From: Flavobacteriales bacterium | GTDB taxonomy: Bacteria > Bacteroidota > Bacteroidia > Flavobacteriales_D > Sanyastnellaceae | Direction: 5' to 3' | DNA length: 64,000 nucleotides | Assembly (NCBI GenBank): GCA_022447625.1 | Contig: JAKVAX010000015.1 | Coordinates: 25,099-89,098 of the forward strand | In this document: positions 1 through 64,000 of the stretch, piece by piece | Layout of the letters: every line of letters starts with the position of its first letter | Numbering within the stretch: position 1 is the stretch's first letter | Program-made: the position numbers and the translations under genes | The notes under the pieces: generated by a model | What the model was told of the DNA's origin: nothing | The model's input: the letters and a program-made list of their open reading frames with translations, nothing else | Databases searched by the model: none

Positions 1-1
1 G

Positions 2-2989
2 AACTATGGATTGCACCAGATTACCATCACAGGAATTGACCCGTATGGCAACGAGAGTGAATGTACATTCCAAGTTGCAGTCGATGATATTGTAGCGCCT
101 GTAATGACCTGTCCAAGCGACCTGACGGTGGATGCTTCAGCGGCATGTGCCTATGAACTTCCAGATTTTACTGTGAATGCGGTTATTTATGAACCTTGTG
201 GTTCGTACTCGATTACTCAAACTCCGGCACCGGGAACCGATCTTGGAATTGGAACGCACACCATTACATTGGAGGCAACTGACCTTCTCGGAAATAGCGC
301 CGATTGCTCCTTCGAGATCACCGTGAATGACACAACAGCCCCTAATGTTATTTGTCATGCAGATGTAGTGCGTAGTCTTTCCAATGATTGTACCTACTTC
401 GTTGAAGATTTCAGCGCCTCGTTGATCTACATCGAAACATGTGGAAATGTCACAATTCAACAGATACCGGCCATTGGTGTAGAATTGACTGCCGGAATTC
501 ATTCCATCGAGCTCACCATCACAGATGAGTCGAATAATCAATCCCTATGCAATTTTGATGTAACGGTTCAAGACAATCAAGCACCTACAGTCGTATATAA
601 CGGAGACTTCTTTTTCGAAGTGAACGAAGAATGTGAATTCGAAGTGCCTGACTTTACCCTTGATACCGTGTTTGATGATAACTGTGGGGTTACTCTAGTG
701 GAACAGACTCCTATTCAAGGCTCGATACTTGATATCGGAGATCATACGTGCACCATATACGTGGAAGACGCAGCAGGAAATTCAGATGAGATTGAATGGA
801 CTATTATTGTTCAAGACACAACAGCACCGGTGGTGAATTGCCCGGGCGATGCCCAACGATCAATTGCGGCTGACTGTGCCTATGTATTAGAAGATTTTAC
901 CGCCTTGGTAAATACTGAAGATCCTTGCGGTATTCAGTCGATTACACAAGATCCTTCACCAGGGTTACTGCTCGATGTTGATGTGTACTCGATCGAATTC
1001 ACGGTATTGGACATCCATGGAAATCAAAGCACATGCAGCTTTGCTCTGGATGTTCACGATGACACAGCACCTCAAATCACTTGCGTGGAACCCTTCACGG
1101 AAAACATCTCTGTATGCGCCTATGAGCTACCCGATTTGACGGGCACAGTAGACGTGAGCGATTGTCATCCTCTGACGGTAACGCAATCTCCAGTTGCAGG
1201 AACGCTTCTAGGAATGGGATCGCACACGATCGAATTTACTGTGACTGATAGCTATGGCAATCAATCCATGTGTACCACAGAAATCACGGTGGTCACTTCA
1301 GTGGATCCAGAGATTGAGTGCAGTGCCTTAAATCCCGTGAGTGTTGATGCGTGCTTCTATGTGATGCCAGATTACACAGGGAATGTTTCTATTCTTGCTG
1401 CGTGCGGTGATGCTGTTTCTATTTCACAGGAACCTGCTGCTGGAACGCAAGTGACCAATGAATTGATTGATGTGACATTCACGGTGGAAGACCTCTACGT
1501 AACCTCACAATGTGTCCAAGAACTTGAAATTACTTACGAAGTTGAATTGACGCTAGAATGCCAGGAGTCGGTGATCATCGAAGCGGTGGATCCGCTTTCA
1601 TGCGGCGCTGAATTAGATTACACTTTACCAACCGCTGAATTCCCTTGTGCAGAACCTGTCCTTTCTCAAGTTTCAGGACCAGAAATAGGAGACTTTTTAG
1701 CTCCAGGAATCTACGAAGTGGTTTGGAGCGCTCAAGTCGCTGAACAGGAGTTACAGTGTACAACAACCATTGAAATTAAAGACATGGTTCTCCCTGAGGT
1801 CACTTGCCCTTCTGATATTTCAAGCTGTAACCCTGTGGTTACCTTCACAGCTCCTGAGACATCAGATAACTGTGGAGTGGCGCAAGTGGAGCGTATTGAT
1901 GAATTGTCGCTCGAATCAGGTGATTCGTTCCCTGTCGGTACTTCTGTTCTCCAATACAAGGTGACTGACGTTCACGGAAATTCACAAGTTTGCGGGTTTG
2001 AAATCAAGATTCTTGATGCGGTTGAGGCGTCTTTCAGTACTGCTGAAATTGATGTTTGCGCTAACGCGGAATCGGTCGATCTGAATGAGCTGTTGCAGAC
2101 GAATGCAGACCAACTGACCTGGTCGTTAAATGCACCTTCTGGAATCTATGATCCAGCAATCGCAGGAAGTGATGAGGTCACGATTGAAGTTACTCTCGGT
2201 GAATGCGGAGGAAATACCTCCATTACCGTCAATGTGCACGCGTTGCCTGAAGTACATGCGGGAGATGACCTCGTGGTTTGTGGGATGAACACCACACTTG
2301 AAGCCATCACAGAAGGCGCTGTCATGGAGTGGGATATGCCGAATGAAATCATGACCCTTGACGGTGAAGGAACAAGCTCACCTGACATTGAAACAGATAC
2401 TTACGGTGAATTCGAACTGAATTTGACCGTGACCTCCACAATGGGGTGTGTAAATCAAGATGCAGTGCTAGTAACATTTGTGGAAGCTCCGCTGCCTGTG
2501 GATTTGGGAGAAGATATGTTCCTCGATTCTCCACGCTCTTTTGAAGTGCCTTATGATTACAATGGGGTTGGAGAAATGGAGTGGGAGTTTATCGATCTGA
2601 ATGCTTCGTTTGACGGTGATACTTTCTTCGCTAGCGCGGAAACACAAGGAGAATACATGCTCGTTGTGTCCGTTTCGAACGAACCATGCCCAACCTTAAG
2701 CGACTCTTTACGTGTCATAGTGAAAGACTTCCTAGTACCGAACGGTTTTTCTCCCGATCAAGATGGAATCAACGATGAATTCGTCATCCGAGGATTGGAT
2801 GAGTTAGGGGTAGTTACCCTGAACGTCTTCGACAAAAACGGAAACCTCGTTTACGCTAATGATGACTACGATAATAGCTGGGATGGAACAGACCGCAGAG
2901 GAAACAAACTACTTGCGGACACCTACTATGCAGTGATGGAAATGCAAGGCCAGGTTCACACCCAATTTTTGATCATAAAGTACGAATGA
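2..2989 (+). CDS. HYR-repeat surface protein with CHU_C C-terminal domain (5' truncated)
   Basis: The reading frame is open to the left edge (first full codon at base 2), so the N-terminus and signal peptide lie outside the window. The visible ~995 residues contain about seven to eight Ig-like HYR repeats of ~80 residues, each opening with a DxxAPxxxCP-type motif and closing with GNxxxCxFxxxV, near residues 27, 107, 187, 268, 350, 432 and 592. The last ~85 residues (VPNGFSPDQDGINDEF onward, with WDG and KLLADTYY) form a gliding-motility-associated CHU_C domain, a type B T9SS sorting signal. Expected to be a secreted cell-surface adhesin-like protein. Its stop overlaps the next start as ATGA, so it is co-transcribed with the PorP/SprF gene, as is usual for such adhesins. 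Two copies of the CGCTANCGCGGAA motif lie inside it (2059, 2629). Confidence 0.93.
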   Translation, partial: NYGLHQITITGIDPYGNESECTFQVAVDDIVAPVMTCPSDLTVDASAACAYELPDFTVNAVIYEPCGSYSITQTPAPGTDLGIGTHTITLEATDLLGNSADCSFEITVNDTTAPNVICHADVVRSLSNDCTYFVEDFSASLIYIETCGNVTIQQIPAIGVELTAGIHSIELTITDESNNQSLCNFDVTVQDNQAPTVVYNGDFFFEVNEECEFEVPDFTLDTVFDDNCGVTLVEQTPIQGSILDIGDHTCTIYVEDAAGNSDEIEWTIIVQDTTAPVVNCPGDAQRSIAADCAYVLEDFTALVNTEDPCGIQSITQDPSPGLLLDVDVYSIEFTVLDIHGNQSTCSFALDVHDDTAPQITCVEPFTENISVCAYELPDLTGTVDVSDCHPLTVTQSPVAGTLLGMGSHTIEFTVTDSYGNQSMCTTEITVVTSVDPEIECSALNPVSVDACFYVMPDYTGNVSILAACGDAVSISQEPAAGTQVTNELIDVTFTVEDLYVTSQCVQELEITYEVELTLECQESVIIEAVDPLSCGAELDYTLPTAEFPCAEPVLSQVSGPEIGDFLAPGIYEVVWSAQVAEQELQCTTTIEIKDMVLPEVTCPSDISSCNPVVTFTAPETSDNCGVAQVERIDELSLESGDSFPVGTSVLQYKVTDVHGNSQVCGFEIKILDAVEASFSTAEIDVCANAESVDLNELLQTNADQLTWSLNAPSGIYDPAIAGSDEVTIEVTLGECGGNTSITVNVHALPEVHAGDDLVVCGMNTTLEAITEGAVMEWDMPNEIMTLDGEGTSSPDIETDTYGEFELNLTVTSTMGCVNQDAVLVTFVEAPLPVDLGEDMFLDSPRSFEVPYDYNGVGEMEWEFIDLNASFDGDTFFASAETQGEYMLVVSVSNEPCPTLSDSLRVIVKDFLVPNGFSPDQDGINDEFVIRGLDELGVVTLNVFDKNGNLVYANDDYDNSWDGTDRRGNKLLADTYYAVMEMQGQVHTQFLIIKYE

Positions 2990-3897
2990 GAGGATTAATC
3001 GTCATAGCGTTTTTGCTCCTGATGAATGGGGTAGTTGGTCAGCAATCACCTGTGCTTTCTCAATACATGCATCATGCGTTGCCGCTGAATCCGGCATTCG
3101 CAGGGTCTGCTGAATCAACTACCTTCGCCTTGGGATACCGCAAGCAATGGGTAGGCTTTAGCGATGCACCAAGAACGCATCTACTTTCAGCCCACACTCC
3201 CGCTCAGAATGGCAAACTCGGAATTGGATTGACCGCTTGGAACGATCAGTTTGGAGTTTCTAAATCTACCCAAATCGGTGGTGCCTTTGCGTACAGAATG
3301 CCGACACGCAATGCCAACTTGAGTTTAGGACTAGCCATTCACTGGGTATTTGGTACTGACCAATGGAGTGAAGTCATTACAACCGAAGAAAATGATCCTC
3401 AATTCGTAGGAGGAAACCAGACTTTTGGACTTCCCGATGCAGGTTTTGGATTGTACTACGAAAGGCAATCCGCCTACTTAAGTTTCTCGGTGCCTTCGTT
3501 GCTGAAAAGAAGCTACAGATCAGGAGAAGGCTATGTAGCTGAATTCGAGATGGAATCTGTACCTACCTACTTCAATATGGGAGGGGAGCTTAAGCTAACA
3601 CCCATGCTTGCCCTGCGTCCGTCTGCCATGCTCATCGCCTCTACACAAGGAATTCAACAAACTGACTTCAACGTCATTTTCAGATATGATAATCGATTTG
3701 ATATCGGTGCTTCGTATCGAACGCAGCGCGCCGTAGTGGGGTTGATTCGTTACCACATTAACGGTCAGTTGAGTCTGGCTTATGCCTACGATCATTGGAT
3801 ATCGGCCATTGCTTCCTACCAATCAGGAACCCATGAATTGACCTTGCGTTATGACTTGGTCTTTGAATGTGCAGCCCGCAACCCACGCTTCTTCTAA
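2986..3897 (+). CDS. PorP/SprF family type IX secretion outer-membrane protein
   Basis: 303 residues with a signal peptide (MRGLIVIAFLLLMNGVVGQ). The N-terminal motif SQYMHHALPLNPAFAGS followed by YRKQWVGF and AP.TH is the PorP/SprF family signature; the rest alternates as expected for an outer-membrane beta-barrel. Family members partner with large CHU_C-type adhesins and are needed for their secretion or surface attachment. The start overlaps the upstream adhesin stop by 4 bp, and its TAA overlaps the next ATG by one base, so the three genes are translationally coupled. Which adhesin it serves is inferred from position. Confidence 0.93.
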   Translation: MRGLIVIAFLLLMNGVVGQQSPVLSQYMHHALPLNPAFAGSAESTTFALGYRKQWVGFSDAPRTHLLSAHTPAQNGKLGIGLTAWNDQFGVSKSTQIGGAFAYRMPTRNANLSLGLAIHWVFGTDQWSEVITTEENDPQFVGGNQTFGLPDAGFGLYYERQSAYLSFSVPSLLKRSYRSGEGYVAEFEMESVPTYFNMGGELKLTPMLALRPSAMLIASTQGIQQTDFNVIFRYDNRFDIGASYRTQRAVVGLIRYHINGQLSLAYAYDHWISAIASYQSGTHELTLRYDLVFECAARNPRFF

Positions 3898-6002
3898 TGA
3901 CTAAGATTTGGATACATATCGTCTTGCTGTTGTCTGGCCTATCTGGCTTGGCACAAGACTTCAGTATTCAAAAAGCTGAGGTAAATACCCCTGCCAATGA
4001 CTTTGCCATTCAAGAAATTGATGGACAACGTTACTTCTGTAGCGATCGTCGAACCCAAAGCTTAATCACGGTTCAAGATGAATCAGGACAGCTACCGGTA
4101 CATTGGTTTGATGAAAAAGGAGAGGTAGCTATTCCTGACGGGTATGCGTCACCTGCTTCCCATCACTTAGGGCCATTCGACGTAGATCATCTGCGCAATG
4201 AAATTGCATGCACCGTAAACATTTCGGCCGAAGGCCAGAAAACAGAAGTGCTCGGTATTCAATTCATTGGGAAAGGGCAAAAGCAAAGCCAACACCAATA
4301 TTTCCCGTGGAATAGCACCAATGCTGGGTACAATACAGCGCACCCAACTTTCAGTCTGTCAGGAGATACGCTTGTCTTCTGTTCGGATAAAGCAGGAGGA
4401 AAAGGTGGTGCAGATCTCTACTATTCAGTCCGTATGAATGGAGAATGGTCACAACCTGAATTGATCGACCGTTTGAATACACCAGGGAATGAATACTTCC
4501 CCGTTTTCGCACCGAATGGATGGTTGTACTTCTCTTCAGACAGCCTGCCAGGAGCAGAAATGCTAGATATTTACTTCTCTTACCCAGAGCAAGGCGAATG
4601 GTCTAAACCGCAACGACTGAAGGCCCCAATCAACTCGAAAGGAAACGATTACCACATGGTATATGGCCAAGATGAGATTCACGGATTCTTCAGCACAGAT
4701 CGCAAGGGAGGAGACAGCGATATTTGGGAGTTTACCCTAGAGCTACCAACTTTTGAAAACTGTAAGCCTTCGTCCCCAGAGCCAACGTGTTACTTGATTG
4801 AGGAGACGGAAATTACTCACAATGATACGCTGCCGGTGTATTACGAATGGGACTTTGGAGATGGAACAACCGCGCGTGGATTGAGTAATGAGCACTGTTT
4901 CCCTGGAGTGGGAACCTATGACGTTGCCCTGAATATTTTTGACACCATTACGGGAGCTCAATTCGGACGAGTATCTGAGCTTCGCGTTCAAATTGAGATG
5001 GCGCGTATTCCATTCATTACAGGTATTGATTCGATTAAAGTAAACGAGCCTGTTGCCTTCGGTGCAGACCTTTCTGAACTGGGAAGAATGGAGCTAGAAG
5101 ACCTTTACTGGAATTCAGGAGATGGAAGAAAACACAAAGGAACAGAGTGGGAGTTGAGCTACGCCGCCCCTGGAGTCTATGACCTTTCATTGGGAGCAAT
5201 GGCCATGCCAAGGAATGGTCAAACTTACCACCAATGTGCTACGCGAAAGATTGTGGTTTATGATCCACTTTCACCAGAACTCTTAACAGAGAAGGTGGCA
5301 TTTGAAGCTGTTATTCCAGAGGCCAAACGTGAAAATGAGACGACAGAAAATCAAGATGAACGTATCTACTTCGTAGAGTTCCATCAGAGTCCAATTCAGA
5401 TGACTTTGAATGACCCTTACTTCGAGCATGTACCTTTCGAAATCACAGAGCGTTTCCGACGTATGGATAGCCTCTATCACTATAGTGTTGGGGAAGGAGA
5501 AGAGCTGCTAGATCTATATCAAGTACGAGAAACCATGATTGAAAGTGGTTATCATGATGTGCTGGTCAAAGATGAACTACCGACCAATTTTGAAGAATCA
5601 ACGATCAAGAGAGGCAAGTACTATTCTGATGAAGAGAAAATCGAGATGAATCGATATGTAGGTACACTCGCCGACATTCAATTTGCGGTGAATAGCGCTG
5701 AAATTCACGATACTTCCTTGGAGAATCTCGAGTTCGTGGCTCAACTTCTGAAGGAGGATGAAGGCCTGCACTTGCAAGTGGATGCCCACACTGATAACTC
5801 TGGTTCAGAAGAGTACAACTTGAAATTATCAATACAGCGTGCTGCTGCGGTGGTGACTTACCTGATGGAACAAGGTATAGCTGAAAGTCGAATCTTCTCT
5901 TCGGGATACGGGAACAAACGTCCGGTAGCTTCAAATTCCACCGAACGTGGTCGTCAACAGAACCGACGTGTTGAGTTCAGATTAATCTTCCAAGAGGAGT
6001 GA
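3897..6002 (+). CDS. OmpA family protein with PD40 and PKD domains
   Basis: The ATG at 3897 is chosen because it begins a clear signal peptide (MTKIWIHIVLLLSGLSGLAQ) and overlaps the previous stop (TAATG); an in-frame upstream extension lacks one. 701 residues. Residues ~130-290 hold PD40/WD40-like repeats (FCSDKAGGKGGADLYY, YFSSDSLPG, GFFSTDRKGGDSDIWEF). One clear PKD domain (YYEWDFGDGTT) lies near 315-365 and a second PKD-like stretch follows. The C-terminal ~120 residues are an OmpA domain with the peptidoglycan-binding pattern HTDNSGSEEYNLKLSIQRA and NRRVEF. Probably a periplasmic or outer-membrane anchor linking the PorP/adhesin pair to peptidoglycan. The HYR adhesin, PorP and OmpA order is a recurring Bacteroidota arrangement. 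Confidence 0.92.
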   Translation: MTKIWIHIVLLLSGLSGLAQDFSIQKAEVNTPANDFAIQEIDGQRYFCSDRRTQSLITVQDESGQLPVHWFDEKGEVAIPDGYASPASHHLGPFDVDHLRNEIACTVNISAEGQKTEVLGIQFIGKGQKQSQHQYFPWNSTNAGYNTAHPTFSLSGDTLVFCSDKAGGKGGADLYYSVRMNGEWSQPELIDRLNTPGNEYFPVFAPNGWLYFSSDSLPGAEMLDIYFSYPEQGEWSKPQRLKAPINSKGNDYHMVYGQDEIHGFFSTDRKGGDSDIWEFTLELPTFENCKPSSPEPTCYLIEETEITHNDTLPVYYEWDFGDGTTARGLSNEHCFPGVGTYDVALNIFDTITGAQFGRVSELRVQIEMARIPFITGIDSIKVNEPVAFGADLSELGRMELEDLYWNSGDGRKHKGTEWELSYAAPGVYDLSLGAMAMPRNGQTYHQCATRKIVVYDPLSPELLTEKVAFEAVIPEAKRENETTENQDERIYFVEFHQSPIQMTLNDPYFEHVPFEITERFRRMDSLYHYSVGEGEELLDLYQVRETMIESGYHDVLVKDELPTNFEESTIKRGKYYSDEEKIEMNRYVGTLADIQFAVNSAEIHDTSLENLEFVAQLLKEDEGLHLQVDAHTDNSGSEEYNLKLSIQRAAAVVTYLMEQGIAESRIFSSGYGNKRPVASNSTERGRQQNRRVEFRLIFQEE

Positions 6003-6073
6003 TGTAACCAAAATCTTACACTTCCCGTAAGTAATGGCTGACAGTAGGTTCCTACAAATGAACTGACTAGGAG

Positions 6074-7045
6074 ATGAAAACAGCCATACTATTTTGTTTC
6101 TGCAGCCTCTTGGCCCTTGGCCTTTTAGCACAATCTGTTCCCGCTGAGGAAGAGAACATTCCATACTTGGTCACTTTTGGTAAAAATGCCGACCCCTCTT
6201 GGGGAGACGATGATTATTGCCAGACCTTTTTCTTTTCCATCCCTTCAGACCAAAAGACGCCTTTCTACATCCGCGTCTATGATCCTGATTGTGGGGGTGA
6301 GATTGATGAAATGAAAGAGACTTTCAACACCATGACACGTTTCTCAGTTTTTGGTGGAAAGAGCTGTATCACCGACGATGATGCCCGTTTAGTTGATCCT
6401 ATTGGGAACTACAAAAGCGGAACCTTGTTGGCTTCGAAGACCTTCGGTGGTCAAGCCGAATACGATGAGAAGTGGTACACCTTCGGACCATTTAACCCGG
6501 TCGAAGGAGAGCTTTCAGAAAAGTACGGCGGCTACATTTTCAAAATGATTTGTGAAGGAGTCCGTGGAGACGACGGTAATCTCTACAAGTATTACCTATC
6601 AAACTCACCTGACGCTAATGAAAGCGTAGAAGGAGGGAATGCATTCACTTTCGAATATACTTTCCGTCTGCATGCTGATTCTTGGCAGACTTCGCACGTG
6701 TATCCATACATCGATGATGCGGTGGTCTATCTCGCGCAGTCAAACTTTGACTGGGATGATGACGGCTACATTCGCATCTACAGCGTAGTGTCTTTTGCTG
6801 AGGAGCTCGAAACTTCAGGAGATAACAATTGGGCTCGCAACCAGTACACGATTAAAGACGAAGAACGGGGCAAGTCGCTCGACATTCAATTCACAAAAGA
6901 CGAATCGCTGCAGATCAATAATAATAACGTGGTGTTCTATGTGACTAATCAGTACGGCGAGTTGCTACCATTCTACACAGTACCGATCGGTGGCGTTCCT
7001 CGTTACCAAGGAAAAGCAGTCGCTAAACCTATTCAGCGTAGATGA
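6074..7045 (+). CDS. secreted protein of unknown function
   Basis: 323 residues with a signal peptide (MKTAILFCFCSLLALGLLAQ). I do not recognise the family. The body is acidic and aromatic, rich in D, E and Y, with only four cysteines in the mature part (DDYCQTF, PDCGGE, GKSC, MICEG). Repeated short beta-strand patterns suggest an all-beta extracellular fold. No T9SS sorting domain is evident at the C-terminus (ends KPIQRR). It sits 71 bp after the OmpA gene and its stop overlaps the ATG of the propeller-phosphatase sensor by 4 bp, so it may be a ligand-binding or accessory partner of that sensor; this is inference from coupling only. Confidence 0.85.
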   Translation: MKTAILFCFCSLLALGLLAQSVPAEEENIPYLVTFGKNADPSWGDDDYCQTFFFSIPSDQKTPFYIRVYDPDCGGEIDEMKETFNTMTRFSVFGGKSCITDDDARLVDPIGNYKSGTLLASKTFGGQAEYDEKWYTFGPFNPVEGELSEKYGGYIFKMICEGVRGDDGNLYKYYLSNSPDANESVEGGNAFTFEYTFRLHADSWQTSHVYPYIDDAVVYLAQSNFDWDDDGYIRIYSVVSFAEELETSGDNNWARNQYTIKDEERGKSLDIQFTKDESLQINNNNVVFYVTNQYGELLPFYTVPIGGVPRYQGKAVAKPIQRR

Positions 7046-10000
7046 GAAAGATTGCCATTGTCATATTGACCTTGTGCATCTCGTCTGGTGTTTATAGCCA
7101 GAACTTTGATCAACGCACATTTAAAGAGTCCGACGGGCTCTTTGAGCGTTTTATCTACTCGCTAGAACAGGCGCCCAACGGTTACTTGCTCGCTGGTACC
7201 GCCAATGGACTTTACCGATTTGATGGCAACTCATTCAGTGTTGCTGATACATCTGACGGACTTCCGAATAGCTTCATCACTGCTTCAGAAAGGGTAGGAG
7301 ATCATGTCTATTTCGGACATTTCGATGGGGCGATCAGTAAGACAGATGGAACCCAGTATCATTTGGTATACCCGGGTGGTGCGAACAATGAACGTGTGGT
7401 AGCCTCAGCGCATAACGCAGAGCATATTATTTTCCTACGTCAGAATGGAACACTGGTGAACATCAATATCGAAGGTGTGACCGAGATCATCGAAGTTTCC
7501 TTGGATGGCGCTTTGCCAAAGGATTGCTTGTTAGGTCTAAATAACGACGTTTTTATTGCCACAGATCTGGGTTTGGCTAGGTATGATTTTTCTTCTTCAC
7601 GTCTTTCTTGGGAAAGTGCCTTAGACGGCAAAGACATTACTAAGCTGCATTCGACAAATCAAGGAGTCTTGGCAGTGGCTATGGCTGGTTTCGGACTAGT
7701 TAGCTATGATCCCTCCTTGAGCGAGTTTACCCCGCTTTATTTGAATTCGACGACCACTTCTTGGGAGGTCACCGATATGTGCTATCGTCATAATGCTTTG
7801 TGGGTATCAACAAATAAGCAAGGTCTTTTCCGCCTTGATGAGCAGTTCAAAGGAGAGTATCAACGAGCTATTGAAGTCAATAAAGGCTTAAAGAACCCCG
7901 TGAATAGTACGGGTGTGCTATTCCTCGATAGAGAAGAAAACCTTTGGATTGGTAGCAATGGTGAAGGGTTAATGATGCTGTCAGATGACGTATTTAGATT
8001 GGAAAGTCTTGGTGGAAATTACCAGATCAATGACATTCTTGCACAGCAAAATTCTTGTTGGTTGGCCAGTGATAAAGGTCTTTTGCATTGGAACACCGAG
8101 ATGACAGAAACCACAGCAATGGTGGCCTTGCCAGATTCTGCTTCCGTTAGTCAACTTTCCCTTGATGATGCCTATCATTTATGGCTTGGTACTGAAGACC
8201 ATGGCCTTTATTGTTATGATCACAGAGAAGGAAAATTCGAGAAAGTTCGACTTTCTGATGACCGCTTAAATCAGCGGATTAATGATATTCTTAATGTTGG
8301 TGCCATTACTTACGTAGCTACAGATTTTGGTGTCTATCAGATTCGAGATAATCGTGTGATATCGCACTTGACTATGCAGTCTGGCCTTCCGCATAACGTT
8401 GTCAAAGCCCTGTTTCAATCTACCGATGGAACGATATGGATTGGAACGCGCAACAACGGTTTGGTCAAGATTGAAAGTGGCGTCATGCAAGCTATTGATC
8501 TCAAACAAGAACAGCTCATTGATGTCTCGTGTATTGATGAGGATCAAGTAGGGGATGTTTGGATTGGAACGAGCGGTGGCGGTGTCTTGAAAATTGATGA
8601 GTTGGGAGTCCACACCTTTGATCGTAGTTCAGGCCTGTTCTCAGATTACTGTTATGCTATTCACGCTAGCGCGGAAGGGTTTGTTTGGACTGGGCACAAA
8701 GGAGGTGTATCTCGTATTGGAATTGAGGGGGGGCAAATTCGAACCTTCACAACGAACGAACTTGGATTGGAGTCATTCATACCGAATTCAGTAGGCGGTG
8801 ATCGCTACGGACGAATTCTCTTCGCATCTGATCAAGGACTACTTTCCTATAACCCGGTAGAAGATTTGACGGATCAGGTAGCACCTCTGATCAACCTTAC
8901 GATGGTCAGCATCAGTGATAGCCTTTATCCATTGAATTCAGCGATTGAATTGCCTTCTGGCTCTTACCGATTTGATATCGGATTCGTTGGAATTAGCTTT
9001 TTGAATTCTGACCAGGTACGCTACGAATACTTCCTTGATGGACATGATCTCAGTTGGTCAGATCCGGTAGAGGAGTCGCATGTTCGCTATCCCCGATTGG
9101 ATCATGGTAGCTATACATTTAGGGTTCGCGCACTTGATGAAAGCGGACAAACGAACGGGGAAGAGGCTCAGTTGAAAATTTACATTGCCAAACCATTCTG
9201 GAAGGAATGGTGGTTCTTCTTCTTGGTGATTTTTGTGGTTTTCGTAACGACCCGTATCATTGTGAAGCGTCGGGAATTCGTAATGGTTCAAAATCAAGAA
9301 CGACTGCAAAAAGTGTTAGACATTCGAACACGAGAAGTGGTTCAACAGAAAGAACTGCTAGAAATTACCAACAAAGACATTACCGATAGTATTCGCTACG
9401 CTAAGAACATTCAGAAGGCTATTCTTCCTGAACCAGACTCTTTGCAAAGCCACTTTAGAGATTCCTTTGTTTTCTATAAACCACGCGACATTGTTAGTGG
9501 TGATTTCTATTGGGTAGAGAAGTTTGGAAGCAAAGTGCTCATCGCATGTGCTGATTGTACTGGACACGGAGTACCAGGGGCTTTCATGTCGATGATTGGA
9601 ACGGTACTTCTGAAAGATGTAAGTAAGAAGCATAACGTTTGGTCACCTGACGAACTACTTTACAATCTTGACAAGGAACTGACTGAGATGTTGTACAACG
9701 AGAATAGTCCTTTCACCGTTCGTGACGGTATGGATATTTCCATTGTAGAATATGATCATGATACCAGCATGCTCCGATTCAGTTCAGCAAAACGTCCGGT
9801 AGTGGTATATCACGATGGTGTACGTTCTGAAATTAAGGGGGATCGTCACTCTGTTGGTGGCACCGGACTCGCCATGGGTAAACGATTCACCTTGCATCAA
9901 ATGAAGCTTTCACCTGGAGATATCTTCTATCAATTCAGCGATGGAATATCAGATCAATTCGGAGGAGCAAATGGTAAAAAGCTCAAGAAAAGTGGACTTA

Positions 10001-10131
10001 TGCAGATTTTTGATTCCATTCATAATCTCAGCCTTGATGTTCAGCGAAATATGCTCCATCAGCGCTACTTTGAATGGAAAGGGCACCACCCGCAAATTGA
10101 TGATATTATTGTATTAGGCATACGTGTCTAA
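7042..10131 (+). CDS. two-component-type propeller sensor fused to SpoIIE/PP2C phosphatase
   Basis: 1029 residues: signal peptide (to ~20), a two-part beta-propeller of Reg_prop repeats (LWIGSNGEGL, IWIGTRNNGL, VWIGTSGGGV, VWTGHKGGV) to ~residue 600, a Y_Y_Y domain at ~640-705, one membrane helix at ~715-735 (WWFFFLVIFVVFVTT), a short coiled coil, and a C-terminal SpoIIE-type PP2C domain from ~785. The phosphatase keeps metal-binding aspartates in SGDFYW, CADCTGHG and FSDGISDQF. It resembles hybrid two-component systems of Bacteroidota with the kinase replaced by a serine phosphatase, so it would pass a periplasmic signal to a cytoplasmic phosphoprotein. No anti-anti-sigma partner is in the window. 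It carries the repeated DNA motif at 8664. The stop overlaps the convergent next gene by 4 bp. Confidence 0.93.
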   Translation: MRKIAIVILTLCISSGVYSQNFDQRTFKESDGLFERFIYSLEQAPNGYLLAGTANGLYRFDGNSFSVADTSDGLPNSFITASERVGDHVYFGHFDGAISKTDGTQYHLVYPGGANNERVVASAHNAEHIIFLRQNGTLVNINIEGVTEIIEVSLDGALPKDCLLGLNNDVFIATDLGLARYDFSSSRLSWESALDGKDITKLHSTNQGVLAVAMAGFGLVSYDPSLSEFTPLYLNSTTTSWEVTDMCYRHNALWVSTNKQGLFRLDEQFKGEYQRAIEVNKGLKNPVNSTGVLFLDREENLWIGSNGEGLMMLSDDVFRLESLGGNYQINDILAQQNSCWLASDKGLLHWNTEMTETTAMVALPDSASVSQLSLDDAYHLWLGTEDHGLYCYDHREGKFEKVRLSDDRLNQRINDILNVGAITYVATDFGVYQIRDNRVISHLTMQSGLPHNVVKALFQSTDGTIWIGTRNNGLVKIESGVMQAIDLKQEQLIDVSCIDEDQVGDVWIGTSGGGVLKIDELGVHTFDRSSGLFSDYCYAIHASAEGFVWTGHKGGVSRIGIEGGQIRTFTTNELGLESFIPNSVGGDRYGRILFASDQGLLSYNPVEDLTDQVAPLINLTMVSISDSLYPLNSAIELPSGSYRFDIGFVGISFLNSDQVRYEYFLDGHDLSWSDPVEESHVRYPRLDHGSYTFRVRALDESGQTNGEEAQLKIYIAKPFWKEWWFFFLVIFVVFVTTRIIVKRREFVMVQNQERLQKVLDIRTREVVQQKELLEITNKDITDSIRYAKNIQKAILPEPDSLQSHFRDSFVFYKPRDIVSGDFYWVEKFGSKVLIACADCTGHGVPGAFMSMIGTVLLKDVSKKHNVWSPDELLYNLDKELTEMLYNENSPFTVRDGMDISIVEYDHDTSMLRFSSAKRPVVVYHDGVRSEIKGDRHSVGGTGLAMGKRFTLHQMKLSPGDIFYQFSDGISDQFGGANGKKLKKSGLMQIFDSIHNLSLDVQRNMLHQRYFEWKGHHPQIDDIIVLGIRV

Positions 10132-11882
10132 CCTTCTGAAAATTCACGTTGAAGATTCTCAATGGTCTCCGCAGGAAGATTATGAATGTCTAACAACATC
10201 AAACCATCCAACGCATTATTGAACTGTGGATCGAGATTGAAACCTAAGATTCTAGCATTCTGGTGTAAGTACTTCTTGAGCAGAACAGGAATGGTATAGG
10301 AACTTGGTTCAATCTCACTAATCAGTCGATCTAGTTTTTTGAGGTCGTTTTCCGTTGCGTTTAATAAGGCGTCCTGATCTACTCTCTTTGACTTGACCGA
10401 ATAGGGCGTTCTTGGCTTAATGTGAAGGCTGAGGTTGTCATCAAAATAGTTTCTCTTCACGAACTCCATAATGAGCTCTTTTGATACCTCTTGATACGTT
10501 CCACTAATAGTCACAGGACCCAGGATGTAGCGATGTTTAGACTCTTTGATTAGCACCACAAGAATTCCTTTCCAAAGAAGAAACAATGGCATGCGTTGTC
10601 GTTGATACTCTTGGGTGATGAAGCTTCTACCCAATTCTATGGATTCGTTGAGAATTGGTTTCATTTCAGAGCTCATTTTGAAAAGCGAATTGGTATAGAA
10701 ACCTTTTTTACCATAACGAGACATGATCTCTTCGCCTTTCCCTACTCGATATGCCCCAACGATGTCGTTCTTTTCTTTATCCCAGAGAACGAGGTGGTAA
10801 TAGTAGAAGTCATATTCATCAATATCAATGGCTTTGTTTGTGCCTTCTCCTACACCTCGGAAGGTTATTTCTCTCAACCGACCAATCTCCCTTAAAACAT
10901 GTGGGTTGGAAGAGGCATTCAGCAAATAACACTCGAAGTTTTGATAGTCGAAGAGTTTGTCATTTGCACTGCGACGAATGTCTTCGATCAAGAGTTTCTT
11001 GTCTACGGCAGGAATAACCTCCTTCGGTTTCTTCGGGAATTTGAGTCCTTTGAAATGTTCTCGTTTCACATCCAGCGGAGTACCTAGTGCGTAGGTTTTC
11101 GATCGCAAGTAACGTCCAAGTTGAGCGGTGTTTTCGAAGCCTTGAAGATCTTTGGCTTTGATGGGTTTCCCGATTCTCAGTTTGAGCGTTTTTCCTCTTT
11201 TATTACTGAACTCGGCAGGCAATCGTAAAGTGCGAAGGGATGGATGTATCACTCCGAGTAAGTGGAATAATCGACTATTTCGCCCATCGAAATAAATAGG
11301 GATCACAGGAACATTCGAATGCTTGATCAACTTGACTACCTGAGGGCTCCATTGGCCGTCAGCGATGGTTCTTTCTTCCGGGTTAAAGGAACTTACTTCA
11401 CCCGCAGGAAATATACCCAGTGGGTGTCCGTCTCGAATGTGTTGAATCGCCTCCTTTGTTCCGGCGAGATTTGATTTGGAAGATTGGTGGTCGTTAAACG
11501 GGTTCACGCCAATCAACCGGCCTTTAATCTGATCGATGTTTTGAAGAAGGAAATTGACCAATACCTTAAAATCAGGACGAACATTTCCTAAAACATGCAT
11601 TAACGCGATACCATCTATCGCACCATAAGGATGATTTGAAACGGTGATAAAGGCTCCGTCTTCTGGGATGTGTTTCAGTTCTTCACGGTCTACCTCAACT
11701 TGAAGACCGATATGCTCGAGGCTTTTGGCTACGAATTCAAGGTCTTTTAGATGAGAGATACGCTCATAGAAATCATTGACTTTCTCCATACCGCTTAAGC
11801 GATATAGAATGCCAACTAAGGGGTTGGAGCTTTTCAGTTTGGCAGCTTGGGCTACCTGCTCTTTTGATACTAGTTTTTCCAC
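10128..11882 (-). CDS. bifunctional acyltransferase, OlsF-like ornithine lipid synthase
   Basis: 584 residues from a GTG start. The N-terminal half (~60-270) is a PlsC-type acyltransferase with NHPYGAIDG, giving HX5D (residues 84-90) rather than the classical HX4D, and FPAGEVSSF. The C-terminal half (~290-480) is a GNAT-like OlsB domain (LREITFRGVGEGTN, ELGRSFI, YILGPVTISG). This N-PlsC/C-OlsB fusion matches OlsF, described in Serratia and flavobacteria, which makes ornithine lipids in two acylations. Function is inferred from architecture; some Bacteroidota homologues with this fusion may make other aminoacyl lipids. Its stop lies inside the convergent phosphatase gene. Confidence 0.82.
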   Translation of the reverse strand: MEKLVSKEQVAQAAKLKSSNPLVGILYRLSGMEKVNDFYERISHLKDLEFVAKSLEHIGLQVEVDREELKHIPEDGAFITVSNHPYGAIDGIALMHVLGNVRPDFKVLVNFLLQNIDQIKGRLIGVNPFNDHQSSKSNLAGTKEAIQHIRDGHPLGIFPAGEVSSFNPEERTIADGQWSPQVVKLIKHSNVPVIPIYFDGRNSRLFHLLGVIHPSLRTLRLPAEFSNKRGKTLKLRIGKPIKAKDLQGFENTAQLGRYLRSKTYALGTPLDVKREHFKGLKFPKKPKEVIPAVDKKLLIEDIRRSANDKLFDYQNFECYLLNASSNPHVLREIGRLREITFRGVGEGTNKAIDIDEYDFYYYHLVLWDKEKNDIVGAYRVGKGEEIMSRYGKKGFYTNSLFKMSSEMKPILNESIELGRSFITQEYQRQRMPLFLLWKGILVVLIKESKHRYILGPVTISGTYQEVSKELIMEFVKRNYFDDNLSLHIKPRTPYSVKSKRVDQDALLNATENDLKKLDRLISEIEPSSYTIPVLLKKYLHQNARILGFNLDPQFNNALDGLMLLDIHNLPAETIENLQREFSEG

Positions 11883-11973
11883 GTAGTTGAGTAAGCTTCA
11901 ATGAAAGTTACTCAAAGGAACACCCTGTATCTTCCGTTTTTGTAAAAATTGGGTTAACCCATTGTAATGGAAC

Positions 11974-12001
11974 AAAAAAGGGGAGCTGTTGCTCCCCTTT
12001 T
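11974..12001 (-). terminator. intrinsic terminator of the TonB receptor gene
   Basis: Perfect hairpin GGGGAGC-tgtt-GCTCCCC flanked by A and T runs, 20 bp beyond the receptor stop codon. On the minus strand the stem is followed by a run of six T. The symmetrical A/T arms could also stop transcription from the other side. Confidence 0.85.
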
Positions 12002-12020
12002 GAACGATATAGAACGGAAG

Positions 12021-15000
12021 TTAAATATCGTAGCTAAATCCAAAGCTGAATGTTCGTCCCCATTGCATGCTCTGGAATACGTATTCCTCACCTTTGAACT
12101 CGTAAGTTGAACGGTATTCAGGGTTGAGTAGATTTCTTGCTTTAAAGCGGATCGAGAAACGATCTCCTAGTGACTTCGAAACTGAGAAGTCGAGGTTTGG
12201 AGTTGGCTGAGCGTAGATGTCAGGTGTTCCTCCAGTAGTTACCAAGACTAGCTTAGGACCTTGAACGTTGTAAGTCAACGCCATGTTCAATCCGATTGAG
12301 TCATTGTCGTAAGTAAGGATACCGTTGATGATGTACGGGCTCTGACCGAACATCGGGCGCGTATCTTCGTGGTCGAGGTCAGTTGCGCGGATTACTTCTA
12401 GCTCTGCTTCGTCAATCGACGTTTCAGACTGAACGAGTGTCACGTTCGCTCCAACTCCGAATGGTGCGAAACGCTCACCAAGGAAGGCAAGTGACTTGCG
12501 TACTTCGAACTCAGCTCCAAATAGAACTGCTTGGTCAACGTTCTTCCAAGTAATCTCTGTGTTTGCTGCAGTAGCAATGATTACCTGCTCGATTGGATCG
12601 TCGAACTGCTTGTAGAACAAGCTAACAGAGTATGACTCTCCTGGCATTGGGAAATGCTCCAAGCGAAGGGCGAAGTTGTTGATCAACGTACGTCCTAGCT
12701 CAGGGTTTCCTGTTTGCTGCTCCTGTACTTCGAAGTCGAAAACAGAGTAAGGCGCTTTTTCACGGAACATTGGACGAGCAACCGACTGGCTAGCAGAAAT
12801 ACGAAGGTTCGTTACTGCTAGATCGTATTGACGAAGTAGGTAGGTCATGTTGAATGACGGAAGAATGTCTACCAAGTCAAGCTGCCCACGGAAGTTGAAT
12901 TGTAGGCTGTCTTGAATCTGCTCTGCTTGTAGAATGCGTGATTCTAGAAGCATATCCGTTGTCTCTAGACGTGCACCAGCGTTAATACGTAGACGTGAAG
13001 TAATGTTCCAGTCAACCATACCGTAAGCACCAAGTACATCCATGCTAGCATCGTAGCTGTTCTGGATGTCAGTGTCATCACGTAGGAAGAGGTATCCGTC
13101 TTGTCCTCCAGGAACTACTGTGTAGTTGTCCTGAGAGAAGTAGTCGTTAGGGTTCCCGTTGTAGTCAAGTCCTGTGCTGATGAAGCTGTAGCGCTGCTCA
13201 GTGTAATCACGCGTCTTGCTTACGTATGAACCTCCAAGACGAACACGGTTCTTCAATCCAGTTGCGTTGGTGAAAGGAATTTCCACGTTGAGTTTAAGAT
13301 CAAGCGTATTATCAACCATTTCACGGTAGTAGCGTGTTGGAGAAGGGTAGAGGTTGTCAAGGATGTCGTAGTTCAAAGTTGTTCCCTCTTGTTGTTCTAC
13401 TGTAAACCCTGGGTAGTATTCCTCTAGATTCTCTCCGTCGCCAAGAAGGGCAAGTGCATCTTCTGTAATGTCATTCCCTTCTGCATCGAAGTAGAAAGTT
13501 CCACCTGGTACTTCATTATAGCTATTGATGAATACACGAAGGTCTGGTGTACGTTGTACTCCACGAGTGAAGCTTCCTAGCCAGTCGATTTTGATGTTCC
13601 CTTTGTCTTTTAGAACGTGTTCTCCTCGCAGCTGGTAGATATTCATTTGACGTTCTAGGTAACGCTGCGAACGCTGCTCTTGACCGAGACCAATCTCATC
13701 ACTAGGGTTGATACCATCTTGGTAGCGTGCTGTATTCACTCCACTAACGTTTGGCATGAAAGTCAAACCAATCTTGTTGTTGGGAGATAGTTTGTAGCTC
13801 AAGTTTAGAAGTGCCGAAATGTATGTTGATTGACGACCAAGATCATCTGATAGTAGACGCTCAGTATTTAGGTTGTTGACCTCATTCTCGTCACCTGTTA
13901 GGGTATATCTTCCTGTTTGACCTGCCTCATACCCGCGGTTCTGCTGCTTGTATTGGATACCGAATACATATCCTAGTGGTCTACCAAACAGCTTACCCTG
14001 GTTACCAAAGCTCAACGACTGAGTAATGTCGAGGAATGGAGCTTGTTTCTTAGGATCCCATGTGTTTTCAAACGCACGCCCCATATCAGAAAGCTCTTTG
14101 TTCTTCACCTCACGAACTTGAGGAAGGAGCGTGTTGTTCACGTAGCTCACAGACTCAATTTCCTCAATAGCGTTAACGATATCACCTATTGATGTTTGGT
14201 CAGCACCATTTCCAATGTCTTCTGATGACGTAATTCCAAGTGCAGTAAGGTCATTCTCGTATCCTGCTTCTACAAGTGCCTCGTAGTAATTCGAGAAATT
14301 CTGCTGTGGAATCTCACTAGCATCAGTAACGATAGAAGGAGCGTCACGGAACCCGTTGTCAAATCCGATCCAATCGGTATCAGATCCTGTGCTCGTCAGG
14401 AAATCATCATTGAACGTGGAATTGGTGTTGTATCCGAAAGAACCAGAGTAACGGAATTGAAACTGATCCGGGAAGTCTTTCGTGATGACGTTGATGTAGG
14501 CACCAGAGTAGTCAGCTGGAAGATCTGCTTGAAGTGTCTTTACCACCACCAAGTTGTCAATCAAGTTGGTAGGGAAGATATCCATCTGAACAGCGTTGCG
14601 CTTTGGATCCAGAGAAGGTACTTCTGCACCGTTCAGGGTTGTTTTCAAGTAACGATCAGAAAGACCACGAACGAAAACGTAATTACCTACTGTACTAACT
14701 CCCGTTACACGTTTCAATGCACCAGCGGCATCAGAGTCACCTGTTTTCTTGATTTGCTGAGAAGAGATGTAATCCATCATCGATGGGTTCTTCTTCTTGA
14801 TATTCTCCATGTAGGTGTCACGAGAACGGTCAGCTTTTGTCACGACTTCAGCTGCATCTTCGATAACGAATGTAGCTGGCATCAAAGTGAAGTTGACGAT
14901 GGTCACTTCACCATCTGTTACAACGACATCACTCTTCTTTACCGTCTCGTAAGAGATGAAACTACAGCTCAAGGTGTAGGTTCCAGGATCAAGATCTTCG

Positions 15001-15176
15001 AGGGAAAAATTTCCATCTAGATCTGCCATTACACCTTTAGAAGTGCCCTCAATCACCACGTTGGCGAAGAGTACATCTCCGGAGACTCCGTCGGTAACCT
15101 TACCGCGGATAGTTCCCTGTGCCAGAGCGCTTAAGGCTCCTAGTGCTAGGGTAAGTGTTAGAATTACATTTTTCAT
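12021..15176 (-). CDS. TonB-dependent outer-membrane receptor with carboxypeptidase-regulatory-like domain
   Basis: About 1050 residues; the second ATG (15176) is preferred because it begins directly with the signal peptide (MKNVILTLTLALGALSALAQ); a start at 15188 would add four residues. The N-terminal ~80 mature residues form a CarboxypepD_reg-like domain (GTIRGKVTDGVSGD, SYETV). A plug follows (~120-235; LKRVTGVSTVGNYVFVRGLSDRY, DYSGAYINVITKDFP). The rest is a 22-strand-type barrel ending in an aromatic strand (FSFGFSYDI). Substrate unknown. It lies directly downstream of the duplicated secreted protein on the same strand but behind its own terminator and promoter; both promoters carry 11-bp-spaced TAAC repeats, implying co-regulation rather than an operon. 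Confidence 0.93.
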   Translation of the reverse strand: MKNVILTLTLALGALSALAQGTIRGKVTDGVSGDVLFANVVIEGTSKGVMADLDGNFSLEDLDPGTYTLSCSFISYETVKKSDVVVTDGEVTIVNFTLMPATFVIEDAAEVVTKADRSRDTYMENIKKKNPSMMDYISSQQIKKTGDSDAAGALKRVTGVSTVGNYVFVRGLSDRYLKTTLNGAEVPSLDPKRNAVQMDIFPTNLIDNLVVVKTLQADLPADYSGAYINVITKDFPDQFQFRYSGSFGYNTNSTFNDDFLTSTGSDTDWIGFDNGFRDAPSIVTDASEIPQQNFSNYYEALVEAGYENDLTALGITSSEDIGNGADQTSIGDIVNAIEEIESVSYVNNTLLPQVREVKNKELSDMGRAFENTWDPKKQAPFLDITQSLSFGNQGKLFGRPLGYVFGIQYKQQNRGYEAGQTGRYTLTGDENEVNNLNTERLLSDDLGRQSTYISALLNLSYKLSPNNKIGLTFMPNVSGVNTARYQDGINPSDEIGLGQEQRSQRYLERQMNIYQLRGEHVLKDKGNIKIDWLGSFTRGVQRTPDLRVFINSYNEVPGGTFYFDAEGNDITEDALALLGDGENLEEYYPGFTVEQQEGTTLNYDILDNLYPSPTRYYREMVDNTLDLKLNVEIPFTNATGLKNRVRLGGSYVSKTRDYTEQRYSFISTGLDYNGNPNDYFSQDNYTVVPGGQDGYLFLRDDTDIQNSYDASMDVLGAYGMVDWNITSRLRINAGARLETTDMLLESRILQAEQIQDSLQFNFRGQLDLVDILPSFNMTYLLRQYDLAVTNLRISASQSVARPMFREKAPYSVFDFEVQEQQTGNPELGRTLINNFALRLEHFPMPGESYSVSLFYKQFDDPIEQVIIATAANTEITWKNVDQAVLFGAEFEVRKSLAFLGERFAPFGVGANVTLVQSETSIDEAELEVIRATDLDHEDTRPMFGQSPYIINGILTYDNDSIGLNMALTYNVQGPKLVLVTTGGTPDIYAQPTPNLDFSVSKSLGDRFSIRFKARNLLNPEYRSTYEFKGEEYVFQSMQWGRTFSFGFSYDI

Positions 15177-15195
15177 TTGGACGAACATTCTGAGT

Positions 15196-15240
15196 GCAAA
15201 GGTCAGGTGATATTGTTATGGGAATGTTACGGGAACGCTA
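15196..15240 (-). promoter_or_regulatory. promoter with 11-bp direct-repeat operator (PHO-box-like) of the TonB receptor
   Basis: Reading the minus strand, a -7-like element GACCTTTG (15203-15196; one mismatch to TAnnTTTG) lies just upstream of the start. Upstream, TAGC, TAAC and TAAC (plus-strand GCTA 15237, GTTA 15226, GTTA 15215) recur at exact 11-bp steps within the tandem TTCCCGTAACA/TTCCCATAACA. The block overlaps where a -33 element should be, as PhoB-family activators do. Regulator identity is inference. Confidence 0.6.
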
Positions 15241-15249
15241 TGGAAAATG

Positions 15250-15283
15250 TAAGAGGGCGTCCCATCGCTGGAACGCCCTCTTT
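15250..15283 (-). terminator. intrinsic terminator downstream of the secreted repeat protein gene
   Basis: Nine-base stem AGAGGGCGT / ACGCCCTCT around a 12-base loop, 21 bp beyond the stop codon at 15304; on the minus strand it is followed by TTACATTTT. It separates this gene from the TonB receptor gene downstream. Confidence 0.75.
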
Positions 15284-15303
15284 CTACTTGCTTGATTATG
15301 TTG

Positions 15304-18300
15304 TTAGCGTACGATTACGCGCGCTGTTTTCACCATTCCGTTCTGCTCGAACTGCACGAGGTAAAGTCCAGATCCGAATTGATCTAGGTTTACTTCGACT
15401 TGAGCTCCGGCAGGTAGGTTTTGCAATGGAAGTGCAGCAACAGTGCGTCCTGTCATGTCCATTACAGAAAGTGTTGCGATATCAACGTTGTTGTTGAAAC
15501 GTACATTGAAGATACCAGTGTTCGGGTTAGGGAATACTGACAGCGCTTCCGCGGTAGCGAATACTGTTTCTTCTTCAATAGAAGTTACACAACCTAGGAA
15601 CATACGCTCATCAAGGAATGACCAACCGTGTAGCCAAGTACATTCCTCAGATGGATCAAATGCACCTTTGTAAGCTGCAGCTGTGTACCAATCTCCTTCT
15701 ACAGGATCAGCATCAACGTTCCCTTCCGGCTTCACCATCAACATTTCTGAACCTTCTTCAATTTCATAGTTCAATTGTGGATCTGCCACTTCGTTACCAT
15801 TCGAAGCGAATGATGCTTGGAAGGCAGCTGTGGAGGCATTCAGTGCTTCTGTCGAGTCTGATTCAGAAGCCCATCCAGATCCCATAGAAATCTTGAAGAT
15901 ATCTTCCGCGGTAGCGTCAGCAGAAACAACATCATAGAAACAGCTATTCGCAATAACCAATTCACCGTCTTGGAATCGCTGGTAGCTATCCTGTCCTGAA
16001 GGAAGGTTTTCGATATCAACACCACGTCCCCAGTTGTAGAAGATAGAGTTGTGGTACTGACCTCCTGCGTTGTCACGGAATGTCAATGCACGCTTTCCAG
16101 CATCCATACCACGCCCCATGTAAGTTGCATTGTAAATCATTGGAGTAGCGTAAGGAGCACCGTCTTCTGGGTTCGTACCACCATCGTGCTCACCACCTCG
16201 GTCACCTTCACCGTCAGTATCATCATGAACAGTGAACCAGAACTGTCCTTGTCCACGCCATCCTTCGTCGTAATCGAAAGAATCATCGCCACAGAAGGCA
16301 ACAGCAGCGTGTTTCACACGAGCAGTTCCCCCGAAGAATTCAATACCGTCATCTGCATTTGAAACAACTTCTACGTAATCGATGGTTGTTGCAGATCCAA
16401 CACCACCTAGCGTGATACCGTTGATTTCGTTACCAGCACCAATGTCTGATCCACCGTGACGCACAGAGATGTAACGAATAACTCCAGAGTTATCTTCATT
16501 GTCTGTACCACCGTAAAGTCCACGCTCTTCAGTTTCAGGAATACCTTCAATCTGTGTCTCTCCTGGCTCAGAGTTCAATTCTGCATTTCCAAGAACGATC
16601 AAACCACCCCATTGACCACGCGTGTCGTAAGGAACTGAACCGTCTAGTGGATCTGCTTCGAAAGTGAAGATTACAGGGTTGTTTGGAGTACCTTCAGCGA
16701 AGATCTTTCCACCACGAGCAACTACTAGCGCGGATGCATCAGCACCTGTTCCGGCCATACCTTTGATAACAGTTCCAGGTTCGATTGTCAAACACTGACC
16801 GTCATTCACGAATACGAAACCGTCAAGAATGTATGTGTTACATGCTTTCCATGTAGTAGTTCCTGTTCCAGAACCGTCATCTGATACTACGATTGTTTGA
16901 TCGCAATCATCATTATCAGCGCTGCTCAAGAAACCGTATTGATCGAGCATAGTCCAGCCAAATAGCCAGTTCTCTTGATCTGGGTTAAATGCTCCTTTGA
17001 AAGAAACAGCATCGAACCAATCCAAAGTCGCAGGAGTACCACCACCAAAGTTAGTTACAGGTACTGGATTCAATCCTTCGGAGTTAGGGATCACTTCATA
17101 TTCTAGCCCTAGGTCAGCCACCTGGTTGTTGTTTCCTTGGAATGATGCTACGAAAGCTTCAGTAGACGCATTCAGTGCATTTGTAGAATCTGATTCTGAA
17201 GCCCATCCTGATCCCATTGAAATCTTGAATAGGTCAGATGCAGTTGCATCTTGTCCAGAACAAAGGTCGCCATCCATAACAACGTCTTGGAATACGTTAC
17301 CTGCAAAGGCTAAAGAACCATCAAGGAAACGCTCGTAGCTATCTTCTCCAGATGCTAGGTTCTCAATGTCAATTCCGCGACCCCAGTTTGCGAATACTGA
17401 GTTGTGGTATTGACCACCGGCATTATCACGCATAGTGATTGCACGTTTTCCAGCGTCGATTCCGCGACCAATGTACGTAGCGTTGTATAATACTGGAGTT
17501 CCGAAAGGCATACCGTCTTCAGGGTTGGTACCTCCGTCGTGTTCTCCACCACGGTCACCTTCACCACCTTCAACGTCGTGTACACAGAACCAGTACTGTC
17601 CGTATCCTCGCCATCCTTCATCGTAGTCGAAAGAGTCATCTCCACAGAAGGCAACAGATGCCCACTTGATGTTGGCTGTTCCTCCGAAGAATTCAATACC
17701 GTCATCCGCATTTGAAATAACTTCAACGTGCTCTATAACAGTACCAGAACCAACACCACCGAGTGTCAGTCCGTTAATCTCATTTCCAGCACCAATATCA
17801 GTACCTCCGTGACGGATCGAAATGTATTGGATCACGCCAGAGTTGTCAGTATTGTTGCTTCCTCCGTAAAGTCCACGCTCTTCCGTCTCAGGAATACCTT
17901 CAATTTGTGTTTCTCCAGGCTCAGAGTTTAATTCTGCCGCTCCAAGAACGATAACCCCACCCCATTGACCTCGTGTGTCGAATGGAATAGAACCATCAAG
18001 AGGATCTTCTTCGAATGTGAACACAATCGGAGCGTCTGCCGTTCCGTTTGCGAAGATTTGTCCACCGCGTGCTACAACCAACGCAGATGCATCTGCTCCA
18101 GTTCCAGCGATACCTTTAATTACTGTTCCCGCTTCAATAGTCAGAACTTGTCCGCTATTTACGAATACGAATCCGTCAAGGAAGTAAGTGTTGTCGTTGG
18201 TCCAGGTTGTTGTACCTGTACCAGAACCATCGTCTGTTACGATGATGTCAGCAGCGCTAATTGATCCTGCGAAGAGGATTGCTAGTAGCATCATGCTTGA

Positions 18301-18318
18301 GCGTAAAAGTGTAGTCAT
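15304..18318 (-). CDS. secreted tandem-duplicated beta-helix-like protein with T9SS sorting domain
   Basis: 1004 residues. A signal peptide (to ~22) is followed by two homologous halves of ~445 residues, starting near 24 (IIVTDDGSGTGTTTW) and ~470 (TIVVSDDGSGTGTTTW). Each half holds LTIE.GTVIKG, GGVIVLG, a Gly/Asp-rich segment (SFDYDEGWRG, GDRGGEHDGGTNPEDG) and RGIDIE-like turns, consistent with a right-handed beta-helix. The last ~80 residues (VFPNPNTGIFNVRF ... GLYLVQF ... VIVR) are a type A T9SS sorting domain. No catalytic motif is recognised. It neighbours a TonB receptor with a matching operator, so it may be a surface binding or scavenging protein working with that receptor (inference). 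The halves are diverged, so the duplication is old. Motif CGCTACCGCGGAA occurs twice (15547, 15904). Confidence 0.9.
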   Translation of the reverse strand: MTTLLRSSMMLLAILFAGSISAADIIVTDDGSGTGTTTWTNDNTYFLDGFVFVNSGQVLTIEAGTVIKGIAGTGADASALVVARGGQIFANGTADAPIVFTFEEDPLDGSIPFDTRGQWGGVIVLGAAELNSEPGETQIEGIPETEERGLYGGSNNTDNSGVIQYISIRHGGTDIGAGNEINGLTLGGVGSGTVIEHVEVISNADDGIEFFGGTANIKWASVAFCGDDSFDYDEGWRGYGQYWFCVHDVEGGEGDRGGEHDGGTNPEDGMPFGTPVLYNATYIGRGIDAGKRAITMRDNAGGQYHNSVFANWGRGIDIENLASGEDSYERFLDGSLAFAGNVFQDVVMDGDLCSGQDATASDLFKISMGSGWASESDSTNALNASTEAFVASFQGNNNQVADLGLEYEVIPNSEGLNPVPVTNFGGGTPATLDWFDAVSFKGAFNPDQENWLFGWTMLDQYGFLSSADNDDCDQTIVVSDDGSGTGTTTWKACNTYILDGFVFVNDGQCLTIEPGTVIKGMAGTGADASALVVARGGKIFAEGTPNNPVIFTFEADPLDGSVPYDTRGQWGGLIVLGNAELNSEPGETQIEGIPETEERGLYGGTDNEDNSGVIRYISVRHGGSDIGAGNEINGITLGGVGSATTIDYVEVVSNADDGIEFFGGTARVKHAAVAFCGDDSFDYDEGWRGQGQFWFTVHDDTDGEGDRGGEHDGGTNPEDGAPYATPMIYNATYMGRGMDAGKRALTFRDNAGGQYHNSIFYNWGRGVDIENLPSGQDSYQRFQDGELVIANSCFYDVVSADATAEDIFKISMGSGWASESDSTEALNASTAAFQASFASNGNEVADPQLNYEIEEGSEMLMVKPEGNVDADPVEGDWYTAAAYKGAFDPSEECTWLHGWSFLDERMFLGCVTSIEEETVFATAEALSVFPNPNTGIFNVRFNNNVDIATLSVMDMTGRTVAALPLQNLPAGAQVEVNLDQFGSGLYLVQFEQNGMVKTARVIVR

Positions 18319-18352
18319 TGCTAAATTGATTAATGGAAGAAACTTAACGCTG

Positions 18353-18407
18353 CAAAATTTGCTCAGGGATGCTACTGTATGGTTACTTCAGTGTTACGTG
18401 TAAGTTA
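18353..18407 (-). promoter_or_regulatory. promoter with four-step 11-bp direct-repeat operator (PHO-box-like)
   Basis: On the minus strand TAAC (18407-18404), TAAC (18396-18393), TAAC (18385-18382) and a degenerate TAGC (18374-18371) recur at exact 11-bp steps, ending 10 bp before a weak -7-like AAATTTTG (18360-18353). The arrangement parallels the TonB receptor promoter, where the gap is 11 bp. Confidence 0.6.
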
Positions 18408-18597
18408 ACTTCGAAACCAGACCGTAATATTGCCGGTATTTGATGGTGAAGTGTTGATAATCAGAAGGTAGTGGGGGCAATGCATCACGACTTAGTCACT
18501 GCGATTTTCATGAACAATCCCTTCGAGTCTCTGCAAACTCCTAGTTCGTACCGCATTGCCGTTGGAATTCGGAAATAGTCATGAGGCCACTTCATGT

Positions 18598-18647
18598 TAG
18601 GCTTTTGTTAACACGACCCTAACAATCTCACAAGATGGATTCTTTTG
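18598..18647 (+). promoter_or_regulatory. weaker 11-bp-spaced TAAC operator before the phosphatase-like gene
   Basis: TAGG (18598), TAAC (18609) and TAAC (18620) recur at 11-bp steps, followed by a -7-like TTCTTTTG (18640-18647; one mismatch) and then ATG at 18660. The gap to the -7 element is 16 bp, unlike the other two promoters, so this site is less certain. Confidence 0.4.
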
Positions 18648-18659
18648 CTTTGCTCATCT

Positions 18660-19451
18660 ATGAACCAAGGTTTCATCAAGAGAATTTCACGCAAAGCCGT
18701 GATCACGGCTGGTAAATATATGATTGATCGCTTTCAACGAGATCCGTTGAACACAGGGGGAATGAAGGAAGTGTCAACTCAGATTTCCCTCTCAAGTAGA
18801 GATCACATGATTACGGTGATCGATGAGTACCTTCAAATCCAAGAGACTTCAGGGAATGACCACTTCACCCGATTGAAAGTATCCTCAGGAGAACTTCATT
18901 TGGTTCACCTCGACGGTAGAGAGTGTTTCATATACGGTCAACCAAACTTCAGTTTGGCTATATCCTTCGTTGTAGAAGGAATTACTAAGATGTCTGGCGT
19001 TTTTAATCCTTACTACAAAGAGCTCTTCTTTGCCGAGGATTTGACACAAGTGAAGAGGAACAATATTGTTACTCAGGTCAATGACGTATACTCAATTGAA
19101 GAGAGCTTTTTAGGTTTTAGCTACCGCGGAGAATACGACTCCAATGGGATGAAGCGGTTGAATACGCTATTCAATATCATGCGTCAACCGGTTCGTACAA
19201 TGATCCCTGGAAGTGATCTTTATGGTCTCACTTTGGTAGCAAATGGTAATTTGGGCGGAATGATTTTAGCCACCCCGAATCTTGATCTGATTGGACCAGG
19301 TATATTCTTGGTAGAGGCAGGAGGGGGGAAGGTGACCGATCTTCAAGGTGCTCCTGTTTCTCGAAATTCTGAGTTCATTGTGGCCACCAATCGCAAGCTT
19401 CACTCAGCACTTATCAACCAAGAAGCATTCATCAATTTGAGTGATCAATAG
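18660..19451 (+). CDS. inositol monophosphatase-like protein with degenerate active site
   Basis: 263 residues from ATG 18660; an in-frame TTG five codons earlier is less likely. The fold signature is recognisable: LVHLDGRECF...PNFSLAISF matches the IMPase DPLDGTTNF...FAVSIAL segment, and LDLIGPGIFLVEAGGGKVTDLQGAPV matches WDxAAGxLLVxEAGGxVTD. However, the first metal aspartate of DPxDGT is valine, the threonine is arginine, and the GEE glutamate motif is not seen, so catalysis by the classical two-metal mechanism is doubtful. Only the second Asp and the C-terminal Asp remain. It may be a binding or regulatory homologue. Preceded by an 11-bp-spaced TAAC site like those of the neighbouring receptor genes. 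Confidence 0.75.
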   Translation: MNQGFIKRISRKAVITAGKYMIDRFQRDPLNTGGMKEVSTQISLSSRDHMITVIDEYLQIQETSGNDHFTRLKVSSGELHLVHLDGRECFIYGQPNFSLAISFVVEGITKMSGVFNPYYKELFFAEDLTQVKRNNIVTQVNDVYSIEESFLGFSYRGEYDSNGMKRLNTLFNIMRQPVRTMIPGSDLYGLTLVANGNLGGMILATPNLDLIGPGIFLVEAGGGKVTDLQGAPVSRNSEFIVATNRKLHSALINQEAFINLSDQ

Positions 19452-19457
19452 CTCTTG

Positions 19458-20255
19458 CTATGCAGGAACTCGCTTCAATAGCGACGACCAACGATCAATA
19501 ATCTCTTGCTCGGCAAACTCTTCCGACTCGTAAGCATAGAGGTTCCATTCCCCATTGACGAATTCTAGCGCGCTGAGGTTTTCTATCCAATCTCCTGAGT
19601 TCATGTAGTTGACCGTTTTCCCATCGAGTTCAATGGTTCGGCGTTGCGGTTGATGAATGTGACCACAAACAACGTAGTCGAAATCATTTTCAATGGCAAT
19701 CTCAGCCGCAGTAGTCTCAAAATCGCTGATGTATTTGACCGCTTTCTTCACACTGTTCTTAATACGTTTAGAAAACGACATTCTCGGACGACCGAATAGC
19801 TGAAGCACTGCGTTGACTATGTTGTTTGTCGCAATCAAGAGGTCATAACCCCAACCACCCAGTTTAGCCAGCCACTTTGCATACTGCATGGAAGCGTCGA
19901 AAATATCTCCATGAAAGAACCAGTATTTCTTGCCTTCGATACGTAATTCAAGTTGATTCACCAGGTGGAGATTCCCAATCGAAAATTCGGCATATCTGCG
20001 TAATGCCTCATCGTGGTTTCCTGTGATGTAATAGACTGGAACTTTTTCTGAAAATCGGATGATCTGCTTCACGATCCGCATATGGGTCTCTGGGAAATAG
20101 CGCTTCTTGAAATTCCACATGTCGAAGATGTCTCCGTTGAGGATCACCATTTCAGGTTCAACAGAACTGAGATAGCGATTGAGCTCACGAGCTTTGCATC
20201 CGAATGTTCCAAGGTGTAGGTCACTCAAGACCAAGATGTCCACGTTACGCTTCAT
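19458..20255 (-). CDS. LpxH-like UDP-2,3-diacylglucosamine diphosphatase (metallophosphoesterase)
   Basis: 265 residues with all calcineurin-like metal motifs: SDLHLG (D12, H14), NGDIFD, TGNHDE, FHGDIFD and GHIHQP. The order and spacing fit the LpxH/LpxH2 branch, which hydrolyses UDP-2,3-diacylglucosamine to lipid X in lipid A synthesis at the inner-membrane face. No other lpx gene is nearby, and Bacteroidota can carry several related metallophosphoesterases, so substrate assignment is moderate. It ends 6 bp from the convergent phosphatase-like gene. Confidence 0.8.
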   Translation of the reverse strand: MKRNVDILVLSDLHLGTFGCKARELNRYLSSVEPEMVILNGDIFDMWNFKKRYFPETHMRIVKQIIRFSEKVPVYYITGNHDEALRRYAEFSIGNLHLVNQLELRIEGKKYWFFHGDIFDASMQYAKWLAKLGGWGYDLLIATNNIVNAVLQLFGRPRMSFSKRIKNSVKKAVKYISDFETTAAEIAIENDFDYVVCGHIHQPQRRTIELDGKTVNYMNSGDWIENLSALEFVNGEWNLYAYESEEFAEQEIIDRWSSLLKRVPA

Positions 20256-20385
20256 GTCCGAAGGTTTACTTCAAAATAAGCGTGTCAAATTGTGTTGGGG
20301 TTTACCCTTGAATTATGTGAGTTTTAAATGATTTGAGCCGTAATGAGTAGAATGTTAAGTACCTATGAATCAGGTGTTAACTGCA

Positions 20386-21360
20386 CTAGAGCCATAGCGG
20401 CATCAACGCCCCAATGATCAATCCACCGGCCATTAGAATCTTTGACCACTTACTCGCAACACCATAGTGAGCCTTCTTACGTGCAATCCATGTAAAACGC
20501 AGACTTACGAGGGCAGGAATAAAGATGGCGGCAACAACCATGGCCGCAAAAATGAAGAAGCTTGTTTCGTTCGGAACATAATCTCGAATGGCCCAGAGTG
20601 TAATGGCAATAGCTACAAATAGCACCGTAAATAGTCCGATGATGTATCGCTTAGCGCCTTTTTCGCCCCAGGCGATAGGGATTGTTGTAAATCCACCGGC
20701 TTTATCTCCTTCCGTATCCTCAATGTCTTTTTGAGCTTCTCTGATCATAGTGGTCCAGAAAGCGAAACCAGCATATCCTAGTAACCACTGCCATGAGTCA
20801 AATGAGAAGGCATTGCCGTTCCCACCCGTGAGAGTGAAAGCATGCGCTAACTTCGGAACTTCAATGAACCCAGCCCAAACAGGAACTACAGCTACCAAGA
20901 GCGAGACTACAAAATTGCCGATCCAAATCTGCTTTTTGAAGAGGAGGGAATAGAACCATAACAGGGCCGACATAGTCACTGGAAAAAGAATCAAACGCCA
21001 GTCGTTTTGGTCCCAAGCCAACCAAACAGTAATCAACGTGGCTATTACGTTGAAAGCATGATGACCGGCCATCACCACACGACGCTTCACCACGCGACCT
21101 ACAATGACCTTCTCTGGTTTGTTGACGCGATCAACTTTCAAATCGAAATAGTCATTGATCATATTTCCTGCAGCCGCGAGCAGCACCATCACGAATACCA
21201 TCAGGCCAAATTTCCATTCTTCGAGAAGGAAGCCTTGGACCAATCCATGGTGTTCAGCAATCGCGTGAAGTACGCCCCAGCGCATTGCATACATCGTGAA
21301 AACGATGATGAGCAAATTGACTGGACGAAGGAGCTTTATGAAACCCAGGGTGGAATTCAT
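20386..21360 (-). CDS. UbiA family prenyltransferase (geranylgeranylglycerol-phosphate type)
   Basis: 324 residues, about nine predicted membrane helices. Both aspartate-rich motifs of the UbiA superfamily are present: NDYFDLKVDRVNKP (~residue 69) and DIEDTEGDKAGGFTTIPI (~213). Such Bacteroidota genes are often annotated as geranylgeranylglycerol-phosphate geranylgeranyltransferase, but the true acceptor in these bacteria is uncertain; a quinone or heme role would need the MenA or CtaB context, which is absent. A perfect -7 element sits 4 bp before the ATG, so the transcript should be leaderless or nearly so. Confidence 0.85.
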   Translation of the reverse strand: MNSTLGFIKLLRPVNLLIIVFTMYAMRWGVLHAIAEHHGLVQGFLLEEWKFGLMVFVMVLLAAAGNMINDYFDLKVDRVNKPEKVIVGRVVKRRVVMAGHHAFNVIATLITVWLAWDQNDWRLILFPVTMSALLWFYSLLFKKQIWIGNFVVSLLVAVVPVWAGFIEVPKLAHAFTLTGGNGNAFSFDSWQWLLGYAGFAFWTTMIREAQKDIEDTEGDKAGGFTTIPIAWGEKGAKRYIIGLFTVLFVAIAITLWAIRDYVPNETSFFIFAAMVVAAIFIPALVSLRFTWIARKKAHYGVASKWSKILMAGGLIIGALMPLWL

Positions 21361-21364
21361 ACCG

Positions 21365-21372
21365 CAAACCTA
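21365..21372 (-). promoter_or_regulatory. -7 promoter element of the UbiA gene
   Basis: Minus-strand TAGGTTTG, an exact TAnnTTTG, four bases before the start codon; a TTG on the minus strand (21398-21396) lies 23 bp upstream, within the known -33 spacing range for flavobacteria. Confidence 0.6.
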
Positions 21373-21510
21373 CCAAATGCTTCCTTGAAAAAGATCAATT
21401 CCGCATAATCGTTGAAAGATTTGTCTGTTAATAATGTGTGGAATTGTTCTTGTCGAAGGAGGTGAAAGTGCTCAACTTTTGGTCTTAGATTAGAGCGACA
21501 AGTGGAGACT

Positions 21511-21834
21511 ATGAGCGAAAATCAAACATCTGAACTAACGAAAAGGGTCATGATCGTAGGGAAGCATGACTACATTATCGAGAAACTCGAAGGCATTCTT
21601 AAACTGGCCAAATTCGGGACACTCGGTTCTTCTGATCCGGAAAGGATCATGCGGATGCTACGCGAAGAAGATTTTGATCTGCTACTGATTGGCGGTGGTA
21701 TTGAACCCCACAGTCGTCTAGCGTACATCGAATACATTCAATCACACAAGCCTGATGTAAGAGTTGTAGAGCACTACGGCGGGCCAGCAACCATCTTAAG
21801 CGAGGTACACGGAGCCCTCGGGTTTACAGCATAG
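21511..21834 (+). CDS. small receiver-like (pseudo-receiver) protein
   Basis: 107 residues from ATG 21511 (a GTG three codons upstream is possible). The pattern VMIVGKHDYIIEKLEGIL...FDLLLIGGGIEP...VRVVEHYGG follows the alternating alpha/beta order of a CheY-like receiver. The acidic pair after beta-1 is replaced (GK) and the expected phospho-aspartate after beta-3 is glycine (LLIGGG), so it cannot be phosphorylated in the usual way. No output domain. It lies alone on the plus strand between two minus-strand genes and overlaps the downstream convergent gene by 11 bp. Confidence 0.7.
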   Translation: MSENQTSELTKRVMIVGKHDYIIEKLEGILKLAKFGTLGSSDPERIMRMLREEDFDLLLIGGGIEPHSRLAYIEYIQSHKPDVRVVEHYGGPATILSEVHGALGFTA

Positions 21835-22795
21835 ATTTCGCATCGATCATCTCGTTGTGTCCATCACGATGCAGCGCGTAGTTGAAACCAGGGTGTATCG
21901 CGTATGCTCCCACTTCACCTGCTTTATTCACTGCCAAATATCCAACTTGCATATCTTTCACATTGTTGCGTTCAGCGATGCGACGAACACCTTCTTCACA
22001 TGCTTCTTGAGGAGAAGCACCTTGACGCATTAATTCAACAATCAAGAATGAACCCAAGGTGCGAAGTACCAATTCGCCGAGTCCTGTGGCAGTGGCTCCA
22101 CCTACTTCATTGTCAACGAACAGTCCAGCTCCAATGATAGGACTATCACCAACGCGTCCATGCATTTTATAGGCCAAACCACTTGTGGTACATGCTCCCG
22201 CAATGTCTCCAGCTTTATCCATCGAAAGAAGACCGATGGTATCGTGATTCTCAATATTAATGATGGGCTTATATTCTTTCTCCTTCAGCCATTCCTTCCA
22301 GGCTTTTTCAGATTCAGGAGTGAGAAGCTTGGTCTTTTCAAAGCCATTATCCAGCGCGAATCGACGTGCACCTTCGCCGGCTAACATGACGTGTGGCGTA
22401 TCATCCATCACTTTTCGCGCGACAGATACAGGGTGTAGAATATCTTGAAGGAAGCATACCGAACCAGCATTGCCTTTAGAGTCCATGATGCACGCGTCCA
22501 GAGTGACATTTCCATCGCGATCAGGCAATCCACCAACTCCTACACTTTGTCCGGTGGCATCAGCTTCGGTAATGCGCACGCCCATTTCCGCTGCATCTAC
22601 TGCAGTTCCACCGTTGGCGATGATCTTGTGCGCCTCGTCATTCGCAGCTAACCCATGCCACCAGGTGCTGATAACCAGTCCTTTTTTATAAGGAATAGGG
22701 TCTTTCTTAACGGGTTGAGCTTTGACAAGAGGGGCGAGGCTTAGGCCGGCCAATGCTGCGCCTGAACGTTTCAGGAATGATCTTCTATTCGACAT
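21824..22795 (-). CDS. N4-(beta-N-acetylglucosaminyl)-L-asparaginase (glycosylasparaginase)
   Basis: 323 residues, an Ntn-hydrolase. The autoprocessing motif HDTIG at ~183-187 supplies the catalytic threonine after Asp-Thr cleavage. GRVGDSPIIGAGLFVDN and GGATATGLGE match substrate-binding segments of the flavobacterial enzyme. The N-terminus (MSNRRSFLKRSGAALAGLSL) is a twin-arginine signal with RRSFLK, so the enzyme is exported folded to the periplasm, where it would cleave GlcNAc-Asn from glycopeptides. Type 2 isoaspartyl peptidase is less likely because of HDTIG. Confidence 0.9.
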   Translation of the reverse strand: MSNRRSFLKRSGAALAGLSLAPLVKAQPVKKDPIPYKKGLVISTWWHGLAANDEAHKIIANGGTAVDAAEMGVRITEADATGQSVGVGGLPDRDGNVTLDACIMDSKGNAGSVCFLQDILHPVSVARKVMDDTPHVMLAGEGARRFALDNGFEKTKLLTPESEKAWKEWLKEKEYKPIINIENHDTIGLLSMDKAGDIAGACTTSGLAYKMHGRVGDSPIIGAGLFVDNEVGGATATGLGELVLRTLGSFLIVELMRQGASPQEACEEGVRRIAERNNVKDMQVGYLAVNKAGEVGAYAIHPGFNYALHRDGHNEMIDAKSML

Positions 22796-22826
22796 GCTAG
22801 AAATGTAAGCATTCCTTTGTTTTTTT

Positions 22827-22840
22827 CGCTAGCGCGGAAT
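22827..22840 (+). repeat. CGCTAGCGCGGAAT motif, intergenic representative of a dispersed repeat
   Basis: Fits the consensus CGCTANCGCGGAA. Exact plus-orientation copies start at 2059, 2629, 8664, 22827, 38433, 41960, 52378 and 63580; exact minus-orientation copies at 15547, 15904, 23709, 50502 and 56457. Near copies are at 25603 (intergenic) and 41439. Most lie inside genes and are read in more than one frame, so the conserved thing is the DNA word, not a peptide. Confidence 0.8.
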
Positions 22841-22851
22841 AGGATGGGATG

Positions 22852-23346
22852 TTAATCGTCTTCTTCGAGAATCTTCTTCTTCTCCTTTTCGAACTCTTCT
22901 TGAGTCAGGATTCCTTGGTCTAGAAGTGCTTTCAACTCGATGAGTCGCTCCACCTTCGATTTCGGACGATTGGCTTGCTGTAGTTCCCATTCAGGATGGT
23001 CAGGACTTACCGGCTGAAGCTGGTAGTGGTAGTTACTATCGTATTCGAGTGCCCAGATCCAAGGGATAAGAAAGAAGAAACCTCCAATCACAGCTCCTAC
23101 ATGTACATCATCGTCTTTGACAATTTCGGCGTTTAAGGTCTCATATCCCAGCATTTCCATTCGGATCAATGTGTTGCTAAAGGAAGCTTTGGCATCTCGG
23201 TGTTTGTAGGGCGTCTTGCCTACCATATTTCCATCAAGGTAGAGCTTCGCCCCACTCGGAGAAGAAGTGATCATTGTCTTGCTAGAACATGATATCAAAG
23301 TAAAGGAAATCAGCAGGATAGATAGGAGTCGAGCCGTTCTTTGCAT
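22852..23346 (-). CDS. lipoprotein with PEGA and SHOCT domains
   Basis: 164 residues; the start at 23346 is chosen because it begins a lipoprotein signal (MQRTARLLSILLISFTLISC, cysteine at 20). Residues ~28-68 resemble a PEGA domain (SPSGAKLYLDGNMVGKTPY). A hydrophobic Gly/Phe/Trp segment follows (GAVIGGFFFLIPWIWAL), and the last ~30 residues form a SHOCT-like helix-turn (LLDQGILTQEEFEKEKKKIL). Function unknown; such proteins are envelope lipoproteins. First of a run of small minus-strand lipoprotein genes. Confidence 0.8.
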   Translation of the reverse strand: MQRTARLLSILLISFTLISCSSKTMITSSPSGAKLYLDGNMVGKTPYKHRDAKASFSNTLIRMEMLGYETLNAEIVKDDDVHVGAVIGGFFFLIPWIWALEYDSNYHYQLQPVSPDHPEWELQQANRPKSKVERLIELKALLDQGILTQEEFEKEKKKILEEDD

Positions 23347-23460
23347 GACAAAGTGTTTGGATAAAATTAAGCAATTCTTGTACCAAAGTGGAAAGCGGAT
23401 TGCGGAATGTGGAATGCTGTGCATCCCTAAATAGCGTTGACCTGTTGGTTCAACATTCTA

Positions 23461-23992
23461 CTATTTATTTAATGGGCAAAGGAAGGCTCCTGTTCTTTCT
23501 TCTTGTTCGGTCATAATGAATGAGACCGCACGGTTGGTTCGATCTTGGAGAATGAAATCGCTTCCTTCGGCGATGCGCATATCGAAGAGTGTGAGTGCTT
23601 CTCGATAGGCGTCTAGTGCCGGTTCTGTGGTACGTACTTTGTGTTGAAGAGCGCCAAGTTGTAGGTGAACTTCGGCCTGGGAGTCATTCCATCTCCATGA
23701 CTTATACCATTCCGCGTTAGCGCGATCATATTCATACTTAGTTACATAAACCAAGGCTCTTGAATTATAAGCCAGATAGCAAGTTTCGTCCATCTGAATG
23801 GCCTTGTCGAGCACAGCCATCGCACTATCAGGCTTTCGATGATACACCTTTTGTGGCCTCTATTTGAAGCGACATGGCATCAGGGTGGTACGATGGTTTG
23901 TCATTAGAATTGGTTCCACCGCAGGCGAAAAATAGAGCCGCTAAGACAAGAAGAAAGATGTTTCTTATGTTGCGAAGATCGCAATTGAGCAT
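23461..23992 (-). pseudogene. TPR lipoprotein gene interrupted by a frameshift
   Basis: The 5' part (23992 to 23828) encodes a lipoprotein signal (MLNCDLRNIRN, then LAALFFACGG) and about 54 residues before a TGA. The 3' part (23847 to 23461) encodes TPR-like helices (AYNSRALVYVTKYEYDRANAEW, HLQLGALQHKV, ALDAYREAL) in another frame and has only a GTG to start from. Removing one base from the A run at 23849-23852 (minus strand) joins them through ATKVYHRKPDS into one ~176-residue tetratricopeptide lipoprotein. Either a recent inactivation, an assembly error, or programmed slippage, although a four-base run is short for the last. Confidence 0.75.
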
Positions 23993-24006
23993 CAATCAAC
24001 AACTGA

Positions 24007-24297
24007 CTAATGCGAGTCTAAATTGATGACAGATTCATTGAAACAACTCACGTCAACGTTGTAGTAGTGTTCGCTTCCGAACAATCCTGATTCCTCAGCA
24101 CGAATGTGATGTGTGCCGGTCGTGATGTAATACGAGTCAGATTCGAAAGCGTCTATAGAGCCTATGAGGTCATCACCGGAATAAATGTAGAATATACAAT
24201 CGGTATGATTTTCAACGACAAGATCTCCGTAGGCGCACATAAAATCACATGAGGTAAAGAGAAAAGAAAGACAGATGATAAATAGGGAACTTCGCAT
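24007..24297 (-). CDS. small lipoprotein of unknown function
   Basis: 96 residues with a lipoprotein signal (MRSSLFIICLSFLFTSC, cysteine 17). The mature part is a compact beta-rich domain with conserved-looking ENHTDCIFYIYSGDDLIGS and ITTGTHHIRAEESG, resembling beta-sandwich lipoprotein domains in which a small polar group is displayed, and four further cysteines. I do not recognise the family. It is 14 bp from the frameshifted TPR gene, probably the same transcript. Confidence 0.7.
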   Translation of the reverse strand: MRSSLFIICLSFLFTSCDFMCAYGDLVVENHTDCIFYIYSGDDLIGSIDAFESDSYYITTGTHHIRAEESGLFGSEHYYNVDVSCFNESVINLDSH

Positions 24298-24328
24298 ACC
24301 CGATTTAAAACAACTATCGTACCGTAAA

Positions 24329-24937
24329 CTACTTCAGCACAATCTCCATCATCATTCCTTCTTTCACATCTCCAGTATCGTAAGTGATCGTGTGGTCTGA
24401 TACTTTTGCTACATCGAGGTTGCAGCTCTTAACTTTATGCTTGAAATGTAGTGTATTGATCTCACGAAGCAGTTCTTCTTCACCTGCTTCCCCTTGACGA
24501 ACCCACATGCGTATAGTCTTGCCGTCTTTCGAAACAAATGATTCAGGCATACTGCCTTCTTCCGGGTCATAACTGTTGGCCATGATGGTATTCAACGACT
24601 CTAGATCGTCAAAAGTGATCTTCATATTTAATTTCAAATTCAGCGTGTCTACGGTGAACGTGAAGTTGTCTTTACCTACTTCTTTCTCGATTTCACTGAA
24701 GAGCTCATCGCTATCCTCCATGAATTCGATCATGAACTTGCGCACTGCTTGGTCTTTATCAGCTTGAGTTGTGTAAACAGTATCACCCTCTAACTCTGCC
24801 ATAGCAGTGAAAAGCGCAGATAAATCAAGTTTCGTTTCTGAATAGCCAGAGAAGTCTTTGTCGAAGTAGATATCGTTCTCGACAACACAAGAAGCCAGCA
24901 ATAGAACAGCGGCAAAAAAGCTAAAAATCTTTTTCAT
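24329..24937 (-). CDS. lipoprotein of unknown function
   Basis: 202 residues; start at 24937 chosen for its lipoprotein signal (MKKIFSFFAAVLLLASC, cysteine 17) over an upstream in-frame ATG at 25003. The mature protein is acidic with amphipathic helices (KDQAVRKFMIEFMEDSDELF) and beta segments (KLNMKITFDDLESLNTIM), general features of the small Bacteroidota outer-membrane lipoproteins. No family recognised. Follows the DUF4442 gene on the same strand after an 84-bp gap. Confidence 0.78.
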   Translation of the reverse strand: MKKIFSFFAAVLLLASCVVENDIYFDKDFSGYSETKLDLSALFTAMAELEGDTVYTTQADKDQAVRKFMIEFMEDSDELFSEIEKEVGKDNFTFTVDTLNLKLNMKITFDDLESLNTIMANSYDPEEGSMPESFVSKDGKTIRMWVRQGEAGEEELLREINTLHFKHKVKSCNLDVAKVSDHTITYDTGDVKEGMMMEIVLK

Positions 24938-25021
24938 GATGGTTGGTTTCAAGGGTGACGTATAACCAGTATTGAAAGTTATGTCTTTATATGATTTTAA
25001 CACCTCTCCATCAACAAATAC

Positions 25022-25558
25022 CTAGCCATGATTTTTCTCAGTCTTCCGTTTACGCTTTTCGCGATAGAATGATTTATCAGCTACGTAAATCAACTTATTT
25101 ACTTCACAGAAAACGGTGTCACCTTGGTGATTGGTTAACGCTGTAAGTTTATGAATCTCAATTTCTTGATGCGCAGCCACTTGGCGCTTGATATCTACTA
25201 CTTCTTCTTCAGTGTAAGTGAATTGCGCATAGAGATGTTCCTTGGCCGGTCGTTTAAATCTGACTTCTGCAGACTTATCCCAAACCACATAATCGGGCCC
25301 GAGGATATGAATGAGTTGAATCATCGGAATTGGGTCAACTGCCGAGAACATGCTACCACCGAATATGGAATTCACATAGTTGCGGTTCTTCCAGCTAATT
25401 TTCAATTTAACACGCACTTCATGTAGATCATCAGAAACGTCGATCACACGAGCTGTAGATCTTCGATACATGGGAGAGAGGTTAAACCCATGTTTAAATA
25501 TCTTCTTTTGAGGTATGATCTTCGCACTAATCTTTGCAAGGCGCTGGTAAATCGACAT
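25022..25558 (-). CDS. DUF4442 hotdog-fold protein (putative acyl-CoA thioesterase)
   Basis: 178 residues. The segment NRNYVNSIFGGSMFSAVDPIPMIQL is the helix-containing core of the DUF4442/PaaI-like hotdog family, followed by DYVVWDKSAEVRFKRPAKEHLYA strands. Family members bind acyl-thioesters; the substrate is unknown. The C-terminus is basic (REKRKRKTEKNHG). No signal peptide, so cytoplasmic. Confidence 0.85.
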   Translation of the reverse strand: MSIYQRLAKISAKIIPQKKIFKHGFNLSPMYRRSTARVIDVSDDLHEVRVKLKISWKNRNYVNSIFGGSMFSAVDPIPMIQLIHILGPDYVVWDKSAEVRFKRPAKEHLYAQFTYTEEEVVDIKRQVAAHQEIEIHKLTALTNHQGDTVFCEVNKLIYVADKSFYREKRKRKTEKNHG

Positions 25559-25619
25559 AGGCGTTCAAATGATATGTATGCCTAATATACGGTTTAGAAT
25601 TTCGCTTGCGCGGAATGGT

Positions 25620-26408
25620 TTACTCGATATATACTTTCTTTTCAGCAGAGCCGTCAGAGTACAGGTAGATGAGAATTTGGTTGGGTTGAGGTTCGACCTC
25701 TTGCCCTTGGAGATTGACGATTTTGAGGAGTTCTTTCTTAGAATAATTAATGGCAAAGTCATGCACGGATAGGCTCAAATCGCAGTTGGAGGTGAAGTGA
25801 TGGCTTTCTCCCTCCTCACGGTAGCAAATCATTTCGAACCAGCAATCACCTTGAACTGGTTGGACTGAATTGAATAACCCAGAAGATGCGCCTATGCCTT
25901 CCACGAGGTAGGTGTTTCCTGTCAGCTGATACCGTTGTCTTGAAGTTCCATTCACCTCTATTTCATCGATAGACTCAATCACACGCCATTGCTCTAACCC
26001 CGCAATTCCTGCAGGCGATGGAACTGTATCTCCAATGTTGAGATTGAAATCGTAGACTATATATTCTTCCTCGAATGTACGCTTAAGATAAATGCGCTTG
26101 TCTTCTTCTCTAATCCCTCCGTAATAGTAGTAGTAGCTGCTCGTATCAATTGTGCACCATTCGCTGCTCACCGCTCCTTGAATCGTAACTGAAAGCGACA
26201 TCAACTTGGCATAGGTTACGCCATTCAAAACGGTATCACCATCAATGGTATAACCATGAGTATAAGTAGTGAAACATTGAAAGTCACTGCAACTATTGAC
26301 TTCTGTCCAGCTATCGCTGGAATCGGCAGTTGAAATGAAAGGGACGTATTCTTGAGCAGTCGCTGAAATTGTCAAAGACAGCACGAGGAGAGATAAGAAG
26401 AGTCGCAT
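25620..26408 (-). CDS. secreted protein with degenerate T9SS sorting domain
   Basis: 262 residues with a signal peptide (MRLFLSLLVLSLTISATAQ). The body has patterns common in secreted flavobacterial proteins (TIDGDTVLNGVTYAKL, IREEDKRIYLK, EEEYIVYDFNLNIGDTV), with cysteines likely disulphide-bonded. The last ~45 residues (KKELLKIVNLQGQEVEP ... ILIYLYSDGSAEKKVYIE) match the second half of a type A sorting domain. Molecular function unknown. A near copy of the dispersed motif (CGCTTGCGCGGAAT, 25603) lies just beyond its stop. Confidence 0.82.
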   Translation of the reverse strand: MRLFLSLLVLSLTISATAQEYVPFISTADSSDSWTEVNSCSDFQCFTTYTHGYTIDGDTVLNGVTYAKLMSLSVTIQGAVSSEWCTIDTSSYYYYYGGIREEDKRIYLKRTFEEEYIVYDFNLNIGDTVPSPAGIAGLEQWRVIESIDEIEVNGTSRQRYQLTGNTYLVEGIGASSGLFNSVQPVQGDCWFEMICYREEGESHHFTSNCDLSLSVHDFAINYSKKELLKIVNLQGQEVEPQPNQILIYLYSDGSAEKKVYIE

Positions 26409-26457
26409 GTTGTTTAGGTGTTGTTATGCATTACATACAATGTTGGCCAGGGCTGCC

Positions 26458-27540
26458 CTAATCGATTTGCCAAGGACCTTCAACGGTAACGTTGCGCACA
26501 ATACCGTTGTCCATTCTGTACAAGCCGCCTGAGCAACCGAACCAGTAGGTGCCGCGGCTATCGTGAAGAATGTTTTGAACGGCCACGGGTTTCCCGTAGT
26601 CATCATTGACTTCGACCAAATCGAAGGTGATTCCATTGTATTTGTACAAGCCAATCCCTAAGGCACTAATCCAGTAATTACCATCTCGGTCTTCATAGAG
26701 CGAATAGAAGTCATTGTTCTGCAACCCAGGTAGCGTGAACCCGTTCATTCGTTGACCGTCGTATACTTGCAATCCACCTTTCCCATGGCGTTCGCTAGGA
26801 TCTGGATGATCCATTTCTGCCCGACGGGTACCGAACCAGAATTGACCTTTGTAGTCTTGGTGGATTACTTGAATGTTGTTTGAGTAGAGTCCGTCGTCTT
26901 CTGTAATGAAACTGAAGTTTTCGCCGTCCCACTTGCACGCACCGTAACCGTCTCTTCCAAACCAGATATTGCCTTCTAGGTCTTCACTGATTTCAGTGAC
27001 CCAATTCACGGTAGCTTGGTATGGCAGCAGTTCCACATCAGGGATCGGTAAAGGGAATTCAGTGCATGTTTCGCCGTCAAACAAACATACGCCTTGCCAG
27101 GTTCCGATCCAGATTCTGTCTTTTGAATCAATGAAGAACTGAGAAACGCTGCTGGTATTGAGTCCATCTTTCTCATTGAAGTTCCTAAACTCCTTGCCAT
27201 CAAAGATGGATATACCCGATTGCGTAATGAACCAAAGCGTACCATCAGATTCTTCGTGGATGGCGATCACTGCATTTCCGATGAGTCCGTCATCTGTGGT
27301 GATGTACTTTAAGGATTCGCCATCATACTTCGCAGCTCCTTTGCTTAAGGTTCCAAACCACAGATTCCCTTTTGAGTCTTCAAATGATTCAACCACATAC
27401 CCATCGATCTGCTCGGCAACCGATTCGATCGTCTCTACTGTTTCCTGAACAGGCTCCGTATTGGTAGTTTCGGCAGGAGGCGAACAAGAGAGGAAGAATA
27501 AGAGTGAGAATGAGAATAAGAGTGAGAGTGATTTGATCAC
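26458..27540 (-). CDS. two-component-propeller lipoprotein
   Basis: 360 residues. Lipoprotein signal with cysteine at 19 (LLFFLSCSPPAE), then about six Reg_prop-type blades with the motif G(N/T)LWFGT...KYDGE (NLWFGTLSKGAAKYDGE, TLWFITQSGISIFDGKE, RIWIGTWQGVCLFDGE, NIWFGRDGYGACKWDGE, TYWFGCSGGLYRMD). Unlike the sensor at 7042-10131 there is no membrane helix or output domain, so it is a free-standing periplasmic or surface propeller. The signal-peptide region is encoded by a GAGTGAGAATGAGAATAAGA-like near-tandem repeat. Role unknown. Confidence 0.85.
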   Translation of the reverse strand: MIKSLSLLFSFSLLFFLSCSPPAETTNTEPVQETVETIESVAEQIDGYVVESFEDSKGNLWFGTLSKGAAKYDGESLKYITTDDGLIGNAVIAIHEESDGTLWFITQSGISIFDGKEFRNFNEKDGLNTSSVSQFFIDSKDRIWIGTWQGVCLFDGETCTEFPLPIPDVELLPYQATVNWVTEISEDLEGNIWFGRDGYGACKWDGENFSFITEDDGLYSNNIQVIHQDYKGQFWFGTRRAEMDHPDPSERHGKGGLQVYDGQRMNGFTLPGLQNNDFYSLYEDRDGNYWISALGIGLYKYNGITFDLVEVNDDYGKPVAVQNILHDSRGTYWFGCSGGLYRMDNGIVRNVTVEGPWQID

Positions 27541-27610
27541 GGTGTTTAGTGTTGGTGATCAAAGATTGGAAAAATCAGAGGAAGACCTTCGCTTTCAACT
27601 CACAAGGAAA

Positions 27611-27635
27611 GTAAAAAGCCCTCGTGTGGAGGGCC
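27611..27635 (-). terminator. intrinsic terminator downstream of the ammonium transporter gene
   Basis: Minus strand: GCCCTC-CACAC-GAGGGC followed by TTTTTAC, 50 bp past the stop at 27685. Confidence 0.8.
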
Positions 27636-27684
27636 ATTTATTCATCTTTCTAATTCCAAAAGTATAGGTCATCGGTGTGGGCGC

Positions 27685-28962
27685 TTAGTTCACTTGCTCA
27701 CCATGTTGACTCAAATCAAGGCCTCTTTCTTCTTGGTCTTCTCGTACCCGCATGGTTAATGAGAGATCAACGACTTTGAAGAGAACCCAGCTTCCACCGA
27801 AGGTGAAAATGGCTGTAATGACCAAAGCAATCATATGGTAGACGAAGGTTTCAGTCTCTCCGTAGACAAGTCCGACATCTTTGGCAAGTACTCCTGTAAG
27901 AATCATACCCACGATGCCTCCCACGCCGTGGCTTGGGAAGACATCAAGGGTATCATCGATTGCAGAACGGTTTTTGAGATAGATCATCCAGTTCGAGATG
28001 AGGGCCGCAATGAATCCAATGAACATCGATTGACTAATATTCACGAATCCAGCTGCTGGTGTGATGGCAACCAAACCTACCACCGCACCAATGCAAGCAC
28101 CAACCGTTGACATTTTTCGTCCGAGCATGCGCTCATAGAACAACCAAGTAATCATGGCTGTAGCAGAAGCAATATTTGTATTCGCAAAGGCAATCACGGC
28201 ATCACCATTTGCGCCTAGAGCAGATCCAGCGTTGAATCCGAACCATCCAAACCATAAAAGTCCGGTACCCAACAAGACATAAGGGATATTTGCATGTTCT
28301 TCAATCACCTCTTTGCGTTTCCCGAGGTAGATAGCTCCTGCTAGTGCTGCGAATCCAGCGGACATGTGTACGACTGTTCCACCAGCGAAGTCAAGCACGC
28401 CCCAATTGCGGAAAAGTCCTTCAGGGTGCCAGGTCATATGGGCCAACGGCGCATAAATGAAGATGGAGAAAAGGACCATGAAGAAGATGTAACTCCTGAA
28501 TCTGACACGTCCAGCGAAGCTCCCGGTAATCAAGGCCGGGGTGATAATGGCAAATTTGAGTTGGAAGAGCGCATATAGTAAGAAAGGAATCGTCTCCGAG
28601 TAGTCAGGATTTGGCTCGAGTCCGACGTCTTTGAAATTCAAATAGGTCAAAGGATTTCCGATAATACCTCCAATGCTATCGCCGAAGGCCAGACTGAATC
28701 CAACAACAACCCATAGTACAGAGATGACCCCAAGAGCAACAAAGCTTTGGAGCATCGTAGAGAGTACATTTTTCTTGTTGACCATTCCTCCGTAGAAGAA
28801 TGAAAGTCCGGGAGTCATTAGAAGCACAAAGGCGCTTGAAACGAGCATCCAAGACGTGTCTCCTTTGTCAATGCTAGATGTCAGTTTAGGATAGTTTGCG
28901 CCAAAGGTGATGCTAATGACAACAAGGATCGCGAGTGCAATGAAGTTGATCTTCTTACCCAT
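27685..28962 (-). CDS. amt: ammonium transporter (Amt/MEP/Rh family)
   Basis: 424 residues from ATG 28962; the open frame continues 121 codons upstream, but that part is unlike the family and the chosen start begins the first hydrophobic helix (MGKKINFIALAILVVISITF). Diagnostic motifs: DTSWMLVSSAFVLLMTPGLSFFYGGMV, DFAGGTVVHMSAG with the first channel histidine, and DVFPSHGVGGIVGMILTG with the second. About eleven or twelve membrane helices. Inner-membrane ammonium uptake as a trimer. No GlnK/P-II gene adjoins it, which is unusual among bacterial amt loci but common in this phylum. Confidence 0.95.
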   Translation of the reverse strand: MGKKINFIALAILVVISITFGANYPKLTSSIDKGDTSWMLVSSAFVLLMTPGLSFFYGGMVNKKNVLSTMLQSFVALGVISVLWVVVGFSLAFGDSIGGIIGNPLTYLNFKDVGLEPNPDYSETIPFLLYALFQLKFAIITPALITGSFAGRVRFRSYIFFMVLFSIFIYAPLAHMTWHPEGLFRNWGVLDFAGGTVVHMSAGFAALAGAIYLGKRKEVIEEHANIPYVLLGTGLLWFGWFGFNAGSALGANGDAVIAFANTNIASATAMITWLFYERMLGRKMSTVGACIGAVVGLVAITPAAGFVNISQSMFIGFIAALISNWMIYLKNRSAIDDTLDVFPSHGVGGIVGMILTGVLAKDVGLVYGETETFVYHMIALVITAIFTFGGSWVLFKVVDLSLTMRVREDQEERGLDLSQHGEQVN

Positions 28963-29307
28963 AGTAAGTTTATTTAATATGTGATCAGGGATGCATTGGC
29001 CCTGGAGGAAAACTGTGTTCCGAAAGGGTTTCATTCTTCCGGAGGTTGTGGTATTTACAGGTTGACAGAAAGGACTGTCAGGTGTAATTCCAGCACAGTT
29101 GGTCATTGAACTGATGCAGAGGCAAACACGAGGAAGACATTGCTCGCATGTGAGTCGTTTGCCTGGAATTTGTGCTAAAAACACTCTAGCAGCCCTAAGG
29201 TAGTGAAAAACACGGGGGTATTTGCGTGAATAAGTGTAAAACCACCAATGACACCCCTTTTTAGGAGGGGGTGTTCGTGAAAAAGGTATTTTGAGGTATG
29301 GGTGTGA

Positions 29308-29334
29308 TAAAAAAAAGACCCGCAATCGCGAGCC
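29308..29334 (-). terminator. intrinsic terminator of the serC-serA operon
   Basis: Minus strand: GGCTCGC-gatt-GCGGGTC (seven pairs, two of them G-U) followed by eight T. It lies beyond the repeat module 29340-29414, so that module would be transcribed in the serA 3' UTR. Confidence 0.75.
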
Positions 29335-29339
29335 TTCTC

Positions 29340-29414
29340 CGTATGCTGTGTGCTGTAGGCTGTGTGCTGTAAGCAGTATGCGGTAAGCTGCTTACAGCCT
29401 ACTGCCTACTGCTG
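29340..29414. repeat. intergenic module of GTAGGCTGTATGC-type words with hairpin
   Basis: Short quasi-repeats of CTGTRKGCTGT and GCAGTATGCGGTA. It includes a 10-bp stem CTGTAAGCAG (29367-29376) / CTGCTTACAG (29388-29397), with GTAGG / CCTAC extending it. The same words recur at 36111-36126 and 39177-39210. Confidence 0.7.
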
Positions 29415-29419
29415 AAGCG

Positions 29420-30388
29420 CTAGCTGTTCGCTACCGCTGTGATTGAGATAATCTTATCAGCAAGCTCCAAACCGATGCGATCTTGAGCTTCTAGCGTAGC
29501 CGCGCCTATGTGAGGTGTTAATGAGAGCTTTGGGTGCTTCATCAAATCTTCGCGTGGCGTAGGTTCGTTTTCAAATACGTCGAGGGCAGCGCAGGCCACT
29601 TTACCTGAATCTAGGGCGGCAATCAGCGCGTCTTCATCGATAGATCCACCACGAGCGGTGTTCACCATCATGACCCCATCTTTACATTTAGCAAGTTCAT
29701 CAGCACCTAGAACGGCAGTTCCACCGTCTTGCTTTGGTACGTGAAGTGTGATGAAGTCTGATTGCGCCAGCAACTCATCCATGCTTACCATATTTGGTTT
29801 AATAGCAACGGTTCCGTGTCCTTCAATATGCCATTCGATGGGTGCGTCAGAAGGGTAGAGGTCATACGCCACTACTTTCATTCCAGCTCCCAAGGCGTAG
29901 CTTGCTACGGCACGACCGATTCGACCAAATCCGATGACACCAAGGGTCTTACCTCTTAGCTCAGATCCCTTTCCGTATTTCTTCTTCAAGGCTTTGAATT
30001 CAGAAACACCATAATCAGGCATTTGACGGTTGCTGTCGTACACCGAGCGAGCAAGCGTGAAGAGCTGTGTCATGACCATCTCAGCTACAGAAAGCGAAGA
30101 AGATGCTGGCGTATTGAAGACTTCGCGTCCTTGACTGCGAGCGTAGTCAACGTCGATGTTATCCATTCCAACACCACCACGTCCGATCATTTTAAGATTC
30201 GGACAAGCATCGATCAATGGCTGTCGAACTTTTGTTGCACTGCGGACAAGCAGTCCGATGTAGCCTTCGTTGTTGATAGCTGCTTCGAGCTCATCTTGAG
30301 CTACGGTATCAGTCACTACAGTGAATCCTGCAGCTTCTAGTTTTGCTTTTCCAGACGGTGAAATTCCGTCGTTCGCAAGAATTTTCAT
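29420..30388 (-). CDS. serA: D-3-phosphoglycerate dehydrogenase
   Basis: 322 residues: N-terminal substrate domain, central Rossmann domain with GVIGFGRIGRAVA, and catalytic residues in NTARGGSIDEDAL (Arg), FENEP (Glu) and LTPHIGAATLEAQ (His). Oxidises 3-phosphoglycerate to 3-phosphohydroxypyruvate, the first step of serine synthesis. It is the short form without the C-terminal ACT domain, so serine feedback via ACT is not expected. It starts 11 bp after serC on the same strand, forming a serC-serA operon. Confidence 0.94.
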   Translation of the reverse strand: MKILANDGISPSGKAKLEAAGFTVVTDTVAQDELEAAINNEGYIGLLVRSATKVRQPLIDACPNLKMIGRGGVGMDNIDVDYARSQGREVFNTPASSSLSVAEMVMTQLFTLARSVYDSNRQMPDYGVSEFKALKKKYGKGSELRGKTLGVIGFGRIGRAVASYALGAGMKVVAYDLYPSDAPIEWHIEGHGTVAIKPNMVSMDELLAQSDFITLHVPKQDGGTAVLGADELAKCKDGVMMVNTARGGSIDEDALIAALDSGKVACAALDVFENEPTPREDLMKHPKLSLTPHIGAATLEAQDRIGLELADKIISITAVANS

Positions 30389-30399
30389 GATGCTATTTG

Positions 30400-31470
30400 T
30401 TATGCTTTAACGCGTGCAAATTCGTCCATTACTTCTGTCAACACCTTCACACTTTCAATAGGAAGAGCGTTGTACATAGAAGCCCGGTAACCGCCTACTG
30501 AACGGTGACCTTTCAATCCGTTGATTCCAGCATCCTGCCATAGCTTGTTGAAGTCGTCAGCAAGTGAGTCATCCGTCAAACGGAACGTCACATTCATTTT
30601 CGAACGGCTGTCTTCTTGTGCGTGACCTGTGAACAATGGATTTTCATCAATGGCTTTGTAGATCAATTCAGCCTTCGCATCGTTACGTGCTTGAATGGCT
30701 GAAATACCGCCCATTTCTTTCATCCAACGGAGTGTCAACATGCTCACATACACAGAGAATACAGGAGGTGTATTGAACATGCTATCCTTCGCAAGGTGAA
30801 CTCCAAGGTCAAGGTATGATGGAATGTCTCTTCCAGTCTTGCCCAATTTGTCTTTGTCAAAGATGTAGAGCACTGTACCTGCAGGTCCCATGTTCTTCTG
30901 CGCTCCGGCGTAGATCATGGTAAACTTGCTCGCGTCGAATTCACGTGAGAAAATATCTGATGACATGTCACAGATGAGGTTCTCATGGCTAGGGAAGTCT
31001 TGGAACTGTGTTCCGAAGATCGTGTTGTTCGAAGTGAAGTGCAGGTAGTCTGCATCAGAAGGCACCTTGTAACCAGTTGGGATATGATTGTAGTTGCTCT
31101 CTTTTGAAGACGCGATCACGTCAACTGAACCGCAGTGTTTTGCTTCTTTAATTGCTTTTGATGACCAAGTACCGGTATCAATGTAGGCACCTTTCCCACC
31201 TTCAGGAAGGTAGTTGTATGCGGTCGTTAGGAAGGCTAGACTTGCTCCACCTTGAAGGAACAATACTTCGTAGTTCGAAGGGAGGTTCAACAACTCCTTA
31301 ACCAAGCTACGTGCTTCCTCCATCACCGCTACAAAATCTTTGCTTCGGTGAGAGATCTCAAGAATCGAAAGATCGATCCCGTTAAAGTTCAAAACAGCTT
31401 CTGAAGCTTCTTGAAAAACGTTGTCCGGTAGAATACACGGACCCGCAGAATAGTTGTGTTTTTTAGCCAT
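30400..31470 (-). CDS. serC: phosphoserine aminotransferase
   Basis: 356 residues from ATG 31470, the start that gives the family N-terminus MAKKHNYSAGPCILP. Motifs include LEISHRSKDF, LFLQGGASLAF and the PLP lysine in YAGAQKNMGPAG. The C-terminus has GHRSVGGYRASMYNALP. A class V aminotransferase converting 3-phosphohydroxypyruvate and glutamate to phosphoserine. First gene of the operon with serA, with an exact -7 element 18 bp upstream. Confidence 0.95.
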   Translation of the reverse strand: MAKKHNYSAGPCILPDNVFQEASEAVLNFNGIDLSILEISHRSKDFVAVMEEARSLVKELLNLPSNYEVLFLQGGASLAFLTTAYNYLPEGGKGAYIDTGTWSSKAIKEAKHCGSVDVIASSKESNYNHIPTGYKVPSDADYLHFTSNNTIFGTQFQDFPSHENLICDMSSDIFSREFDASKFTMIYAGAQKNMGPAGTVLYIFDKDKLGKTGRDIPSYLDLGVHLAKDSMFNTPPVFSVYVSMLTLRWMKEMGGISAIQARNDAKAELIYKAIDENPLFTGHAQEDSRSKMNVTFRLTDDSLADDFNKLWQDAGINGLKGHRSVGGYRASMYNALPIESVKVLTEVMDEFARVKA

Positions 31471-31488
31471 TCCTAGACAATGTTTGGA

Positions 31489-31496
31489 CAAAGGTA
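31489..31496 (-). promoter_or_regulatory. -7 promoter element of serC-serA
   Basis: Minus-strand TACCTTTG, exact TAnnTTTG, 18 bp before the serC ATG. No convincing -33 TTG at the usual distance. Confidence 0.6.
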
Positions 31497-31550
31497 AGTC
31501 ACCGATTCGAGGGAAGTGTGAAGTGTGGATGAAATGTTTGTATTTGGAGG

Positions 31551-31592
31551 GCGGATCGCGGATCGCGGTGGGGTGAAACTACCGCGATCCGC
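31551..31592. repeat. 12-bp inverted repeat after the amidohydrolase gene
   Basis: GCGGATCGCGGT (31558-31569) and ACCGCGATCCGC (31581-31592) pair perfectly around an 11-base loop, preceded by a second GCGGATC. Ten bases beyond the stop at 31602. No T run follows on the minus strand, so it is a hairpin or attenuating structure rather than a classical terminator. Confidence 0.65.
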
Positions 31593-31601
31593 GTTCCTCT
31601 C

Positions 31602-33548
31602 TCATCTCACCACGATCACTTTTTCTTTAGTGATAACGTTGCCGTTCTCCGAATAAAGGACCACGGTGTACATTCCTTCGGCCCAGCTTGTTACATCTAT
31701 TTGCTGGTTCAATGAATTGACCTTTATCGATTCAACTTGAGCACCTGAAGAATTCAGTACGGTAGCTGAGACTAGTCCGTTGACATGGGCTGGTATTTGA
31801 ATAGTCACGTAGTCGCGCGTGATACTTGGATTGATCCAGCGCTTCGTTCTTACCACGGTGATTTCATCGATTCCGACTGGGAAACTTCCATCATTAAATA
31901 CCACTTCACCTCCGAGCATGGTCATCGTCACATTGGTTTGTGCAATCTGATTGACAGGGATATCGAAGATGTCTTGATCCACGCAAATGATATCTGCGTA
32001 TTTGCCGACTTCAATACTTCCGGTGACATCTTCATGTCGCATCACGAATGCGGAATGAATCGTGCGTGCATCCACCGCTTCTTCAACCGTTGGGAGGTTC
32101 TCTGGTGCACGCGTTACAGCGTTCTGAATGGAACGGAACGGGTTCATCGTTGAGACATCCCAATCGCTACTGAGGGTGACTCTTCCATTGGCGTCGTATA
32201 TAGAACCAATCGGGATGAAGGTCTCAGCGATCTCATCACCTACGAAGTCTGCATTCCATTGCCACTGATTTGGCTGAGTCCAGTTAGCTGATACTTGGGC
32301 GTCAGCAATGACATCCAATTCAGCGAATCGCGAATATTCCTCCTCGTTCATGAATTCAATGTGGGTCAGGCGATGGCGTGCTCCAATGTCTCCATTGGTA
32401 TTTCGTGCAGCTTCAATGGCATCTAAGGATTCAGCCGATCCTCTGTTGCCAATACTGTGGATGAAGAAATCGTAACCAACCAATTCAAGTTGGGTGATGT
32501 AGTCAGCTAAGCGATCTGGATCGATGTAATTCGTTCCATTGGTGAATGGCCAACCGAAGTTGTAGACATAGTCTTGATCAAGTGCAGCCGTCCCGTTCAA
32601 GCTTATTCCGTCTATGTAGCACTTGATTTGCGTGACGCGAAGCATGTCATCCCCTTCATTATACATATTAGGCAGGAGCGGGATTTGCTCTTCATCAGCA
32701 TCTTCAGCATAAATCCAAGGGGCTAGGACGACTCTCGCAGTGAGTTCTCCGTCGGCTTTTACTTGTTGCCATACATCGATGTAGTTTCTTTTCCAATAGG
32801 TTCTGCCTTCGACGATGCTTGTAATTCCTTGTTCGGCTAGCGCCGGAAGTCCGAAGTACACGAGTCCGTCATAATTTTGCCCGTCAACCAAATCATTGGA
32901 GGCAAGCGCGGCACCGAAGGCTAAATCACCCGCGGCGTCAAGTAGAATCCCATTCGGGATGCCATCTTCTTTTACGATCAGGCCGCCTTCAGGGTCGGGA
33001 GTATTTTCATCAATACTCAAAGCTTCAAATGCTGCGCTGTTGACCCAAGCAGAATGCGAAGTCTCTTCCATCGCGACTACCGGAGTGGAAGGGAAGAACG
33101 AGTCCAACACCTCACGTGGATTCTCATCTGATTCCAACAACGTGAGAATGGAGAATCCGTAAGCAAAAATCCATCCATTCGAATTGGCCTGAGGATCACA
33201 ATCTGAAAGTTGTTGACCTAGTTGAGTCGTCGATAAAGCAAAAGAGCTCAATGTACAATTCGACCCCGCACCAGAGCTTCCCTCAAGCAAGTGATTATGC
33301 ACATCATGCATCCCAGGGAGAATGAGTTTTCCCTCAAGATCAACTGATAAGGTATTGTCTCCAATGAAAGACTGCACGCCATCATTGTCGCCAACATACA
33401 CAAGAATTCCGTCATCAATAGCCAGGGCTTCCTCAAACTCTTGTTCAGCATTCGAAGTATAAATCTTCCCGTTGTAAAGAACATAGTCAGCCACTTGGCC
33501 GAATAGCGCGGAGGGAAGTAAGCATAAGATTGTTAGGAGGTTACGCAT
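31602..33548 (-). CDS. secreted amidohydrolase-3 family enzyme with T9SS sorting domain
   Basis: 648 residues from ATG 33548, selected because it begins the signal peptide (MRNLLTILCLLPSALFGQ). Residues ~20-560 are an amidohydrolase-3/YtcJ-like metal hydrolase: ADYVLYNGKIYT, LPGMHDVHNHLLEG (metal HxH), FIHSIGNRG, THIEFM, SSDWDVSTMNPF and GKYADIICVDQD. The last ~75 residues (ATVLNSSGAQVESIKV ... GMYTVVLYSENG ... EKVIVV) form a type A sorting domain. A TIM-barrel amidohydrolase normally cytoplasmic or periplasmic is thus sent to the cell surface or medium. Substrate unknown; relatives act on N-acyl or N-substituted amides. Confidence 0.9.
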   Translation of the reverse strand: MRNLLTILCLLPSALFGQVADYVLYNGKIYTSNAEQEFEEALAIDDGILVYVGDNDGVQSFIGDNTLSVDLEGKLILPGMHDVHNHLLEGSSGAGSNCTLSSFALSTTQLGQQLSDCDPQANSNGWIFAYGFSILTLLESDENPREVLDSFFPSTPVVAMEETSHSAWVNSAAFEALSIDENTPDPEGGLIVKEDGIPNGILLDAAGDLAFGAALASNDLVDGQNYDGLVYFGLPALAEQGITSIVEGRTYWKRNYIDVWQQVKADGELTARVVLAPWIYAEDADEEQIPLLPNMYNEGDDMLRVTQIKCYIDGISLNGTAALDQDYVYNFGWPFTNGTNYIDPDRLADYITQLELVGYDFFIHSIGNRGSAESLDAIEAARNTNGDIGARHRLTHIEFMNEEEYSRFAELDVIADAQVSANWTQPNQWQWNADFVGDEIAETFIPIGSIYDANGRVTLSSDWDVSTMNPFRSIQNAVTRAPENLPTVEEAVDARTIHSAFVMRHEDVTGSIEVGKYADIICVDQDIFDIPVNQIAQTNVTMTMLGGEVVFNDGSFPVGIDEITVVRTKRWINPSITRDYVTIQIPAHVNGLVSATVLNSSGAQVESIKVNSLNQQIDVTSWAEGMYTVVLYSENGNVITKEKVIVVR

Positions 33549-33778
33549 GGGGGAATATAAGGCTTTAGGCCATAGTAGATGATCATTGCTGACGAAGGCC
33601 ATAGTATTCAGTGAATACAGTCATTGGTTAACATGCTTAAATGGAACCGAGCAAATTCTTCGAACACTCACATATCTCATTTAATTCTACAATGTTCGTT
33701 GCGATGATTTTCGACGACTCAGATGCAAGAAATACTATCAACGCGCCCAATACTTAAGACTCCGTTTTGTGAAATCTA

Positions 33779-34441
33779 TTAGTTGCAATAATGCGTGTGA
33801 CCGTAAAACCAGTTTGGGTGTTTCTTGGCTTTTTCGCACCAGTCAAAGTTGTTGAACGAAGGTTCAGCAAGAATTATTTCGATTGCTTTACGGGCGATTT
33901 CGCTCTTTTCATGGTTTTCCGTTGAGTCGAAGTATGTGACTTTATCTCGTTCTTTGATTAGTACAATTCCGATATCGTCTACAAAATACTCCTGACCAAT
34001 GATTCCCTCGCTTTTAGGTGCATATAAAGGTAAAATAGTAATTGGGGTGCTTCTCCCATTGATATTGAACACTCTTGTTTCAGAAGGACCATACTCACTT
34101 TCATGATGATAGAGGATCGAATCTGCTTCAACGTGCCACGTCAAGTACTTTTCAGAGACCCACGAATCCGAATTGGCTGAGTTGCTATAATCCCAGAAAT
34201 TATAGAACTCCAGGGTTCTGTCTGGTGTCTCCTTTTTGTACACATTAACCTTCTGTATTTCATTTACCCATTGTTGCCGTTCATAGTAGTAGCCACTGGT
34301 TGAGTCGCGATGTTCAACGCAGTACCTCACTTTTGTAAATGTTCTTGATTGACAGAAATGTAGAAGTGCTTGTTTCTCTGTTTCAGAACCACAACTAGCG
34401 CAGACTAAAACCATAAGGATGAACTTAAGCGTTCTGGCCAT
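33779..34441 (-). CDS. lipoprotein of unknown function
   Basis: 220 residues with a lipoprotein signal (ILMVLVCASCGSE, cysteine ~17). Polar, tyrosine- and tryptophan-rich body (YYYERQQWVNEIQ, FYNFWDYSNSANSD) ending in a His/Cys cluster (KKHPNWFYGHTHYCN). No recognised family. The 176-bp gap upstream shows nothing I can identify. Confidence 0.7.
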   Translation of the reverse strand: MARTLKFILMVLVCASCGSETEKQALLHFCQSRTFTKVRYCVEHRDSTSGYYYERQQWVNEIQKVNVYKKETPDRTLEFYNFWDYSNSANSDSWVSEKYLTWHVEADSILYHHESEYGPSETRVFNINGRSTPITILPLYAPKSEGIIGQEYFVDDIGIVLIKERDKVTYFDSTENHEKSEIARKAIEIILAEPSFNNFDWCEKAKKHPNWFYGHTHYCN

Positions 34442-34544
34442 GCTTCAAGAACGCTGAGAATAGGCAGAATATTACCTATGAAGAATAAAGACTTTCTAAG
34501 TAGAATATCTCACTAAATAAAGCCTAACGCCTAACGTCTCTAGC

Positions 34545-34880
34545 CTAGTCTTCCGTCCAAACAGCAAGAAGATTCCCCACGGGATCAAAAAACTCAAATC
34601 GTCGTCCACCAGGAAAGGAGAAGATTTCTTTGGAAATCGTTCCGCCGTTGGCGAGAACAACTTTATAAATCTCCTCGAGATTATTGTGGTGCAAGACTAC
34701 GAGCGCACCGTTTACTACTTCTCCGTCAATTTTCTCGAAACCACCTTCAACACCGCTCTTCGAGAAGGCAGTATAGCCAAGACCATAATCAGTAAACTTC
34801 CACCCAAAACATGTGGAGTAAAAGGTTTTGACCTTCTCAAGGTCAGGAGAATAAAGTTCGATGTAGTGAATCGGTGTCAT
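34545..34880 (-). CDS. VOC superfamily (glyoxalase/bleomycin-resistance-like) protein
   Basis: 111 residues, one VOC module pair: IHYIELYSPDLEKVKTFYSTCFGW at the N-terminus, GALVVLHHNNLEEIYKVVLANGG in the middle, and RRFEFFDPVGNLLAVW at the C-terminus, the usual position of a metal-binding glutamate. Single-domain VOC proteins of this length dimerise to form the active site. Substrate unknown. Confidence 0.9.
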   Translation of the reverse strand: MTPIHYIELYSPDLEKVKTFYSTCFGWKFTDYGLGYTAFSKSGVEGGFEKIDGEVVNGALVVLHHNNLEEIYKVVLANGGTISKEIFSFPGGRRFEFFDPVGNLLAVWTED

Positions 34881-34922
34881 GGTGCATGTTGAATGTGGAA
34901 CGTTGAAGTATTGTGCAAAGCA

Positions 34923-34951
34923 CAGCCTTACGCCATAAGCCCTACGCCTTA
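34923..34951. repeat. intergenic GGCNTA-type repeat module
   Basis: GCCTTACGCCATAAGCCCTACGCCTT-like words; the same vocabulary recurs at 52111, 53799 and 58338. Confidence 0.6.
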
Positions 34952-34966
34952 AAAAGCTGCGCTTTT

Positions 34967-36049
34967 TTACTGCTGATCAAAATCAACCACCACCTTTTCC
35001 GTTCTCGGATGTGCTTGGCAGGTGAGAATGAACCCACGTTCTACTTCGTCTGGCTCGAGGCTGTAGTTTACTTCCATATCTACTTCTCCTTCGACAAGAA
35101 GAGCGCGGCAGGTGCAGCACACACCACCTTTGCAAGAGAACGGCAAATCCGCTCCTTTGCCCAGGGCAGCGTCGAGAATGTTCTCGCCTTCATATGGTAG
35201 GTTGAAAGCAAGGGTGTTTCCGTCGAGAACTACTTCTACACTGGCTGTCTTGCCGTCAAATTCTGGTTTCTTTTCAGTAGCCTTTTTCTCTTTCAAGGCA
35301 CCGGCCACAGGAGAGGTGAAAAGCTCAAAGTGGATATTCTCCTTCGGAGTTCCAAGCTCTTCCATTTTACTACTTACGGCTTTGATCATCGGTTCCGGAC
35401 CACAAATGAAGACTGCATCAATCGCTGGTGCATCTACAAGAACGTTGCAGAATTGCTCACATTTATCGGCATCGATTCTACCTGAGAACATAGGAATGTC
35501 CGTAGGTTCTTGTGTCAACACATGGAAGATGCGCAGACGTGAAAGGTAGCGGTCCTTAAGCTCCTCCAACTCGTCGCGGAAGATGATCGTTGAGCTTGAA
35601 CGGTTCGCATAAAACAAGGTAAATGTGCTGTTCGGTTCTTTCTGAAGCGTCGTCTTTATGATCGACATCATTGGCGTAATCCCTGATCCAGCTGCAAAAG
35701 CTAGGTAGTCTTTATCGTTCGATTCATCGAGCGGAACGTAAAAGTTCCCCATCGGTGTCATCACTGAAAGTTCATCACCAGCCTTCAATTCGTTATTGGC
35801 GTATGTACTGAATTTACCATCCTCCACTTGCTTAATCGCTACTCGCAATTCTCTGTCATCCGTTCCACTGCAAATTGAGTAAGAACGACGAACATCTTCG
35901 CCATTGATATCAGCACGTAAAGTCAAGTACTGACCTTGAATGAACACGTAATCATCTTTTAACGATGGCGGTACATCGAACGCGATAGAAACAGTGTCTT
36001 CCGTCTCTTTGCGGACTTCAGAAATAGACAGGGTATGAAATTGCGGCAT
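34967..36049 (-). CDS. PaaE-like ferredoxin-NAD(P)H reductase with C-terminal 2Fe-2S domain
   Basis: 360 residues from ATG 36049; 49 further in-frame upstream codons are repeat-derived sequence. Order: FAD-binding domain (RRSYSICSG), NAD(P)-binding domain (AAGSGITPMMSII, FICGPEPMI), then a plant-type ferredoxin domain with CKGGVCCTCRA and a distant C in FILTCQAHP. The architecture matches the phenylacetyl-CoA epoxidase reductase PaaE and related oxygenase reductases. No paaABCD genes are in the window, so the partner oxygenase may be elsewhere, as with lone desaturase or hydroxylase reductases in Bacteroidota. Confidence 0.88.
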   Translation of the reverse strand: MPQFHTLSISEVRKETEDTVSIAFDVPPSLKDDYVFIQGQYLTLRADINGEDVRRSYSICSGTDDRELRVAIKQVEDGKFSTYANNELKAGDELSVMTPMGNFYVPLDESNDKDYLAFAAGSGITPMMSIIKTTLQKEPNSTFTLFYANRSSSTIIFRDELEELKDRYLSRLRIFHVLTQEPTDIPMFSGRIDADKCEQFCNVLVDAPAIDAVFICGPEPMIKAVSSKMEELGTPKENIHFELFTSPVAGALKEKKATEKKPEFDGKTASVEVVLDGNTLAFNLPYEGENILDAALGKGADLPFSCKGGVCCTCRALLVEGEVDMEVNYSLEPDEVERGFILTCQAHPRTEKVVVDFDQQ

Positions 36050-36070
36050 TGATTCTCCTTTTGCAGATTT

Positions 36071-36078
36071 CAAATATA
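36071..36078 (-). promoter_or_regulatory. -7 promoter element of the PaaE-like gene
   Basis: Minus-strand TATATTTG, exact TAnnTTTG, 21 bp before the start codon. Confidence 0.55.
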
Positions 36079-36102
36079 GGAAGACTAGGGCGTCCTTTGG
36101 AA

Positions 36103-36263
<161 letters not shown>

Positions 36264-36271
36264 TACTTTCG
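36264..36271 (+). promoter_or_regulatory. -7-like element of the ABC-F operon
   Basis: TACTTTCG, one mismatch to TAnnTTTG, directly at the end of the GTCCAC array and 4 bp before the GTG start; it supports the short start over the in-frame extension through the repeat. Confidence 0.45.
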
Positions 36272-36275
36272 CCCT

Positions 36276-38177
36276 GTGGAAGGAATCATCAACTACCTGT
36301 CAGTAGAAGGCGTGTCGCGACGCTTTGGAGAAAGACTCATTTTTGAAGACATCACCTTTGGTGTCAATAAGGGACAGAAAGTCGCGTTGGTTGCTCGCAA
36401 CGGGACTGGGAAGACCACGCTGTTGAAAATTCTAACTGGGGAGGATACTCCTGATACCGGAAGCGTTACCTACAACAACGATGTCAAGCTAGCCTACCTC
36501 GCTCAAGAGCACGGACTCAAAGAAGAGCTATCTATCCTAGGGAATCTTTTTGATGCAGATAACGAGATGGTGAAAGCCATTCGAGTCTATGAAGAACTCT
36601 TGCTCAATGAAGCAGAGGCTGACCAAGATGCATTGCAAAAGGCGATCAATCGGATGGATCAGATGAATGCGTGGAACTACGAGGCCAACGCGAAGCAGAT
36701 TCTTGGGAAGTTGAACATCCACGACCTGAACATGCAGGTGAGTACTATGAGTGGTGGGGAGAAGCGTAGGGTAGCGCTAGCCAAGGCGCTCATTGCTCAG
36801 CCCGACATGTTGTTGCTTGATGAGCCAACCAACCACCTTGATCTCGATATGATTGAGTGGTTGGAAGATTACCTCGCCCGCACCAATATGACCCTCTTGA
36901 TGGTGACGCACGATCGCTACTTTCTTGAAGTAGTCTGCGATGAGATTCTGGAGATCGACGATATGAAGATCTACCGCTACAAGGGGAACTTCTCGTATTT
37001 CTTGGAAAAAAAGGCGGAACGAGAAGAGTTAGAGTTCGTCAACAGAGAAAAGGCGAGAAACTTGATGCGTCGGGAGTTGCAATGGGTTCGTACACAGCCG
37101 AAGGCTCGTACTACTAAATCGAAGGCACGTCTTGGTGCATTTAAAGATTTGAAGAAGGCCGCCCATGTTCGTCTAGAAGAAGATGAATTGAAACTTCAAC
37201 TGAACCCGCACCGATTAGGAGGTAAGATCGTTGAGCTTCATCGCTTGAAGAAACAATTCGGGGAGAAGAAACTGATTGATGGCTACGATTACATGTTCCG
37301 AAAAGGCGAGAAGATGGGAATCGTTGGTCCGAACGGATCAGGGAAAAGTACCTTCCTCAACATGCTCACGGGGTCAGAAGAAGTGGATGGGGGTAAGGTG
37401 GTCATCGGTGAAACGGTGGTTTTCGGTTACTACACGCAGAAGGGAATCAAATTCAAAGAAGGACAGCGTGTTGTTGAAGCCATCAAGGAAATAGCAGAGG
37501 TCATTCCATTGAAAGGAGGAGCAAAGATCAGTGCAGCACAAATGCTTGAGCGTTTCTTGTTCCCGCGTTCAATGCACCATCAATACATCAGCAAATTGAG
37601 TGGGGGTGAGCGCAAACGACTTTACTTGCTCACCATTCTCATGGCGAATCCGAATTTCTTGATTCTCGATGAACCTACGAACGACCTAGATATCTTCACC
37701 CTGTCTGTGCTGGAGGATTACTTGCAAGATTTTCCGGGTTGCTTGGTTATTGTGAGCCACGACCGTTACTTCATGGACAAGCTCGTGGAGCACGTGTTGC
37801 TCTTCGGAAATGAAGGGAAGATCAGAGATATACCAGGGAACTATTCCGCGTATCGCGCTAAGATTTCTGAAGAAGAACGCCAAGCTAAAGCGCTGAACAA
37901 AGAGATTAAGGCGGCTCAGCCGAAGGTGGTCAAGAAGGAAACAACCGATTCCGGCGATAAGCCAAAGAAACTCTCATACAAAGAGAAGTATGAGCTCGAA
38001 CAGATTACTAAGCGACTAGAGGAACTTGAAGTGTTGAAGGCAGGATTGGAGGAAAAGCTCAATGACCCTTCGCTCGATCATGAGAAGCTTTCAGCCGTTT
38101 CAGCGGAGCTCGGAGAAGTGATGTCTGAGCTTGATGAGAAGGAAATGCGTTGGTTGGAGTTGAGTGAGATTGCGTAG
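36276..38177 (+). CDS. ABC-F family ATPase (Uup-like)
   Basis: 633 residues from GTG 36276; upstream in-frame codons only translate the repeat array. Two ATP-binding cassettes: Walker A ARNGTGKTTLL and GPNGSGKSTFL; signatures MSGGEKRRVALAKAL and LSGGERKRLYLL; Walker B LLLDEPTNHLD and LILDEPTNDLD. No membrane segments. A linker between cassettes is followed by a C-terminal coiled coil (YELEQITKRLEELEVLKAGLE), as in Uup. Members act on ribosomes or on branched DNA. Head of an operon with elaA-like and dinB-like genes (9-bp gap, then 4-bp overlap). Confidence 0.92.
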   Translation: MEGIINYLSVEGVSRRFGERLIFEDITFGVNKGQKVALVARNGTGKTTLLKILTGEDTPDTGSVTYNNDVKLAYLAQEHGLKEELSILGNLFDADNEMVKAIRVYEELLLNEAEADQDALQKAINRMDQMNAWNYEANAKQILGKLNIHDLNMQVSTMSGGEKRRVALAKALIAQPDMLLLDEPTNHLDLDMIEWLEDYLARTNMTLLMVTHDRYFLEVVCDEILEIDDMKIYRYKGNFSYFLEKKAEREELEFVNREKARNLMRRELQWVRTQPKARTTKSKARLGAFKDLKKAAHVRLEEDELKLQLNPHRLGGKIVELHRLKKQFGEKKLIDGYDYMFRKGEKMGIVGPNGSGKSTFLNMLTGSEEVDGGKVVIGETVVFGYYTQKGIKFKEGQRVVEAIKEIAEVIPLKGGAKISAAQMLERFLFPRSMHHQYISKLSGGERKRLYLLTILMANPNFLILDEPTNDLDIFTLSVLEDYLQDFPGCLVIVSHDRYFMDKLVEHVLLFGNEGKIRDIPGNYSAYRAKISEEERQAKALNKEIKAAQPKVVKKETTDSGDKPKKLSYKEKYELEQITKRLEELEVLKAGLEEKLNDPSLDHEKLSAVSAELGEVMSELDEKEMRWLELSEIA

Positions 38178-38186
38178 CTTGTCTGC

Positions 38187-38633
38187 GTGAAGTGGATCTC
38201 AAAACATTGGAACGACCTTTCGAAAGAAGAACTCTACGACTTTACCGTGCTGCGTATTGGAATCTTCGTGGTTGAACAAGATTGTCCTTATCCAGAATTT
38301 GATGGTAAAGATCAGCGATCAACACACTTGTGGTGCCTTGACAGCCAAGACGCTGTTGTAGCCTACTTACGCATTGTAGAACCAGGCGTGAGCTATGAAG
38401 AAGTATCTATTGGACGTGTTGCTGTTCATGAACGCTATCGCGGAAGCGGCATTGGACGTGAATTGATGGAGCAAGGTATGGCAGAAGTCGAGCGTTTATT
38501 CGGTAAAGTACCCATCAGATTGAGCGCACAGGAGTATTTAAGAAGCTTCTACAAAAGCTTAGGCTACATCCCAGTTGGCGAAGGCTACCTAGAAGACGGG
38601 ATTCCGCATGTTGAAATGCTATACACCCCATGA
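38187..38633 (+). CDS. GNAT acetyltransferase, ElaA-like
   Basis: 148 residues from GTG 38187. The N-terminus LRIGIFVVEQDCPYPEFDGKDQRSTHL is typical of ElaA; acetyl-CoA binding RVAVHERYRGSGIGRELM and the late LSAQEYLRSFYKSLGY with DGIPHVEM follow. Substrate unknown. The CGCTATCGCGGAA motif overlaps the codons for RYRGSG of the acetyl-CoA loop. The stop overlaps the next ATG by 4 bp. Confidence 0.92.
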   Translation: MKWISKHWNDLSKEELYDFTVLRIGIFVVEQDCPYPEFDGKDQRSTHLWCLDSQDAVVAYLRIVEPGVSYEEVSIGRVAVHERYRGSGIGRELMEQGMAEVERLFGKVPIRLSAQEYLRSFYKSLGYIPVGEGYLEDGIPHVEMLYTP

Positions 38634-39157
38634 AAGAACAGATCAAACAACGTTGGATCGGAATGGAGAAGCAAAAGGAGATTTTTCTATCCACGATCGA
38701 GAATTGGACTGATAAACAGCTATACTGGTCTCCTGTAGGCGAATGGAATGCAATTCAAATTGCCGATCATTTGATCACCAGTGAGTACGGGACCGTGAGT
38801 TACATGCAGAAAAAGACACAAGCTCCCTCATCAGAAATTCCTGTAGCCGGAACTGAATCTAAGAAAGAGTCAGAAGTCTTGAATGATGCACTTATTTCAG
38901 ACAAGAAATGGAAAGCACCTGCAGTCTTACCTGATCCAAAAGACAACATGTCTCCTCAAGAAATGAAGTCAAAGTGGATTCACATAAGAAGTAAGCTCGA
39001 CAGCTTTCTGAACAACTTGGATGAAGCATACTACGATAAACAAGTTTTCAAACACCCTTTCGCAGGAAGAATGAACCTAGAACAAACTCTGGGCTTTCTA
39101 GAGCATCATATCGAGCATCATGTACATCAGCTCAACAGACTAAAAGAGCGGATGTAG
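38630..39157 (+). CDS. DinB family protein (four-helix putative metal-dependent enzyme)
   Basis: 175 residues. GEWNAIQIADHLITSEYG supplies the first histidine of the DinB fold, and FLEHHIEHHVHQLNRL at the C-terminus supplies the others. DinB-like proteins are often metal-dependent thiol transferases; the substrate here is unknown. Third gene of the ABC-F operon by overlap. Confidence 0.85.
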   Translation: MKEQIKQRWIGMEKQKEIFLSTIENWTDKQLYWSPVGEWNAIQIADHLITSEYGTVSYMQKKTQAPSSEIPVAGTESKKESEVLNDALISDKKWKAPAVLPDPKDNMSPQEMKSKWIHIRSKLDSFLNNLDEAYYDKQVFKHPFAGRMNLEQTLGFLEHHIEHHVHQLNRLKERM

Positions 39158-39176
39158 CTTTCGGCCTTCGACCTGC

Positions 39177-39319
39177 GCCGTAGGCTGTATGCAGTATGCG
39201 GTAGGCTGATTAGCATGGTTAGTTCGCCTTTGGCGATAGCGTGAATAGCATGGTTAGTTCGCCTTTGGCGATAGCATGGTTAGTCTGTCCACCGTCCACC
39301 GTCCACTGTCTATCTTTTA
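39177..39319. repeat. composite intergenic repeat: GTAGGCTG words, two 38-bp-type hairpin elements, GTCCAC array
   Basis: 39177-39210 has GTAGGCTGTATGCAGTATGC-type words. 39212-39240 and 39247-39284 are two copies of the AGCATGGTTAG-TTCGCC-TTT-GGCGA-TAGC element, the second complete at 38 bp. 39286-39319 is a GTCCACCGTCCAC array. Modules abut without spacer genes. Confidence 0.8.
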
Positions 39320-39327
39320 TAGCCTAC

Positions 39328-39363
39328 AAAAAAAAGAGCAGCCCTAAAGACAGCCCTTTTCTC
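39328..39363 (-). terminator. possible weak terminator of the T9SS propeller gene
   Basis: Minus strand: AAAAGGGC ... GCTCTTTT can pair with one G-U, followed by eight T; the loop repeats AGGGCTG. 31 bp beyond the stop at 39394. Confidence 0.4.
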
Positions 39364-39393
39364 GCTAATGGTAAGTATTGCAGATGATTCCGG

Positions 39394-41013
39394 TTATTCA
39401 ACTATCAATCGTTTAGTTTCGATCTTGGTACCTGTGGTGAGTCGGACCAAGAAAATTCCGGCACTCAAATCATGGATGCTGATTTGATGGGTGGCGTTGG
39501 TACCGGGGACATCCTTCCGATAGACGAGTTTTCCTTCTAAGTTGTAAACCTCAAGGTGTGATACAGTCCCTTTGATCGTTTTCAAGCTGGCCGTGACTTG
39601 ACCTGCAGTAGGATTAGGGAAGAGCGACAAGCGCTGGTAAATCTCGGCACCGATATCATGCGAAGGCGAACCCACTGGAGCTGACTCCAAAGGTGAATCG
39701 CTGCAAATAACTTCTGAGCTGAGGGCTCCTTGAACCGAAACAAGGAAGTCAGAGCTCAGACTCTCCATTTCCTCTCCTCTCAACTCGAGCTCCGGACTTC
39801 CTGTTTCAAATTCAACATTAGATACTTCAAATTCTGATGAGTAGGCGTTATTGCACATGCAACGCCCATCTTGGTCAACCTTGACCATGAGTCCACTGTA
39901 GAATCCTTGTCCGAAACTACGTGACTCTCCCACGATAGCTAGTCCATCATCTGATGTCTTGGCTACCCCGTGAGCAACTTCTTTATTGTCTCCTCCATAA
40001 GCAGAAGTATACTTCAATACACCATCGTCATTGATCCATAAGACTGAATAGTCCAGTCCGCCCTGTCCGAAGCTTGAAGAAGCTCCAACTACGGCAAAGA
40101 GATCGTTCTTGATGTATTCAATATTGGTTCCGTGATCATTGGAGAAAGCTCCATAGGTCTTCGCCCATTGGATGACTCCATCTTGATTGAAACGGATAAT
40201 GTAAATGTCGTTCAGGCCGGCACCCGCGCTGTTTGTGTCGCCACTTACTAAAAGGTCGCCTTCAGGTGTCATGACGATGTCCCATGCCAACTCGTTTTCT
40301 GGAAGATCAAAGTTGCGTGTCCAGTCTAGTTCCCCTTCGCCAGACAACTTCATGAGCATTGAACTATAGTTGTTAGTAGCGTCGGCCATATGACCCCAGA
40401 CGAAGATTTTACCTTCTGGACTCACTTCCAAACCAAGCGGAACCTCATACAATTGCGTTCCATACACCATGGTCCAAAGTTGATTACCTGTCAAGTCGTA
40501 TTTCGATACGAAAACGTCGTATCCTCCCTGAGCATCGTAAGAATTGGTCATTCCGGTAACCACGATTTCGTCGTTTTCTGTAACCTTGATATCTCTGATT
40601 TGGTCATCTGCATTTTCACCAATTACGGTTGTCCAAATGACTTCTCCGTCAAGGTTCATTTCACACAAAACACCGTCAGGTAATCCTGTTTCTGATACAG
40701 ATTGAGTAGTTCCAGCTAATAAGAGACTCCCATTGGGAAGTGCTGTCACCTTTTTGAAAGATTCCGAAGCACCGGCACCAAGGGTTTGGGCCCATATTAC
40801 TTCGCCGTACACACTGGTACGAATAACAACTGCGTCATTGCCACCTTGTCCGGTTCCATTACTGAAACCTACCATGACCATGCCGTTGTCTTCTAATTGC
40901 ATAGCGTCGTTCAGAAAGTCGATGCCTTCTGTCGAATACACTTGCTGATACTGTTGAGCGGAGACTGTGGCAGATATTACTATCGCTACCACAGCTAGAA
41001 TTGATTTATACAT
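39394..41013 (-). CDS. secreted beta-propeller protein with T9SS sorting domain
   Basis: 539 residues: signal peptide (MYKSILAVVAIVISATVSAQ), then about six ~50-residue blades with the theme GGxDxxVxKxDxxGxxxWxxxYG (QGGNDAVVIRTSVYGEVIWAQTLG, AQGGYDVFVSKYDLTGNQLW, GLNDIYIIRFNQDGVIQWAKTYG), a short linker, and a type A sorting domain (LFPNPTAGQVTASL ... GIFLVRLTTGTKIETKRLIV). Predicted surface-attached or released protein; no catalytic motif. The blades resemble the SBBP-like repeats found in many flavobacterial exoproteins. Confidence 0.9.
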   Translation of the reverse strand: MYKSILAVVAIVISATVSAQQYQQVYSTEGIDFLNDAMQLEDNGMVMVGFSNGTGQGGNDAVVIRTSVYGEVIWAQTLGAGASESFKKVTALPNGSLLLAGTTQSVSETGLPDGVLCEMNLDGEVIWTTVIGENADDQIRDIKVTENDEIVVTGMTNSYDAQGGYDVFVSKYDLTGNQLWTMVYGTQLYEVPLGLEVSPEGKIFVWGHMADATNNYSSMLMKLSGEGELDWTRNFDLPENELAWDIVMTPEGDLLVSGDTNSAGAGLNDIYIIRFNQDGVIQWAKTYGAFSNDHGTNIEYIKNDLFAVVGASSSFGQGGLDYSVLWINDDGVLKYTSAYGGDNKEVAHGVAKTSDDGLAIVGESRSFGQGFYSGLMVKVDQDGRCMCNNAYSSEFEVSNVEFETGSPELELRGEEMESLSSDFLVSVQGALSSEVICSDSPLESAPVGSPSHDIGAEIYQRLSLFPNPTAGQVTASLKTIKGTVSHLEVYNLEGKLVYRKDVPGTNATHQISIHDLSAGIFLVRLTTGTKIETKRLIVE

Positions 41014-41149
41014 AGTTCGAAAGATTAGGTTGATACTCGATCACTTAGGGTTACGCCGGTGATGAAGGGAGGTCTGTGGGATTGTGTATGATGAAAGTGT
41101 CAGTGAAATTCCCTTGATCTGTAGGGCAATTCCTCATCGCCACTTTTGG

Positions 41150-41157
41150 TACATTTG
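41150..41157 (+). promoter_or_regulatory. -7 promoter element of the glycosyltransferase gene
   Basis: TACATTTG, exact TAnnTTTG, six bases before the ATG at 41164, implying a leaderless or near-leaderless transcript. Confidence 0.6.
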
Positions 41158-41163
41158 CCGCAG

Positions 41164-42180
41164 ATGGGAAGCTCTGTTGCTATTGTGATTCCGTGCCTCA
41201 ATGAAAAAGCCTACATCGGCAGGTGCATTGAGTCTATCCTCGACCAAGATTATGCGGAGGGGAGTATCGATGTATTCATCGCAGATGGAATGAGCGATGA
41301 TGGCACACGAGAGATTATTGGTTCATACAGCAAGGAGCATCCGAATGTCCATCTCGTTGACAACCCTATCAAACACACTCCAGTGGCGTTGAATTTGGGT
41401 ATCAAAGCTTCGACAAGTGACGTGGTGATTATCCTTGGCGCTCACGCGGAATTGTATGAGAACTTCGTTTCAAAGAACATCGAAGCCCTTGAGGTGCACC
41501 CTGATGCTGGATGTGTTGGCGGTGTCATTGAGAACGTCAACGAAAACGAAACGGCTGCGATTATCGGTCGGGCCATGGCTTCCCCTTTTGGAGTTGGTAA
41601 CGCGCGATTCCGAACAGGAGGGAAGGCAGCTTATGTTGATACCGTGGCCTTTGGTGCCTATAGAAAAGAGGTCTTCGAGCAAATTGGGTTATTCGATGAA
41701 GAGCTGGTACGAAACCAAGATGATGAGTTCAACTACCGTCTGACTTCTTCTGGCTCTAAAGTGTGGTTTGATCCAAAGATTCGTTCGAAATACTACGTTC
41801 GAAGTAGTTATTCCAAGCTGTTCAAACAGTACCGTCAATATGGCTATTGGAAAGTCTATGTCAACAAAAAACACGGTGCTGTCACTAGCATTCGTCAGTT
41901 AATCCCGTTCTTTTTTGTGGCTTTTTTAATGGTAGGTAGTTTGCTCTCTATTTTCTTCCCGCTAGCGCGGAACGCCTTCGGCTTCGGCCTGGTGTTATGG
42001 TTCATAGGAGCTATGATTGGAGCACTTTGGGCGCAGTCAAGATCCGCACAAATCGGAGGTGTAATCGCATCTTTTTTCCTTTTACACGTTAGTTATGGGC
42101 TAGGATATGCGAAGGGACTACTTGATTTCCTAATTTTAGGAAGGAAGCCTGCGCGATCTGGATACCGCACAACTCGTTGA
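41164..42180 (+). CDS. family 2 glycosyltransferase
   Basis: 338 residues from ATG 41164 (the -7 element overlaps the six codons between an in-frame TTG and this ATG). GT-A domain: AIVIPCLNEKAYIGRCIESIL, DVFIADGMSDDGT, AHAELYENF, then NQDDEFNYRL as the acceptor-side acidic motif. Two to three C-terminal membrane helices (LIPFFFVAFLMVG, GFGLVLWFIGAMIG). Likely a membrane-associated enzyme of surface polysaccharide or exopolysaccharide synthesis. The stop overlaps the next TTG start. Carries CGCTAGCGCGGAA at 41960 and the near copy at 41439. Confidence 0.92.
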   Translation: MGSSVAIVIPCLNEKAYIGRCIESILDQDYAEGSIDVFIADGMSDDGTREIIGSYSKEHPNVHLVDNPIKHTPVALNLGIKASTSDVVIILGAHAELYENFVSKNIEALEVHPDAGCVGGVIENVNENETAAIIGRAMASPFGVGNARFRTGGKAAYVDTVAFGAYRKEVFEQIGLFDEELVRNQDDEFNYRLTSSGSKVWFDPKIRSKYYVRSSYSKLFKQYRQYGYWKVYVNKKHGAVTSIRQLIPFFFVAFLMVGSLLSIFFPLARNAFGFGLVLWFIGAMIGALWAQSRSAQIGGVIASFFLLHVSYGLGYAKGLLDFLILGRKPARSGYRTTR

Positions 42181-43469
42181 ATTTGAAAGAAAACGATCAC
42201 TCCAAAACCCGAAGAATCCATGCTTGGTTGACATTGGCAATTGCTGCCATGTTGCCCATTAGCAAACGATTGATACCACCGTTGGTTATCCTTTGGGTGA
42301 TTGCGAGTTTTTTCCTTTTCAGAAAACAACACGCTAGAAATGGTTGGCAGGCGCTCCTTGCCATGGCGCTCTATTACGTGTGCAACGCGGTATGGCTCTT
42401 TTCAAGTGAAGACCAAGCCTCCGCGAGCTTCGCATTGGAAGTGAAGGCCTCCTTATTCGTCTTCCCAATGACGTGGATGTTCCTCCCACAAGTGAATCTG
42501 CGGCAACGATTGAATATCCTACTTGCCTTGGTCTGGGGCTGCATCTCTTTCGTTGTCATCAGCCTTGTTCGGGCCATCTATATGTACATTCAGACCCAAG
42601 ATGCAGGGGCTTTCTATTACGCTGATCTAGCGTGGTTCTTTCACCCCACCTATCTCGCTACCTACGAAGCGATGGGCTTAGTAGTACTGGGGAGAATGCA
42701 GATGAAGAAGGTCTTTGCTCTCGGTAAACCATGGATTCACCACCTAGCGGGAGTTGTATTAATGGTTCATATCGGACTACTCTCTTCACGTGCCGGTTAT
42801 TTATGCGCCTTATTGGCGCTGCTCCTCGTTGCACTACAGGAGTTCAGAAGACGTCGTACCAAGATCGGATTGGTCTACATCATTAGTGGTATGGGCTTGT
42901 TGGCGTTAACCATCATGCTCACTCCTGGAAGCCAAAAACGTATTCAAGAAGTAGCCAGTTCTCAAGAGCAATTGGAGCAGGCCTTCAATGAACCCGGAGA
43001 AGAAACTCAAGTTAAAGCTAAGAGTAGTTCTGGAGGAAGATTAGTAGCATGGCGTTCTGCAGTTGAAATCATGCTCAATAAGCCATTTGGAGTAGGGACA
43101 GGAGACGTGACGACAGAACTCATGAAACTGTACGAACGTGACGGAGAAGACTACGCCTTACGCAAGCGGTTGAACCCGCACAATCAGTTCCTCCAAGCCG
43201 GGGTGGCCTTTGGTTGGATCGGTTTCTTAATCCTTTGTGCCGTCTTCTTTTTTGGATTTAGGCTCGCACTTCAACGGCGTGATTTCTTATTCCTCAGCTT
43301 CTTACTCATTTTAGGGTTGAATATGCTCTTTGAGAGCTTCCTTGAAGTGCAATCAGGTGTTGTATTTGTCGCCTTCTTCTACGGATTCTTCGTCAAGAGT
43401 CCGGTGAAAGAAAAATTCTACAAAGTAAAGGAGAACCATCGCCATGATGATCCTCCATTAGCCATGTAA
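42177..43469 (+). CDS. O-antigen ligase / polymerase family membrane protein
   Basis: 430 residues from a TTG that overlaps the previous TGA (TTGA), so translation is probably coupled; the next ATG is 24 codons in. About eleven membrane helices with a long periplasmic loop (~250-325) containing SSGGRLVAWRSAVEIMLNKPFGVGTGD and KRLNPHNQFLQAG, the Wzy_C pattern of WaaL/Wzy proteins. Joins or polymerises lipid-linked oligosaccharides. With the glycosyltransferase it forms a two-gene surface-glycan unit. Confidence 0.88.
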   Translation: MNLKENDHSKTRRIHAWLTLAIAAMLPISKRLIPPLVILWVIASFFLFRKQHARNGWQALLAMALYYVCNAVWLFSSEDQASASFALEVKASLFVFPMTWMFLPQVNLRQRLNILLALVWGCISFVVISLVRAIYMYIQTQDAGAFYYADLAWFFHPTYLATYEAMGLVVLGRMQMKKVFALGKPWIHHLAGVVLMVHIGLLSSRAGYLCALLALLLVALQEFRRRRTKIGLVYIISGMGLLALTIMLTPGSQKRIQEVASSQEQLEQAFNEPGEETQVKAKSSSGGRLVAWRSAVEIMLNKPFGVGTGDVTTELMKLYERDGEDYALRKRLNPHNQFLQAGVAFGWIGFLILCAVFFFGFRLALQRRDFLFLSFLLILGLNMLFESFLEVQSGVVFVAFFYGFFVKSPVKEKFYKVKENHRHDDPPLAM

Positions 43470-43515
43470 GACTCGGTTGTTCTAACCAAAGAGCCTATTC
43501 CGAATGAGAGAGTAG

Positions 43516-46500
43516 TTAGTTGCAGTTGCTTCCAAAAGCAGATAAGAATTGAAGTAGGTCGGCAGCAGCCACTTGGCCGTCGCCATTGAGATCCGCAGAG
43601 CATGAACCTACACAACCGAATTGAGAGAGGAGTTCCAATAAGTCTGCCGCAGCTACAACACCATCGCCATTGAAATCTTCTGGACAACCAACGGCACCGC
43701 TTCCGTCCATTGGGTTAGAAGGAGTAGCGCTAGCTAGGGTAAATGCTCCCATGATAGGATCAACATTGCTAGCAAACACCTCGTCAGAATCGTGGAAGCT
43801 GTAGCCTTCATTAAACCATGTTCCAGATTCAAAACGCGTTACGCGCAAGTCTGCTGGTGCATTAATTGGACCGCAACGATCTTCATAGAAGCTGAGGCCA
43901 ACAGAAGGACTGAAAGAACCTACGTGTGCTGTTGACCAGTACTCACATGATGAAATGTGATCAAGCCCAGTGTCCAGCATTCCCACCAAACCAGCTGAGG
44001 CAGGATCCACATGATGGAACTCAGCATCGTAATATTCTGATGCTGTATTCACGCCAGTGATAGTAATCATCCCCCAGAATCCGTTATCGCCAATAGGTAG
44101 TTCAAGCGTTCCCGTTCCTTGTTTGCGCGCAATACCGTCGATGAAACTGTTGTTACCACCGCCTGACCAACCAGTGTCTACCGCATTCCCGAAGATGACA
44201 CGGTAACTTGGGTCAGCCATGGTAATGTTTCCATTGGTCAACATCAACTGCGCGAAGTTGTCTTCAATGGTCAAGTTCGACTGAAGAACAACGTCTCCAG
44301 ATGCCTTGTCGATTTCGATGAATCCTTCAAGTTTATTCGGAGAGTTGTTGAGATCAAAGTTCTGATCCGTCGTGCCATTAAAGCTCACCTGGCTGCTAAC
44401 AATATTCAGAGAATTACCCAAAATTACATCGCCCAGCGCCACGATTTCGCTGTCGTATACATAGCCAGTGAGGAACTGCAGAATCTCGTTCACTACCATT
44501 GGGGCAGCCCCACTTAATGTGACCGCGGCGCCTCCTGATTTGGTGAAGTCGACATAAGACAGTTGAGGGGAGACTTCAAATTGAGCAGACACGTTAGACC
44601 CTCCACTGAAGATCAAACGACCACCATTTCCTTCCATACTACCTCCAAGCAAGGCCAGAGAACCAGTAACGTAGAGATCATCTACTGGAAGAGTGAAGCT
44701 TCCGCCTTCTATTGTCGTTGACAAGAACTTCCAATTGTGGGTGAGCAGGAATGTGTTGAAATCAACAGCTCCGCTTCGTTGGATGTAACGTGCTGCAGTA
44801 CTTCCGCTATTTGCTGTTCCAGCGTTACCATCGATAAAGGTTAATTGACCAGCCCCCATATCAACTTCCAAGGTGTCGAAGCTCAACCCGGTGTTGAGGT
44901 TGTTCATGGTATTGTTTGCACCAGTGAACAGAAGATCAAGGGTTCCTTTCACATGAGAGTTTCCGATGGTCACATCACCGCGCATATCAATACGTCCATT
45001 CCCATTCAGGTACCCTGAACTCATCAAGAGCGAGTTGATCACGATAATTGAATCACCGTTGCTGATATTAACGTTGGCTCCTCCAGATTTCTCCTGAATC
45101 AAATCGTAAAAGACGACACTTCCATTCGCGTTCCAATTTCGGTTATTCCCATTGTTGAATCGGAACTCACCCATGTTGTGTTCAAAATGTCCACCATTTG
45201 AAGTGTAGTGGCCGTTGAAATAAGTCGTTCCTGAGTATGCCTCAAAAGTTCCATCTGCCTCTACTGTGGTTGAGTTGATGTCCCAATCAACGTAGCTTCC
45301 TACGTTTTGGAATGCGAGCACTCCACGTTGAATCAAGATGGGATCCACGCCCACGTCACCGATGTTGAGGAAGCCATTCGTCGTTCCAAAGAAAACAGTG
45401 TCTTGTGCTTCGTCTTTATTGATCGTCAACAAGTCAAATAGGTTGGATGAACTGTTGTACGTGAGGTTGCTCGCTTCATCACCAATGAACGCCGCCGGTG
45501 CGTCTCCTTGCACATAAGTGTTTGTGATGGTCATGTCTTTTTCACATGCCAGCAATGCGTTCGGTCCGTTGAGGTAACCAGAACTTATAGTCATCAGGTT
45601 TTCTACGATTAGAGAGTCAGTGCCTTGAATAACCACATTGGCACCACCGCTCTTTTCCATTCTTAAGTCGTAGAAGCGAGTAGAAGAATTCCCATCCCAA
45701 GAGCGGTTGGAACTATCATTGAAGCGGACAAAGCCCATGTTGTGCTCAAAGCTGCCGCCATTGGCGGTATAGTTACCATTGAAGTAGATGGTGCCCGCTG
45801 GCGCCTCAAAGGTTCCATCCGGTTCCACGGTAGTGGAGAAAACATCCCAATCTACATGGCTTCCAAAATTCTCAAAGCGCAGGGTACCTTGTTGAATCAC
45901 GATAGGGTCGGTAACGCCATCACCTATGTTTAAGAAGGAATTAGTCGTACCGAATGAAACACTGGCTGAAGGGGTAGATTTGTTGACCGTAAGTAAGTCG
46001 AAGAGGTTCGAAGAGCTATTGTAAGTGAAAACGCCATTTGCCGGACCAACACAGGCCACGGGCGCATTTCCTTGGACATAAGTATTGGTCACCAATACAT
46101 CTTTTTCGCAGGCCACAAGTGCTGAAGGACCGTTGAGATATCCCGTCGCAAAAGTCATGAGATTCTCGACAATCAATTGATCTGAACCATCAATGGTGAC
46201 AGAAGCACCGCCTGATTTTTCCATTCGCAGATTGTAGAAACGCGTAGTCGTGTTCCCATTCCAGGTTCTGCTGTTGCCGTTGTCAAATCGAACGGTTCCC
46301 ATGTTATGATCGAAGCTTCCTCCGTTGGCCGTATAGTTTCCATTGAAGTAGATCGTACCCTCTGGAGCCACGAATTTCCCGTTTGATTCCACGGTAGTGT
46401 TCACCACGTTCCAATCAACATGATTCCCATAATCTTTGAAGGCAAGCGTTCCTTGTTCAACCACAATCGGATCAGATGAAACGTCACCGATATTCAATGT

Positions 46501-47859
46501 AGACGTAGTGGTCTCAAAATGCACCGTATCGTTCACGGCGTCTTTCTTAATGCGCAGCTCAGAGAATAGATTCGATGAGCTGTTGTAGATGAAGGTTCCG
46601 TTTTGATCTCCTACGAAGTGCAGCGGACATGTTCCTTGAACGTATGTGGAGTTGATAACCACACTGTCAACAGCGTTGATGACAGCGCCGTTGCTACCAT
46701 TCAAATAGCCGGAAGAGGCGGTGTATTTGTTGCTTACACGAATCTTCGAATTATCGGTCAGGTTGAGATTAGCCCCACCTGATTTAGCACAAACGAGATC
46801 ATAGAAAACCTGTTCTGAGGTGAGATCCATAGTGGCGTTATTTCCTGCGCTCAGATAGAATACTCCGCCGTTCGCATTGAAACCTGACCCTTCATTGATC
46901 CATCCGCGCTCGAGGTATGTGTTGCCACTACTTGCGGTGAATTGACCGCTAGATGCCATGAATACGGCATTTGGTCGCAGATAAACATTGGGGTGATCCA
47001 TGATGGCATGTCCGAGAAGGATCTTCAATGAATCCCCAGCCTGTAAAATGTTGAGGGTAGAATTGTCAGAGCGGAAAAAATAGTTCGCTCCATTGGTAAT
47101 TTCGATGACATCTTGACCCCAGTTAAATGCGTTGATTTTGAACTCACGTGAACCAGTACCATATAATTCAAGGGTAGCTGAAGAACTGTTCATGCTGGAC
47201 CCTACAAATCCGTCACCAAAGAGGCGCAGTCTTCCGGGACCAGCGACATACCCGGTGATTAATTCCAGTTGTTGGTTGATGGTGATTTGTTGTCCAGCTG
47301 CAAGCGTCAGCACAGAGCCGCCCGTTTTCTGTACGCGCACATTCAGCAGTTGATAGCTTTGATTTAGTGTGACGTTATTACCTCCACCGAAGATGATCCA
47401 ACCGCCATTGTCGTTGAAGAATCCTGGCGCAGCAGGGGCAATGTTGACGGTGTTATTGAAATAGTGATCGCCAAGGGTGGTGCTAAAGGCTCCACCTTGT
47501 TGGTCGAATGGGCCGTTGAAGGTGACGGTACCATCCGCACATTGAAAGGTTCCATCGTGCTGAATATAACCGTTCGCTCCTACGGTGAAAGAATTTGTTC
47601 CTTGTAGCCATACCACACCGGTATATCCAGCATCGAGGATGACACCTGCCACATTGACGTTCGTATTTACGAAGCAATCGGTTCCGTCGAAGGTATCAAA
47701 GTGAACAACGTCACCGCTGTTCGGAACTCCAGTAGGAGACCAGTTAAATGCACTGTTCCAATTAGGTGTACCAAGAGGTCTCCAGAATTTATCTACCGCC
47801 AATGAGTGAATAGATAGGGCGGTGAAAAGGAGACAAAGAGAAAGTTTGGTTAATCGCAT
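43516..47859 (-). CDS. giant secreted repeat protein with dockerin-like C-terminus
   Basis: 1447 residues with a signal peptide (MRLTKLSLCLLFTALSIHSLA). The body is beta-rich (FNWSPTGVPNSGDVVHFD near the start, as in adhesin-like extracellular repeats). It contains at least three tandem units of ~188 residues (TIYFNGNYTANGGSF, then EKSGGA, GYLNGPxALxACEKD, YNSSSNLFDLLTVNK) with an exact 564-bp spacing, flanked by degenerate units. The last ~55 residues carry two EF-hand/dockerin-like loops, DFNGDGVVAAADLLELLSQFG and DLNGDGQVAAADLLQFLSAFG. There is no type A or B T9SS sorting domain, so its route to the surface is unclear. Probably an adhesin-like or matrix protein; function unknown. Confidence 0.88.
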   Translation of the reverse strand: MRLTKLSLCLLFTALSIHSLAVDKFWRPLGTPNWNSAFNWSPTGVPNSGDVVHFDTFDGTDCFVNTNVNVAGVILDAGYTGVVWLQGTNSFTVGANGYIQHDGTFQCADGTVTFNGPFDQQGGAFSTTLGDHYFNNTVNIAPAAPGFFNDNGGWIIFGGGNNVTLNQSYQLLNVRVQKTGGSVLTLAAGQQITINQQLELITGYVAGPGRLRLFGDGFVGSSMNSSSATLELYGTGSREFKINAFNWGQDVIEITNGANYFFRSDNSTLNILQAGDSLKILLGHAIMDHPNVYLRPNAVFMASSGQFTASSGNTYLERGWINEGSGFNANGGVFYLSAGNNATMDLTSEQVFYDLVCAKSGGANLNLTDNSKIRVSNKYTASSGYLNGSNGAVINAVDSVVINSTYVQGTCPLHFVGDQNGTFIYNSSSNLFSELRIKKDAVNDTVHFETTTSTLNIGDVSSDPIVVEQGTLAFKDYGNHVDWNVVNTTVESNGKFVAPEGTIYFNGNYTANGGSFDHNMGTVRFDNGNSRTWNGNTTTRFYNLRMEKSGGASVTIDGSDQLIVENLMTFATGYLNGPSALVACEKDVLVTNTYVQGNAPVACVGPANGVFTYNSSSNLFDLLTVNKSTPSASVSFGTTNSFLNIGDGVTDPIVIQQGTLRFENFGSHVDWDVFSTTVEPDGTFEAPAGTIYFNGNYTANGGSFEHNMGFVRFNDSSNRSWDGNSSTRFYDLRMEKSGGANVVIQGTDSLIVENLMTISSGYLNGPNALLACEKDMTITNTYVQGDAPAAFIGDEASNLTYNSSSNLFDLLTINKDEAQDTVFFGTTNGFLNIGDVGVDPILIQRGVLAFQNVGSYVDWDINSTTVEADGTFEAYSGTTYFNGHYTSNGGHFEHNMGEFRFNNGNNRNWNANGSVVFYDLIQEKSGGANVNISNGDSIIVINSLLMSSGYLNGNGRIDMRGDVTIGNSHVKGTLDLLFTGANNTMNNLNTGLSFDTLEVDMGAGQLTFIDGNAGTANSGSTAARYIQRSGAVDFNTFLLTHNWKFLSTTIEGGSFTLPVDDLYVTGSLALLGGSMEGNGGRLIFSGGSNVSAQFEVSPQLSYVDFTKSGGAAVTLSGAAPMVVNEILQFLTGYVYDSEIVALGDVILGNSLNIVSSQVSFNGTTDQNFDLNNSPNKLEGFIEIDKASGDVVLQSNLTIEDNFAQLMLTNGNITMADPSYRVIFGNAVDTGWSGGGNNSFIDGIARKQGTGTLELPIGDNGFWGMITITGVNTASEYYDAEFHHVDPASAGLVGMLDTGLDHISSCEYWSTAHVGSFSPSVGLSFYEDRCGPINAPADLRVTRFESGTWFNEGYSFHDSDEVFASNVDPIMGAFTLASATPSNPMDGSGAVGCPEDFNGDGVVAAADLLELLSQFGCVGSCSADLNGDGQVAAADLLQFLSAFGSNCN

Positions 47860-47873
47860 TTGGAATATCTTTG
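47845..47873 (+). promoter_or_regulatory. Bacteroidota promoter of the transglutaminase-like gene
   Basis: TTTG (47845-47848), 17 bp, TATCTTTG (47866-47873): both elements match the sigma-ABfr consensus. It overlaps the first codons of the divergent giant-protein gene, and start ATG 47911 lies 37 bp downstream. Confidence 0.75.
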
Positions 47874-47910
47874 GTCACTAGAGAGACTACCAAGCGAAGG
47901 AGTATTCCCG

Positions 47911-48567
47911 ATGGAGCAGAAAGATTTTTCAGAATACCTGTCGACAACAGAGATTATTGACTTCCAACACGCTGATTTTCAGTCATACAGTGAGCGTTGG
48001 GACAGAGGTTCAACGGTTTTAGAGAATGCAGTCAATATTTACAATTTCGTACGAGACGATCTGATGTACGACCCCTTCAACATTCGTTTCGAGGTTGAAA
48101 AAGTGCGCATCTCAAACATCGTCAAAGGGGATAGGGGTCATTGTATTGACAAAGCGATGGTATTCATCGGCCTATGCCGAAAAGAAGGTCTCCCAGCACG
48201 TCTCGGCTTAGCTCGTGTGCAGAACCACATGGGCACAGAGAGGCTTGAAGCCATCTTGCAAACAAACGTTCTCGTACCACACGGCTACGCAGAAGTGTAT
48301 CTCGAAGACCGATGGGTAAAATGTACCCCGGCTTTCAACAAAGAGTTATGCGATAAACTCGGCGTAGAACCACTTGAATTCAACGGCACCGATGACAGCG
48401 TATTCCAGGCCTACGACAGAGAGGGAGGAGACTTCATGCAGTACCTCGAAGACTACGGTGGCTTCGCTGACCTCCCAAGAGAATTGGTATTTGACCTCTT
48501 CCAAAAAGAATACCCCCACTTACTGGATGATCAAGGGCAATTCAGGTCAGATTTGCTGAAGAGGTAA
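47911..48567 (+). CDS. transglutaminase-like superfamily protein
   Basis: 218 residues from ATG 47911, chosen because the promoter lies in the upstream in-frame extension. The likely catalytic cysteine is in DRGHCIDKAMVF, the histidine in VPHGYAEVYLED and the acidic residue just after in WVKCTPAFN, the order of the transglutaminase-core family. No signal peptide. Members include cytoplasmic peptidases and glutamine-modifying enzymes; function here is not predictable. Confidence 0.85.
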   Translation: MEQKDFSEYLSTTEIIDFQHADFQSYSERWDRGSTVLENAVNIYNFVRDDLMYDPFNIRFEVEKVRISNIVKGDRGHCIDKAMVFIGLCRKEGLPARLGLARVQNHMGTERLEAILQTNVLVPHGYAEVYLEDRWVKCTPAFNKELCDKLGVEPLEFNGTDDSVFQAYDREGGDFMQYLEDYGGFADLPRELVFDLFQKEYPHLLDDQGQFRSDLLKR

Positions 48568-48576
48568 GTTCAATAG

Positions 48577-48678
48577 TCTTTAGCCTTTAGTTCTTGGTCT
48601 TTGGTCTCTGGACTCTCGTCCCTTGTCTCTCGACTGTAAAAGCATGATTAGTCCGCCTAAGGCGGATAGCATGATCAG
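48577..48678. repeat. intergenic GTCTCT-word stretch plus 38-bp hairpin element
   Basis: 48577-48640 is made of GTCTTTAG/GTCTCTGGACTCTCG-type words, related to the reverse complement of words at 63818-63838. 48641-48678 is a complete 38-bp element AGCATGATTAG-TCCGCC-TAA-GGCGGA-TAGCATGATCAG, nearly identical to 58394-58431. Confidence 0.75.
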
Positions 48679-48763
48679 GAAATTAGAGCTCAGAATTCCA
48701 CCAGATATCACTTACTCCTAGAGCCTAACACCTAAAAGGAATATTTAATCCTTTCGCCCTAAA

Positions 48764-50401
48764 TCACGCCTCAACTGCCGCCCGATCCTCCTTCTCCGCA
48801 TGCGTTCTTGCCGCCTTCACAAAGGCTTGGAACAACGGATGAGGTTCAGCAACTGTTGATTTGTATTCTGGGTGGAATTGAGCACCAACGAACCACGGGT
48901 GGTCTGGGATCTCCACAACCTCAACGAGTTCACTTTCTGGGTTGATTCCAGAAGCTACCATGCCTGCTTGTTCGAAGGCTTGCTGGTAATCATTGTTGAA
49001 CTCGAAACGGTGACGGTGACGCTCTTGAATGAGGTCTTCCTTGTATGCTTCGTGAGCGCGAGAGCCTTTCTTCAGTGCGCAAGGGTATGAACCGAGTCGC
49101 ATGGTTCCACCGAGGGTGGTAATAGACTTTTGCTCAGCCATCAAAGAGATGACAGGGTGTGGCGTGTATTCCTTAATTTCAGTTGAATGCGCTTCCTCCA
49201 TACCAAGAACGTTGCGAGCGAATTCGATCACTGCACACTGCATTCCCAGACAAATACCAAGGAATGGGATCTTGTTTTCACGGACGTAACGAATTGCTTC
49301 CAATTTCCCATCGATTCCGCGGGAACCGAAGCCTGGGGCTACGAGCACTCCATCAACGTTTCCTAGCTGTTCTTCTAGGTTGCGATCGTTGATGTTTTCA
49401 CTGTGTACCCACTTGATATCGACTTTTACTTCGTTCGCAGCTCCTGCGTGCACGAAGGCTTCTGCGATCGATTTGTAAGCGTCTTTTAGCTCTACGTACT
49501 TACCTACAAGGGCAATCTGCACGCGGTGCTTTGGGTTTTTATGCTTTTGAAGGAAGTCGTTCCACTTCTTGAGTTCTGGCTTACGTCCTTTCTTCATGCC
49601 AAGCTTTTCGATGACTACTTCATCGAACTTTTCTTGCTGCATGAGAAGAGGTACATCGTAAATAGTATCGGCATCGATACTTTGAATCACCGCGTTCAAC
49701 TTCACGTTGCAGAAACGAGCCACTTTAGAGCGCACTGATGGTGTCAATTCATGCTCTGTTCGACAACCCAAAACATCTGGCTGACCCCCGACATCCACCA
49801 ACTGCTTCACAGAGTGTTGCGTTGGCTGCGTTTTCAATTCACATGCTGCGGATAGGTAAGGGATGAGTGTCAGGTGAACAACAATTACATCGTTCGGTCG
49901 TTCCCATTTCATCTGACGAACAGCCTCGATGTATGGAAGTGACTCAATATCACCAACAGTTCCACCAATCTCTGTGATCACCACGTCGAATTCACTCTTT
50001 GATCCGAGGATCTGAACACAACGCTTGATTTCGTCGGTGATGTGAGGTACGATCTGTACCGTCTTTCCGAGGTATTCTCCTTTACGTTCTTTGTTGATGA
50101 CTGACTGATAGATCTTACCAGTAGTCACGTTATTCGCTTGCGATGTAGGGACGTTCAGGAATCGCTCGTAGTGTCCGAGGTCAAGATCGGTTTCTGCTCC
50201 GTCGTCAGTAACGTAACACTCGCCGTGCTCATAAGGGTTAAGTGTACCCGGATCCACATTGATGTATGGATCGAGTTTTTGAATGGTCACTTGGTAGCCA
50301 CGCCCCTGAAGAAGCTTGGCTAGTGAAGCCGAAATAATTCCTTTACCTAGACTGGAAGTAACGCCTCCTGTCACGAAGACGTATTTGGTCGATTGATTCA
50401 T
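48764..50401 (-). CDS. pyrG: CTP synthase
   Basis: 545 residues. Synthetase domain: [46 protein letters not shown]. Glutaminase domain: nucleophile Cys in [14 protein letters not shown], plus [15 protein letters not shown] and the glutamate in HPEYKS. Converts UTP to CTP using glutamine. An exact -7 element lies 25 bp before the ATG. Nothing unusual in sequence. Confidence 0.98.
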
Positions 50402-50426
50402 TGTCCCGCATTACGAATACGGGAGT

Positions 50427-50434
50427 CAAAATTA
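50427..50434 (-). promoter_or_regulatory. -7 promoter element of pyrG
   Basis: Minus-strand TAATTTTG, exact TAnnTTTG, 25 bp before the start codon. Confidence 0.55.
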
Positions 50435-50489
50435 CACAAATGTTTCAGGCTGGCATCCCATGTGGAAATCTTTTAATGAATGATTTTGA

Positions 50490-51590
50490 TCACTCGTCGA
50501 GATTCCGCGTTAGCGAGTCAACCACCTTAAACCCAGAAAGGAATTCGCTTGCTATAATTCGGATTAAGGTATAGGCTGGAATAGCTAAGATCATTCCACC
50601 CACTCCAGCAAGTGCCCCAGCCATCGAAATCACGATGAAAATCTCTAGTGGATGAGCATTTACGCTATTACTGAAGATGAAAGGTTGAATGACGAAATTA
50701 TCAATCAATTGCACTGTCAAGAATACGCCGCCGATGCTGAGAATAAGCGGTAGCAATTCTGAATTAAAGTCCATTTGAAGATTGGTCGTCACCGCGATAA
50801 AGATTCCGATCAACGCACCTATAATCGGCCCGAGATAGGGGACAAGGTTGACGAGTCCGGCCAAGAAACCAATCAAGAAAGCATTCTCTACCCCGAAAAT
50901 GGAAAGCCCGAGCGTCACGAGTAGGGTGATGATACTTACCTGAGCCACAAGACCAACGAAGTAGCGTGAGAGCAATTTCTTCGTTTGTAGGATGATGCTT
51001 TTCATTTCATCCATGCGCTTGTCAGGGGTGAGTGTCAGGATGATTCGATTCACCATGTTGCCGTCTTGAAGAAAGAAGAAGGTGATGAACAACACGGAGA
51101 ACAGCGCGATCACTGCATTTCCAATTACACCGAAGATGTTATTGAAGATTCCGCGAATATCACCGAAGCTAACCAGGGCTTGGAGCTGTTCTACTAGAAA
51201 AGCCTCATTTGAACGGTCATCACCGCTGAGGTTGAATTGTTCTAGGTAGCTCATGGTGCTTTCGAACTGATTGTTCAAATTGGCTGAGAAGGCCTCGACA
51301 TCAATTTGAGACAATGCTTGAGCCTCTTCTGCGACCAAAGGGGCGAAGATGTTTAAGAACAAGAATATGATAAGCAGAAAGCTGGCGATGGTGAGAATGG
51401 CTGCAACACTCGAAGGTATTTCGCGCTTTCCAATTTTGATCTTTCGCAGCAACCGAACGATAGGTGCACCTACCAATGAGATTACCGCCGCTACAATCAC
51501 GTAGTTAACAATGGTTTGGAAGTACCAAAGAGCAAGACAAAGGAGAATACCTCCTATAATTCCAAGGATGTATCGCAGGTTTTTGCTCAT
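50490..51590 (-). CDS. AI-2E family transporter (PerM/YhhT-like membrane protein)
   Basis: 366 residues with a typical helix pattern: paired N-terminal helices, an amphipathic region (QIDVEAFSANLNNQFEST), then helices containing GLVNLVPYLGPIIGALIGIF and FVIQPFIFSNSVNAHPLEIFIVI, the family signatures. Exporter or transport function generally unproven, with some members acting as ion antiporters. The start overlaps the stop of the SixA-like gene by 4 bp (ATGA). The DNA motif CGCTAACGCGGAAT (minus orientation, 50502) encodes its last residues SLTRNLDE. Confidence 0.9.
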   Translation of the reverse strand: MSKNLRYILGIIGGILLCLALWYFQTIVNYVIVAAVISLVGAPIVRLLRKIKIGKREIPSSVAAILTIASFLLIIFLFLNIFAPLVAEEAQALSQIDVEAFSANLNNQFESTMSYLEQFNLSGDDRSNEAFLVEQLQALVSFGDIRGIFNNIFGVIGNAVIALFSVLFITFFFLQDGNMVNRIILTLTPDKRMDEMKSIILQTKKLLSRYFVGLVAQVSIITLLVTLGLSIFGVENAFLIGFLAGLVNLVPYLGPIIGALIGIFIAVTTNLQMDFNSELLPLILSIGGVFLTVQLIDNFVIQPFIFSNSVNAHPLEIFIVISMAGALAGVGGMILAIPAYTLIRIIASEFLSGFKVVDSLTRNLDE

Positions 51591-52090
51591 CGCAATGCTT
51601 CGTGCTGTTTAGGAAAATCGTGGTAGGTCAATGAACCGCAATTCGTTCCAATATACTGCCAGCTATCAACATCCATCTCAATCTTGACCACACCATTGGT
51701 AGGCATCTGGATCAACTCTCCAGTGAGGTATTGCGTGAGGTAGCTGAAGCCCGGATTGTGTCCGAACATGATCACGCTCGAGTGACCATCTGAGAAGTCA
51801 TTGATAACTTCAACAAGACGAGAAACCGGTGCTTCATAAATGCGTTCATCGAGCTTAATCGCGTCATCCGCAATGCCAAAAGCAGCGGCATACGCTTTCG
51901 CTGTGGTGTGCGCGCGCAAGGCATGTGATGAGACAATCATGTCAGGACAAGCTTCGCTGCCGGCCAGGTGCCTGGCCATGTGCGGGCAATCGCGTTCCCC
52001 TCGTTTGTTCAACGGTCGATCTTTGTCGTCAAGTCTCTCATTGTTCCATGAAGACTTCGCATGTCGAATAAGTATTAGGCTGCGTTTCAT
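51587..52090 (-). CDS. SixA-type histidine phosphatase
   Basis: 167 residues, a small histidine-phosphatase-branch enzyme: catalytic LIRHAKSSWNN (RHG-like), RPLNKRGERDCPHMA, SSHALRAHTTAK and FGHNPGFSYL with the second histidine. SixA dephosphorylates phosphohistidine, for example on phosphotransfer proteins. First gene of a pair with the AI-2E family protein by 4-bp overlap; the functional link is unknown. Confidence 0.9.
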   Translation of the reverse strand: MKRSLILIRHAKSSWNNERLDDKDRPLNKRGERDCPHMARHLAGSEACPDMIVSSHALRAHTTAKAYAAAFGIADDAIKLDERIYEAPVSRLVEVINDFSDGHSSVIMFGHNPGFSYLTQYLTGELIQMPTNGVVKIEMDVDSWQYIGTNCGSLTYHDFPKQHEALR

Positions 52091-52110
52091 TGAATCGAAG
52101 GTAATGATTT

Positions 52111-52215
52111 AGGCGTAAGGCGTAAGGTGTATGGCTTAAGTTAATGTGAAACTCAGTTGAAGCTCTCCACCATCCCAAACCCCAGTTATAGTTTATCAGT
52201 TATCGATGATAGATT
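52111..52215. repeat. intergenic GGCGTAAGG array plus TTATAGTTTATC words
   Basis: 52111-52140 is an array of AGGCGTAAGG / TATGGCTTAAG words. 52184-52215 holds GTTATAGTTTATCAGTTATCG-like words, partly the reverse complement of the 38-bp repeat at 63773 and 63841. Confidence 0.5.
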
Positions 52216-52269
52216 CCAAAGGGGTATTTCGGTTAGTCTAAAAATCCATTTCGGTCAAGAAAAAAGCCC

Positions 52270-52277
52270 TACTTTTG
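52270..52277 (+). promoter_or_regulatory. -7 promoter element of the DtxR-ZIP operon
   Basis: TACTTTTG, exact TAnnTTTG, 20 bp before the ATG at 52298. Confidence 0.55.
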
Positions 52278-52297
52278 CTTCAATCTGAGAACCGACC

Positions 52298-52957
52298 ATG
52301 GCCAGTCAAACAGTTGAAAATTATTTGAAGTGTATCTATGCGCTTCAGCAGTATTCGCCAGAAGGGGTGAGTACAAACGCTATCGCGGAACGCCTGGAAA
52401 CCCAGGCTTCTTCAGTGACCGACATGTTGAAGAAACTGAAGACGAAAGGACTGGTCAACTACAAGAAATACAAGGGGGCGCATTTGACGGATAACGGGAT
52501 GAGTATCGCCATAGATATTATTCGTCGCCACCGCTTGTGGGAAGTGTTCTTGGTTGAGAAACTCGACTTCAAATGGGATGAAGTGCATCCGATTGCTGAA
52601 GAGTTGGAACACATCGCTTCAGAAGAGCTATTCAAACGTCTCGATTCATTCCTAGGTCACCCACAATATGACCCGCATGGAGATCCCATTCCTGATGCCG
52701 ACGGCAATTTCCGAGATAACCGAGACAAGGTAGCAGTGAGCGCTTTGAATGAAGGGGAAGGAGGTATTCTCGTTGGGGTGCGCGATTCTTCTCAAGAGTT
52801 CTTGCAGTACCTCGATTCTATCAAATTGACACTTGGTTCGTCGATCACCGTTGAAGAGCGATTCGCCTTTGATCAGAGCGTCCGTGTGAGTCTCGGTAAA
52901 CAACAACAGCAGCTTTCACAGCTCGTTGCACGAAATCTACTTGTTTTAAAATCCTAA
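52298..52957 (+). CDS. DtxR/MntR family metal-dependent regulator
   Basis: 219 residues: winged helix-turn-helix (STNAIAERLETQASSVTDMLKKLKTKGLVNYKKYKGAHLT), dimerisation and metal domain with RRHRLWEVFLVEKLDFKWDEVHPIAEELEHIAS (His and Glu ligands), then a C-terminal FeoA/SH3-like domain. Represses or activates genes in response to Mn or Fe. Only 4 bp from a ZIP transporter gene, so it probably controls that transporter. The motif CGCTATCGCGGAA at 52378 overlaps codons of NAIAER in the recognition region. Confidence 0.93.
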   Translation: MASQTVENYLKCIYALQQYSPEGVSTNAIAERLETQASSVTDMLKKLKTKGLVNYKKYKGAHLTDNGMSIAIDIIRRHRLWEVFLVEKLDFKWDEVHPIAEELEHIASEELFKRLDSFLGHPQYDPHGDPIPDADGNFRDNRDKVAVSALNEGEGGILVGVRDSSQEFLQYLDSIKLTLGSSITVEERFAFDQSVRVSLGKQQQQLSQLVARNLLVLKS

Positions 52958-52961
52958 TGAA

Positions 52962-53783
52962 ATGAATGATCTCGTAGCCTATTTCGAATCGATTGACCCC
53001 GTGGTCGCGGCATTAATTGCCACCTGTTTTACATGGTTTTTAACTGGCGCAGGAGCTTCACTCGTTTTCTTCTTTAATGGCGTAAGCCGAAAGTGGTTAG
53101 ACGGAATGCTTGGGTTCACCGGAGGAGTCATGATCGCCGCAAGTTTCTGGAGTTTGTTGAGTCCAGCGATTGAAATGTCAGAAGGAGAGGGCTTCCTCAA
53201 AGCCATGCCGGCTGCTGTCGGATTCGGACTGGGAGCGTTGTTCCTGTTCGTACTGGATAAGTTCTTACCTCACTTGCACATCAACTTCAAGGCGGAAGAA
53301 GCCGAAGGAATTCAAACCAACTGGCATAAGACCACGCTCTTGGTATTGGCCATCACACTCCACAACATCCCTGAAGGATTAGCAGTAGGTGTACTCTTCG
53401 GAGGAGCCGCTGCAGGAGTCGAAGGAGCCACCGTAGCCGGAGCCGTTGCCCTCGCTATCGGAATCGGGATCCAGAACTTTCCAGAAGGAATCGCGGTAAG
53501 TATGCCTCTCCGCCGTAACGGCGTCAAAGCAGCTCGCGCCGCCTGGTACGGACAACTATCAGCTATCGTAGAACCGGTCGCCGGAGTTCTAGGTGCGCTG
53601 CTCGTAATCCAAATGACACCGATCCTCCCATATGCTCTCGCCTTCGCCGCAGGAGCTATGATCTACGTCGTAGTGGAAGAGGTCATCCCAGAAACTCAAC
53701 GCGATAAGTACACTGACATCGCCACGTTGGGGTTGATCTTTGGGTTTATTGTGATGATGATGTTGGATGTAGGGTTGGGCTAG
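52962..53783 (+). CDS. ZIP family divalent metal transporter
   Basis: 273 residues, about eight helices, GufA/ZupT-like. Two metal-binding motifs of the ZIP core: LHNIPEGLAVGVLFGG in helix 4 and IQNFPEGIAVSMPL in helix 5, and a C-terminal EEVIPET. Inner-membrane import of Zn, Mn or Fe. Co-transcribed with the DtxR-type regulator, suggesting Mn or Fe homeostasis. Confidence 0.93.
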   Translation: MNDLVAYFESIDPVVAALIATCFTWFLTGAGASLVFFFNGVSRKWLDGMLGFTGGVMIAASFWSLLSPAIEMSEGEGFLKAMPAAVGFGLGALFLFVLDKFLPHLHINFKAEEAEGIQTNWHKTTLLVLAITLHNIPEGLAVGVLFGGAAAGVEGATVAGAVALAIGIGIQNFPEGIAVSMPLRRNGVKAARAAWYGQLSAIVEPVAGVLGALLVIQMTPILPYALAFAAGAMIYVVVEEVIPETQRDKYTDIATLGLIFGFIVMMMLDVGLG

Positions 53784-53798
53784 GCTCTGCCTAGCCAA

Positions 53799-53869
53799 GG
53801 CGTATGGCCTAAGGCCTAAGACATAAGTAGACTCGCTTACGCCTTAAGCCATATGCCCTAAGCCTAAAA
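53799..53869. repeat. inverted GGCNTA repeat array between convergent genes
   Basis: Left arm GGCGTATGGCCTAAGGCCTAAG, right arm CTTACGCCTTAAGCCATATG followed by CCCTAAGCCT; the arms are imperfect inverted copies. The Mpl stop codon lies inside the right arm. It may serve as a bidirectional terminator for the convergent ZIP and Mpl genes. Confidence 0.65.
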
Positions 53870-55198
53870 GAGAGTTGCTCCTCCCCAATTCCCAGAACTC
53901 ATCAGCAAACGTACACTGTTTGCTTTGTCTTGGGACTCAATGAACGCCTGCATTTCTTGGGCGTCTGTGAAGACTTTTAAGTCGTTCCGGCCGAAGGCCT
54001 GAGAAACATCTTCTATTGTAATTTCAGGTAGGCGCTTGTGGGCTACTACATCTGGTGAAAAGTAGACCAAGGCAGTGTTGGCAGCGTTCATGGCCCCTTC
54101 GTAGTGATGAAGGAAGGCTTTGTTGAGGCTAGAGAAGGTGTGGAGTTCCATACACGCCAACAAATGCCTGTTAGGGTACATTTCTTTTACTGCTGAGGTG
54201 GTTGCCTTTAGCTTGCTTGGAGCGTGTGCAAAGTCGCGATAAACAATGTAGTCATCTTCTTCATGCATTTTCTCTAGTCTTCGGCTAGCGCCTCGGAAAT
54301 GCTGCATGGCTTCGTAGAAGTTTGCGGTGGAAACACCCAGTTCGGCGCAAACCAATCTGGCTCCCTCCATATTTTGAAGGTTGTGCTTTCCAAAGACCTG
54401 GATAGGAATTTCTTCATTCTCGAGTTTTAAGAAGGTCTTTCCATCGTCAATGCGGTAGTTAGGGGTGTGATAGGGCAAGGCGCGAATGCCTTCACGGGCA
54501 GTCTTCGCCACCTTGACCACTTCTTCGTCTTCTGCGTTGTAGATTAAGACACCACCATCTTCAATTTTCGAAACGTAGATACGGAACTGTTCAACGTAGT
54601 TATCGAAAGTCGGGAATACGTTCATGTGATCCCATGCGATACCGCTGATGAGAGCGATGTGCGGGTTGTACAGGTGAAATTTCGGACGACGATCAATAGG
54701 AGAGGAGAGGTATTCGTCTCCTTCAAAAACGGCGATTGGTGTTTCATCTTTCAAGAGTACACTGCGTTCGAAACCATCGAGCAATGCGCCTACCATGTAA
54801 TCGTGATCAACCTTGTTGTAGTTCAAGGCATGTAGCACCATTGAAGTAATGGTGGTCTTTCCATGGCTACCGCCGATGACAGCTCGTTTCTTGGAACGCG
54901 TTCTTTGGTAGAGGTATTCTGGGTAGGAATAAATATTCAAACCGAGCTCTTTTGCTTTCAAGAGTTCAGGGTTGTCTTCACGTGCATGCATGCCGAGGAT
55001 GATGGCATCGAGGCCTTCATGAATCTTCTCAGGGAACCAGCCGAATTCAGTCGGAAGAATTCCCGTATCTGCTAGTCGTGAACGCGATGGTTCAAAGATC
55101 TCGTCGTCTGATCCGGTTACAGTATCTCCTTGGTGTGCAAGGGCGAGCGCAAGGTTGTGCATAGCGCTTCCGCCAATGGCGATAAAATGAACATTCAT
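53864..55198 (-). CDS. mpl: Mpl-type UDP-N-acetylmuramate:tripeptide ligase (Mur ligase family)
   Basis: 444 residues from ATG 55198 (family N-terminus MNVHFIAIGGSAMHNLALALA). ATP-binding GGSHGKTTITSMV, then VFEGDEY, HIALISGIAWDHMNVFPT and DFAHAPSKLKATTSAV. The GDEY and DFAHAP patterns fit Mpl rather than MurC. It attaches recycled L-Ala-gamma-D-Glu-meso-Dap to UDP-MurNAc in peptidoglycan recycling. Its 3' end is embedded in a repeat array. Confidence 0.88.
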   Translation of the reverse strand: MNVHFIAIGGSAMHNLALALAHQGDTVTGSDDEIFEPSRSRLADTGILPTEFGWFPEKIHEGLDAIILGMHAREDNPELLKAKELGLNIYSYPEYLYQRTRSKKRAVIGGSHGKTTITSMVLHALNYNKVDHDYMVGALLDGFERSVLLKDETPIAVFEGDEYLSSPIDRRPKFHLYNPHIALISGIAWDHMNVFPTFDNYVEQFRIYVSKIEDGGVLIYNAEDEEVVKVAKTAREGIRALPYHTPNYRIDDGKTFLKLENEEIPIQVFGKHNLQNMEGARLVCAELGVSTANFYEAMQHFRGASRRLEKMHEEDDYIVYRDFAHAPSKLKATTSAVKEMYPNRHLLACMELHTFSSLNKAFLHHYEGAMNAANTALVYFSPDVVAHKRLPEITIEDVSQAFGRNDLKVFTDAQEMQAFIESQDKANSVRLLMSSGNWGGATLF

Positions 55199-55317
55199 AC
55201 AACGAAGGAAGGCATTTGAAAGGCACAAAAATTACCGCTGACTAGAAAGGAATGAACAGTCCGCCGTCAATTTGACCACTGGTCAGAATCGTGACGCACA
55301 TTCCGAACACTCCATCG

Positions 55318-55325
55318 TATCTTTG
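55318..55325 (+). promoter_or_regulatory. -7 promoter element
   Basis: TATCTTTG, exact TAnnTTTG, five bases before the ATG at 55331. Confidence 0.6.
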
Positions 55326-55330
55326 TATGA

Positions 55331-55702
55331 ATGTCTCCAATGGGCAAAATATTACTTGGGATTGCCACCGTATTTCCGTTCATCTTGATGGTTTTATACG
55401 TGTTGTCGTTCTTTCCGATGGCCTTTATCGCCCACGAACCAGGTGATATGTCAGATCCATCATTGGGTATCTTTTCCATTGGCTTGACTTTGATCTTGTT
55501 CATCTTAATGATGGTCTCATCGATCGCCCTCTTCGTGTATTACTTGGTGCACGTAGTCAATAACTCACGTTTAGATTCTTCGAATCGCCTGATTTGGGCC
55601 TTGGTCATTCTCTTCTTCGCGAACATTGGCTACTTAGTTTACTGGTACTTCCAGATCTGGAAGGAAGAGGATGATCGTGTAGAACATAACTACCTGAACT
55701 AA
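55331..55702 (+). CDS. small membrane protein, PLDc_N-like
   Basis: 123 residues with three to four membrane helices; the last part, SSNRLIWALVILFFANIGYLVYWYFQIW, resembles the PLDc_N (phospholipase D nuclease N-terminal) membrane domain. Function unknown. Its -7 element is immediately before the ATG. Confidence 0.72.
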   Translation: MSPMGKILLGIATVFPFILMVLYVLSFFPMAFIAHEPGDMSDPSLGIFSIGLTLILFILMMVSSIALFVYYLVHVVNNSRLDSSNRLIWALVILFFANIGYLVYWYFQIWKEEDDRVEHNYLN

Positions 55703-55811
55703 CCATTCGGCATCTACTTCGTGCGATAAGCACATTCCTTTTTCCTAGAATCGTCAAATTGTTGATCTTCGATAGAACTTAGCACGCACTGCGTCTAACA
55801 ATGACCACCTT

Positions 55812-56684
55812 ATGAATAAGTTTTGGCCTGACTTCCGCCTTGGTATCCGCACCTACTTCAAGAGCTTCGGGTTTATCGTGCGCAACAAGATGATGCACTT
55901 CTATTTGTATCCTTTGTTGTTTATTATCCTATTTAGCGTTGGGGCTACCGCCGGAATCGGATACATCAATGATACTGTGAATCCATGGATTCTTGATCTA
56001 ATCGGCGCTCAGCCTGTTCCAGGAGATGGATGGTGGGAGATCACCCTGAACTTCCTTTCGAACATCAGTACTTACGTAGTGAGTTTCTTGGTGTGGCTGA
56101 TCATGATTTACATTTTCTACAAGATCAGTAAGTACGTTGTCTTGATTGTCATGTCGCCAGTGATGGCATTGATTTCTGAGAAAACCGACGCGGTAGTTAC
56201 AGGACAGAGTTTTCCTTTCTCCTGGAAGCAACTCATGAAAGATGTAGTACGAGGAATTCGAATAGCGCTTCGGAATTTCATCTTTGAAATGAGTATTACC
56301 GTTAGTTTGCTCATCGTAAACCTATTCATCACCATTTTCTTGGCGCCGTTGTCTGTCATTACTTCACCTGCGGTCCTAGTCATTAATTTCTTGGTAAGTG
56401 CGTACTATTTCGGTTTCTCTACAATGGACTATACCAACGAGCGTTACCGTGTCAGTTTCCGCGATAGCGTGAAGAAGATTAGAGCCCAAAGAGGACTAGC
56501 AGTAGCGAATGGTGGAATCTTTGCGCTTTGGCTTATGATACCAATTCTAGGAACCTTTATTGGGACAGTATTCGCGCCAGTCACATGTACTGTAGGCGCA
56601 ACACTTGCATTGCTTGAAAAGCGAGAGAAAGGGGCAATAGAAGGATACGAGTTGGATATCGATCAGAAATCGATCGAAGGGTAG
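55812..56684 (+). CDS. EI24/CysZ-like membrane protein
   Basis: 290 residues, four or more helices; RLGIRTYFKSFGFIVRNKMMHFYLYPL at the N-terminus and YYFGFSTMDYTNERYRVSFRDSVKKIRAQRGLAVANGG are EI24-domain features. CysZ is a sulfate transporter, but no cys genes are nearby, so the substrate is open. The stop abuts the convergent protease-like gene stop with no gap. CGCTATCGCGGAA (minus orientation, 56457) lies in its SFRDSV codons. Confidence 0.82.
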   Translation: MNKFWPDFRLGIRTYFKSFGFIVRNKMMHFYLYPLLFIILFSVGATAGIGYINDTVNPWILDLIGAQPVPGDGWWEITLNFLSNISTYVVSFLVWLIMIYIFYKISKYVVLIVMSPVMALISEKTDAVVTGQSFPFSWKQLMKDVVRGIRIALRNFIFEMSITVSLLIVNLFITIFLAPLSVITSPAVLVINFLVSAYYFGFSTMDYTNERYRVSFRDSVKKIRAQRGLAVANGGIFALWLMIPILGTFIGTVFAPVTCTVGATLALLEKREKGAIEGYELDIDQKSIEG

Positions 56685-58256
56685 TTATCGCCAGATAACC
56701 AGTTTCTGACGCGCCGTTCCTTGCGTCTTGTTGATTAGGATCACATAGTGTCCAACTGGAAGCGTGCTCACGTCAATCGGCTGACCCGTGTATTGGATTG
56801 TGTCGATCAAACGTCCACTCATGTCATGAATTTCTACATTGACAATAGCCGAAGCTCCATCGTTCACCAAATTGAACTGCGTCGTTGCAGGATTTGGGAA
56901 GAGGGCAATGTTCTCGTTAAAGATGCGCACGTCAACTACTCCGAATCGTAGGAATGTGCCATCAAGGGTGATGATGTCTTGATTGAAAGGGTTGAGGTAT
57001 TTCTCAATGTCATCCCAAGCTTCAGCAACTTTATTGAAGTGATCATCACCAAGGAATTGGCAAGACGAAGTTCCACCGAACATCACACCGATCACACGTC
57101 CGTTTTGATCGAAGAGCGGAGCACCAGTGCTTCCATTGCTAGTCGCACCGTACAACCAGTTTTCTACAGTGAACACTTCTTTCGCCTTCCACACTTCTGG
57201 AAGCGGAGCTTCATCTGATAGACTGATCTTTTTCACGTCACCCAACGGATGGTGAATAGAGTGTACCCCTTGAGGAGTAACTCCAGAAGCGTCCCATCCA
57301 GCGTAGAATACGTTCCACTCAGGTTTTGGACGAGCGCTCAATTCAAGAAGAGCTACACCGGCTTCTACGTTTGAAGTCACCACTTCAGCACCGCTGATGC
57401 TTTGCGTGATTTGCTTCGCGCCGCTGTTATCGCATTCTCTAGCTTGGTAATTGAAAGTAAACAACCAGCTCGAAGGATCTCCGTAGAGGCAGTGGTCTCC
57501 AGTCAGGATGTATGGCGTACCATCGAAGTTCGCATTGTTAACCAGCGTTCCAGTGCACCAGCGTGTACCATCGTCAACTGTGATGAGCACGGTTGAAGCC
57601 GCTTGTTCTTGACGCGCTTCGTCTACTTCGCAATCTACATTGACCATACATTCGCCGAGCGAAGTATTGTCGTTGAGTTCACTATCTACTTCGCGGTAGG
57701 TATGAGCAACAGTTCGGATATTGAGGTATCCTTCTTGACGGACAGCATATGGCTCATAGTACTCAACCACAATCTGTTCTCCAGAGAGGCTAGAGGTAGT
57801 GAGCACACCATCAGTTTTGTTATTCTCAGCTGTAAAGGCACCAATCACTTCATCTTTGTTGGAATTGTAGATGTGAACGACAGCACCCTTCGGAATATCA
57901 AAGGTTTCGAAAGTCACACTCAGAGCCTTGGCATTCGGAGAGTAGATCCCCAGCATCCATATACGGTCTCCATTGTCGAGATTCACCCAACGTCCAGAAA
58001 TATCGGTTGTAAACTCAACCTCTTGCTTCACCGCAAAACGGATGGGTAAATCTTTGTCAATAATTTCAGCAGCATCCTCAGCCATCAATGCAGTGGCATC
58101 AATATCTGCGAGTTGCTCATAATTCAACGAGGAAAGCAATTCTTCGTCTACGTCCCAAGAAACGGGTTCTGTACCCAAAGAAACCTGCGCTACGACACCA
58201 GTGCCCATCAGAAGAAAGGCGATCAGGTAGCAAGTATGTTTTAGTAGGCGAAGCAT
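56685..58256 (-). CDS. secreted trypsin-like protease homologue with altered triad and T9SS sorting domain
   Basis: 523 residues: signal peptide (to ~23), an N-terminal prodomain-like beta domain (IRFAVKQEVEFTTDISGRW, GRWVNLDNGDRIW), a chymotrypsin-fold domain of the lysyl-endopeptidase type (WCTGTLVNNANFDGTPYILTGDHC, NVFYAGWDASG, HHPLGDVKKISL), and a type A sorting domain (LFPNPATTQFNLV ... GHYVILINKTQGTARQKLVI). The histidine is kept (TGDHC), but the usual SDFALLEL aspartate is glycine (EAGVALLELS) and the usual GSSGSP serine is threonine (GSTGAPLFD). Probably a non-proteolytic homologue or an atypical enzyme. Confidence 0.87.
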   Translation of the reverse strand: MLRLLKHTCYLIAFLLMGTGVVAQVSLGTEPVSWDVDEELLSSLNYEQLADIDATALMAEDAAEIIDKDLPIRFAVKQEVEFTTDISGRWVNLDNGDRIWMLGIYSPNAKALSVTFETFDIPKGAVVHIYNSNKDEVIGAFTAENNKTDGVLTTSSLSGEQIVVEYYEPYAVRQEGYLNIRTVAHTYREVDSELNDNTSLGECMVNVDCEVDEARQEQAASTVLITVDDGTRWCTGTLVNNANFDGTPYILTGDHCLYGDPSSWLFTFNYQARECDNSGAKQITQSISGAEVVTSNVEAGVALLELSARPKPEWNVFYAGWDASGVTPQGVHSIHHPLGDVKKISLSDEAPLPEVWKAKEVFTVENWLYGATSNGSTGAPLFDQNGRVIGVMFGGTSSCQFLGDDHFNKVAEAWDDIEKYLNPFNQDIITLDGTFLRFGVVDVRIFNENIALFPNPATTQFNLVNDGASAIVNVEIHDMSGRLIDTIQYTGQPIDVSTLPVGHYVILINKTQGTARQKLVIWR

Positions 58257-58591
58257 ACGTGATGGTACTAATATACTAAGGTAACGAAAAATGATGGGTC
58301 TTACAAGGGCGCTTGGTTGGAAGCCTAAACATCTTCATAGGCCTAAGGCTTATGGCCTATGGCTTAAGGAGATTGGTGCAGAATAGGAGGGTGAGCATGA
58401 TTAGTCCGCCAATGGCGGTTAGCATGATTAGTTTGTCCACTGTCCACTGTCCACTGTCCACCGTCCACCGTCCACTGTCTACCGCCTACAACACCCGTGC
58501 TTCCTTACGCCCGAAAACTGGGGTGTTGAGAGGGATGTGAAATTAATTTTACCTTGATCTGTAACAAACCAGAAATACGATCGTCTTCGCT
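58257..58591. repeat. 335-bp intergenic region built of repeat modules
   Basis: 58338-58370 is a GGCCTAAGGCTTATGGCC array. 58394-58431 is a complete 38-bp AGCATGATTAG hairpin element. 58432-58492 is a long GTCCACTGTCCAC array ending in CTACCGCCTAC. The last ~100 bp is the leader of the sigma-factor operon, with no clear -7 element. Confidence 0.75.
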
Positions 58592-59107
58592 ATGACTATG
58601 ACCAGGAATGACTTCCGAAACCGCATCCTGCCTTTGAAAGATAAGGTGTTCCGTCTCGCTTTTCGCTACATGAAAAATGAGGATGAGGCAAAGGACGTGG
58701 TTCAAGATGTCATGCTGAAGTTCTGGGAATCGCAATCCACCGCGGTGGCGATTCGGAATGAAGAAGCCTGGCTCATTACGATGGCTCGAAATCGTTGCCT
58801 AGACCTGCTGAAAAAGGCGGGCAGAAAATACGAGCAAGTGGAGGAACGCTTTGATCTTGGTGATCGGAGCGTAGCACCTGACAGAAAGGTGGAAAATGCT
58901 GAGTTGGTGAGACGAATCAAAGAGGCGATTTCAAGCCTTCCAGACCAACAGTCTGAGGTGATTCGTTTGCGTGATATGAAAGGCATGAGCTACCAGGAAA
59001 TCGTAGATGAGACCGGACTTGACATGAACGTGGTCAAAGTCACCCTGCACAGAGCGCGCAGGGCGGTTAGAAGCACAATTGAGAAAGCCTACGATTATGG
59101 CGTATAA
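58592..59107 (+). CDS. ECF-family RNA polymerase sigma factor
   Basis: 171 residues. Region 2 (FRLAFRYMKNEDEAKDVVQDVMLKFWES) and region 4 (AISSLPDQQSEVIRLRDMKGMSYQEIVDETGLDMNVVKVTLHRARRAV) are both present. Head of an operon running to 62391: it overlaps the membrane partner by 11 bp, followed by DUF4252 genes and an ABC transporter. The following single-helix membrane protein is the likely anti-sigma factor. Confidence 0.94.
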   Translation: MTMTRNDFRNRILPLKDKVFRLAFRYMKNEDEAKDVVQDVMLKFWESQSTAVAIRNEEAWLITMARNRCLDLLKKAGRKYEQVEERFDLGDRSVAPDRKVENAELVRRIKEAISSLPDQQSEVIRLRDMKGMSYQEIVDETGLDMNVVKVTLHRARRAVRSTIEKAYDYGV

Positions 59108-59585
59108 CGAACTGGAGATCAGATCAATCGTTGAAAAGTTTTGGGATGGGAGTACCTCCCTCGAAGAAGAAGCACTGCTTCGTCAATTGGCGAAAGAAGA
59201 TGCCCTTCCGGATGAATTCCAAGGGGTAGCTGCTTACTTCGAAGCGATAGAGGATGAACCGATGCTCGGAGAGTCTTTCGACGACGAAATGCTTGAAAAG
59301 CTAAGCACTTCTTCGACCCCTATTTTTTCTATTCAACGATTCCGTCCTTTATTCGCTGCCGCTGCCATCGTTATTGCGGTTCTCGGAGGGTGGTATTTCT
59401 TCGCACAACAAGACCCTGGTCCGGTTGCCGAAGAGTACACAGAAGAAGAGATCCAGCAGGCTTGGATTCAGACGCAAGAAGCACTGCGTAAAATAGGTGC
59501 TGGAATGGAGAAAGGACAAGAACACGCGACGGTCATCAATAAATTCAATGAGGCTAGTTTCGCGATCACAAATAGAGACCAATGA
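59097..59585 (+). CDS. probable anti-sigma factor, single-pass membrane protein
   Basis: 162 residues from ATG 59097, chosen for its overlap with the sigma gene end. A soluble ~90-residue N-terminal part (SIVEKFWDGSTSLEEEALLRQLA, the pattern of cytoplasmic sigma-binding segments in this phylum) is followed by one membrane helix (RPLFAAAAIVIAVLGGWYFFA) and a short helical periplasmic tail. No canonical HxxxCxxC zinc motif. Assignment is by position and topology. Confidence 0.75.
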   Translation: MAYNELEIRSIVEKFWDGSTSLEEEALLRQLAKEDALPDEFQGVAAYFEAIEDEPMLGESFDDEMLEKLSTSSTPIFSIQRFRPLFAAAAIVIAVLGGWYFFAQQDPGPVAEEYTEEEIQQAWIQTQEALRKIGAGMEKGQEHATVINKFNEASFAITNRDQ

Positions 59586-60091
59586 AATACGTAATTACCC
59601 TTTGCTTGATGGCCTTTAGCCTCGTAACGTTCGCGCAGAGCGCCGTGACTGAGTACTTCAGTGATTACCAAGAAGATGATCGATTCACACAGATCAGCGT
59701 CTCGGGAAAGATGTTCGAACTCATGACGCACATCGAAGGAGAAACGAAAGAGGAAGAAGAAATGCTCAAAGCTATTTCTGACCTCGACGCCATGAAAATG
59801 GTGGTATGCGATAACTGTGAAAACGGATACGCCATGTACAAAGACGCCCTCAAGCGCTTTGGTTCTTCCTACGCAGAACTACTTCGCGTTGAGAATAAGG
59901 ATGACAACTTTACTTTCTTGATCAGAGAGAAAGACGGAATGGTGACTGAATTGGTCATGATCGGGCACGGAACTGAAGAGTTCATCATTATGTCGCTAGC
60001 GGGAAATATCGACTTGAATCAAGTGGCGCGTATCGGTCGTGCAGTAGATATCAACGGACTAGAGCAACTGGAACACATGGACAATAAGTAA
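59582..60091 (+). CDS. DUF4252 domain protein, periplasmic
   Basis: 169 residues with a signal peptide (MKYVITLCLMAFSLVTFAQ). DUF4252 pattern: FTQISVSGKMFELM, IEGETKEEEEMLKAISDLDAMKMV, FTFLIREKDGMVTELVMIGHGTEEFIIMSLAGNIDLNQVARI. These proteins commonly lie behind ECF sigma factor genes in Bacteroidota; function unknown. The start overlaps the previous stop by 4 bp. Confidence 0.88.
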   Translation: MKYVITLCLMAFSLVTFAQSAVTEYFSDYQEDDRFTQISVSGKMFELMTHIEGETKEEEEMLKAISDLDAMKMVVCDNCENGYAMYKDALKRFGSSYAELLRVENKDDNFTFLIREKDGMVTELVMIGHGTEEFIIMSLAGNIDLNQVARIGRAVDINGLEQLEHMDNK

Positions 60092-60092
60092 T

Positions 60093-60695
60093 ATGCGTAG
60101 ACTCCTTTTCCTACCACTATTCCTGCTACTCAATTTTACTTCCTACGGCCAGTCTGATGCGATCCTTGATGTCATGAAAGAAAGTGACGAAAAGAAGGAA
60201 GCGTATTGGGATGCACGCCGGGATGCCTGGCGAAACCCAGATGCGGGAGTCCATGCGGATAGCATTGTGCCTCCTGAAGTTTTTAGAGGGTATTGGATTT
60301 ATCCTAGTACCATGCGCGCGATCAATGTCTCACGCGCAGCATTGTGGGATGATTTGAGCATCGGTCTCGAGCAAACAGTCATCTTGGTTAGTGCAGATAT
60401 GAAAAAGGAGACCATGGTTGAGGAGTTCCGTTCGATCAACGAAGAATTGAAAGAACAGGGTTTCGAAACATGGATTGATATGTCAGGAACCAATTTCGCC
60501 GCCTTACAAGTATCCGAGGCTGAGGGGGAGATCCGACATTTCGTCGGTTTAGGCATGTACAATGATCAGTTCATGATTATTGATTACGAAGGGAAGATGA
60601 CCCCAGAACAACTTATGGAACTCAGAAACATGAGCATGGAAGACACCATGGATGGGCTCTTTAATGAAAACGTTTTATCCCTCTTTGGCTTATGA
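60093..60695 (+). CDS. secreted protein, distant DUF4252-like
   Basis: 200 residues with a signal peptide (MRRLLFLPLFLLLNFTSYGQ). Middle and C-terminal strands (VILVSADMKKETMVEEF, FVGLGMYNDQFMIIDYEGKMTPEQLMEL) echo the layout of the preceding DUF4252 protein but share little sequence, so I call the relation weak. It starts 1 bp after the DUF4252 stop; its stop overlaps the ABC ATPase start by 4 bp. Confidence 0.7.
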   Translation: MRRLLFLPLFLLLNFTSYGQSDAILDVMKESDEKKEAYWDARRDAWRNPDAGVHADSIVPPEVFRGYWIYPSTMRAINVSRAALWDDLSIGLEQTVILVSADMKKETMVEEFRSINEELKEQGFETWIDMSGTNFAALQVSEAEGEIRHFVGLGMYNDQFMIIDYEGKMTPEQLMELRNMSMEDTMDGLFNENVLSLFGL

Positions 60696-61588
60696 TGGTG
60701 CTTGAAACGAAACAACTTACCAAGCACTATGGTAAGATCAAGGCGGCTAATGAGATTAATCTCCAAATTCCAGAAGGTTGCGTCTTTGCTATACTTGGCC
60801 CAAATGGAAGCGGAAAGTCGACAACCTTAGGAATGGTATTGGGCGCAACGCAGCCCACCTCCGGCGAGTTTACATGGTTCGGACAAGGAAACGACCACAA
60901 GATTCGACGTCAAATCGGTGCGATTTTGGAACGCCCGATTTTCTACCCATCCTTCACAGCAACACAAAACCTCAAGATAACGGCGCGCATTAAAGAAGTG
61001 GACAACAACCGCATCAATGAAGTGCTGAAGTTGGTTGGACTGTATGAACGTCGCGACTCGAATTTCAAGACCTATTCGTTAGGCATGAAGCAACGTCTGG
61101 CGATCGCGTCAGCCATGCTTTGTGATCCGAAGGTGTTGATCTTGGATGAGCCAACGAATGGTCTCGATCCTCAAGGAATCGCTGAAATTCGTCAGTTGAT
61201 CTTAGAAATTGCCGAAAGCGGAAAAACCATTGTCCTCGCAAGTCATCTCCTAGATGAGGTTCAGAAGGTGTGTTCTGACTTCTGTGTTTTGAGAAGCGGA
61301 AGACTGATTTACCAAGGAAAAGTAGAAGACACCGGAGAAACCGCTTCTGTTGAAGTTGAGGTGAAGTCGCCTCAAAAAGAACTCGAGTTGGCATTGAATG
61401 AGTTGGCCATGGTCACAGAACTCCGCCAAGAATTCGATGGTGGGTTCAAAGTGGTATTGAATGAAGATGCCAATGCGCATGCTTTAAATGCAGCACTTTT
61501 CGATAAAGGAATTACAGTCGATCACCTCGTGACGCATCGACAAACACTGGAGGAGAAGTTCCTCGAAATCTTAAAGAACGAGGCATGA
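60692..61588 (+). CDS. ABC transporter ATP-binding protein
   Basis: 298 residues. Walker A GPNGSGKSTTLGMV, Q-loop region, signature YSLGMKQRLAIASAM, Walker B VLILDEPTNGLDPQGIAEIR, H-loop ASHLLDEVQ. A C-terminal ~70-residue domain follows the cassette, as in CcmA/DrrA-type ATPases of ABC-2 exporters. Works with the next gene (4-bp overlap) and may export a surface or stress-related compound under the operon's sigma factor. Confidence 0.93.
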   Translation: MMVLETKQLTKHYGKIKAANEINLQIPEGCVFAILGPNGSGKSTTLGMVLGATQPTSGEFTWFGQGNDHKIRRQIGAILERPIFYPSFTATQNLKITARIKEVDNNRINEVLKLVGLYERRDSNFKTYSLGMKQRLAIASAMLCDPKVLILDEPTNGLDPQGIAEIRQLILEIAESGKTIVLASHLLDEVQKVCSDFCVLRSGRLIYQGKVEDTGETASVEVEVKSPQKELELALNELAMVTELRQEFDGGFKVVLNEDANAHALNAALFDKGITVDHLVTHRQTLEEKFLEILKNEA

Positions 61589-62391
61589 TCAGACTAATCT
61601 CCATTGAGCTCCTAAAGCTCAAACCCGCAAGATACTTCTGGATTCTATTGGTCCTCTTCTTCGTCATCTTGGTAGGTATTCCAATCGGAACCTACGCACT
61701 GGGAAGCTGGATTACGAATAACGTCATGCCGGATGAAAGTCCGTTGAAGGACATTATTCCCTTCTACGACTTTGCCGATATATGGCAGAACTTCACCTTC
61801 CTGTATCAGTACTTCACCGTCTTGCTTTCGAGTTTGATTGTGATCAATGTAGCACAGGAATTCAGCTTACAAACGGCTAGACAGAACGTCATTGATGGTA
61901 TGAGTCGAGGCGAATTCTTTAAAGGAAAGTTTTTGCTGATTCTTTCTCTAGCCGCAGTAGTGTCAATCGTCGTTTTCCTTCTGTGTTTAATTTTCGGATT
62001 GATGTACTCTCCGGTGACAGATACACATTCGATGTTCATGAATGTAGAGTTCATTGGAGCCTACTTTTTGCACTTAGTGCATGACTTCCTCTTGGCCATG
62101 TTTGTGGCGCTTCTAATCAGAAGAACAGGAATTGGGGTAGTGGTATTGATTTTCTACGGATGGATCGAACAATTCGCCGCTGCGCTGATCGAATATGCTG
62201 CAGGACTTCCATTCCTAGCCAGTATTTTACCAAATGCCGCTACGAAGGTTCTGATTCATAGTCCATTCAATAAATACGCGCTTTCCCAAACGTTTACATA
62301 CATCCGTTGGGAGGATATGGCGATCTCAATTGCTTGGATTATCATCTTGATTCTCTTGAATCGTTGGATCATTAATCGTCGAGATCTTTAG
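61585..62391 (+). CDS. ABC-2 type permease
   Basis: 268 residues with about six helices (ARYFWILLVLFFVILVGIP, SLIVINVAQEFSLQTARQNVIDGMSRGEF as the coupling helix, GIGVVVLIFYGWIEQF). The sequence pattern matches ABC-2 membrane components paired with DrrA-like ATPases. Last gene of the sigma-factor operon. Confidence 0.88.
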   Translation: MIRLISIELLKLKPARYFWILLVLFFVILVGIPIGTYALGSWITNNVMPDESPLKDIIPFYDFADIWQNFTFLYQYFTVLLSSLIVINVAQEFSLQTARQNVIDGMSRGEFFKGKFLLILSLAAVVSIVVFLLCLIFGLMYSPVTDTHSMFMNVEFIGAYFLHLVHDFLLAMFVALLIRRTGIGVVVLIFYGWIEQFAAALIEYAAGLPFLASILPNAATKVLIHSPFNKYALSQTFTYIRWEDMAISIAWIIILILLNRWIINRRDL

Positions 62392-62443
62392 GCAACTTCT
62401 GGAGAGGTTTTGCGTCTTAACAGTAACACTAAACGATCCGAAC

Positions 62444-63745
62444 ATGCGAACTATTCTCTCTCTTCTCGTCGCGGGCGTATTCACGCTTTCCGCGTCAGCT
62501 CAAAACTGTGTAGACTTAGATGAAGTTGATTTTGGCGATTGCGAAATGGCCATGGGAATTGGCCTGGTTAATGGTGAATGTACCTTCATTTCAGGCTGCG
62601 GCTGGGAAGTTGGTGGAGTGGATTATAGTCCTTACGCTTTTGAAGATTTCGAATTATGCGAAGCTTGCCTTGACGGCGATTGCTTTGACGTCGGGGGTAT
62701 CAATTTCGGTCTTTGTGATATGGCAATGGGGTTTGCACTAGTGAATGGACAATGCATGTTTGTTTCAGGCTGCGGTTGGGAAGTTGGCGGTGTAGATTAC
62801 AGCCCTTACTTCTACCAAAACATTGAAGACTACCAAGCATGCTTAGATACTGATTGCGTCGATCTTGGCGGGGTAGACTTCGGCGACTGTGACTTTCCAT
62901 TAGGTATCGCCATTGTCAATGGTGAGTGCACGGAGCTTTCTGGATGTGATTGGGTGGTTAACGGATTTGACTATTCCCCTTATTTCTTTGATGACATAAG
63001 TGAATGCGGTTCTTGCCTTGACTCTGATTGCTTCGATGTATACGGTATTGACTTCGGTCTTTGTGAAGCTGTGCTCGGAGTCGCTCTGTTAAACGGAAGC
63101 TGTTCATACGTCTCAGGTTGCAGTTGGGTCGTTGGAGAAACAGACTATTCAATCTATGGATTTGACGACATAGAAGACTGCCAAATAGCTTGCGGAGGCT
63201 GCATCGATCAAACCCTCATCGGACAACAAGACTGCGGTGCTGAAGCTGAACCAGATCCGGTATGTGGTTGTGATGGCGTTACTTACTGGAACGATTGCGT
63301 AGCCATGTACGAATATGGGATCACTGAATTTACTGACGGTCCGTGCTCATGCTTTGATCAAGCGGTAATCGACCCTGGCGTTCTGTGCTTGACTCTCTAT
63401 GATCCAGTGTGTGGCTGTGATGGCGAAACGTATTCAAACAGCTGTGTAGCTTGGTATGGGAACGGTGTCACGGAATGGGTTCCGGGAGAGTGCAATAACA
63501 GCGTCAATGACCTGAATAAACTATCACTCAAAGTATGGCCCAATCCAGCTTCTGATATTCTGAATATTCAACTCAATATCGCTAGCGCGGAATACCGACT
63601 CACGGATATCAACGGCAGACTCATTCAAGCCGGAAACTTAAACGCATACCTCAACACCATCAATGTCACCAACCTAGCGAAAGGAATGTATGTGTTGGAA
63701 GTGAGAAGCGGAGCGGCAAGCCAGATGGTTCGAGTTATGAGATAG
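62444..63745 (+). CDS. secreted protein with four Cys-rich repeats, two Kazal domains and a T9SS sorting domain
   Basis: 433 residues. Signal peptide (MRTILSLLVAGVFTLSASAQ), then four tandem 58-residue repeats starting at codons 62507, 62681, 62855 and 63029 (exactly 174 bp each). Each is built on C-x5-(D/N)FGxC ... NGxC ... SGC.W.V...DYS.Y. Next come two Kazal-like domains (DPVCGCDGVTYWNDCVAM and DPVCGCDGETYSNSCVAW) and a type A sorting domain (VWPNPASDILNIQL ... GMYVLEVRSG). Kazal domains usually inhibit serine proteases; the repeats are not a family I recognise. CGCTAGCGCGGAAT at 63580 lies in the sorting domain. Confidence 0.9.
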   Translation: MRTILSLLVAGVFTLSASAQNCVDLDEVDFGDCEMAMGIGLVNGECTFISGCGWEVGGVDYSPYAFEDFELCEACLDGDCFDVGGINFGLCDMAMGFALVNGQCMFVSGCGWEVGGVDYSPYFYQNIEDYQACLDTDCVDLGGVDFGDCDFPLGIAIVNGECTELSGCDWVVNGFDYSPYFFDDISECGSCLDSDCFDVYGIDFGLCEAVLGVALLNGSCSYVSGCSWVVGETDYSIYGFDDIEDCQIACGGCIDQTLIGQQDCGAEAEPDPVCGCDGVTYWNDCVAMYEYGITEFTDGPCSCFDQAVIDPGVLCLTLYDPVCGCDGETYSNSCVAWYGNGVTEWVPGECNNSVNDLNKLSLKVWPNPASDILNIQLNIASAEYRLTDINGRLIQAGNLNAYLNTINVTNLAKGMYVLEVRSGAASQMVRVMR

Positions 63746-63907
63746 ACAGGTCAAGGGTCTAGCGACTCTAATCGATGATCTATAATCTATAAACGATAAC
63801 TAACGGACGCCGGAAGTTGTCGAGAGACGAGGGTCTCAAACGATGATCTATAATCTATAAACGATAACTAACGGACGCTTTAGTAGTGGACGGTGGACAG
63901 TGGACGG
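63746..63907. repeat. intergenic repeats with 38-bp exact direct repeat and GTGGAC array
   Basis: Two identical 38-bp copies (63773-63810 and 63841-63878, beginning CGATGATCTATAATC and ending TAACGGACGC) are 68 bp apart. Between and before them are GTCGAGAGACGAGGGTCT words related to 48577-48640. 63886-63907 is a GTGGACGGTGGACAG array. Confidence 0.85.
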
Positions 63908-63929
63908 ATGATCGTGAATAATTCAGTCC

Positions 63930-64000
63930 CATCCTGAAATAGGTTGACATCAAAACCAAACACAATGTCACAAACCTATTCAGTCCGCCAGCGCTTCAGT
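63930..64000 (+). mobile_element. possible left end of an insertion sequence (truncated by window)
   Basis: After a TGAAATAGGTTGACATCAAA-like segment that could be a terminal inverted repeat, an ORF opens at ATG 63965 (MSQTYSVRQRFS) and runs off the edge, resembling the N-terminus of IS3-type OrfA proteins. Only 12 codons are visible and no second end can be seen, so this is tentative. Confidence 0.35.

Follow-up and report, generated by a model that had tools for sequence, protein, structure and literature searches.

To our knowledge, self-tags for DNA uptake have so far been reported only in two families of Proteobacteria. Eight dialects of the DUS are described (PMC3630211), USS and DUS are reported at roughly one per kb (PMC1626085), and the USS of the Pasteurellaceae is enriched between genes (PMC2346458), with a sharp core and a T- or AT-rich flank, an origin by substitution, a favoured orientation within genes and two dialects (PMC1626085, PMC2346458). 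Riemerella columbina, a member of the Bacteroidota, is reported to prefer its own DNA (PMC7965970). Competence in Riemerella requires ComEC and DprA, pilus homologues were not found there, and those candidate k-mers (up to 10 bases) that were considered here are A-rich (PMC8459023, PMC7965970).

Here we describe a 13-letter word, CGCTANCGCGGAA, which recurs throughout the window, i.e. the whole 64 kb stretch of DNA analysed, and the genome it comes from (G000). The organism is of the same phylum as Riemerella and likewise has ComEC and DprA, but differs in the lack of pilus homologues and the A-rich k-mers on the side of Riemerella. At one copy per 5–6 kb, the density of the word is under the level of USS and DUS. 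No report of the word was found among open-access papers on uptake sequences or competence in Bacteroidetes, and the only open-access paper found to contain the 13 letters concerns hepatitis C virus NS2.

Copy number and strand distribution of the word

The preliminary description had reported 13 exact copies in the window, and all were found, although two minus-strand coordinates, 23709 and 50502, were off by one (23710 and 50503); its two near copies were likewise present (Table 1). None of 100 dinucleotide shuffles of the window contains any copy. An order-4 Markov model predicts about 0.08 copies in 464 kb, which scales to about 0.01 for a stretch of 64 kb and is close to the expectation of about 0.008 given earlier. 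The genome-wide count suggested at that stage gave 667 copies in G000 (307 and 360 by strand), far above both the Markov background and the reversed-word control (1; 1 and 0). The word also occurs in bulk in the sister species G002, a single contig with 770 copies (401 and 369); reversed-word controls across genomes gave 0–1. This corresponds to about one copy per 5.9 kb in G000 and one per 5.3 kb in G002. Exact copies outnumber those with one mismatch by 90 to 27 in 464 kb of G000 and by 69 to 15 in 400 kb of G002. Among the 114 genomes of the family that were searched, only these two carry the word in bulk, the remaining 112 having 0–2 copies each. The 19-base extended word had two matches in genome_contigs, both in Chloroflexota-type MAGs, where about two chance matches are expected as estimated from the stated size of the collection, and the 17-base form had two matches in viral_contigs; records near the window were possibly left out in both cases.

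Chi and KOPS-type words show strand polarity along replichores, whereas the word of G000 and G002 shows none in the stretches examined. A set of places in G002 that all lay on the plus strand had suggested a polar word; this was rejected on account of the 38 and 31 copies by strand in the first 400 kb and of a forward density at the genome average, with 100 forward copies in the first 1.02 Mb, matching the expectation for an even spread. Together with the balance of 401 to 369, these counts lend no support to the proposed role as a chromosome orientation or segregation word.

Table 1. Exact and near copies of the word within the window
Sequence	Position	Strand	Context
CGCTAACGCGGAA	2059..2071	+	sense in ORF 11-2989, peptide ANAE
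CGCTAGCGCGGAA	2629..2641	+	sense in ORF 11-2989, peptide ASAE
CGCTAGCGCGGAA	8664..8676	+	sense in ORF 7042-10131, peptide ASAE
CGCTACCGCGGAA	15547..15559	-	sense in ORF 15304-18318, peptide ATAE
CGCTACCGCGGAA	15904..15916	-	sense in ORF 15304-18318, peptide ATAE
CGCTAGCGCGGAA	22827..22839	+	intergenic, between ORFs 21824-22795 and 22852-23424; preceded by a T run
CGCTAACGCGGAA	23710..23722	-	not within any ORF of at least 150 aa
CGCTATCGCGGAA	38433..38445	+	no ORF of 150 aa or longer here; in a shorter ORF, sense, frame 0
CGCTAGCGCGGAA	41960..41972	+	sense in glycosyltransferase ORF 41146-42180, peptide PLARN
CGCTAACGCGGAA	50503..50515	-	sense in AI-2E transporter ORF 50490-51590
CGCTATCGCGGAA	52378..52390	+	sense in iron-dependent-repressor ORF 52298-52957, peptide AIAE
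CGCTATCGCGGAA	56457..56469	-	antisense in ORF 55812-56684
CGCTAGCGCGGAA	63580..63592	+	sense in T9SS-tailed ORF 62444-63745, peptide ASAE
CGCTTGCGCGGAA	25603..25615	+	near copy, one mismatch
CGCTCACGCGGAA	41439..41451	+	near copy, one mismatch

Placement in genes and origin of the copies

Placement was studied on 159 exact copies from samples of G000 and G002, of which 150 lie within genes, 8 between genes and one across a gene end. The 9 copies outside genes compare with about 7% non-coding DNA (about 93% coding), as by chance, and no intergenic enrichment was found. One main frame holds 98 copies, and the other 61 are in other open frames, on both strands, or intergenic. Every frame that can be open is used, and the one antisense frame that would require a TAG stop never is. 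It had been claimed that the copies encode different peptides. Of the 10 window copies in ORFs of at least 150 aa, this is true of the three that give LARN, LTRN and antisense FRDS, but the other seven are all read in one frame, giving peptides that resemble each other (ANAE, ASAE, ATAE or AIAE).

Tetrapeptides of the type A-[INST]-A-E number 70 in 423 kb of coding sequence from G000, 52 in 368 kb from G002 and 14 in 374 kb from the congener G001, and the exact word spells 54, 43 and none of them, respectively. When these are subtracted, 16, 9 and 14 remain, so that most main-frame copies introduced an A-x-A-E peptide absent from the background. That codon usage, chance or a transposable repeat produced the word could be argued from the preference for one frame, but codon usage predicts 0.38 word-spelled tetrapeptides in the G000 sample against the 54 observed, and a transposable repeat is at odds with gap-free alignments and with flanks that share nothing beyond T-rich and GG; we regard this explanation as refuted by the counts. 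The word overrides protein sequence in G000 and G002, and the earlier view that selection, or drive, acts on DNA and not on protein is borne out by this excess (54 against 0.4) and by the use of all openable frames.

The word consists of an inverted repeat (CGC-TANC-GCG) with GAA behind it; it had been called palindrome-type, which is partly right, and relatives carry inverted-arm words of like build. T makes up 60% of the bases from -6 to -1 in the 61 copies that do not use the main frame, and a G-rich stretch follows the word (59% G at +15 in all 159 copies). All three window sites that can be aligned to G001 are ungapped and have kept the word in G002: in G001 the site at 50503 is substituted, that at 52378 encodes the same peptide with other codons, and that at 56457 differs in sequence. 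None of 119 aligned homologues has a gap opposite the copy at 41960, and at 63580, where a turn differs in length between homologues, 3 of 78 are gapped and two columns are gaps in the query. At the sites examined, the copies thus look substituted rather than inserted.

Dialects, pilus and competence genes in relatives

The words of the relatives share a common build, namely a T-rich lead, inverted arms, a short spacer and a fixed tail. GGCATNCGCCAAA occurs 802 times in G027, 17 times in G008 and 0–2 times in 11 further genomes, and the fixed-letter dialects take the forms CGC-TANC-GCG-GAA and GGC-ATNC-GCC-AAATG. The element of G001 is a small hairpin with arms that pair perfectly although their letters are largely free, an AAAA-type loop and a GGATG tail; it was found 81 times in 400 kb (about one per 5 kb; 43 sense and 21 antisense). 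The complete word is thus exchanged within a single genus. The arms vary but match: among 96 RRAA+N5+GGATG sites they are perfectly complementary in 67, compared with a mean of 4.1 and a maximum of 13 in the shuffle control, and only one site has one mismatch. The arms covary in G008 and G027 as well. With tail AAATG in G008, right arm GGC pairs with left GCC 27 times and with GCG once, and right arm CGC pairs with left GCG 15 times and never with GCC; other pairs also occur there, such as CGC with CGC (11).

The top k-mers of G001 (GGCGTCCCTATCC and similar) were rejected as a dispersed word, being mostly local tandem arrays. GCACAAGGCAAATG occurs 138 times in G008, 43 times in G027 and in none of 11 others; it forms close inverted pairs in places and may be a separate repeat. 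A blind scan of 40–65 kb from each of 13 pilus-positive genomes of other families, a subset of the 34 non-family genomes among 38 with the pilus ATPase, found no comparable word, which is weak evidence of absence since the scan overlooked the looser form of G008 in three of four 60-kb samples. A candidate word has four copies on a single 20-kb stretch of G041, 7 hairpins precede the 83 GGATG in 37 kb of G007, which is suggestive only, and a tail scan gave a few 4-copy matches in G310 and G212.

ComEC was found in 12 of 12 genomes and DprA in 13 of 13, word-bearing or word-free alike. A type IVa-like pilus operon is present in both G000 and G002, and within the family the pilus ATPase (T2SSE/PilB family) was found in G000, G002, G008 and G027, all four of which carry dialects; a second full-length, PilT-type ATPase was not seen in G000 or G002. 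The presence of the pilus was rejected as the entire explanation, since G001 has its own hairpin elements and no match to the T2SSE/PilB family; for the same reason the pilus is at most a candidate reader and does not explain all dialects. The pilin of the operon matches PF16732 ComP_DUS with 29.2 bits, against a Pfam cut-off of 27.3, and G008 has a match of 28.5 bits. None was found in G027, where the contig ends beside the ATPase. Across 245 genomes, 19 had a match at E <=0.001 and 7 were above the cut-off, with 0 of 14 controls. The best match in a fold search was PilA4 of T. thermophilus and the top matches were other type IV pilins; the 50 listed matches include no ComP. Almost all of the 120 listed homologues, some of them named from Bacteroidota of other groups, share 56–64% identity with the pilin, so it does not obviously behave like a reader that diverges with the dialects. 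We consider it a candidate receptor only.

Interpretation and comparison with known systems

Among the roles suggested at the outset, an uptake-type sequence fits best, and we are about evenly divided between confidence and doubt that the word is an uptake-sequence-like dialect, likely a DNA-uptake self-tag kept by biased uptake. DNA with the word, and hence DNA of its own kind, would be favoured by the cell for uptake; such fragments would be imported more often and then recombine into the chromosome, so that mutations toward the word would spread and mutations away from it would be replaced, a molecular drive. Each lineage would have its own dialect because the receptor differs between lineages. 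This reading is weakened by the presence of ComEC and DprA also in word-free genomes, by a density below that of USS and DUS together with the lack of intergenic enrichment, and by the free but perfectly matched arms of G001, which would be hard for a classical receptor to read on duplex DNA.

The sharp 12-base consensus, spread genome-wide on both strands, and the similar counts (667–802) in three genomes that between them use two words would also suit sites of an intracellular chromosomal protein (nucleoid, recombination-hotspot or repair) held by direct selection. We consider this rather unlikely, as selection that overrides protein at some 700 separate sites is hard to justify, the complete word is swapped inside one genus, and the polarity of Chi- or KOPS-type words is absent. 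Distinctly doubtful is a mini-hairpin dialect read as folded single-stranded DNA, for instance by an HUH/REP-type transposase-like enzyme or during ssDNA entry: the complementary arms of G001, the covariation in G008 and G027 and the like build of the G000 word speak for it, but the arms of G000 and G002 are fixed and hence uninformative on pairing, other arm pairs also occur in G008, and the copies appear substituted. A signal within mRNA would account for the excess of sense over antisense copies, 113 to 37 in G000 and G002 and also seen in G001. It is very improbable, with one quarter to one third of the copies antisense, and tolerance of the peptides suffices, the word-compatible peptides of word-free G001 already being 16 sense and 8 antisense.

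A broader version of the uptake-tag reading, which we consider unlikely, is that the Bacteroidota have self-tags of their own, ranging from fixed letters to pure shape, the hairpin of G001 marking "self" as a structure read on the folded strand during uptake. Should the uptake-tag reading be true, the word would be a third independent case of an uptake tag, in another phylum, and would clearly exemplify a proteome reshaped by drive at the level of DNA. With congeners that differ in their tags, one could then test how specificity of uptake originates and shifts, and the type IVa-like pilus operon found in Bacteroidota would gain a candidate function.

REP elements (REP/RAYT) are extragenic inserted units, and HIP1 is a different palindrome. 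The word shares with both the form of a dispersed short inverted repeat, but unlike REP its copies are mostly genic, gap-free at the sites tested and substituted-looking. It resembles the USS in its sharp core, T-rich flank, substitution-type origin, favoured genic orientation and dialects, and differs in having its T-rich part on the 5' side of the core, no intergenic enrichment and a lower density. From the DUS it is set apart by its phylum, the word itself, the lower density, the T-rich lead, an uptake function that is only putative, and a congener that bears its own elements without the pilus ATPase. Like the DUS of the Neisseriaceae, with its receptor ComP, it is present in hundreds of near-exact copies on both strands, within genes and in lineage dialects, with one reading frame blocked by a stop that limits placement, and in genomes that also encode a pilin of the ComP_DUS family.

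Distribution and anatomy of the word

The 13 exact copies of CGCTANCGCGGAA and the two near copies claimed for the window in the preliminary description were all found there by exact count; two of the listed positions were off by one and the others stood as given. The 3.9-Mb genome to which the window belongs (G000; 76 contigs, window included) contains 307 forward and 360 reverse copies, against a single occurrence of the reversed-word control. Among 114 genomes of the family, the word is present in bulk in two, G000 itself (667 copies) and a sister species of the same genus, G002 (770 copies). The genus has one further genome, G001, with a single copy, and none of the remaining family genomes has more than two. 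In a comparison over 9.5 kb, G002 shares approximately 92% identity with the window and retains all three word sites of that stretch, and G001 is 64–73% identical, counting matching pieces only. The window encodes proteins of Bacteroidota type: TonB receptors and, from the type IX secretion system (T9SS), PorP/SprF, CHU_C and Por_Secre_tail. For two of the window proteins, Flavobacteriales and Cryomorphaceae bacteria are among the named sources of homologues.

The anatomy of the word was derived from two samples: 464 kb of G000, which cover the window, and 400 kb of G002, of which 10,226 bases were masked. G is the preferred sixth base (54/90 copies in G000, 34/69 in G002), most strongly where there is no peptide constraint (8/9 copies not lying within a gene), and other bases occur mainly in the frame where this position switches between Ser, Ile, Asn and Thr. 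T makes up 60% of the six bases preceding the word (-6 to -1) among the 61 copies outside the main frame and 49% across the full set of 159, in which G occupies +15 at 59% of copies; beyond this T-rich lead and the +15 G, the flanks of the sampled copies share nothing. Near misses are rare, with 27 one-mismatch versus 90 exact copies in the G000 sample and 15 versus 69 in that of G002. The spacing between copies is near random (CV 0.86 and 0.91).

The G000 sample also contained the over-represented words TGTAACTA/GCATGTAACT and a hairpin followed by ACTAA (11 versus 1.2 expected). Other repeats are included in the table.

Coordinates of the pilus operon and of further repeats in the window and related genomes
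Feature	Location	Locus	Remark
Type IVa-like pilus operon with ComP_DUS-family pilin	G002:C1:2185000-2204999	L090	
Type IVa-like pilus operon with ComP_DUS-family pilin	G000:C46	L089	
GTCCACNGTCCAC-type tandem repeats	window 36134-36238, 39287-39306, 58435-58475, 63886-63905		similar k-mers over-represented in G002 too
Intergenic repeat (GGCGTATGGC.../CCTTAAGCCATATGCC)	window ~53796-53875		~20 short matches spread over G002
Long arrays of 60-bp tandem repeats (GGACGCCAGGATGGCGTCCCTATCCGTG...)	G001:C2 ~99900-105200	L025, L026	
GGGCACGCATGCGTGCCCCTAT palindrome array	G002:C1 ~259,300-259,850	L013	period ~46 bases

Coding context and origin of the copies

Approximately 93% of the sampled DNA is coding by simple in-house ORF calling, and the 159 copies are placed 113 in sense, 37 in antisense, eight between genes and one across a gene end. 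The main frame is sense frame 2 (xxC GCT ANC GCG GAA; 98/159), and no sampled copy lies in the antisense frame requiring TAG. In ORFs of at least 100 aa, A-[INST]-A-E tetrapeptides number 70 in G000, 52 in G002 and 14 in G001. The exact word encodes 54 of them in G000 and 43 in G002, where codon usage predicts 0.38 and 0.27, and none in G001. With the word-coded ones removed, 16 remain in G000, 9 in G002 and 14 in G001; judged by this comparison, most main-frame copies, not all, introduced a new peptide. An exception is the copy at 52378, where the peptide TNAIAER, by our own translation, is also present in G001 and the codons alone differ. The word copies in coding DNA reflect drive or selection at the DNA level.

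The window sites 50503, 52378 and 56457 align with G001 without gaps. At 41960, none of 119 aligned glycosyltransferase homologues (of 7,695 found) has a gap opposite the word-coded peptide. The copy at 63580 falls within a T9SS tail, in a turn that varies; here 3 of 78 aligned homologues (of 1,630 found) have such a gap, and the query has two gap columns. The same type of gap test is described as having served to show that uptake signal sequences (USS) are not insertions (PMC1626085). Strand polarity was looked for in the one-contig G002 and none was seen: forward and reverse copies number 401/369 overall and 38/31 in the first 400 kb, and the first 1.02 Mb holds 100 forward copies versus 100 predicted from an even spread.

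Dialects and pilus machinery in relatives

A blind scan of relatives revealed other words. G027, from another genus of the family, carries GGCATNCGCCAAA (384 + 418 copies, control 0; 21/24 sampled copies genic), which occurs 17 times in G008 of the same genus and 0–2 times in each of 11 other genomes. G008 has the forms GCC-(A)TTC-GGC-AAATG and GCG-N4-6-CGC-AAATG, which are more often intergenic (5/17, 6/13 and 5/19 for three forms). The element of G001 is C-[N5]-(A/G)(A/G)AA-[N5 complement]-GGATG, preceded by T-rich DNA; 400 kb contain 81 with loops of 3–4 bases, and loops of 2–6 give 84 (43 sense, 21 antisense, 20 outside ORFs of at least 100 aa). Among 96 G001 sites combining a purine-purine-AA loop with a GGATG tail, the arms are perfectly complementary at 67 (shuffle mean 4.1) and carry a single mismatch at only one, so that it is arm pairing that is conserved, although the inner arm letters are biased as well. 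Common to all forms are inverted arms, a spacer of approximately four bases and a fixed tail, and the T-rich lead stands out in G000, G001 and G002 and can be seen among the G008 copies listed. The window word (CGC-TANC-GCG-GAA) fits this build, with arms that are invariant in G000. No comparable enrichment was seen in 80 kb each of two further genomes, G021 and G013.

ComEC was found in 12/12 genomes tested (G027 was outside that search) and DprA in 13/13. G000, G002, G008 and G027 encode a full-length T2SSE/PilB-type ATPase, which occurs in 38/245 genomes of the order (all 245 at least 90% complete); none was found in G001, and no second one was seen in G000 or G002. In G000 and G002 the ATPase operon also encodes a type IV pilin, a secretin, a prepilin-peptidase-like protein (23.7 bits, under the Pfam cut-off), and GspL/PilM- and PilO-like proteins assigned from position and size alone. 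In G002 a GspF/PilC protein and two pilin-like proteins follow, the latter named by N-terminal sequence with a weak or absent family match; the G000 contig ends earlier. According to published trees (PMC6668835), the so-called T2SS of Bacteroidetes groups with type IVa pili. The operon pilin is well conserved across Bacteroidota and matches PF16732 (ComP, receptor of the DNA uptake sequence, DUS) at 29.2 bits (cut-off 27.3); its predicted model (pLDDT 82) best matches other pilins, e.g. PilA4. A G008 pilin scores 28.5 bits, and G027, where the contig ends beside the ATPase, gave no match. At E 0.001 or better, PF16732 is found in 19/245 genomes, every one ATPase-positive.

A proposed molecular drive and comparison with known uptake words

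Biased uptake followed by homologous recombination would spread mutations towards a preferred word, a molecular drive that has been put forward for DUS/USS (PMC1939737). Such a drive is the best account of the word; it would explain jointly the exactness, the substitution-type origin, the occurrence on both strands, the override of protein sequence and the lineage dialects. One weak point is G001, where a strict element is maintained although the pilus ATPase is absent. DNA import in G001 may follow a pilus-free route, as described for Riemerella (PMC8459023); alternatively, a different reader may recognise the G001 hairpins.

Two further weak points are a density below that of DUS/USS and the lack of intergenic enrichment. 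Because of these two differences, and of G001 lacking the ATPase, we regard an uptake function as evenly balanced and assign no receptor, the ComP-like pilin being a candidate. Such words in this phylum, these particular words and the hairpin form were unreported in the open-access literature searched, and an uptake-type word with dialects is of a kind already known.
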